Source: a virus. Taken from it: a DNA stretch of 23,309 bases. Numbering within the stretch: the first letter of the stretch is position 1; each line of letters begins with the position of its first letter. Under the pieces are notes generated by a model. The model made no database searches. It saw only the letters and a list, made by a program, of their open reading frames with translations, and was not told the origin of the DNA. The position numbers were made by a program, and so were the translations under genes. Below, piece by piece: positions 1-23,309 of this stretch. The stretch is taken from IMG/VR virus record IMGVR_UViG_3300049491_000348, positions 1 to 23,309 of that record; one strand, 5' to 3'.

Positions 1-32
1 CTCTCTCTCCTGACCCTGGGTCGAGAGTCGTT

Positions 33-1517
33 GTGCCGCAAGGCATTTCGGCATTCTTGAATTGCGAATGGCTAATTGATTTAATTAACACCATTCCCGA
101 TAATGCAATATGGCCGCGCTATATGTCCGCTCCGCACCCATTAGCGGTGGGCTCCTATGGTCAGGAATTGGAAACAATGGCGGAGAATAGGCGCGATAAG
201 CCATTAAGGTGGTGGCAAAGGCTGGCAGCCAGGCGAATATTGGAGCATGATATTAATGGTGCCCTGTGCTGGCGTGAATGGATGCTGACATTATCCAGGC
301 AGGGTGGCAAGTCCTGGCTAATGGCGGAATTGGCTATGTGGAGAATATCGCGCCCTGAATTGTTTGATGATGGCCCCCAGCTGGTCATGCATTTAGCCGA
401 TAAACTCCAGACCGGTGATGAGGTGCAGGGGCCAGCCCGCGCCTGGGCTAAGGCGCATAAGGACAATGGCTGGCGCGCCAATGAGAGTGCTGGCCAGAAA
501 ACAGTTTTCGCCCCCGATGCTGGGCGCTGGCGCGTGTTCAGCAAGTCCACCCCCTATGGCTTCAGTGCTGGCCTGGCCCTGGTGGATGAAGTCTGGGACA
601 TCCTGGCTGCCCTCATTGAGGATGGGGTGGAGCCCACCCAGATGGAGCGCCAGCAGCCTCAGCTGGGCCTGCTGTCCAGCGCGCACCCCAGGGCCACCAG
701 CCTGTTTATCGACAGGCGCGCAACAGCTTTAGCTGGTGGGTCCATCCTGATCATGGAATGGTCCACCCCTACCTACCTGGAGCTGGACGACAGACACGGC
801 TGGCGCATGGCCTCTCCGCACTGGAGCGCCCAGCGTGAGGCTGTCATTGAGCGCGCCTATCACCGCGCCCTGGCCAGGCGCTCCAGCCAGCTGAGCGAAC
901 AGGACCCGGTGGCCACGTTCAAAGGCCAGTACCTGAACCAATGGCCAACGAAGGCCACCAATGAGATAGCGCTACCGGGCGAGCGCCTGTTTGCCCCTGA
1001 GGCCTGGTCCCAGCTGGCTGGGGATGTGGACCCGGTGGGGCCTGTCGTTTTCGCTGTGGAGGACTTTGCAGGGGTCGCCGTGTCCGTGGCTGTGGCTGGT
1101 CGGCTGGGGGATGTGATCACCCTGGAGGCCTACGAACACAAAGGGGATAGGCGCGCCGTCTATGCCTGGATCAGCACCCAGGCAGCTGAGCACCCTGGCA
1201 GCTCTCTGCTGGTGGGGTCCAGCCTCGCTGCTGATGCCCCTGTGCTGGAGCTGGGCGCCGCTATGGCTGTGGTGCCCATGAACTACCAGGACACGCGGGC
1301 TGCGCTGTCCCTGCTGCGCCAGGTGGTCAACAGGCGCGCCCTGGTGCATGCGCCATCAGCTGACCTGGATGCACAGGTGGAGGCCTGCAGAGTCCAGGAT
1401 GGCGCCAGCGGGCTGCGCGTGGCCTCTACGGCTGCGCGGTGGGATGTCATCAGGGCTGCAGCCTGGGCTGTGGGCGCCGTGGAGCGAGAGAGGAGGTACG
1501 CACCCAGCGTGTATTGA
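33..1517 (+). CDS. terL: Terminase large subunit (ATPase/nuclease)
   Basis: Motor protein that packages phage DNA into the prohead and cuts it. From the GTG start the protein is 494 aa. A Walker A-like SRQGGKS lies at residues 88-94, Walker B LALVDE at 181-186, and a coupling-motif-like LLSSAH near 213-218. The C-terminal RNase H-like nuclease shows VVFAVED (D344) and a last acidic residue in RWDVIRAAAWA (D471). A weak GAGAG lies 5-6 bases before the GTG, but the frame stays open to the window edge, so the true start may be upstream. No small terminase is visible. The first 350 bases are AT-richer than the rest of the gene. The stop codon lies inside a perfect inverted repeat. Confidence 0.93.
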   Translation: MPQGISAFLNCEWLIDLINTIPDNAIWPRYMSAPHPLAVGSYGQELETMAENRRDKPLRWWQRLAARRILEHDINGALCWREWMLTLSRQGGKSWLMAELAMWRISRPELFDDGPQLVMHLADKLQTGDEVQGPARAWAKAHKDNGWRANESAGQKTVFAPDAGRWRVFSKSTPYGFSAGLALVDEVWDILAALIEDGVEPTQMERQQPQLGLLSSAHPRATSLFIDRRATALAGGSILIMEWSTPTYLELDDRHGWRMASPHWSAQREAVIERAYHRALARRSSQLSEQDPVATFKGQYLNQWPTKATNEIALPGERLFAPEAWSQLAGDVDPVGPVVFAVEDFAGVAVSVAVAGRLGDVITLEAYEHKGDRRAVYAWISTQAAEHPGSSLLVGSSLAADAPVLELGAAMAVVPMNYQDTRAALSLLRQVVNRRALVHAPSADLDAQVEACRVQDGASGLRVASTAARWDVIRAAAWAVGAVERERRYAPSVY

Positions 1518-1525
1518 CACGCTGG
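1504..1525. repeat. Perfect inverted repeat over the terL stop codon
   Basis: CCAGCGTGT-ATTG-ACACGCTGG, a 9-bp stem with a 4-base loop. Its core GTGTATTGACAC (1509-1520) differs at one base from the 12-mer found at the RHH gene and the integrase start, so an operator is the favoured reading. There is no T-tract, so a simple intrinsic terminator is less likely. Confidence 0.7.
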
Positions 1526-1534
1526 AGTGAGTTT

Positions 1535-1561
1535 GTGGAACCATCAGCGTGTCCATACACA
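1535..1561 (+). promoter_or_regulatory. Putative promoter/operator shared with the RHH gene
   Basis: GTGGAACC-N3-AGCGTGTCCATACACA is repeated on the opposite strand at 22179-22153, differing only in the three N bases. It contains the exact reverse complement of GTGTATGGACAC (1549-1560). TTGTGG (1533-1538) and TACACA (1556-1561), 17 bases apart, could be -35 and -10 elements firing into the gene at 1590. The promoter reading is inferred; the repeat itself is directly visible. Confidence 0.55.
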
Positions 1562-1589
1562 TTCACGCCATGAGAGAAGGGGCAAACAC

Positions 1590-1979
1590 ATGGCAGCACC
1601 AAAGCGCACAGCGACACCAGCGAGAAAACGGAAACGCGCCACAGCTACGGCGCCCATGCCAATGAGTGAGCTGCAGCAGGCAGTAAAGGCAATGGACCTC
1701 AGCTTTGTGCAATGCAGGGACTTTGGGCACAGCTGGAGGCCCTACACAGCGCGCTGGAGCGCAGCCGACAACGCTTACCAATCGCAGCTGCAATGCCAGC
1801 GCTGCAAGGCTTTGCGTGTGCGCTGGCTGTCCAGGACTGGCCACCAGCTGGGGCGCCAATACGACTACCCAGAGGGCTACTTAGTGAAGGGCATGGGGCG
1901 CCTCAGTGGCACGGACAGGGATGTCATCAGGCTGCAGTCAGTGCTGGCTGTGCTGGCCCCAGATACGGCTGAGGAGTAG
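1590..1979 (+). CDS. Small zinc-ribbon protein, unknown role
   Basis: Encodes 129 aa. The ATG at 1590 is chosen because GAGAAGGGG sits just upstream with good spacing; the frame runs open further back but without a better ribosome site. The N-terminus is very basic (PARKRKR). The middle has CRDFGHSWRPY followed by LQCQRCKALRVRW, a Cys/His arrangement seen in small actinophage proteins near the terminase and in early regions. It probably binds zinc and possibly nucleic acid. Its exact function is unknown. It is the first gene after the putative operator-promoter at 1504-1561. Confidence 0.75.
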   Translation: MAAPKRTATPARKRKRATATAPMPMSELQQAVKAMDLSFVQCRDFGHSWRPYTARWSAADNAYQSQLQCQRCKALRVRWLSRTGHQLGRQYDYPEGYLVKGMGRLSGTDRDVIRLQSVLAVLAPDTAEE

Positions 1980-1983
1980 GGGT

Positions 1984-2190
1984 ATGGGCTACATGACAGC
2001 CATGGCTGCCTGTTACGGCTGTGGGCAGCTGATGACGTTCAATCCTGAGCTGGTGCCCAGTGTCGTTGTGGATGGCCAGCGTGAGCCCATCTGCCGTGAA
2101 TGCGTGACGCGCGCTAATCCCATGCGCGCAGCCCATGGCCTAGAGCCCATCGTCCCAATGCGGGGCGCCTATGAAGCTGAGGAGTGCTGA
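1984..2190 (+). CDS. Small treble-clef/zinc-ribbon protein, unknown role
   Basis: 68 aa from ATG 1984, preceded by GAGGAGTAGGGG, which also contains the upstream gene's stop. Two CxxC pairs (CYGC near residue 10 and CREC near 36) flank a short beta-rich stretch and predict one zinc site. The pattern FNPELVPSVVV...REPICRECV...ANP resembles conserved small proteins in the structural region of many actinophages. Their function is unknown to me. It sits between two other cysteine-rich genes with 1-4 bp spacing, implying co-translation. Confidence 0.75.
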   Translation: MGYMTAMAACYGCGQLMTFNPELVPSVVVDGQREPICRECVTRANPMRAAHGLEPIVPMRGAYEAEEC

Positions 2191-2191
2191 C

Positions 2192-2743
2192 ATGCGTGAA
2201 CTAATCCTGAAGGTCTGGTGTGACCTGTGCGCCCTGGAGCGTGTCAGTGGCGGGCTGGATATTGCAGTGAATGTGGAGGCCAAACACACCTACACACTGG
2301 GCGCTGTCCAGGGCGAGAGCAGGCCAGCGCTGAAGGTGCTGGAGCTGTGCGACACCCATGACAAGGTGGCGACAGACCTAATCGAGCTGCTGGGCCAGCT
2401 GGGCCAGACACCTGAGCTGAAGACAAAGCCAGCCCCCGTGGCGCCCCCTCCTGTTGAGCGACAGGGCACAGCTAAGCGCCTGGTGCCCTGCCCCTGCTGC
2501 AGGGTGGAGACAGGGCGCAACACCTTAGTTGCGCATGTCTGGGGTAGGCATCGGACCGACCAAAGGCCTGACCTTCATGGCGTCTGCCCTGAGTGCAAGC
2601 TGCGAGTAGACAGCAATACAGGGCTCTCAGCGCATCGGCGCAGTAGCCATGGCTTTGATGCACTGGTGGAGGCCCTGGCAGGGGTGGATGAGAAGCGCTA
2701 CCCAGCACTGGTCAGCTATCGCAAGAACGGGGGCCAGGTGTAG
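2192..2743 (+). CDS. C2H2 zinc-finger protein, 183 aa
   Basis: Start chosen at ATG 2192, about 7 bases after GAGGAG. The N-terminal third has WCDLC followed by a beta-rich segment and LELCDTHDK, an arrangement shared by actinophage proteins with host-Lsr2-like or zinc-finger tails. After a proline-rich linker come two finger-like units: CPCC...LVAHVWGRH and CPECKLRV...LSAHRRSSH. A DNA- or RNA-binding role is likely; the target is unknown. It ends one base into the start of the next mini-gene (TAG/GTG overlap). Confidence 0.75.
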   Translation: MRELILKVWCDLCALERVSGGLDIAVNVEAKHTYTLGAVQGESRPALKVLELCDTHDKVATDLIELLGQLGQTPELKTKPAPVAPPPVERQGTAKRLVPCPCCRVETGRNTLVAHVWGRHRTDQRPDLHGVCPECKLRVDSNTGLSAHRRSSHGFDALVEALAGVDEKRYPALVSYRKNGGQV

Positions 2744-2844
2744 TGAGCAGGCGCTGGCAGGCAGTGCTCAGTGTTCTGCTGCTGCTCCTGGCTTTGGCTG
2801 CTGTTGTCACATTGGGTGGCCTGATAGGGGAGATAGAGCCCTGA
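2743..2844 (+). CDS. 33-aa single-pass membrane protein
   Basis: GTG start overlapping the TAG of the upstream gene by one base. The sequence has a basic N-terminus (SRRW) followed by about 22 hydrophobic residues with a leucine run, and an acidic tail ending EIEP. This positive-inside plus one-helix layout is that of many phage micro-membrane proteins. It could be a holin-like or superinfection-exclusion peptide, but it is distant from the lysin and nothing proves either. No strong Shine-Dalgarno; translation is probably coupled. Confidence 0.5.
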   Translation: MSRRWQAVLSVLLLLLALAAVVTLGGLIGEIEP

Positions 2845-2880
2845 GCCCCCTGGCCATTCACATAAGCCATTCGGCGACTG

Positions 2881-2916
2881 GCGCCCCCTGGGTAACCCTG
2901 GGGGGCGCTTTGTTGT
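2881..2916 (+). terminator. Intrinsic terminator before portal
   Basis: GCGCCCCC (2881-2888) pairs with GGGGGCGC (2901-2908), extendable through two G-U pairs and followed by TTTGTTGT. The loop side contains GGGTAACCC (2890-2898), the same motif as at the repressor operators. It separates the terminase/zinc-protein group from the portal operon. Confidence 0.75.
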
Positions 2917-2941
2917 CTCCTGAGCGTTACCCTTTGTGCCT

Positions 2942-4252
2942 ATGGACCCTGTGCAGCGCCCCAGTGGCATCCTGGTGCCCTACAGCAGGACCATGGGGCG
3001 CCCAGACCCCCAAAGCCTGCCCCCCCGTAGTGACGTGACCCCTAATGCCAATACGCCTGTTGGCACTGTCGGCCCGGCGCCCACTGCAGATAACGCAGGC
3101 TTTGGGGCACAGCATGTGATGTATCCAGCCAATGACCCACCACTGGAGGCCAGCGCCTGGGCTGGCTGGCCAGTGGAATGGCCCACCCCCAACACATCCC
3201 AGATGGGTGGGCGCTGGGCCTCAGACCTAGATATCGTTTTCGCCTGCATTGACCTGAACGCGCGCATTACGGCTGATATGCCCATGACTGTCACCAAAGC
3301 CAGGCAGCGCCTGACAGCGCCCAGCTGGGTGAGCAATCCTCAGCCCCTGGTGTATTCCCACATGGGGGAGTTTGTCAGCCAGGTCTGGTGGAGCTACCAG
3401 GCCATAGGTGAGGCCTTCATTGTGGCCACGTCACGCTTTGCTGACACTGGCTATCCGCGCACCTTCATGATGATGGACCCCGCTTACGTGGGGGTAGAGA
3501 TAGATGGGGGCCTGCGTAGGTACTTCATCGGGGGCACTGAGGCCACAGAGGACATGCTGCACATCAGGTACCGCAGCTGGCCCAGCGATGCGCACGGACA
3601 TGGCCCCCTAGAGGTGGCTGGCGAAAGGGTGTTAGCTGCAAAGACTTTCATGCGCTACGCCTCAGACCTGGCCCAGAATGGTGGCGTCCCATGGGCTGTC
3701 CTGAAGGCTAAATATCGGCTGGGCAGCAAACAGGCGCAGGACCTGAAAACGCAGTGGATTAACAGCGCGCGTAACCGCATGGGCGCCCCCGCCATCATTG
3801 ACTCAGAGACTGACCTGCAGGTGCTGCAGGTGCCACCCAAAGACATGGCCCTGTCTGAGCTGCAGTCATTCACTGAGGCGCGCATTGCCATGCTGCTGGG
3901 GGTGCCTGCCTACCTGATGTCGCTGCCATCAGGCGCTGATGCCATGACCTATAGCAACGTGAACAGCCTGTTTGACTATCACTGGCGCGCAACGCTTCGC
4001 CCCGGTATCCGCTCTATCTCCAGGGCCATCAGTCAGTGGGCCTTGCCTGCTGGCACTGAGCTGGAGGTTGACCCCTACAGCTACATTCAGCCAGGGCCAG
4101 CTGAGCGCGCTGGGTACTACCAGACGATGGTGGGCCTGGGCGCCATGACTGTGGATGAAGTCAGGGCCAGTGAGCGCCTGTCCCCACTGGACAGCCCCAA
4201 CACACCAGCAGCCACCGACCCAGGGGAGGCATTCAGCAATGCAGGGCTCTAA
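2942..4252 (+). CDS. Portal protein (HK97-type)
   Basis: 436 aa from ATG 2942; an in-frame GTG at 2936 would add two residues. Portal proteins form the dodecameric DNA channel at one capsid vertex. Typical features visible are a proline-rich N-terminus, the FACIDLNARITADMPMTV segment, ASDLAQNGGVPWAVL, the clip/stem-like region KTQWINSARNR, and TEARIAMLLGVPAYL...YSNV, which matches the conserved C-terminal half of HK97-like portals. There is no Shine-Dalgarno. TACCCT at 2928-2933 could be a -10 for a near-leaderless transcript, and GCGTTACCC overlaps it. The gene overlaps the protease by 14 bases. Confidence 0.92.
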   Translation: MDPVQRPSGILVPYSRTMGRPDPQSLPPRSDVTPNANTPVGTVGPAPTADNAGFGAQHVMYPANDPPLEASAWAGWPVEWPTPNTSQMGGRWASDLDIVFACIDLNARITADMPMTVTKARQRLTAPSWVSNPQPLVYSHMGEFVSQVWWSYQAIGEAFIVATSRFADTGYPRTFMMMDPAYVGVEIDGGLRRYFIGGTEATEDMLHIRYRSWPSDAHGHGPLEVAGERVLAAKTFMRYASDLAQNGGVPWAVLKAKYRLGSKQAQDLKTQWINSARNRMGAPAIIDSETDLQVLQVPPKDMALSELQSFTEARIAMLLGVPAYLMSLPSGADAMTYSNVNSLFDYHWRATLRPGIRSISRAISQWALPAGTELEVDPYSYIQPGPAERAGYYQTMVGLGAMTVDEVRASERLSPLDSPNTPAATDPGEAFSNAGL

Positions 4253-4886
4253 CGAGATGCATTACCGCGCATGGCCAGTGGACCTGGAGCTGCGCGAGGC
4301 TGAAGGTGATGGCCTCACTGTCACTGGCATTGTGGTGCCCTATGGGGTGGAGGCTGAGATAGAGGAGCTGCGCCCATCTGGCGTCATCCGATATCGAGAA
4401 GCCTTCGCCCCTGGGGCTTTTGCGCGTGCCATGCGCGCCCCCAACAGGGTCAGCCTGACCTATAACCATGATACGGCGATGGGTAACCGCATGGGCTTTG
4501 GGCGCAGCTTCCAGGAGTCCAGTGAGGGGCTGGTGGGGACCTTCAGGCTGGATGCCTCCTCAGCCGACAAAGCCAGGGACATCCTGGAGTCCAGTCATGC
4601 TGGCTTCTCTGTTGGCTTCTATTCCCTGGTGCCCAGGGCTGGCAGTGAGCGCCCGGACAGCCTGGTCACCAGGCGTAGCGCCATCCTGGATCATGTGGCA
4701 GCCGTCGTGCAGGGCGCCTATAAAGGCGCTGGGGTGGCCAGTATTCGGGGCGCTGACCTAGACCTGGGTGAGCCCACAGTGGCTGACCTGGAGGCAGAGG
4801 CGCAGACGCGCCAGGATGCTGACCTACTGGCCTGGATTGATGACGCTGCAGCGGAACAGGCGCGCTGGGACGCTCTACACAGCTGA
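4239..4886 (+). CDS. Prohead maturation protease (HK97 U35-like)
   Basis: Serine protease that trims capsid and scaffold during head maturation. Start at ATG 4239 because GGGGAGG lies nine bases upstream; the frame extends further 5' only inside the portal gene. With this start it is 215 aa. The fold markers are VVPYGV near residue 33, YREAFAPGAF at 52-61, catalytic His in YNHDTAMGN (H77) and catalytic Ser in SSHAGFSVGF (S124). No separate scaffold gene is seen; as in HK97, the N-terminal coil of the capsid protein may supply that function. Confidence 0.92.
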   Translation: MQGSNEMHYRAWPVDLELREAEGDGLTVTGIVVPYGVEAEIEELRPSGVIRYREAFAPGAFARAMRAPNRVSLTYNHDTAMGNRMGFGRSFQESSEGLVGTFRLDASSADKARDILESSHAGFSVGFYSLVPRAGSERPDSLVTRRSAILDHVAAVVQGAYKGAGVASIRGADLDLGEPTVADLEAEAQTRQDADLLAWIDDAAAEQARWDALHS

Positions 4887-4887
4887 T

Positions 4888-5004
4888 GTGCCTGATGCCC
4901 TATGGGCGCTGGCCTGGGCCTGGTGGCGCCGATGGCGGAAACGCTACGGGCGCCATTCTGAGGCACACACAAAGCGCAGGAGGAGACACAAACATGAGGA
5001 ATAG
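4888..5004 (+). CDS. Possible 38-aa Arg/His-rich peptide
   Basis: A GTG two bases after the protease stop opens a short frame. It starts with a tryptophan-rich hydrophobic patch (LWALAWAWWRRW) and ends in a run of Arg, His and Lys. Strong basic character and coupling distance suggest a real peptide, perhaps nucleic-acid- or membrane-binding. There is no Shine-Dalgarno, and an incidental frame in GC-rich DNA cannot be excluded. Confidence 0.35.
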   Translation: MPDALWALAWAWWRRWRKRYGRHSEAHTKRRRRHKHEE

Positions 5005-5085
5005 GGCTACCCTCTAGCCCAGATAACGGCACCCCAGGAGCAGGCACCCCAGGCAGCTGGCAGCCCTGTGAATGACTGGCCCCCC

Positions 5086-5108
5086 GTAGATGGAATACCC
5101 ACATCTAC
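5086..5108 (+). promoter_or_regulatory. Hairpin just upstream of capsid ribosome site
   Basis: GTAGATG (5086-5092) and CATCTAC (5102-5108) form a 7-bp perfect stem with a 9-base loop. AGGAGG begins right after the stem. In the 230-base gap between protease and capsid this is the only clear structure. It may protect the capsid mRNA 5' end or keep the ribosome site exposed. Confidence 0.5.
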
Positions 5109-5120
5109 AGGAGGACCAGA

Positions 5121-6401
5121 ATGACCATGGATGCAATCTCATCCAAACTGATCCAGGAGCGCCAGGCCCTGGTGCATCGCGCTGAAGGGGTGAAGCAGAC
5201 AGCTTTTGAGGACAACGGGCGAGACCTGAACGAGTCAGAGCGCCAGTCCCTGGGCAACTTCCAACAGCGCATCAAAGCCATTGATGAGCAGTTGACCCTG
5301 ACCACAACGGATTACGCGCTGAACGCTGAGACTGCTGCGCGCATTGCCCAGTACGCAGGCGCCCAGGCCATCCCCAATGATGGCTACCAGTACCGCACTG
5401 CTGGTGAGGTGCTGTTTGATGTCATCCACCAGGGCAGCGACAGGGACGCGCGTGAGCGCTTCCAGTCCGTAATGCGCGCCCAGACGCGCGCAGCTGAGCA
5501 CATGGGCACCACAGCTGAAGTGACAGTGCCCACCGCTGGTGGGATGCCTGGGCTGGTAGTGCGACCCATCCAGGGGCCAGTCATTGACCTGGCCTGGGGT
5601 GGCATGCCCCTTTTCCAGGCGCTCAACCCACAGCCTGCGACTAACCCTCTCGGCTGGTCGCGCCCCCGCATTGTTGACCCCTACCTGGACACGGCTGCAG
5701 GGCCTCAGGCTGGCGGCAAAGAGAAGGCTGAACTGCCCAGCAAGCATTTTGAGGTGAAGGCTGACAATGTTGACCTGACCACCCTGGGCAACTACCTCAA
5801 TGTGTCCATTCAGCTGGAGTCCTTCATTGCTGGCAGCCTTGACATCATCATCAGTCAGCTGAATAAGCGCCTCAGCCGTGGCCTGGAGCATGCTGCAGTG
5901 GCTGAGTTGGCAAAGGCCACAAAGACAATCACTCTCGCTGCTGATGCCACCTCCACTGAAGTCCTCAATGCCATCTACCAGGGCGCGGCTGCTGTGTTCA
6001 GCGCTACCCAGGCCCTGCCCTCCTGGCTGGCCATGGGGCCACTGGGCTGGGCGCGCATGGGTGGAGTCAGTGACCTGGCTGGGCGCCCCCTGTTCCCAAC
6101 GCTCAACCCAACCAACGCAGCAGGCACTCAGTCCGTTGGCAGCTTTGATGGTGGGGTGGCTGGTATCCGTACCATCATCACCCCCGGAATCACTGACACC
6201 ACAATGTATCTGGGCAATGGTGAAGGCATTGAGGCTGCTGTGTATAGGTTCCCAATGCTGCAGGCCATTGAGCCCAGCGTGTTGGGGCGCCAGGTGGCAG
6301 TAGCTGCCTCCTATGGCTTCTATCGCCCACCGACAACTGAAGCTGACCCCAGTGGCACCCCTGCAGCGTTGCATGAGGCCATTGTCAAGATTGCACCCTG
6401 A
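5121..6401 (+). CDS. Major capsid protein (HK97 fold)
   Basis: 426 aa, with a strong AGGAGG seven bases before the ATG. The first roughly 75 residues are charged and helical (LIQERQALVHRAEGV, SLGNFQQRIKAIDEQL), like the HK97 delta/scaffold domain removed by the protease. The body follows the usual order with a spine-helix-like region and a P-domain (NQLNKRL-type helix ISQLNKRLSRGLEHA), then WLAMGPLGWARM and AVYRFPMLQAIEPSVLGRQ near the C-terminus. Position after portal and protease makes the assignment firm. It ends three bases before the next gene. Confidence 0.93.
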   Translation: MTMDAISSKLIQERQALVHRAEGVKQTAFEDNGRDLNESERQSLGNFQQRIKAIDEQLTLTTTDYALNAETAARIAQYAGAQAIPNDGYQYRTAGEVLFDVIHQGSDRDARERFQSVMRAQTRAAEHMGTTAEVTVPTAGGMPGLVVRPIQGPVIDLAWGGMPLFQALNPQPATNPLGWSRPRIVDPYLDTAAGPQAGGKEKAELPSKHFEVKADNVDLTTLGNYLNVSIQLESFIAGSLDIIISQLNKRLSRGLEHAAVAELAKATKTITLAADATSTEVLNAIYQGAAAVFSATQALPSWLAMGPLGWARMGGVSDLAGRPLFPTLNPTNAAGTQSVGSFDGGVAGIRTIITPGITDTTMYLGNGEGIEAAVYRFPMLQAIEPSVLGRQVAVAASYGFYRPPTTEADPSGTPAALHEAIVKIAP

Positions 6402-6404
6402 GCC

Positions 6405-6698
6405 ATGGGCTACTTTGACCAGTCCTACCCACCCAGCATCTACGCGCCCCCCGTGATCCCAGCCACGGGGGCCACCGCTGGTATCCCTGGGACCTGGACC
6501 CCTGCAGGCAGCACCCCACCAGCAGACCTGGCCACCCTGCAGGGGTCTGGCATTGTGGCCACCCCACAGACCGGCTGGACATCAGGCCAGTACGTCCAGA
6601 CAGCCACTGCTGGCGCCGCTGGGCGCGCCACCTGGACAGGGACTGACTGGGTGGGGGGCGCAGCCCCATTGGCTGCCAAGAGGAGCGCGCAGGCATGA
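6405..6698 (+). CDS. Small decoration-like protein
   Basis: 97 aa. After a short tyrosine/proline-rich N-terminus the protein is one compact domain: ATGATAGIPGTWTPAGS, ADLATLQ, GWTSGQYVQT, then RATWTGTDWVGGAAP. The same domain forms the C-terminus of the major tail protein encoded at 7455. Similar stretches occur in actinophage head and tail proteins, where an immunoglobulin-like or decoration role is suspected. Here it follows the capsid gene directly, so a head-decoration or head-completion role is the best guess. The stop overlaps the next start (ATGA). Confidence 0.75.
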   Translation: MGYFDQSYPPSIYAPPVIPATGATAGIPGTWTPAGSTPPADLATLQGSGIVATPQTGWTSGQYVQTATAGAAGRATWTGTDWVGGAAPLAAKRSAQA

Positions 6699-7069
6699 GC
6701 ACTAACCCGCTGCCCTGGGATGGTGACCCCACATTCATTGTGGAGGAGGCGCGCAAAATTCTGCGCCTCGCTGCTGATGACCCTGACCTGGATAGGTTGG
6801 GGCGCCTGGCCTTTGTCGTCATGGAGCTGGTGCGCCAGCAGCTGGATGCTGAGGTGCCCTATGACGATCCAGCAGCAGCACCCATCCCAGACCCCATCAC
6901 CGATGCCTGTATCACTGCGCTGGTGGAGCAATACAGACGCAAGGATGCGCCGTTCGGCATCACAGGCGCCTGGTCGGCTGATGGGGTGGCCATGCGGGTG
7001 AGCAAGGACTGGCTAGACCCTGTGCTGTTTGCCCTGCAGCCCTACAAAAGTCGCTGGGGGGTGGCCTGA
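6695..7069 (+). CDS. Head-tail connector (gp6/adaptor-like)
   Basis: 124 aa, ATGA-coupled to the gene before. It is mainly helical: EEARKILRLAADDPDLDRLGRLAFVVMELVRQQLD, then ITDACITALVEQYRRKDAPFG. An all-helical protein of this size directly after the capsid region is typical of the adaptor that docks beneath the portal. The C-terminal WLDPVLFALQPYKSRWG resembles actinophage connector tails. Identity rests on gene order plus this pattern. Confidence 0.7.
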   Translation: MSTNPLPWDGDPTFIVEEARKILRLAADDPDLDRLGRLAFVVMELVRQQLDAEVPYDDPAAAPIPDPITDACITALVEQYRRKDAPFGITGAWSADGVAMRVSKDWLDPVLFALQPYKSRWGVA

Positions 7070-7070
7070 G

Positions 7071-7451
7071 ATGTCTGCCCCAGCAACGACTACCCCAGTC
7101 ATCCTGAGCGCACTGGCGCCCATCCTGCAGGCGCTGGAGGCTGTAGGCATCAGGGTCTACTCAGACCCAAAGGACATCAACCCACCCTGCGCCTACCTGG
7201 CCCCCCCCACCCTGCGCTTCAGCTTTGGCAAGGGTGGCTATGAGGCTGATCAGACCCTGTTGCTTTGCAGCAGCAACACTGTCAAGCGCGCGCAATATGA
7301 GGAGCTGTCAGACCTGATGGCGCGCAGTCAGTCTGCCCTGGGTTACCGAATGGTGACAGCCAGGCCAGCCGATATCTGGACTGCTGACCAGACAGCAGTG
7401 CTGGCAGCATATGAACTCACCTGGACCGATACCGTTCGAATGAGAGGCTAA
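7071..7451 (+). CDS. Tail terminator / neck protein
   Basis: 126 aa from ATG 7071, two bases after the previous stop, with a G-rich ribosome site. The sequence has an N-terminal helix (ILSALAPILQALEAVGIRVYSDP), a proline-containing turn, then beta strands and a central helix. This is the usual pattern of the tail-completion/terminator fold that caps the tail tube under the connector. Its position just before the major tail protein supports this. The gene contains one copy of GGGTTACC (7340-7347). Confidence 0.65.
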   Translation: MSAPATTTPVILSALAPILQALEAVGIRVYSDPKDINPPCAYLAPPTLRFSFGKGGYEADQTLLLCSSNTVKRAQYEELSDLMARSQSALGYRMVTARPADIWTADQTAVLAAYELTWTDTVRMRG

Positions 7452-7454
7452 CCC

Positions 7455-8114
7455 GTGACTACCCCTGTCAATTCAGACAACGAGAAGTTTGGCCCAGGCA
7501 CGCTGAAGATTGGCGCCACTGGGTCCGAAATTGATGCCAGCTGCTATGTCAATGGGCTGCGCATCACTGCCACCGCTGATAGAGGCGACAGCAAGACAAT
7601 GCTGTGTGGCACAACGAAAGCGGGCTCTGTCAGGTACGACTATGAGATGACAGGCAACCTGGACCTGGACCTAAACTCAGGCGCTGATGGGCTTTTCGCC
7701 CTCTCGCAAGAGTCCCCAGGCAGCACCCAGGCCTTTGAGTTCATCCCCAACACTGCTGGGGGCACCAGCGCCTCAGGGCAATTAGTGTTGGACCCCATGG
7801 ACTTTGGCGCTGACGAGTATGGCGCCATCATGGCCTCTGACGTGACCTGGACCCTGGTGGGGCAGCCCACCTACGTCTATGGCACCCCAGCAGCCGTGGC
7901 CATCAGTGGTGTTACGGCTGGCAGCCCTGGCAGCTTCCAGCCCAGCAACGCGCCCATCCCAGCCAACCTGGCAGCACTGAAGGCTGATGCAGTCGTTGGG
8001 GATGCAGGCACCAATAAGCCTGTGGCTGCCTGGACCAGTGGCCAGTCTGTGGTGCTGGGTACGGGGTCGGCGCACTGGGATGGGACAGCCTGGCTGACTG
8101 GTGCTGCTGCCTGA
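7455..8114 (+). CDS. Major tail (tube) protein with C-terminal decoration domain
   Basis: 219 aa, GTG start preceded by GAGAGG. Residues 1-145 are a beta-rich tube domain (FGPGTLKIGATGSEIDASCY, then a region ending MASDVTWTLVGQPTYVYG). Residues 146-219 form an add-on domain (VTAGSPGSFQPSNAPIPANL, AAWTSGQSVVLG, AHWDGTAWLTGAAA) closely resembling the whole protein encoded at 6405. Such add-on domains project from the tail surface in other siphoviruses. The stop overlaps the next start (TGATG). Confidence 0.85.
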   Translation: MTTPVNSDNEKFGPGTLKIGATGSEIDASCYVNGLRITATADRGDSKTMLCGTTKAGSVRYDYEMTGNLDLDLNSGADGLFALSQESPGSTQAFEFIPNTAGGTSASGQLVLDPMDFGADEYGAIMASDVTWTLVGQPTYVYGTPAAVAISGVTAGSPGSFQPSNAPIPANLAALKADAVVGDAGTNKPVAAWTSGQSVVLGTGSAHWDGTAWLTGAAA

Positions 8115-8476
8115 TGGCTGGTGGGGTGAAGGTGGAGGTTAAGGGCGCTGAGCGACTGTCCAGCACCCTTAACGCCGCTGCCTCAATGCTTCTCGACCAG
8201 ACCCCAGCCAACAGGGCTGCTGGTGAGGAGCTGATGCGCACAGCGATGGGCAAGGCCCCCAGGCGCACAGGGCGCCTGGCTGGGTCCATCACTGTGCTGG
8301 GCGCTGACAGGGTTGAGCTGCAGGTGGGCAGCAACCTGCGATATGCCAGCTTCCAGAACTACGGCACCAGGCACAACAGGCCTACCTATTTCCTGACAGG
8401 GGCACTGGATGCACTGACCACAGACGCCTACGTGGCGTATGCAGATGAAGTCATGGGCACAGTCAAAGGGGCATAA
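8114..8476 (+). CDS. HK97 gp10-like neck/tail completion protein
   Basis: 120 aa, overlapping the tail-tube stop by one base. It matches the HK97 gp10 family by the conserved run AMGKAPRRTGRLAGSI followed by a beta region and YASFQNYGTRHNRPTYFL. Members sit at the head-tail joint or help complete the tail. Usually this gene precedes the tail tube; here it follows it. Confidence 0.82.
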   Translation: MAGGVKVEVKGAERLSSTLNAAASMLLDQTPANRAAGEELMRTAMGKAPRRTGRLAGSITVLGADRVELQVGSNLRYASFQNYGTRHNRPTYFLTGALDALTTDAYVAYADEVMGTVKGA

Positions 8477-8479
8477 GCA

Positions 8480-8770
8480 ATGAAGCAGATGGTTATTCAG
8501 ATCATGATGGCCAATGGTGACGCCTGGGAAGTCAGGACCACTACGGGCGATTACGTGGCGTATGACGACACTGGTAAGCGCCAGCGCCCCCAGTGGGGGC
8601 CTATGAGTGAAAACGTGGCGCGCTGGGAGGCGTTCCTGGCCTGGCATGCCTCCAGGCGCCTGGGGCTCTATGACAAGCCCTGGGAGTCATTCCTGGACGA
8701 CTGCGTGAGCGCTGATGGGCAGCCTGTGGACATGGACCCTACCGTGAGGGCTCCTGGGGTCACTGGCTAG
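8480..8770 (+). CDS. Tail assembly chaperone, short form
   Basis: 96 aa (0-frame product), lambda gpG-equivalent by position and size between the tail tube and the tape measure. The sequence is mixed alpha/beta with WEVRTTTGDYVAYDDTGK, then ENVARWEAFLAWHASRRLGL. Chaperones of this class bind the tape measure and recruit tail-tube subunits, and are absent from the finished virion. The last ten codons read past the presumed slip site to a TAG stop. Confidence 0.82.
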   Translation: MKQMVIQIMMANGDAWEVRTTTGDYVAYDDTGKRQRPQWGPMSENVARWEAFLAWHASRRLGLYDKPWESFLDDCVSADGQPVDMDPTVRAPGVTG

Positions 8771-8901
8771 TAGAGCTGTCACTGGCCACCCAGATGCCAG
8801 TGACAGTGCTGCTGCAGCAGGATGATTCAGTGCTGGCCACCATCGTTGACATCTACGAGAAGCGCGCAGCATCCACCAGGAAACAGCGCAGGAGGGCATA
8901 G
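8480..8901 (+). CDS. Tail assembly chaperone, frameshifted G-T form
   Basis: The -1 frame is open from 8716 to the TAG at 8899-8901 and has no usable start near its beginning. It encodes YREGSWGHWLVELS, then ATQMPVTVLLQQ and DDSVLATIVDIYEKRA plus a basic tail, the usual content of the T-like extension in actinophages. If the ribosome slips at C-CCT (8737-8740), the fusion is 140 aa: 87 from the 0 frame plus 53 from the -1 frame. The extension ends three bases before the tape measure start. Confidence 0.75.
8737..8742 (+). other. Candidate -1 slip site
   Basis: CCCTAC. In the 0 frame CCT is read at 8738-8740; slipping back one base re-pairs the proline tRNA on CCC and places TAC in the A site, joining ...DMDP to YREGSW. 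It is not a classical X-XXY-YYZ heptamer, so the exact slip point is inferred. Confidence 0.4.
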
Positions 8902-8904
8902 GCA

Positions 8905-11691
8905 ATGGCACGCTCAGCAAGCCTGTCTATCAGGGTCCTGGTGGATGCTGCCCAGGGCGCCAGTGAGCTGCGCGGGCTGGGTGACTCAGCAGCCACCACA
9001 GGTGATCAGTTTAAGCAGATGCTGGGCGCTGCAGCAGCTTTCGCTGGGGTGACAGCCTTTATTAAGTCAGCCGTTAGTGCAGCATCAGACCTGCAGCAGT
9101 CCACTGGTGGGGTAGAGGCTGTGTTCAAAAACAGCGCCTCAGCAGTCAAGAACTTTGCCAGTGGGGCTGCACAGTCGTTGGGGCTCAGCAAGTCTGCCTA
9201 TCAGGAGCTGGCCACTGTCATTGGGTCGCAGCTCAAAAACGCTGGCACCAGCATGGAGGAGCTGGCCCCTAAGACAAACAGCCTCATTGAGAAGGGCGCA
9301 GACCTGGCTGCCATGTTCGGTGGCACCACAGCTGAGGCTGTGGGGGCGCTGTCCTCAGCGCTGAAGGGTGAGCGTGATCCCATTGAGCGCTATGGCGTTT
9401 CGCTGAACCAGGCAGCCATTGATGCTGAGATTATGGCTAAGGGGATGGACACCAGCACCAACGCCGCTAAGGCTGCTGCCACCCAACAGGCCACCCTTAA
9501 CCTGATCATGAAACAGACAGCGGACAGCCAGGGTGCGGCTGCGCGCGAGGCTGACAGCTACGCCAGTGTGATGCAGCAGCTGAGCGCCATCTGGGAGAAC
9601 ACCATTGCTGAGGTGGGCGCTGAGTTGCTGCCTGCCCTGTCCAGCCTGGTGGGCACCCTGGGTGACCTGGCCCCCGTGGCTGCAGCCATCCTGGGGCCAC
9701 TGGCTGAGTTCGCTGGCTGGGTGCTGCAGCTGCCTGCCCCCATCCTGGCTGTGGCTGCTGGCATTGCCCTGTGGAAGTTCAGCCCCCTGAGTTCAATGCT
9801 GGGCAAGCTGAGCACTGCCCTGTCCTCTGCCACAGGGTCAGCCTCAGGCTTTGCCACAGCAGCCAAGAGCATTGGCAGCGCACTGGCTGGGGGTGCCATC
9901 CTGGGTGGCGCCATGATCATTATTGGCCAGATTGCCAGCGCCTACGCAGATGCCAAAGCCAGGGCTGAGGAGTTCCAGTCTGTGGTCAGCACTCTGGGTG
10001 ATGAGCTGGTGCGCACGGGGGGCAAGGCCACTGATGCCTTCTCAGAACTCCAGCGCGGCACCATGGAGAACACCACAGCCTTTAAGGCCCTGACCAGTGC
10101 TGGCATCAGCTACGGGGATGCCATGAACTTCTTCACCGACCAAAGCAAGCTGAGCAGTGATGCTGTGGATGCCATCACAGCTGCCCTGGGCGAGATGGAC
10201 CCAGCCACCATTAAGTCTGCCCTGGACATGACCAAGAGTGGGGAGGCTGCCAGCAAGTATGCCCAGGAGAAAATGGCGTTCCTGGCAGCTGAACAGCTGG
10301 CCACGGGGGCCACTGAGGACAACTCAGCAGCCACAGCAGAGGCAGCAGCAGCCCAGGCCAAAGCTGCTGCAGAGCAACAGAAGGCAGCAGAGGCAGCAGC
10401 GAAACAGGCTGCAGCACAGACCCAGGTATCGGTGGCCCTGGACACTGTGAAGGCCAGCACTGATGCAGCCTCACGCGCCCTGGACTTTTTCACCCTGGCC
10501 ATGGATAAGGCTGCAGGGCGCCAGGTGTCAGTGGAGCAGGCAAGCCTGGCTGTGCAGTCAGGGCTGGCTGATGTCAGCAAGGCCTTTGCTGATGCCACCA
10601 CTGCTGGCACGTTCAATGCTGACCAGCTGGCAGCCTGGGACTATGCGGCACTGCAGGCCACTGACTCAGGCAGGGCTGTCTACTCATCCCTGAGCACAAT
10701 GCGCACAGGCTATGACCAGGCCACCACTGCTGCCTATAGCCAGGCTGTGGCCAACGGGGACGCAGCAGGCGCCATGGATGCTGCCAGGTACGCAGCCTCA
10801 TTGGCTTATGGGGAGTTCATCACCATGGCCCAGGGCGCTGGCCTCAGTGCCACCCAGGCCCAGGAGCTGGCAGCCAAGCTGGGCATAGTCGAGGGCACCC
10901 AGATTAACGAGAAGACCTTCAGTGTCATCGCTGAGGATGCCCAGGCCCAGGCAGCCCTGCTGGCCGCTCAGGGCGCAGTCATTGACCCAAAGTCCTTTGA
11001 TGTCAGCGCTAATCCCAAAGAGGCCCAGTCCACCATTGGCAGCCTGGTGGGCCAGTCCCTGAAGAACACCCTGGCACTGTCGGCTGACCCAAAGGCAGCT
11101 CAAAGCACCATCAATGGGGTAGTGAACGAGAAGCGCACCACTACCCCTGTCAGGGTCGTTGCTGACCCATCCCAGGCCAACAGCACCATCAATGGGTTCA
11201 CCCAGACGCAACGCTCCACCCAGGTGGAGGTGACAGCCAATGCCACCAGTGCCCTGCAGACCATTGGCAACGTCACTAATGGGCGATGGAATGCCACAGT
11301 GACAGTGGGGGCTGACACTGGCCCTGCCCTGTCCGCCATCAGCAGAGTCGAAGGGGGCAGTTATTCGGCCACCATCGTTGTCTCAGCCAACACAGCTGGG
11401 GCGCGCGCAGCTATCGCAGCTGTGCCCACCAGTGTCAGTGTCGCGCCAGCACCCCCAGCTGGACTGATGGCCATGGGCGCCACAGCCTTTGGCGCCCCCA
11501 CCTTCACCCCAGCTGCGCCACCCCCCTTGCATGGCATCAGCGCGCGCAGCGAGGCCCCCAGTCAGTCAGTGACCTACGAAATTAACGTGAGCAACACCCT
11601 GGACAGTGCAGACACCATCGCGCGCAGGGTGCTGGACGTTATCGAGAAGCGCGAGAGGCGCATTTATGGCATCAGGGTGCAGGCACGATGA
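8905..11691 (+). CDS. Tape measure protein
   Basis: 928 aa, AGGAGGG ribosome site. This protein sets tail length and is ejected at infection. It has an N-terminal helical scaffold-like region (ASDLQQSTGGVEAVFKNSAS, GGTTAEAVGALSSALKGE) and hydrophobic segments near residues 258-292 and 326-348 that could span a membrane. An Ala/Gln/Lys coiled coil follows near 470-512, and a repeat-rich beta tail from about residue 700. By the family rule of roughly 1.5 angstrom per residue the tail would be near 140 nm. It overlaps the next gene by four bases (ATGA). Confidence 0.93.
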   Translation: MARSASLSIRVLVDAAQGASELRGLGDSAATTGDQFKQMLGAAAAFAGVTAFIKSAVSAASDLQQSTGGVEAVFKNSASAVKNFASGAAQSLGLSKSAYQELATVIGSQLKNAGTSMEELAPKTNSLIEKGADLAAMFGGTTAEAVGALSSALKGERDPIERYGVSLNQAAIDAEIMAKGMDTSTNAAKAAATQQATLNLIMKQTADSQGAAAREADSYASVMQQLSAIWENTIAEVGAELLPALSSLVGTLGDLAPVAAAILGPLAEFAGWVLQLPAPILAVAAGIALWKFSPLSSMLGKLSTALSSATGSASGFATAAKSIGSALAGGAILGGAMIIIGQIASAYADAKARAEEFQSVVSTLGDELVRTGGKATDAFSELQRGTMENTTAFKALTSAGISYGDAMNFFTDQSKLSSDAVDAITAALGEMDPATIKSALDMTKSGEAASKYAQEKMAFLAAEQLATGATEDNSAATAEAAAAQAKAAAEQQKAAEAAAKQAAAQTQVSVALDTVKASTDAASRALDFFTLAMDKAAGRQVSVEQASLAVQSGLADVSKAFADATTAGTFNADQLAAWDYAALQATDSGRAVYSSLSTMRTGYDQATTAAYSQAVANGDAAGAMDAARYAASLAYGEFITMAQGAGLSATQAQELAAKLGIVEGTQINEKTFSVIAEDAQAQAALLAAQGAVIDPKSFDVSANPKEAQSTIGSLVGQSLKNTLALSADPKAAQSTINGVVNEKRTTTPVRVVADPSQANSTINGFTQTQRSTQVEVTANATSALQTIGNVTNGRWNATVTVGADTGPALSAISRVEGGSYSATIVVSANTAGARAAIAAVPTSVSVAPAPPAGLMAMGATAFGAPTFTPAAPPPLHGISARSEAPSQSVTYEINVSNTLDSADTIARRVLDVIEKRERRIYGIRVQAR
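11000..11450 (+). repeat. Tandem ~25-aa repeats in the tape measure C-terminus
   Basis: About six degenerate units begin SANPKEAQSTIGS, SADPKAAQSTINGV, ADPSQANSTINGF, ANATSALQTIGNV, GADTGPALSAISRV and SANTAGARAAIAAV. Each is followed by a short beta strand such as TTPVRVV, TQVEVT or ATVTV. The alternation suggests a repeating helix-strand unit. Confidence 0.7.
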
Positions 11692-13631
11692 CCCAGCCTG
11701 ACTGGCTGCCACCGCCGATGCTGCCCCCATCGGTCAGTGTCTGGTCGGCTGGTGTGCAGCTCTCTGATGGGCGAGATGGGGGCAGCCCGCTGAGTCCCAT
11801 GGTGCTCAGCGGGCTGCGCGTCACCTGGGGCAGGGCAACCATTCTCGACCAGCCACCCCCCAGCACCTGTGACCTATCCATGGTGGATGTGTTGGGGGGT
11901 GAGGCGTTCCTGGATGTGGTGGGCATTGGGCGCAGCCTGGAGGTACGCGCGGACAGCATCACCTACCCAGACCCTGGCGCTGGTGGGTCCACTGTCGTTA
12001 TCAATCTGACGATGGACTCCATGCCGGTGGCCATGATCCTGAGCAACGCAGCTGCTGCCATCACCGGTGGGCAGCTGGTCCTGCGCCCAGTGGACAGCAC
12101 TAGGGCTGTGGTGGCCACCTTCACCCCTGGCACCCCTGTGCCAGTGGGGGGCAACCCTGCAGCCTGGGACGCCATACCCAGGGCAGCAGCAGGGCAGAGC
12201 TGGCTGGCTGCAATGGATGTGGCGCTGCCTGCCATGTTCGCTGGCTACTCAGGGTGGCGCGCTGAGGTGGTGCCTGTGTCCTTCACTGCGCCCTGGGCGC
12301 CAGGCACTGCGCAGCCCCCAGCACTGCCCATCACCGGTGGCACCACGCACTCAGGCACCTACCCACCCACCCCAGGCACCTGGCAGGGGGTGCGCGTCAC
12401 CATCTGGCCAACAGGCCCAGCCTGGCAGGAGCTGAACACCAGCACCTGGGACAGCCTGGCAGCTATCCCCACCTGGGATGCGCTATCCACATTCACTGTG
12501 GATAACGTGAAGCTGACAGCCCCCCCAGCTGGCACCCAGCGCAGTGCCCTGGTGTTCAGTGGGCGCATCACTGACATGGAGGCGCGCTTTGACAGTGACA
12601 GTGGCGCAACGCTTATTGACATCACAGCGCAGGACCAGCGCGCTGAGTTGGCCAACAGGGATGTAGGTGATGTGCCCTGGCTGGCTGAGCGCCTGGACGC
12701 CAGGGTGGCGCGCATCATCACCTCCTCAGGGCAGGCCATTGGCTACCGCATAGATACCTCCATGCAAGCCCTGGGGGTGTCCTGGCGCGATATCGACAGG
12801 CAAGGCGCCCTAACCCTTCTCCAGGAGATGGCCATATCGGGTGATGGGGTGCTGTGGGCTGCAGCATCTCTGACGACAGGCCCCTATCTGGACTTTGAAT
12901 CACTAGGTGAGCGCCCAGCCCTGTCAGGCCTCACCCAGGGCGCTGACTCCATCGTTGTCATCGGCCCGATTACCAGCGTGCCTGGCAGCGTGGCCCTGGA
13001 TGCCTGCAGCCTCAGCCGTGAACCCGTGCGCTGGATACAGGATGTGGCTGATGTGTCCACCAGGGTTGCTGTCACCTGGCGTGAACAGACCCTGAACGAC
13101 AAAGGCCAGCCAGCCCCTACTGACAGGGTGGCCACTGCCTCAGATGCTGCACTGGAGGACATCGTTGGCACCAGGCGTATAGCCATCAGCACCCAGCTGT
13201 CAGGCAGCAGTGACGCAGTGACCCTGGCCAACAGCACCCTAGGGCGCACCAGTACCCCAGGGTGGCGCCTGGCAGGGCTGCACTGGGAGGCAGAGACAGA
13301 CGCGCCCATGGACAGCGCTGCACTGGGTCGCATGATGACGCTCCTGGATGGCACCACGCGCAACGGCTGCCCTGTTGTCATCACCAATCTGCCAGCCTGG
13401 TCACCCATCGTGGGCAGAACAGACATCCCCCTGTTTGTGGAGGGGGGCACCTACACCAGCCAGGATGGCGCCTGGGTGCTGGACCTGACTACCAGCGCCC
13501 CCACAGCAGCTGGGCGCAGTGCAGCCTGGCAGGACTTCCCCAGCACCCCCCACCCAGTCACAGCCTGGCGCTGGCAGGACATGGCGCCATCAATCCGCTG
13601 GCTGGACCTATCGGGCACAGCCGTTACATGA
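11688..13631 (+). CDS. Large minor tail protein (distal tail / tail-tip)
   Basis: 647 aa, ATGA-coupled to the tape measure. It is beta-rich with many tryptophans. The segment LVFSGRITDMEARFDSDSG followed by IDITAQDQRAELANRDVGD is a hallmark of actinophage minor tail proteins that combine distal-tail and baseplate-hub roles. The C-terminal part (PIVGRTDIPLFVEGGTYTS, then WVLDLTTSAP) looks like a further beta domain. Normally two or three genes share these jobs; here one gene seems to cover them. No enzymatic motif is evident. Confidence 0.8.
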   Translation: MTQPDWLPPPMLPPSVSVWSAGVQLSDGRDGGSPLSPMVLSGLRVTWGRATILDQPPPSTCDLSMVDVLGGEAFLDVVGIGRSLEVRADSITYPDPGAGGSTVVINLTMDSMPVAMILSNAAAAITGGQLVLRPVDSTRAVVATFTPGTPVPVGGNPAAWDAIPRAAAGQSWLAAMDVALPAMFAGYSGWRAEVVPVSFTAPWAPGTAQPPALPITGGTTHSGTYPPTPGTWQGVRVTIWPTGPAWQELNTSTWDSLAAIPTWDALSTFTVDNVKLTAPPAGTQRSALVFSGRITDMEARFDSDSGATLIDITAQDQRAELANRDVGDVPWLAERLDARVARIITSSGQAIGYRIDTSMQALGVSWRDIDRQGALTLLQEMAISGDGVLWAAASLTTGPYLDFESLGERPALSGLTQGADSIVVIGPITSVPGSVALDACSLSREPVRWIQDVADVSTRVAVTWREQTLNDKGQPAPTDRVATASDAALEDIVGTRRIAISTQLSGSSDAVTLANSTLGRTSTPGWRLAGLHWEAETDAPMDSAALGRMMTLLDGTTRNGCPVVITNLPAWSPIVGRTDIPLFVEGGTYTSQDGAWVLDLTTSAPTAAGRSAAWQDFPSTPHPVTAWRWQDMAPSIRWLDLSGTAVT

Positions 13632-13652
13632 GCAACAGGAGAGGCTAGGAAC

Positions 13653-14042
13653 ATGCCAGCGAACACATCCAGCGGGCTGCCATATCCGCTACCCAGTGAG
13701 CCAGTCAGGGATGGGGCTGATGCCATCAAGAACCTGGCCAATGAGCTGACATTCAGACAGAACGTATCGACAGCTGTAGGGCCATCCTTTGCCTACACGC
13801 GGTATTCAGTCACAACCAATGCGTCTGGCTATTTCGCTACTAGTAAGCCAACGAACATGAAGCTACTGCGAGGCGCCATCCTGGCAGCTGAAACAGCCAA
13901 TTACATGTACCTGGCCCACGTGACCCTGCTACCCAATGCCTCAGGGGGGCTGGATGGTGTGCTGATCCGTGCCGATACCGGGCTGCAGGTGCCGACAACA
14001 GCGTTCATGCTCAACATCATGCAATGGGGGGACCGGCTCTGA
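13653..14042 (+). CDS. Short receptor-binding/minor tail protein
   Basis: 129 aa, ribosome site AGGAGAGG. The N-terminus SGLPYPLPSEPVRDGADAIK followed by NLA is typical of the virion-attachment end of actinophage fibre or receptor-binding proteins. The remainder is a single small beta domain (FAYTRYSVTTNASGYFATS, then YMYLAHVTLLPNASGG). There is no collagen-like shaft or long fibre, so host contact may rely on this small domain plus the large minor tail protein. Confidence 0.7.
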   Translation: MPANTSSGLPYPLPSEPVRDGADAIKNLANELTFRQNVSTAVGPSFAYTRYSVTTNASGYFATSKPTNMKLLRGAILAAETANYMYLAHVTLLPNASGGLDGVLIRADTGLQVPTTAFMLNIMQWGDRL

Positions 14043-14197
14043 TGGATAACGACTCCTGCCAGACGGCAGACTGCGAAATGCTCAACATCCCCATCAGTGG
14101 CCTGGAGGCCATCCCTGCTGAGTTCCTGCCCCCCATCTGTGGCGTATGTGGCCACCCCCTGGGGGCACCTGAAGTGGAAGGACCAGCCAGTGCCTGA
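14042..14197 (+). CDS. 51-aa zinc-ribbon mini-protein
   Basis: ATG overlaps the previous stop (TGATG). Cysteines occur in DSCQTADCEML and in PPICGVCGHPLGAPE; the second CxxC-GHP unit looks like half a zinc ribbon. Function unknown. It overlaps the next gene by eight bases, so it belongs to the same translational unit. Confidence 0.55.
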   Translation: MDNDSCQTADCEMLNIPISGLEAIPAEFLPPICGVCGHPLGAPEVEGPASA

Positions 14198-14348
14198 CAT
14201 CATCCCCACCAGGCGTGAGCCCAGGGGGGACTTCCCCACCCACGATGACGCCAGGGCAGCCCTGCGCCGTGTCCGTACCGCTGAGGATGCAGCCCTGATA
14301 GCCAGGCTGCGCCTGCTGCTGTGGAGGGCGCGCCATGGCCAGCGGTAA
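14190..14348 (+). CDS. 52-aa small basic helical protein
   Basis: GTG start with AGGA a few bases upstream, inside the end of the preceding mini-gene. The product starts PDIIPTRREPRGDFPTHDDA and ends in an amphipathic, arginine-rich helix (LIARLRLLLWRARHGQR). It is not recognised as a known family. Its place directly before the lysin could hint at a lysis helper, but the helix is too charged for a classical holin. Confidence 0.5.
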   Translation: MPDIIPTRREPRGDFPTHDDARAALRRVRTAEDAALIARLRLLLWRARHGQR

Positions 14349-14979
14349 CAGCTATAACGGCTGGCCAGCGAACAGCGACAAAAACGCAATAGGCATAGTG
14401 CCCTTTGGTGACCCCCAGGGGCTGCCATTCCCTGGAGGGGTGAAGTCTGGGGATGTGTTCACAGTCCTGGGCTACGTGGCCATTCAATTCAATGCCAGGG
14501 TTGAGCCCATCGTTTCAGGGTGGGACTGGGGCTACACCTACAAAGCCAACGTGAATAACCCCTCTAGCCTGTCCTGCCATGCCAGCGGCACAGCCCTGGA
14601 CATTAACGCGCCAGATCACCCCAATGGGTCCGGGGGCACCTTCACTGATGCCCAGGTTGGCACCATCTACGCCATTCTGGATGAAGTCCAGGGCGCTGTT
14701 GACTGGCTAGAAGGCTATGACGAAATGCATTTTGAAATATGCGTGAGCGCCAGCACCCTGGCGCGCGTTGCTGCCAGCTTGCCCACCAATGGAGGAGGAG
14801 CCCCCGATATGCCACTCAATGATGACGATATCGAGAAGATACGCAGGGTGATTGATGAGCGGATTAACGCGCATTTCGGCGCAGGTGCCGTGTCTGATCC
14901 TGGCGCAGCCCTCAACAGTGGAGTCAGCCCCAGGATGCACCTGGACAGGCAGGCTGACCTGGCAGCAGACCCTGGCTGA
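14335..14979 (+). CDS. Endolysin, M15-family peptidase
   Basis: 214 aa, overlapping the gene before by 14 bases. M15 (VanY/L-Ala-D-Glu type) peptidases are zinc enzymes that cut peptidoglycan stem peptides. The zinc ligands are visible: SLSCHASGTALDIN gives H82 and D89, and EGYDEMHFEI gives the D129-x-x-H132 pair. The N-terminal NGWPANSDKNAIGI is usual for phage M15 lysins. The C-terminal 55 residues contain a short charged helix (LNDDDIEKIRRVIDERINAH) and no recognised cell-wall-binding repeats. No multi-span holin is adjacent. Confidence 0.88.
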   Translation: MASGNSYNGWPANSDKNAIGIVPFGDPQGLPFPGGVKSGDVFTVLGYVAIQFNARVEPIVSGWDWGYTYKANVNNPSSLSCHASGTALDINAPDHPNGSGGTFTDAQVGTIYAILDEVQGAVDWLEGYDEMHFEICVSASTLARVAASLPTNGGGAPDMPLNDDDIEKIRRVIDERINAHFGAGAVSDPGAALNSGVSPRMHLDRQADLAADPG

Positions 14980-15061
14980 GGCGCCTGCGCTCAACGTCTG
15001 TCGTGAGTGACCTGTGGGTTACCGCAGGCCTTTGCCTACTGATGTTTGGTAGGCTGAGTGT
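14980..15061. other. Lysin-integrase intergenic region with two hairpins; possible attP
   Basis: CCTGTGG-GTTA-CCGCAGG (15011-15028) is a 7-bp hairpin that could end late transcription. Its loop region includes GGGTTACCGCA, identical to the sequence at the Cro-like start. A second inverted repeat, GCCTAC-N9-GTAGGC, spans 15034-15054. Serine integrase attP sites often lie beside the integrase and have imperfect dyad symmetry, so attP may be here; this is not proven. Confidence 0.4.
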
Positions 15062-15069
15062 ATGGACAC
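15058..15069 (+). promoter_or_regulatory. GTGTATGGACAC operator on the integrase start codon
   Basis: Exact copy of the 12-mer at 22154-22165 and of the complement at 1549-1560. The integrase ATG is at its fifth base. A repressor bound here would block initiation of integrase expression. TAGGCT at 15050-15055, six bases before the ATG, could be a -10 for a leaderless mRNA. Confidence 0.6.
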
Positions 15070-16459
15070 ACACACACAGCCAGTCGCAGTCATCTACGTT
15101 CGCCAGTCCGAAGACAGGGACCTGGATGAAAACGCAGTACGTAGGCAGCTAGAGGCTGCCCAGACGCTTTGCGCCAGTAGGGGTATCACTGTCGCTCACA
15201 CCATCATTGAGAATGACACCAGCGCCACTGCAGACAGGCCCAGGCCTGACTATCAGCGCCTAGTGGCCATGATCAGAGGGCGCCAGGTGGACTACATCAT
15301 CACCCCTACTGCTGAGCGCCTGATGCGCAAGCTGGTGGACCTAGAGGAGATGATTGACTTAGTGGAGGCGCACAGCGTCACCATCATTGCGCTGGCTGGA
15401 CAGCTGGACCTGAGCACCCCCAATGGGCGCCTCCTGGCGCGCATCCTGGTCAGCGTTGCGCGTAATGAGATAGAGGTGAAGGTGGCGCGCCAGCGCAGCA
15501 AAAACGCACAGCTGGTGGCTGATGGCCTGCCCACTAAGGGAGGCCCCAGGACCCCTGGCTATGAGGCAGGCCTAATGACGATTAGGGAGGCTGAGGCGCA
15601 GCACATTCGCTGGGGCTTCTCAGCCATCGTTAATGGCCAGCCCCTGCGCACAGTCTGGCGTGAGTGGAATGAGAAGGGCTTTACTAACCGCAGTGGCAAT
15701 AAGTGGACAGTGGCCAACGTGCGCAAGCTGCTAATGAATCCTCGCTACGCAGCCCTAAGCGTCATCCATTCCACTAGCGGTAATCGCTCAGGGATGGTGC
15801 CTGGCCAGTGGCCAGCCATCGTCACCCCTGATGTCTGGCATGCCACCCAGGCCATTCTGAATGACCCAGCGCGCAGGATGACACCCAAAGGCAAGGGTGG
15901 CACCAGGCTGTATCTGCTATCAGGCCTTGCGCGCTGTTTTTGCGGCGCCCTGGTGATGGCTGGCAGGAATAACCACAACGCGCGCAGCTATCGCTGCTCA
16001 GAGCGCCCAGGGCACATGGCCAGGGTCGCTGAGCCCATTGATGCCTACGTACTGGCCACGGTGGCACAGCGACTGCGTGAGAAGGATGCCGGGGGCGCCA
16101 TCACTCCAGCTGGTCAGGCTGTGGACCACGGGGCGCTCAGGGATGAGCGCGCTGCCCTGCGTGTCAGGCTGGATGAGCTGGTGGACCTGCGCGCCGATGG
16201 GGACATCAGCAAGGAACAGCTACAGCGTGGCACTGCGCGCATCACAGTGCGCCTGGAGGCCATCAGGGTGGAGCTGGAGCGAGATGCCCTACTGGCGCCC
16301 CTGCTGGGCCAGGTGGACCCTGGGAAGGCTTTTCTGGAGCTGACCGACCTGGACCAGCGCAGGGCTGTTATCGCGCGACTGGCGCCCAGCATTATCCTGC
16401 GCAGCCCAGGCAGGGGGGCGCGTAAGTTTGACCCAGCCTCAGTGGAGGTATTGCGCTAG
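15062..16459 (+). CDS. int: Large serine integrase
   Basis: 465 aa site-specific recombinase that would integrate the phage at attB. The N-terminal resolvase domain has VIYVRQSEDRD with the catalytic serine at S16, DYIITPTAERLMRKLVDLEE and an NGRLLARILVSVARNEIEVK helix. The recombinase domain follows (RTPGYEAG, WNEKGFTNRSGNKWTVANVR, LMNPRYAALSV), then a zinc ribbon with CFCG (C292, C294) and SYRCSERPGH, a coiled coil and a C-terminal helical end. This is at the short end of the usual range for large serine integrases. No excision factor is recognised next to it. Confidence 0.93.
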   Translation: MDTHTQPVAVIYVRQSEDRDLDENAVRRQLEAAQTLCASRGITVAHTIIENDTSATADRPRPDYQRLVAMIRGRQVDYIITPTAERLMRKLVDLEEMIDLVEAHSVTIIALAGQLDLSTPNGRLLARILVSVARNEIEVKVARQRSKNAQLVADGLPTKGGPRTPGYEAGLMTIREAEAQHIRWGFSAIVNGQPLRTVWREWNEKGFTNRSGNKWTVANVRKLLMNPRYAALSVIHSTSGNRSGMVPGQWPAIVTPDVWHATQAILNDPARRMTPKGKGGTRLYLLSGLARCFCGALVMAGRNNHNARSYRCSERPGHMARVAEPIDAYVLATVAQRLREKDAGGAITPAGQAVDHGALRDERAALRVRLDELVDLRADGDISKEQLQRGTARITVRLEAIRVELERDALLAPLLGQVDPGKAFLELTDLDQRRAVIARLAPSIILRSPGRGARKFDPASVEVLR

Positions 16460-16472
16460 GCCCAGATAAACC

Positions 16473-16507
16473 AAAGGGGCGCCCCCAATACGGGGCGCCC
16501 CTTTTTT
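16473..16507. terminator. Bidirectional terminator between integrase and repressor
   Basis: AAAGGGGCGCCCC (16473-16485) pairs with GGGGCGCCCCTTT (16492-16504) across a 6-base loop, followed by TTTTTT ending at 16507 on the + strand. The A-run on the left gives a short U tract for leftward transcripts. It separates the convergent integrase and repressor genes and is the strongest terminator in the window. Confidence 0.92.
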
Positions 16508-16520
16508 GTTGCCTGTGACA

Positions 16521-16892
16521 TTAGTGGGAAAGCTTTTCCAAAGCTTCTAGCGCTCCATCCAGCTCAACAGACATGCGCGTTAGCTCTCTGCGTACCCTGC
16601 GCAAAGTCTCCAGGGGCGCCTCTGGGCCTGTCGGTATCGGCACCTCCATAGAGAAGCGCCTGAGGTAGCCATTGGTGGGCGCCTCCTCCTGCTCTATCAG
16701 CTGCCCTTGCACGTTTAGCTCCAGGACCTGGGCCAGGCGTCCCAGGCTTAGGGGGCTGATGCTGCCTGTCCGCTCCCACATGCCTACTGACTTCTTAGTG
16801 CTGCCCATCTGCTCTGCTAGCTGCGTCTGGGTCCAGCCCTTAGCTACTCGCGCCTCCCTGATGCGCGCCCCCAACAGCGTTGCTGTGGTCAC
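16521..16892 (-). CDS. XRE-family repressor (probable immunity repressor)
   Basis: 123 aa, GTG start with an AGGAGG six bases upstream. Residues 8-60 form an XRE helix-turn-helix (IREARVAKGWTQTQLAEQMG, then STKKSVGMWER as recognition helix region). The C-terminal half is helical and charged (LRRVRRELTRMSVELDGALE), likely for oligomerisation. There is no LexA-like peptidase domain, so RecA-stimulated cleavage is unlikely. It is transcribed away from the Cro-like gene, the classic switch layout, and is one of only two leftward genes in the window. Confidence 0.82.
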   Translation of the reverse strand: MTTATLLGARIREARVAKGWTQTQLAEQMGSTKKSVGMWERTGSISPLSLGRLAQVLELNVQGQLIEQEEAPTNGYLRRFSMEVPIPTGPEAPLETLRRVRRELTRMSVELDGALEALEKLSH

Positions 16893-16946
16893 TGTCTGCC
16901 TCCTGTGGTAGTGCGTCCCCTCATGACGCTTAAAGCCTCATAGTGC

Positions 16947-16966
16947 CAGGAACGGACAGGAACGGC
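16947..16966. repeat. Tandem 10-bp repeat in the divergent operator region
   Basis: CAGGAACGGA followed directly by CAGGAACGGC. The one-helical-turn spacing suggests two contacts on one DNA face, for the repressor, the Cro-like protein or an unknown factor. It is about 55 bp upstream of the repressor start. Confidence 0.6.
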
Positions 16967-16968
16967 AC

Positions 16969-16981
16969 CCAGGTAACCTGG
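16969..16981. promoter_or_regulatory. Putative operator 1 (CCAGGTAACCTGG)
   Basis: Thirteen-base dyad centred on GGTAACC, between the divergent repressor and Cro-like genes. It shares the GGTWACC core with sites at 2891, 15017 and 17060. Confidence 0.6.
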
Positions 16982-16991
16982 CGTGTCTCAC

Positions 16992-17003
16992 CTGGGGTTA
17001 CAG
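16992..17003. promoter_or_regulatory. Putative operator 2 (CTGGGGTTACAG)
   Basis: Partial match to the same motif with outer CTG/CAG symmetry. A further half-match on the opposite strand (CAGGGGTAAT) lies just downstream at about 17005-17014. Confidence 0.5.
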
Positions 17004-17056
17004 AATTACCCCTGTGTATCTCCGTTCGGTGCCTATGCGTTGCTGTGAGTTCACCC

Positions 17057-17068
17057 TAGGGTTACCGC
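17057..17068. promoter_or_regulatory. Putative operator 3 / -10 at the Cro-like start
   Basis: TAGGGTTACCGC abuts the ATG at 17069. TAGGGT could be a -10 with transcription starting at the ATG, and GGGTTACC (17059-17066) is the operator core. An AGGG could alternatively serve as a ribosome site. Binding here would shut the early rightward operon. Confidence 0.55.
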
Positions 17069-17329
17069 ATGCCAACACAGAGACACGCCAGGCTGTGGCT
17101 AGTAGGCCCAGCCGTCAGGGCCATCAGGGAGGCCAGGGGCATTACCAATGAGCAGTTTGCGCGGGATGTGGGTATCTCTCACGCGCATCTATCCAGGATC
17201 GAACTAGCAGGCAGGCAGCCCTCCACAGCCGTCATGGTGGCCATTGCGGACAGGCTGGCGCTGCCAGTGGATGCCATCACAGTGGACCTGGGCCAGCTCG
17301 AGAAGCTGCGCGCAGGCGTAGTGGCATGA
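17069..17329 (+). CDS. Cro-like XRE helix-turn-helix protein
   Basis: 86 aa, first gene of the rightward early operon and divergent from the repressor. The XRE domain covers most of the protein: AVRAIREARGITNEQFARDV, then GISHAHLSRIELAGRQPS and AVMVAIADRLALPVDAI. In lambdoid logic it would act as Cro or an early regulator; in other actinophages a protein here can be an excisionase-like factor, but the fold seen is XRE rather than MerR. Its stop overlaps the next start (ATGA). Confidence 0.82.
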   Translation: MPTQRHARLWLVGPAVRAIREARGITNEQFARDVGISHAHLSRIELAGRQPSTAVMVAIADRLALPVDAITVDLGQLEKLRAGVVA

Positions 17330-17490
17330 GTGGCCTCACTGAGCGAGAGCTGCGCCTGGTGGAGGCCATGAGTGAGCGTTTCGCCGATGACATACGCAGG
17401 GAGGTGGCCCAGGCCCCCCCAATCACTGATGAGGACAGGCGCTACGTGCGCGCCCTCCTGGGGGATACCAATGAGCACCAGCACCCATAG
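17326..17490 (+). CDS. 54-aa acidic/basic helical mini-protein
   Basis: ATGA overlap with the Cro-like gene. Helical and highly charged: LTERELRLVEAMSERFADDI, then a proline break and ITDEDRRYVRALLGD. Family not recognised. The coupled position supports it being real; it overlaps the next gene by 20 bases. Confidence 0.6.
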   Translation: MSGLTERELRLVEAMSERFADDIRREVAQAPPITDEDRRYVRALLGDTNEHQHP

Positions 17491-17680
17491 GCCCATCCTG
17501 GTGGCCATCCAGGGCAGGGGTATGAACAGGCTGGACTGCACCTGTGGCGCAATGGGTCTGGCGACAATGAAGCCCACAGACGGTATGGCGCCAGTCATCT
17601 CAGCGATGAAGGCACACAGGGAAGCTGAGGCGCTGGCTGACATGGCTAAGGCCCTAGAGCGACAGGAGCGCAGCAGATGA
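17471..17680 (+). CDS. 69-aa small protein, unknown
   Basis: ATG 17471 is chosen because GGGGGA lies about five bases upstream; an internal ATG at 17522 is an alternative. It has one CTCG motif and a C-terminal helix (AHREAEALADMAKALERQER). It is followed by RusA with an ATGA overlap. No function can be assigned. Confidence 0.6.
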   Translation: MSTSTHRPILVAIQGRGMNRLDCTCGAMGLATMKPTDGMAPVISAMKAHREAEALADMAKALERQERSR

Positions 17681-18156
17681 CCCTGCCACTATGGCCAGCC
17701 TCCCTAGAGCCACTGCTGCAGGTCCAGGTCCCAGGTAAGCCACGCGCCCAGGGCAGCATGGCGCTGTGGAGGGCTGCAGATGGCTCTGAGCGCGCAAAGT
17801 ATGCGCCTGAGGTAGTGGCGCACAGGAACTTAGTTATCGGCTGCCTGGTGGAGGACTGGGCACTAGCACCCCCCATCACAGGCCCTGTCCGTGTGTCTGT
17901 GCTGCTGTGGTTTCCCAGGCCCAGGGCGCACTACCGCACTGGGAGACATGCCAGTGAGCTGCGCCCTGGGGCGCCAGTGATGCATACCCAGTATCCAGAC
18001 CTGGATAAGTGTGTGCGCCTCATTTTCGATGCGCTGACAGTGGCTGGGGTCTGGCTGGATGACAAACAGGGCTGCGACTTGCGCGCCCAGAAGCGTTGGG
18101 GCACAACAGGAATGACCTCCATTACCCTCTATCGTAAGGATGACGCTGATGCCTGA
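17677..18156 (+). CDS. rusA: RusA-like Holliday junction resolvase
   Basis: 159 aa. RusA dimers cut four-way DNA junctions made by recombination or replication. The family pattern is present: PGKPRAQGS at 19-27, then PDLDKCVRLIFDAL with D108, D110 and D118, followed by VWLDDKQ with D128/D129, the metal-binding aspartates. The length is slightly longer than the usual 120-140 aa because of an N-terminal extension. It pairs with the downstream RecT-like protein in a recombination module. Confidence 0.88.
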   Translation: MTLPLWPASLEPLLQVQVPGKPRAQGSMALWRAADGSERAKYAPEVVAHRNLVIGCLVEDWALAPPITGPVRVSVLLWFPRPRAHYRTGRHASELRPGAPVMHTQYPDLDKCVRLIFDALTVAGVWLDDKQGCDLRAQKRWGTTGMTSITLYRKDDADA

Positions 18157-18382
18157 GCTACAGCCAGTGAAGCTGGACGAGGGCACATATGTGCTGCTGG
18201 TGACATGCCCTGAGTGTGAGCTGCCTGTTCACTTCCCAGTGGAGCTGTCAGGGCGCCTCACTGTGGACAACAAAGGCAGCAAGCTGCGCCCCCTGCTGAC
18301 CACAAAGTCACTGGACCATAAGTGTTCTGTGGATGCAGCACAGGAGCCCCTGCCCTTTCCTGCCTACCTCCAGCAACGATGA
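18149..18382 (+). CDS. 77-aa zinc-binding small protein
   Basis: ATG 18149 preferred (AAGGA about ten bases upstream, overlapping the RusA stop); an in-frame ATG at 18140 is possible. Cysteines CPEC near residue 21 and HKC near 57 could form one zinc site within a beta-rich fold (TYVLLVTCPECELPVHFPVE). Such proteins are common early-region fillers in actinophages; role unknown. Confidence 0.6.
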   Translation: MPELQPVKLDEGTYVLLVTCPECELPVHFPVELSGRLTVDNKGSKLRPLLTTKSLDHKCSVDAAQEPLPFPAYLQQR

Positions 18383-18588
18383 CAGCGATACAGGCCAGGG
18401 AGCAGGAATATGCCAGCGCGCGCCATCACCTGGCCACGCGCCTGGAGCGCCTGGCATCGGTGGCCCAGGTGCTGGCTGACGAGATGCGCGATGGTGGCAC
18501 GCTCACTGTTGCTGACATGAACAGGCTGGAGAAGCGCGTGCAAAGTGTCTATGAGGCAACAGCTTTGGCCAGGGCAACCAGGCCATGA
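18379..18588 (+). CDS. 69-aa helical small protein
   Basis: ATGA overlaps at both ends tie it to its neighbours. Predicted as two long helices: QEYASARHHLATRLERLASV continuing to DEMRDG, and VADMNRLEKRVQSVYEATAL. No cysteine, signal or catalytic motif. Family unknown; its fixed place before the ParB-like gene suggests a partner or regulator. Confidence 0.6.
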   Translation: MTAIQAREQEYASARHHLATRLERLASVAQVLADEMRDGGTLTVADMNRLEKRVQSVYEATALARATRP

Positions 18589-19421
18589 AGATCAGCCAGA
18601 TACTCCTGACACCTGAGCTGGCCAGCAAACTGCTAGGCACCAGCCCTGCGACTCAGCGCCCACTAACCCAGGCGAAAACACGCAAGATAGCTGAGGCCAT
18701 CCTGCGTGATGAATGGCGCCTGACTCATCAGCCGATAGCCCTAGATGAAAAGGGCAACCTGATAGATGGGCAAACACGCTGCGCTGCCTGTGTTCTCGCC
18801 AATCGTCCCATCCTGGTCATGCTGGCTGAAGGTGTTGACGCTGCCAGCTTCGCTGTCATGGATATCGGCGCCAGGCGCACCCCTGGGGACATCCTGCACA
18901 TATCTGGCGTGACCGATGCGCGCACCACTGCGGCGACTGCGCGCCTGTATGTGGGCTACAGGGATGGCCTCTTGGGTGACGCGCCCTGGCGCGCAGGTGG
19001 TGGGAACGTTGGGCGCCTCAGCACCATCACACCCATCAGGCTGCTGCGCGCACTGGAGGAGTCCCCCCTACTGACTGACAGCACTATTAGGGCTGAGTCC
19101 GCAGCCGTGGCCTCAGGTGTCGGACGCAGGGGGCTGCGCAGCCCAGTCCAGGCTGCCCTCATTGTCATCACTGAGGATGCCAAACCTACGGCGCAGCAAT
19201 ATGACTCATTCATCAGCGCCCTGACTAAGGGGGCAGACCTAGCGCCATCATCTCCAGTGCTGACCTGGCGCCAGTGGGCAGTAAGGCCCATCACGCGCCA
19301 CCCAGTGGAGGTGCTGGCCACGCTGTTGAAGGTCTGGACCATCTACCAGCGAGGGGGGCGCCTAACCCAGCTCAGGGCCTTTGCTGAAGGGGACTCAGTA
19401 CCCAGTGTTACGGCGCACTGA
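18585..19421 (+). CDS. ParB/sulfiredoxin-fold (DGQxR) protein
   Basis: 278 aa. Residues 40-70 carry the signature EWRLTHQPIALDEKGNLIDG followed by QTRCAACV, i.e. the DGQ(H/T)R loop of the ParB/Srx-like nuclease or nucleotide-binding fold. Then comes FAVMDIGARRTPGDIL, seen in the same phage family. Members occur in early regions of actinophages and are variously called ParB-like nuclease or transcription regulator; the activity has not been settled to my knowledge. The canonical DGQHR has Thr in place of His here. Confidence 0.78.
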   Translation: MKISQILLTPELASKLLGTSPATQRPLTQAKTRKIAEAILRDEWRLTHQPIALDEKGNLIDGQTRCAACVLANRPILVMLAEGVDAASFAVMDIGARRTPGDILHISGVTDARTTAATARLYVGYRDGLLGDAPWRAGGGNVGRLSTITPIRLLRALEESPLLTDSTIRAESAAVASGVGRRGLRSPVQAALIVITEDAKPTAQQYDSFISALTKGADLAPSSPVLTWRQWAVRPITRHPVEVLATLLKVWTIYQRGGRLTQLRAFAEGDSVPSVTAH

Positions 19422-20034
19422 CCTGCGCACCCTGTGCATCATCCAGGGCTGTTTAACACCCAGGGTGGGGGCCAATATGTGCGCCCCTCACCAGACCCAT
19501 ACGACTCGATTGGGGTACGTGCGTGCCATGGAGAATGACGACACCACAGCGAATGAGATAGATGAGCTGGCAAGGCGTCTGCTGTTGCTGGCCTCACTGA
19601 AGGGGCGCGTAGAGGGCGCCATTGCTGACACCAGGACCAGCCTGCGCAAGCTGACCAGGCCTGGCACCAGCGTTAAACCGCGCCTGGCCGATGGTGGGCC
19701 AGCTGGAGTGGTCAGCTACACAGTGGCTGGCATTAAGGCCCAGGTGGCTGATGAGGAGGCCTTCACTGCCTGGGTACTGAAGCGCTACCCCACTGAGGCC
19801 ACCATGGCTGTCAGTGTGCGAGAAGCCTTTAGGGCCAGGGTCCTGGAGGTTAGCGAGGCTGCTGGGGTGGCCCTGGGGCCAGGTGGAGAGGCTGCAGAGG
19901 ATGCGCCCCCCGTGCGAATGGTCAACACAGCTGGCACTGTGCGCGCCCTGCCAGACAAGAACAGGACCAGTGAGCTGTGGGCTGAGATTAGGGCTGGGGC
20001 AACACTTTTCGAACTAGAGGAGCAGGGGCAATGA
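19405..20034 (+). CDS. Zinc-knuckle plus coiled-coil protein upstream of RecT
   Basis: 209 aa if started at GTG 19405; other in-frame starts are ATG 19477, GTG 19519 and ATG 19528. The N-terminus carries C-x4-C-x9-C-x2-H (LCIIQGCLTPRVGANMCAPH), the pattern of small zinc-knuckle proteins. The rest is a helical region (IDELARRLLLLASLKGRVEG), then AGVVSYTVAGIKAQVADEEA, ending TSELWAEIRAGATLFE. Its position before RecT suggests a Gam-like nuclease inhibitor or recombination accessory, but no family is recognised. Because the knuckle is in frame with no stop, I include it; a shorter protein from 19528 is equally possible. Confidence 0.7.
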   Translation: MLRRTDLRTLCIIQGCLTPRVGANMCAPHQTHTTRLGYVRAMENDDTTANEIDELARRLLLLASLKGRVEGAIADTRTSLRKLTRPGTSVKPRLADGGPAGVVSYTVAGIKAQVADEEAFTAWVLKRYPTEATMAVSVREAFRARVLEVSEAAGVALGPGGEAAEDAPPVRMVNTAGTVRALPDKNRTSELWAEIRAGATLFELEEQGQ

Positions 20035-20930
20035 CATCATCAGAACTAGAGCGCAGGCCACAGTCTGACCTGCAGGCCCAATGGGGCTACGCCAAAGCCC
20101 TTGCCACAGCAGGCACGTTGCCTAAGGCCTACCGGGAGAAGCCAGGGGATGTGCTGCTGGCCATGGCCTATGGGGAGGCCCTGCGCCTGCATGTCACCAA
20201 CGTCTTTACCAGCGTTCACATCATTGATGGCAAGCCCTCCATGTCCAGTGAGCTGATGCAGGCGCTGATCAGGCGCGAGGGGCACAGGATCAGGACCAAA
20301 GGGGATGCGCAGTCAGCTACCTGCGTCATTGTTCGCAAGGATGACCCTGACTACGCCTACACAGTGACCTGGACCCTGGCCGATGCCAGGCAGGCGAAGC
20401 TGATCCCAGCCAAGCCAGACTCAGGCTGGGCAAAGTACCCAGGCGCCATGCTGCTGGCCAGGGCTGTCAGTGCCTGCGCGCGCCAGGCCTGCGCTGATGT
20501 GCTGGCTGGGGTCAGCTACACACCTGAGGAGCTGAGCACCAATGGCGCCATGGTGGATGCCCTGAGCACCCCTGCGCCTGTGCGCGCTCCTGAAGGCCCC
20601 AGGGCACCAGTGGGTTACCCAGATGCCCTGGATGGCACCACAGAGGCCCCTGAGCGCCCCCAGGAGCGACCGGCGCCCCCAGCCGGGGGTGATGACACCA
20701 GGCCCAGGCCCCCGTACCCAGAGTCAGTCAGCATGGCCGATGAACAGGCGCAGCAGTGGCAGCAGGCCTGGCTGGTGGACCTGGACCAGGCACAGGAGGC
20801 CAATGACCTGGAGGCCATCACCCAGCTGGGCAACAAAGCGCTCACCAGTGGCCTGGTGGATGCCCTGCCCATGGCAGCCCAGGCGCGCGAGGCCTGGCTA
20901 GAAGTTCAGGCCAGGCTGGCTGATGCCTAG
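20031..20930 (+). CDS. recT: RecT-like single-strand annealing protein
   Basis: 299 aa, ATGA-coupled to the preceding gene. RecT-family proteins anneal complementary single strands in phage recombination. Conserved stretches are ALATAGTLPKAYREKPGDVL, AMAYGEALRLHVTNVFTSVH, IIDGKPSMSSELMQALIRRE, VIVRKDDPDYAYTVTWTLAD and YPGAMLLARAVSACARQACA, then VLAGVSYTPEEL. The C-terminal third is a proline-rich linker followed by an acidic helical tail, as in SSB-interacting annealers. No partner exonuclease is obvious in the window. One copy of GGGTTACC lies inside the gene (20612-20619). Confidence 0.87.
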   Translation: MTSSELERRPQSDLQAQWGYAKALATAGTLPKAYREKPGDVLLAMAYGEALRLHVTNVFTSVHIIDGKPSMSSELMQALIRREGHRIRTKGDAQSATCVIVRKDDPDYAYTVTWTLADARQAKLIPAKPDSGWAKYPGAMLLARAVSACARQACADVLAGVSYTPEELSTNGAMVDALSTPAPVRAPEGPRAPVGYPDALDGTTEAPERPQERPAPPAGGDDTRPRPPYPESVSMADEQAQQWQQAWLVDLDQAQEANDLEAITQLGNKALTSGLVDALPMAAQAREAWLEVQARLADA

Positions 20931-21141
20931 GGCCAGGTGCTCAGGCTGTCGGCTGTGGATTGACACCACTGCGCCTGGGGTTGCGGAGAAGATCAGCTGT
21001 TACCGGGTGAACCGCAAGAGGGGCGCAGGTGGGGGCACCAACGCTGTCAGCCTGCCAAAGTCGTTGGGGGTCTGGCTGTGCCCTGCCTGCCATGACGTAG
21101 CAAAGGGCAGCCTGGACCTGGCGCAGGGTGAGCTGTTCTGA
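20923..21141 (+). CDS. 72-aa zinc-ribbon protein
   Basis: Starts eight bases inside the RecT gene. Two CxxC pairs, RCSGCRLW near the N-terminus and WLCPACHD near residue 53, plus an intervening basic stretch (YRVNRKRGAGGG), form a standard four-cysteine zinc ribbon. It may bind nucleic acid. Function unknown; it lies between RecT and the putative initiator. Confidence 0.7.
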   Translation: MPRARCSGCRLWIDTTAPGVAEKISCYRVNRKRGAGGGTNAVSLPKSLGVWLCPACHDVAKGSLDLAQGELF

Positions 21142-21146
21142 GCGCC

Positions 21147-21491
21147 ATGGGATATCACAACGTGGCAGCCGTCATGACGTACTGGCCCCAGCTGGGCCAT
21201 GCGCCAGGGCGCCTGCTGGTGCATATGGCGCTGATGTCCCTGGACCCCCCAGGGCGCAACGGCACCCCAGCCTGCCACTACTGGGGGCCTGTGCAGATGC
21301 AGGCGCAGGCCATGGGTATCAGCAACAAAGCCAGCGCCAGGCAGCTGCGCAAGCTGCGCGCAACCCTGGTGGAGGCAGGCGCCCTGGAGCTGGTGAGGCC
21401 AGGGCACAAAGGGCGCCCCCCTGTTTGGCTGGTCATCACTGAGCCCCCCAGGGTGCCAGCCCAGATGCCCTGGCTGGACGGAACTTTGTAG
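21147..21491 (+). CDS. Winged-helix protein, candidate replication initiator
   Basis: 114 aa. The pattern RLLVHMALMSLDPPG followed by YWGPVQMQAQAMGI and SARQLRKLRATLVEAGALEL, ending in a basic wing (VRPGHKGRPPVWLVI), is a winged helix-turn-helix as in small actinophage initiator or regulator proteins. Its TAG stop lies inside the first of three palindromic iterons. If the stop were read through, the frame would continue AIEWPSREATEWPSKCRLVG, and EWP-type repeats occur at the ends of related phage proteins. This makes a lambda-O-like initiator attractive, perhaps recently shortened. No Shine-Dalgarno is evident; coupling is likely. Confidence 0.68.
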   Translation: MGYHNVAAVMTYWPQLGHAPGRLLVHMALMSLDPPGRNGTPACHYWGPVQMQAQAMGISNKASARQLRKLRATLVEAGALELVRPGHKGRPPVWLVITEPPRVPAQMPWLDGTL

Positions 21492-21564
21492 GCCATTGAG
21501 TGGCCTAGTAGGGAGGCCACTGAGTGGCCTAGTAAATGCCGTTTAGTAGGCCACTGAGTGGCCT
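21490..21564. repeat. Three palindromic iterons, putative replication origin
   Basis: AGGCCATTGAGTGGCCT (21490-21506), AGGCCACTGAGTGGCCT (21514-21530) and the same again (21548-21564). Copies 2 and 3 are perfect 17-base odd palindromes; copy 1 has one change. Centres are 24 and 34 bases apart. They begin in the stop codon of the winged-helix gene, as the lambda origin iterons lie inside gene O, and a more AT-rich stretch with TAATAAGGAATA follows. Confidence 0.75.
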
Positions 21565-21665
21565 CCAGATGAGTAATAAGGAATAGGACCAACACATGAG
21601 GAGGGGGCTGGGTTGAGAAAGCTAGTCACCACTCATGATCAAAAACAGCTGAGGAGGCAGTCAAC
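21565..21665. other. AT-richer region downstream of iterons
   Basis: About 100 bases without a gene. It has GAGTAATAAGGAATAGG and TGATCAAAAACAG, lower in GC than its surroundings, as expected of an unwinding element. It also holds the GAGGAGG ribosome site for the next gene. No promoter or RNA gene is clear. Confidence 0.4.
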
Positions 21666-21914
21666 GTGATCCCTGTGGATGGGTGGCGCAGTGCGCTGGC
21701 GCGCTACTGCAGCCATGGCAGCGCTGAGGCCTCAGGGTGCGAGGGGGGCAGGGGCTATGGCCCCTGTGGGCCTGGTGAGTTCATCTACTGCGCCCATGGG
21801 GTGGATGCACGCAAGGCCACCAGAGAGGGCGCCCCCCACTGCCCCTGGTGCCGGGGGGTAACGCGCAGGCAGGCGAACAGGGACATCTGGCAGCCCCCCA
21901 GGAGCTTTGTCTAG
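21666..21914 (+). CDS. 82-aa zinc-binding small protein
   Basis: GTG start with GAGGAGG about eight bases upstream. Cysteine/histidine rich: YCSHGSAEASGCEGG, IYCAHGVDARKAT and HCPWCRGVTRRQA, enough for one or two zinc sites. The stop overlaps the stop of the convergent RHH gene. Function unknown. Confidence 0.65.
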   Translation: MIPVDGWRSALARYCSHGSAEASGCEGGRGYGPCGPGEFIYCAHGVDARKATREGAPHCPWCRGVTRRQANRDIWQPPRSFV

Positions 21915-22111
21915 GTGTCGCTTTCGCCACCCTGCTGGGCTGTTTGGGTTAATTCGCCCGACTCAGGCACCAGGGCCTGGTCACGGACAGTCAGGGTCTG
22001 GAGGTGTTCACGTATGACCTGGGATAGAGACAGGCCCCTGATGGCGGCAGCGCTGGTGGCCTGTGCCCATAGCTGGTCATCAATGCGCACAGAATGAATG
22101 GGGGTCTTCAT
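21911..22111 (-). CDS. Ribbon-helix-helix (Arc/CopG-type) regulator
   Basis: 66 aa from ATG 22111. The strand TPIHSVRIDDQLW and helices AQATSAAAIRG and LSLSQVIREHLQTL match an RHH DNA-binding dimer; the tail is polar and disordered. The frame is open back to a GTG at 22165, but the ATG is six bases after TACACT, a good -10 for a leaderless mRNA. The 12-mer GTGTATGGACA(C/G) occurs twice upstream, so autoregulation is likely. There is no toxin-like neighbour, so it is probably a phage regulator rather than an antitoxin. Confidence 0.78.
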   Translation of the reverse strand: MKTPIHSVRIDDQLWAQATSAAAIRGLSLSQVIREHLQTLTVRDQALVPESGELTQTAQQGGESDT

Positions 22112-22118
22112 CCATTCA

Positions 22119-22130
22119 GTGTATGGACAG
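22119..22130 (-). promoter_or_regulatory. Operator-like site overlapping the RHH -10
   Basis: GTGTATGGACAG, 11 of 12 bases of the shared motif. TACACT on the minus strand (22123-22118) lies within it, followed by a 6-base gap to the RHH ATG. Occupancy would block transcription of the RHH gene. Confidence 0.6.
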
Positions 22131-22152
22131 TGCCAGATGCCAGGCTTGCGCG

Positions 22153-22179
22153 TGTGTATGGACACGCTTTAGGTTCCAC
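22153..22179 (-). promoter_or_regulatory. Second RHH operator and long repeat element
   Basis: Contains the exact 12-mer (22154-22165) inside GCGTGT-N6-ACACGC, and on the minus strand the element GTGGAACC-N3-AGCGTGTCCATACACA also found at 1535-1561. It lies between the leftward RHH gene and the rightward mini-gene operon starting at 22209, so it could act on both. Confidence 0.6.
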
Positions 22180-22208
22180 GACGACTGAGCAACAGGGAGA
22201 GACACTCA

Positions 22209-22421
22209 ATGGGGATGTGTTCGCATGCGCACGATAACGACAATGATCCAATACTCAGCCTGTCCTGTTACGTTGCCCAGCCTGAGGATGTCCTGCGCGT
22301 CACCATCGACATATGTCCTGAGGTGACAGACACCCAAACAGCAGTGATAGCAAAGCATCTCAGCGATGCGCTCTACTCGATAGGCAGGGCAGCGATGCGC
22401 TCAGCACAGGAGGCGAACTGA
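22209..22421 (+). CDS. 70-aa small protein, unknown
   Basis: GGGAGAG precedes the ATG. The start has MCSHAHDNDNDP, a His/Asp-rich patch that may bind metal. Then a beta-alpha section (DVLRVTIDICPEVTDTQTAV, then KHLSDALYSIGRAAM). Family not recognised. First gene of the rightward mini-gene train; its stop overlaps the next start. Confidence 0.6.
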   Translation: MGMCSHAHDNDNDPILSLSCYVAQPEDVLRVTIDICPEVTDTQTAVIAKHLSDALYSIGRAAMRSAQEAN

Positions 22422-22555
22422 TGGACTGGTGGCTAATCGCCTTCGGCGCAGTGTGTCTGGCTGCAGGCCTGGCCCTGCAATGGAGCGTACGCAGGGACAT
22501 GCGCAGGGACGCGGCTGAGGTGCGCGCGCTGATGGACAGGCAGCCCTATGAGTAG
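22421..22555 (+). CDS. 44-aa single-pass membrane protein
   Basis: AGGAGG ribosome site, TGATG overlap. The N-terminal helix WWLIAFGAVCLAAGLALQW spans a membrane, followed by a positively charged cytoplasmic-type tail SVRRDMRRDAAEVRALMDRQ. It overlaps the lipoprotein gene by eight bases. A role at the cell envelope, such as exclusion of other phages, is a guess. Confidence 0.6.
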   Translation: MDWWLIAFGAVCLAAGLALQWSVRRDMRRDAAEVRALMDRQPYE

Positions 22556-22706
22556 GCGCCTGGCGCTGGGCCTGGTGCTGGTGTGCTGCTGTGTTGGGGG
22601 CTGCGCACCAACACCTGCACCCACTGTGACATCCACTGTGACGCTGGATGTTTGGCCACAGGTCACGCGCGTTGTGATGCCTGAAGACCTGGACCGGTGC
22701 GGCTGA
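22548..22706 (+). CDS. 52-aa putative lipoprotein
   Basis: SRRLALGLVLVCCCVGGCAP has the n-region, hydrophobic core and a VGGC lipobox with C19 as the likely lipidated residue. The mature part is a short Thr/Pro-rich linker and about 20 residues. Lipoproteins in early or lysogenic phage regions often mediate superinfection exclusion; an Rz1-like role is less likely in a Gram-positive host. The gene overlaps both neighbours. Confidence 0.6.
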   Translation: MSRRLALGLVLVCCCVGGCAPTPAPTVTSTVTLDVWPQVTRVVMPEDLDRCG

Positions 22707-22840
22707 TGAGTGAGCTGGCTGCTGCTGCAGCGGATATCAGCCAGGTCCTGCCATGCCTGGGCTGTGGCCTGTGGGTCAGTGGGCGCGATGACTACTGTGC
22801 AGCCTGCTGGGATGACGTACTGGACTGGCTGGGCTGGTGA
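22706..22840 (+). CDS. 44-aa zinc-ribbon mini-protein
   Basis: Overlaps the lipoprotein stop (TGATGA). Two CxxC pairs, LPCLGCGLW and YCAACWDD, make a near-minimal zinc ribbon. The tail is acidic and tryptophan-rich (DVLDWLGW). Function unknown; one of several such mini-proteins in the window. Confidence 0.6.
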   Translation: MSELAAAAADISQVLPCLGCGLWVSGRDDYCAACWDDVLDWLGW

Positions 22841-22842
22841 CA

Positions 22843-22965
22843 ATGGATGCCATGGCAAGGCGCTGGGTGTTCACCCTGGATGCTGGCTGGGTCTGGGTAG
22901 TCGTTGCGCTGCTGGTGTTCTGGGGCGCAGTGGCCCTGCTGCTGTGGCTGGTGCTCAGTGACTGA
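22843..22965 (+). CDS. 40-aa single-pass membrane protein
   Basis: ATG two bases after the previous stop. ARRW at the N-terminus then a long hydrophobic stretch (WVWVVVALLVFWGAVALLLW, then LVLSD), consistent with one membrane helix, N-terminus inside. Very little soluble part. It could be a holin-like peptide or exclusion factor; no evidence decides. It overlaps the next gene by eight bases. Confidence 0.55.
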   Translation: MDAMARRWVFTLDAGWVWVVVALLVFWGAVALLLWLVLSD

Positions 22966-23131
22966 GGCACCCATTCGCAGCCTCACCCAGGGGCCAGGCT
23001 GGGTGCTGTGCTGCATCTGCTACACCAGGCATGAGCGCCCCTACCCTGACCTATGGCGCGGCACTGATGGTGTCCTGGTGGATGTCTGCGCTGGCCAGTG
23101 CGCCATTGATGCAGGGCTGACCAATGACTGA
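22958..23131 (+). CDS. 57-aa zinc-binding mini-protein
   Basis: GTG start within the preceding gene. LCCICYTRHERPYPD and VDVCAGQCAIDAG supply four or five cysteines for a zinc site. It resembles other small actinophage proteins of the form CxxC...LWRGTDGVLVDVC. Function unknown. Confidence 0.55.
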   Translation: MTEAPIRSLTQGPGWVLCCICYTRHERPYPDLWRGTDGVLVDVCAGQCAIDAGLTND

Positions 23132-23309
23132 GCGCTGCCCTACCTGTGGTGACAGGGACTGCAGGGTTGAGCCCAATGGCAGTGAGCTGGCTGCCTTCCA
23201 CCTGATCCTGGTGACGCGCACCAGGCTGGAGTGCTCAGTGCTGTGCGAGGCTGGCACCCCTCACCTGCATGAGTACCGCGCAAGGGATGTGCAGGGCACC
23301 CCCTCCACC
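23124..23309 (+). CDS. Zinc-ribbon protein, 3' partial
   Basis: Starts with MTERCPTCGDRDC eight bases before the previous stop and stays open to the window end (62 codons seen). Further cysteines in LECSVLCEAGTPHLHEY complete a likely treble-clef site. It continues the mini-gene train; the end is outside the window. Confidence 0.6.
   Translation, partial: MTERCPTCGDRDCRVEPNGSELAAFHLILVTRTRLECSVLCEAGTPHLHEYRARDVQGTPST

Follow-up and report, generated by a model that had tools for sequence, protein, structure and literature searches.

Background

The closest described systems for the locus analysed here are the lambda-type switch, the Arc-like phage repressors and the stoperators of cluster A mycobacteriophages such as L5 and Bxb1. 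In a lambda-type switch, divergent genes for an HTH_3 repressor and a Cro-like protein share a common gap with repeated words, and the lambda operators are 17-bp inverted sequences. Arc-like phage repressors are small proteins with palindromes upstream of their own gene. Stoperators are short repeated sites of 13-14 bp without dyad symmetry, oriented with transcription; the two-domain monomeric repressor bound to them blocks elongation, and there is no divergent CI/Cro pair. In the account given in PMC6550527, 20-30 such sites lie along the genome.

The window, by which we mean the whole 23.3-kb stretch of viral DNA analysed, most likely comes from a small temperate phage whose Rep/Cro switch is of the ordinary divergent kind, its host probably an actinobacterium. 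On a provisional gene map, non-coding DNA makes up about 1.2 kb (5%) of it. A first-pass annotation had put intergenic DNA at a few percent and had proposed the repeated word GGGTWACC as an operator or stoperator family.

Distribution of the GGTWACC word

GGTWACC occurs seven times in the window (at 2891, 4482, 7341, 15017, 16972, 17060 and 20613) against a shuffle mean of 0.95, and none of 100 shuffles reached seven. Four of the seven copies are in non-coding DNA, where 0.1 would be expected, a result matched in 0 of 2000 simulations. With a look-elsewhere correction over all words, GGTAACC (four places) stands out at k=7, an equal p arising in 1% of null sets, and GGGTTACC (three places) at k=8, with an equal p in 3%. 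The positions and intergenic enrichment reported in the first-pass annotation are thus borne out. A cruder test that counts different gaps gave no signal: GGGTTACC is in three gaps, and some 8-mer was in at least three gaps in 106 of 200 null sets. The number of copies in coding DNA, three, is close to chance level.

Positions 15016 and 17059 carry identical copies of GGGTTACCGCA, as had been noted. The copy at 16972 reads AGGTAACCT, which fits GGTWACC and not the longer GGGTWACC under which the set had been named. A near match previously placed at 16992 does exist, as GGGTTACAGAA, but at 16995 (16995-17005, plus strand), 16992 being the first base of the longer CTGGGGTTACA. A 16-nt direct repeat is present at 16991 and 17055. 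A scan found GGGTTACCGCATGCC in 10 viral contigs, counted without regard to context, a total which we take, on a rough estimate, to be no higher than chance. A 13-mer before the terminase gene of L012, GGGTTACCGCAGG, matches the window at 15016; it was given no weight because neither L014 nor L016 shows it, nor do the short sequences available upstream in L009 and the window.

The copy at 2891 belongs to an intrinsic terminator upstream of the portal gene (2880-2909, plus strand), in which a G+C-rich stem of 13 pairs is followed by the T run of the TTTGTTGT tail; the computed RNA fold is -35.2 kcal/mol (z -5.36), and GGTAACC forms the stem tip and loop. L008 keeps GGTAACC at its portal terminator, and five further relatives (L009, L011, L014, L015 and L016) keep the hairpin here with a different loop and without the motif. 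A candidate leaderless promoter follows, with a -10 box, TACCCT (2928-2933, plus strand), 8 nt before the portal ATG at 2942; TACCCT or TACGCT precedes the portal gene in six of six aligned phages.

Within coding DNA, the copy in the prohead protease gene (4482-4488, plus strand) spans the codons M-G-N-R-M-G; L008 has the same residues without the DNA word, and other relatives have other residues. In the head-tail gene (7341-7347, plus strand; codons L-G-Y-R-M), word and residues are both kept in L008, and the word is absent and the residues different in L009-L011 and L013-L016. These two copies, the testable ones of the three, thus follow the protein and not the DNA. The third (20613-20619, plus strand) is in a RecT-like gene with a RecT match. 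Chance and stoperators had both been offered for the coding copies.

The Rep/Cro switch

Rep, a repressor-like HTH_3 protein of 123 aa (16521-16892, minus strand; PF01381, E 6.7e-10), and a Cro-like HTH_3 protein of 86 aa (17069-17329, plus strand; PF01381, E 2.1e-12) diverge from a common gap of 176 bp with repeated words, and the pair is a normal divergent switch of lambda-like layout. The layout is common to L057, L058 and the outgroups L061-L066. Rep is 40% identical to its homolog in L057 and 38% to that in L058; for the Cro-like protein the values are 53% and 60%. These relatives were found via capsid relatives, by reading further along their records. Single-protein scans of viral contigs returned no relatives of Rep, Cro or integrase, and the phage collection had no match to the DNA of 14980-17700 or to Rep. 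No Rep/Cro match was found in L069, a more distant phage reached via RusA relatives, and matches of Rep and Cro to solved structures were weak and uninformative on operators.

The Cro-like ATG is preceded at 6 nt by a -10 box, TAGGGT (17057-17062, plus strand), which overlaps the GGTTACC copy at 17060. In eight of nine family members a TANNNT lies 6-8 nt ahead of the cro start codon, the exception being L058 with GAGGGT; in related Cro genes the -10 box is kept without GGTWACC, AGGGT at the cro start being conserved alone. In PMC3898074, a leaderless promoter is described as a TANNNT whose centre is 7-12 bp upstream of a transcription start coinciding with the start codon. The sequence part of this description fits eight of nine cro genes and, within the window, the genes for portal, integrase and the ribbon-helix-helix protein, their transcription starts being predicted.

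The best candidate for the Rep/Cro operator is a direct repeat of CAGGAACGG, present twice, 10 bp apart, at 16947 and 16957 (16947-16965, minus strand). When seven rep-cro gaps were pooled, 10-bp spacing scored 40 versus 26 for the next spacing, with a null maximum of 24 (0 of 300 shuffles). For the CAGGAACGG pair of the window, the 10-bp score was reached in 6 of 1000 shuffles, or 98 of 1000 with any spacing allowed; four of 526 overlapping window tiles reach that score, all over the rep-cro gap. The outgroups L061-L066 have 7-8 TTKCC words each against 1.1-1.3 expected (0 of 500 shuffles each), and the 10-bp repeat of L057 is weaker (46 of 1000 shuffles). Rep-cro operators in the wider family therefore look like direct repeats spaced by 10 bp, to judge from their sequences; this arrangement and the predicted leaderless cro start would set the switch apart from that of lambda. 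The most likely binding sites of both Rep and its Cro-like partner are the CAGGAACGG repeats, a contact that we infer.

Against this reading, the 10-bp repeat of the window is a single clear pair, and the 10-bp signal of L058 comes from a simple repeat of 5 bp and is best discounted. Weaker G-T-T words lie at 17029, 17039 and 17049 in the window and are perhaps further Rep/Cro sites.

A dispersed palindrome and the Arc-like protein

A gene on the minus strand (21911-22111, ATG at 22111) encodes an Arc-like ribbon-helix-helix protein of 66 aa. The longer ORF, 21911-22165, matches the Arc-like repressor PHROG 6506 with E 3.2e-7 (E 1.3e-8 for the L057 protein); the domain assignment comes via this match, Pfam matches being below cut-off. 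Homologs are 47% (L057) and 45% (L016) identical.

Sites of the GTGTATGGACAC family are found at 1509, 1549, 15058, 22119 and 22154. One (22119-22130, minus strand) covers TACACT, the -10 box of the gene for the ribbon-helix-helix protein, and L016 and L057 have a like palindrome over TACACT in the same place. An exact copy lies further upstream (22154-22165, minus strand), its counterpart in L016 being GTGTCAATACAC, 45 bp upstream of that phage's own first site. After terminase there is another exact copy (1549-1560, minus strand), with the counterpart TGTATGGACA at L009 1541 and L014 1534; a version with one mismatch, GTGTATTGACAC (1509-1520, plus strand), spans the terminase stop codon and is partly coding (V-Y-stop), a like palindrome occurring at the corresponding place in L009 and L016. 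The remaining exact copy (15058-15069, plus strand) contains the start codon of integrase, where L057 has GTGTCATGACAC; the L058 integrase is without a palindrome of this type. The integrase -10 box, TAGGCT (15050-15055, plus strand), is 6 nt before the ATG at 15062 (TAGACT at 7 nt in L057) and is overlapped by an inverted repeat, GCCTAC-N9-GTAGGC (15034-15054, plus strand).

Non-coding DNA has GTCCATACAC at four places (p 3.8e-12), a result that none of 200 null sets equalled, and in four phage records all 15 matches to a looser palindrome were, by eye, non-coding or straddling a gene end. Raw genome-wide counts of the loose palindrome were not above shuffles (5 versus 2.5 in the window), and it was seen in none of six distant ribbon-helix-helix relatives (L122-L127) within 180 bp upstream. 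The palindrome recurs at the ribbon-helix-helix -10 box in three of three phages, at the integrase start in the window and L057, and at the terminase end. These placements suggest that GTGTATGGACAC is a better candidate for a dispersed operator family than GGTWACC. The likeness to Arc-like phage repressors lies in a small protein whose gene is preceded by palindromes; the further sites, at the start of integrase and behind terminase, are a difference. The protein most likely binds the dispersed set. With the -10 box or leaderless start covered in this way, its own gene and integrase would be repressed; it may also act on genes after terminase.

The form of this set is GTGTATGGACAC in the window but GTGTCATGACAC in L014/L057, at their integrase and portal sites. 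Likewise, after a conserved gene (21147-21491) the window has a triple palindrome, AGGCCA(C/T)TGAGTGGCCT, in place of which L057 has AGGTACCTGAGGTACCT, also three times. A tentative proposal, somewhat short of an even chance, is that in this group of small phages whole sets of palindromic control sites shift their sequence together from one relative to the next.

Preferred reading and alternatives

Most GGTWACC copies have separate causes, namely the terminator loop at 2891, the edge of the conserved cro -10 box at 17060, and coding sequence at 4482, 7341 and probably 20613; there is no good support for the proposal that they form one operator or stoperator family. Only the copies at 16972 and 15017 are left without another explanation. 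These causes account only partly for the non-coding enrichment that remains after look-elsewhere correction (1-3%). An operator near the repressor and Cro genes is nonetheless the part of the earlier proposal that could hold: the 16972 copy is carried by a perfect 13-bp palindrome, CCAGGTAACCTGG (16969-16981), and may be an extra, second operator. A stronger version would make GGTWACC the true, dimer-bound Rep/Cro operator (16972, the near match at 16996, 17060 and 15017), so that a lysogen shuts off cro, its -10 box covered, together with integrase. The non-coding enrichment, the palindrome, the 16-nt repeat and the copy on the cro -10 box speak for it, and operator turnover would be expected, Rep sharing no more than 38-40% identity with its relatives, whose words would differ since the repressors diverged. 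Yet the rep-cro gaps of L057 and L058, which have the same switch, are without GGTWACC, AGGGT is kept at the cro start without the remaining motif, the motif is absent from the integrase region of L057, neither L057 nor L058 has GGGTTACCGCA (15016-15026, plus strand, in the window) ahead of its integrase gene, and the family architecture favours 10-bp direct repeats. We regard this version as unlikely, though it is the most credible of the rivals weighed here.

An attachment site is often found upstream of the start of a serine integrase, and the 15017 copy, at a distance of 45 bp ahead of that start, has such a position; no att site was identified, and we doubt that the copy belongs to one instead of to an operator. 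A set of L5-like stoperators halting elongation genome-wide is not supported and seems very improbable. The resemblance to L5 and Bxb1 is in the short repeated sites, the actinophage-like genome and perhaps the orientation of the extended word GGGTWACCGMA, of which four copies, two of them coding, all lie on the plus strand (0.01 expected), a pattern picked after the sites had been seen. In place of 20-30 sites there are seven GGTWACC or four GGGTWACCGMA in 23.3 kb of a record that may be incomplete; the shared 7-bp core is palindromic, only the 11-mer subset being asymmetric; a divergent Cro gene is present, and the window has no sign of a two-domain monomeric L5-type repressor. The coding copies, moreover, follow codons, that at 4482 not being kept in the closest relative, nor that at 7341 in more distant ones.

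Conclusions

On balance, we consider it probable from these comparisons that GGTWACC is not one family, that Rep and Cro act on 10-bp direct repeats and that a separate GTGTATGGACAC set serves the Arc-like protein. The case looks like ordinary phage regulation. It illustrates that a real enrichment of a short word can be made up of a terminator, the edge of a promoter and codons together, and that relatives tell these apart. If control-site sets do change in concert, regulators and their sites would co-evolve as separate specificities within one small genome. For this uncultured phage group, the analysis provides testable operator predictions: Rep/Cro would act on 10-bp direct repeats and the Arc-like protein on GTGTATGGACAC, through which it may control integrase at a leaderless start.

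The GGTWACC copies

The first-pass annotation had read GGTWACC as a single operator or stoperator family enriched in intergenic DNA. All seven copies lie where it placed them (0.95 expected in the window), 15016 and 17059 do share GGGTTACCGCA exactly, and the reported near match exists as GGGTTACAGAA, at 16995 rather than 16992. Four copies fall in the approximately 1.2 kb of non-coding DNA, versus 0.1 expected. As the word was chosen after reading the sequence, its score was set against that of the top word in simulated non-coding DNA; an equally extreme word arose in 1% of null sets at k = 7 and 3% at k = 8, and a tally by different gaps alone showed no signal, so the claimed enrichment is nominally real, not overwhelming. 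GTCCATAC-type words and AGGCCACT outscored GGTWACC in the same test (0/200 null sets).

The copy at 2891 forms the tip of a 13-pair hairpin (-35.2 kcal/mol, z -5.36) followed by TTTGTTGT, a terminator upstream of portal. GGTAACC is kept at the equivalent place in the closest relative, L008, and five other relatives (L009, L011, L014, L015, and L016) carry a hairpin terminator with another loop; the arrangement differs in L010, L012, and L013. The copy at 17060 shares bases with TAGGGT, which fits TANNNT and precedes the Cro-like ATG by 6 nt. A TANNNT box lies 6-8 nt before the ATG in eight of the nine cro genes of the family, the ninth (L058) having GAGGGT. In Mycobacterium tuberculosis, according to PMC3898074, it is common for a TANNNT -10 box to be paired with a transcription start at the start codon itself. 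Among the coding copies, 4482 (M-G-N-R-M-G) retains its residues in L008 with different codons; at 7341 (L-G-Y-R-M) word and residues are both kept in L008 and both absent from L009, L010, L011, L013, L014, L015, and L016; and 20613 lies within a RecT-like gene. At 16972 the copy sits in the middle of a perfect palindrome of 13 bp, CCAGGTAACCTGG; perfect 13- and 17-bp palindromes also occur elsewhere in the window's non-coding DNA. The remaining copy, 15017, is non-coding, within GGGTTACCGCA at 15016.

L5-type stoperators, as described in PMC6550527 and PMC9283540, comprise 20-30 asymmetric sites of 13-14 bp oriented with transcription, in phages without a divergent CI/Cro pair. Against these descriptions the GGTWACC set mismatches in number, symmetry, and switch layout, and the suggested likeness to L5 is not borne out. 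The operator reading is supported in part: the observation was correct, but 2891 is a terminator tip and 17060 overlaps a candidate -10 box.

Direct repeats in the rep-cro gap

L057 and L058, two records whose capsids are related to that of the window (81 and 83%), carry homologs of Rep (16521-16892, minus strand), the divergent Cro-like protein (17069-17329, plus strand), and integrase, with identities of 53 and 60% for Cro-like and 40 and 38% for Rep. The integrase gene of L057 (358-1785, reverse-complement coordinates) lies downstream of rep on the same strand, while that of the window converges with rep; the stretch between the latter two includes, at 16473-16504, a strong plus-strand hairpin ending in a T-rich tail, also predicted on the minus strand and possibly bidirectional. 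A Cro profile search found six more loci, L061-L066 (four viral contigs and the genomes of a Sphaerisporangium and a Cellulosimicrobium), all six with a divergent Rep match adjoining cro. Each has 7-8 TTKCC words within 215 bp (1.1-1.3 expected; 0/500 shuffles), frequently paired at 10 bp. The arrays in these actinobacterial prophage switches show exact 10-bp and 23-bp spacings.

Spacing was scored for near-identical 7-mers over seven rep-cro gaps, excluding L061 and L066 as near copies of L065. The 10-bp spacing scored 40 and the runner-up, 23 bp, 26; at least 40 was reached in 0/300 null sets. The window's own pair, CAGGAACGG at 16947 and 16957, was equalled in 6/1000 shuffles at 10-bp spacing and 98/1000 at any spacing, and the L057 pair (AGGACAC twice) in 46/1000. 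The signal in L058 comes from a 5-bp simple repeat and ought to be disregarded. Because 10-bp repeats recur across the family's gaps and no GGTWACC was found in those of L057 and L058, the direct repeats, over GGTWACC, would be our first choice as candidate Rep/Cro operators.

A dispersed palindrome

GTGTATGGACAC appears to be a better candidate for a dispersed operator family than GGTWACC, on the grounds of exact repetition, place, and conservation. Exact copies lie at 1549, 15058, and 22154, and one-mismatch copies at 1509 and 22119. Allowing up to two mismatches gives eight matches versus 1.83 expected (0/100 shuffles); the two-mismatch matches at 5802, 9441, and 20955 are excluded from the claimed sites. 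The palindrome covers the putative -10 box of the Arc-like gene (21911-22111, minus strand; PHROG 6506) in all three phages compared, the window, L057, and L016, the latter two encoding homologs. The integrase start codon of the window lies in a further copy, as does that of L057 (there as GTGTCATGACAC). The window, L009, and L016 also carry the palindrome at the terminase end, and L014 and L009 carry it upstream of portal. In L014, GTGTCATGACA(C/G) occurs twice at 2756-2796, directly before the portal terminator, where the window has none. Genome-wide, a loose form of the palindrome is no commoner than in shuffles; its matches in four records are all (15/15) non-coding or at a gene end. For none of six distant relatives of the Arc-like protein (L122-L127) does such a palindrome occur in the 180 bp upstream.

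Directly after the conserved gene 21147-21491, at 21485-21564, are three palindromes, AGGCCA(C/T)TGAGTGGCCT. L016 has three resembling them, and in L057 the matching place is occupied by three copies of AGGTACCTGAGGTACCT. The three resemble a set of iterons or operators that changed in concert.

Regulation in the window looks like ordinary phage regulation, and nothing indicates a system of a new kind. The operators predicted here, for Rep/Cro and for the Arc-like protein, are testable.

Follow-up and report, generated by a model that had tools for sequence, protein, structure and literature searches.

The virus contig analysed here probably carries a replication origin of the lambda O type whose initiator has been cut down to its DNA-binding domain. 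A gene for a winged-helix protein ends inside the first of three 17-bp palindromes, and the third palindrome is followed by a tract rich in AT and in purines (Table 1). The window, i.e. the whole stretch of DNA that was analysed, is the entire IMG/VR record (G000; 23,309 b). The phage is best explained as temperate and actinophage-like, with a genome of about 24 kb. The preliminary description had proposed a lambda-O-like origin, which is supported by the layout, by the tract beside the palindromes and by the set of genes; we infer that the protein binds the palindromes and that replication starts there. The accompanying idea that the palindromes are a fossil of coding DNA had to be abandoned.

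Table 1. Features of the proposed origin module and of the adjoining genes in the window
Feature	Position	Strand	Remarks
RecT-family single-strand annealing protein	20031..20930	+	PF03837 1.8e-5, phrog_561 2.3e-38
Zn/HNH-like small protein	20923..21141	+	between RecT and winged-helix gene; weak HNH match; conserved in G001, G003
Winged-helix protein gene, 114 aa	21147..21491	+	proposed minimal replication initiator; TAG stop 21489-21491; AF2 model
Palindrome (iteron) 1	21490-21506	.	AGGCCATTGAGTGGCCT; overlaps TAG stop of the 21147 gene
Palindrome (iteron) 2	21514-21530	.	AGGCCACTGAGTGGCCT; 24 bp from iteron 1
Palindrome (iteron) 3	21548-21564	.	AGGCCACTGAGTGGCCT; 34 bp from iteron 2
AT-rich, purine-rich tract	21565..21604	+	candidate DNA-unwinding element; directly after iteron 3
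Cys/His-rich protein, 82 aa	21666..21914	+	beyond the repeats; may be a partner; 51-56% in both relatives

Palindromes at the end of the winged-helix gene

The three 17-base palindromes begin within the stop codon of the winged-helix gene, as had been claimed, and lie in a non-coding gap of about 174 nt upstream of a conserved ORF (21666). With up to three mismatches allowed, the window contains these three sites (six strand matches) and none elsewhere, compared with 0.25 matches expected by chance, and six matches were not reached in any of 100 shuffles of the window. The window has 26 near-perfect odd palindromes of 17 bp, and only at 21490-21564 do three of them fall within 100 nt of each other. 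The shuffles, the low expectation and the unique clustering rule out a chance occurrence.

A scan of IMG/VR with the exact 17-mer revealed one true relative, G001 (24,352 b); the matches in L001, L003 and L004 were single copies in unrelated contigs. Reverse-complemented, G001 is collinear with the window and circularly permuted, it links the end of the window to its start, and it appears to be an essentially full genome of about 24.3 kb. A scan with a terminase profile added further relatives, among them G003 (21,633 b). Both ends of G003 overlap with a short contig, L021, at 100% identity; if the two belong to the same phage, the map closes into a circle of about 22.96 kb. Together G001 and G003, both from uncultured phages, cover the whole gene set and carry the same module, a winged-helix gene and then three palindromes, so that neither homologue ends at a stop without repeats downstream.

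In G001 the palindromes have the sequence of those in the window and do not occur elsewhere. In every copy of G003 (AGGTACCTGAGGTACCT, CGGTACCTGAGGTACCT, GGGTACCTGAGGTACCT), positions 4-6 and 12-14 depart from AGGCCACTGAGTGGCCT of the window, yet the arms stay complementary; the outer GG/CC and the TGA in the centre are kept. The spacings are 24/34 bp in the window, 23/34 in G001 and 23/23 in G003; the distances of 34 and 23 between the second and third palindromes thus differ by 11 bp, one helical turn. Symmetry that is conserved without conservation of sequence, together with the 11-bp difference, speaks for sites on DNA that a protein binds as a dimer. The small number of cases, three genomes with a single change of spacing and a single change of sites, counts against an origin.

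The central TGA of palindrome 1 serves as the stop codon of the gene in both relatives; in the window, a 1-nt indel creates a TAG just ahead of this TGA. The overlap of the gene end with the first palindrome is conserved in all three genomes, and termination at the TGA within the palindrome is probably ancestral because G003 is the more distant member. Translation past the TAG of the window gives AIEWPSREATEWPSKCRLVGH before the next stop, which agrees with the in-frame EWP units described earlier. From these units it had been suggested that the repeats once belonged to the coding region. Read-through of copy 1 in G001 yields LGH and a stop, and in G003 GT, a stop and GTYFAVPEVPP; the frame is one base off and EWP repeats are present in neither homologue. 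A coding fossil was rejected since neither frame nor sequence is kept, and the EWP reading of the window is an accident of the 1-nt indel.

The winged-helix protein, the flanking tract and the gene content

The homologues of the 21147 protein are 71% (G001) and 57% (G003) identical to it, and the proteins comprise 114-117 aa. An AF2 model based on the three-sequence alignment (pLDDT 67) has the element order H-H-E-H-H-E-E, which is that of a winged helix; the assignment is made with modest confidence. Profile searches of the protein against Pfam and PHROG matched no family, and the PHROG phage replication-initiation families matched none of the three homologues. The lack of a sequence match to any initiator family counts against an origin. 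A search of phages and plasmids for winged-helix proteins of this type gave nothing credible, and the sole match in genome_contigs, a Marinobacter locus, seems to encode a lipase-like protein that matched by chance. A PDB search with the model placed N-terminal domains of staphylococcal RepA at ranks 1, 4, 9, 10 and 15, the best fold matches, with weak E values of 0.02-0.4. The entries 4pql, 4pt7 and 5kbj we take to be RepA proteins of staphylococcal plasmids. The RepA_N domain has no Pfam match in the 21147 protein. In BFVD, an actinophage HTH protein was matched with E 7e-5, the lambda-type O protein of phage Min27 ranked 9th (E 2e-3, TM 0.64) without a sequence match, and a replication initiator ranked 30th. 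In the region of the predicted recognition helix the window has NKASAR, G001 NKANAR and G003 LNRTSAR with one inserted residue. The putative helix is thus nearly identical where the sites are the same and different where the sites differ, which is suggestive only.

The 40 nt that follow palindrome 3 stand, among all 40-nt windows of the respective record, at the AT/purine percentiles 98.8/99.7 in the window, 98.9/99.7 in G001 and 99.9/97.8 in G003. Iterons adjoined by such a tract in three genomes match the layout of lambdoid origins (PMC7466680). GC skew was uninformative as a marker; its detrended minima lie at about 19.5 kb in the window and 14.6 kb in the rotated G001, not at the repeats. 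DnaA boxes were not found near the repeats, which counts against an origin.

Pfam and PHROG scans covered the G001 stretch that fills the gap of the window and most window genes, all but a number of small ORFs that lie chiefly among the structural genes. They identified terminase, portal, protease, capsid and tail proteins, a lysin, a serine integrase, repressors, RusA, RecT, HNH and a ParB-like protein. Among the genes scanned there was no helicase, loader, primase, polymerase or SSB, which upholds the earlier statement on primase, helicase and polymerase and extends it to loader and SSB. The 21666 protein and its G001 homologue matched no family.

Most structural genes are 60-80% identical among the relatives. 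The integrase (15062-16459) has the opposite orientation in G003, where its identity is only 42%; in G001 the identity is 27%. The ParB-like gene (18585-19421) is absent from both relatives, its slot in G001 being occupied by a zinc-rich HNH-like ORF; these differences reflect modular exchange. An HNH motif and the large terminase share one ORF of 624-693 aa in four related genomes (L010:7429-9510, L021:1511-3538, L024:5185-7200 and L025:7039-8913), which suggests a fused HNH-terminase; the ORF of the window (3-1517) is open at its 5' end. The sequence TGTATGGACA occurs at 22120, 22155, 15059 and 1550, and with one mismatch at 1510, places that correspond to the promoter of a ribbon-helix-helix gene, the integrase start and the region after the terminase. 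Six sites were found with one mismatch allowed versus about one expected, and similar sites precede the ribbon-helix-helix gene in G001, possibly the regulon of an Arc-like repressor. Between the divergent repressor and Cro-like genes (16893-17068) there are CCTRGGGTTAC repeats (16991, 17055), likely lysogeny operators, and between the convergent integrase and repressor genes a strong GC hairpin followed by a T-run (16480-16510), likely a terminator.

In the mechanism that we propose, the winged-helix protein would bind as a dimer to each of the three iterons, which begin where its own gene ends. Lying on related faces of the helix, the complexes so formed would jointly strain the tract 21565-21604 until it opens, and the host replication machinery would then be recruited. 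Recruitment from the host is proposed because the phage appears to encode no replication machinery.

Comparison with known initiators

In phage lambda, dimeric O protein with an N-terminal DNA-binding domain acts at iterons which, with an AT-rich tract, are joined to the initiator gene (PMC7466680). The window resembles ori-lambda in that several similar iterons adjoin an AT-rich tract and are joined to the gene of the presumed initiator. It differs in having three iterons instead of four and in the position of the gene end, since ori-lambda lies wholly inside the O gene whereas the genes of the window, G001 and G003 terminate inside iteron 1. Lambda O furthermore has a C-terminal domain that binds the loader, P; neither domain nor loader was found among the genes scanned in the window. 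RepA of pSK41 (319 aa) contains a winged-helix domain of about 120 aa, which binds boxes located directly downstream within rep, and a separate C-terminal domain that binds DnaG (PMC5703833). The size of the winged helix and the boxes directly after its coding DNA are shared by the RepA_N proteins (pSK41 RepA; PDB 4pt7, 4pql, 5kbj) and the window, but the window protein lacks a C-terminal domain of the lambda O or pSK41 RepA type, which counts against an origin, the pSK41 boxes are inside rep, and no sequence similarity was found. The best explanation is that the module works like the lambda O and RepA_N origins and yet is a member of neither; it is assigned to neither because a C-terminal domain, a loader and an intragenic placement of the sites were looked for and not found.

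L024 and L025 in IMG/VR are sister phages of the same terminase family. Their slot after RecT is occupied by a 'replication initiation protein' of 111 aa that consists of the winged helix only and matches only positions 1-112 of the 302 positions of phrog_1408 (E about 1e-26). Like the window, they have a palindromic sequence and a purine-rich tract before the terminase. Unlike the window, at least one other gene separates initiator and repeats, and the winged-helix sequence is unrelated; homology to the window protein was rejected by profile comparison (hhalign probability 0.2%). The palindromic sequence, TGAGC/GCTCA, is followed by a long purine tract of the GGGGAA type (L025:6395-6500, L024:4660-4780) between initiator and terminase and is a possible origin.

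Recognised actinophage initiators and close relatives were surveyed, including ten full-length forms of 264-332 aa, some of them from phages related to each other. When the local repeat clusters of each locus are ranked, the strongest is intragenic at codons 113-145 in seven of the ten, and in nine a cluster at these codons is among the top two, some clusters of the surveyed initiators being low-complexity tracts. Examples are the 17-bp palindromes of the GGGCCGGAATCCGGCCC type in ToastyFinz gp38 and the tandem GGAACAGG tracts in several others. Repeats within coding DNA, as had been imagined for the EWP units, therefore do exist in related systems. In the forms reduced to the winged helix, Anatole gp45 (121 aa) and Rabbs gp48 (123 aa), the top cluster comes just after the stop. 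In Propionibacterium phage Anatole the repeats TGAGCAAGCAAACGGGTAAGC (L017:6499-6600) overlap the end of gp45, with the TAA stop inside the first repeat. Anatole gp46 does not match the C-termini of the full-length initiators, which rejects it as a separate gene for the lost C-terminal domain. Palindromes after the winged helix of known initiators are a mixed feature, strong in ToastyFinz, Phalm and PFR2 and absent in several; hence the rule that repeats follow the winged helix holds for direct repeats and not for palindromes. The window module has the geometry of the actinophage initiator class: a winged helix, repeats, and a gene end where the repeats begin. It shares the winged helix of about 110 aa and the repeat cluster directly after it with the families phrog_3926, 2447, 2149, 1408 and 6643, and the gene end at the repeats with the short forms; it differs from these families in that there is no detectable sequence homology and that most members examined have 264-332 aa and intragenic repeats.

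Alternative functions of the palindromes and implications

The main rival of an origin is an operator array, a transcription switch through which the winged-helix protein or another phage regulator controls the genes from 21666 onward and perhaps the late operon. We consider it unlikely, even though palindromes for a dimeric winged-helix protein fit an operator equally well, the gap ahead of a conserved ORF is a suitable place, and several fold matches of the protein belong to the MarR and CRP types of transcription regulator. Arguing against an operator is the location of the palindromes downstream and not upstream of the winged-helix gene, as is the result of a promoter scan for sigma-70 types, which gave no match on the plus strand near the sites. 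Operators of the known phage regulators were rejected because those regulators have candidate sites elsewhere in the genome, namely the CCTRGGGTTAC repeats between cI and Cro and the GTGTATGGACA repeats at the promoter of the ribbon-helix-helix gene. Neither relative encodes the ParB-like protein. An origin is favoured over an operator by the AT- and purine-rich tract and by the initiator that L024 and L025 have in the syntenic position.

It is much less probable that the palindromes act in mRNA as hairpins, be it as a terminator, an attenuator or a stabiliser of the 3' end. Either strand is predicted to fold strongly (z about -6), and the change of C7 to T7 in some copies retains a G-U pair in the sense RNA. 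Outer pairs are nevertheless broken in some copies (C1-T17 in copy 2 of G001 and G003), and hairpins, though they would account for the symmetry, need no spacing rule, whereas the 11-bp change fits a turn of the DNA helix. A terminator was rejected on the terminator scan, which does not report the palindromes; they are not followed by a T-run, unlike the stem that the phage does have at about 16480-16510. A parS-like partition or pac-like packaging array is scarcely to be expected: parS direct repeats can lie directly downstream of repA in mycobacteriophages (PMC7157519) and the window contains a ParB-like gene at 18585, but ParA was not found, the serine integrase makes prophage partition unexpected, the palindromes are about 2 kb from the terminase, and their persistence in G001 and G003, where the ParB-like gene is missing, led to the rejection of ParB/parS.

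The survey of actinophage initiators suggests a possible general rule, namely that the strongest repeats immediately follow the winged helix, both where the gene runs on through them and where it ends. More tentatively, the three phages may represent a small temperate lineage in which a lone winged-helix initiator of about 114 aa, with its stop in the first iteron, opens the origin and calls in the host without a C-terminal domain; possibly the Cys/His-rich 21666 protein is the split-off recruiting half. If the origin is real, one gene of 114 aa and about 120 bp would make up a phage replication module of very small size, the scans having revealed no further replication gene in the phage. The minimum required for recruitment of the host replisome, a task that falls to a separate C-terminal domain in lambda O and RepA, would become testable, and the two natural versions of the site (AGGCCAC...GTGGCCT and AGGTACC...GGTACCT) permit a clean swap of specificity. 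The module might then also serve as a compact replicon for actinobacterial vectors.
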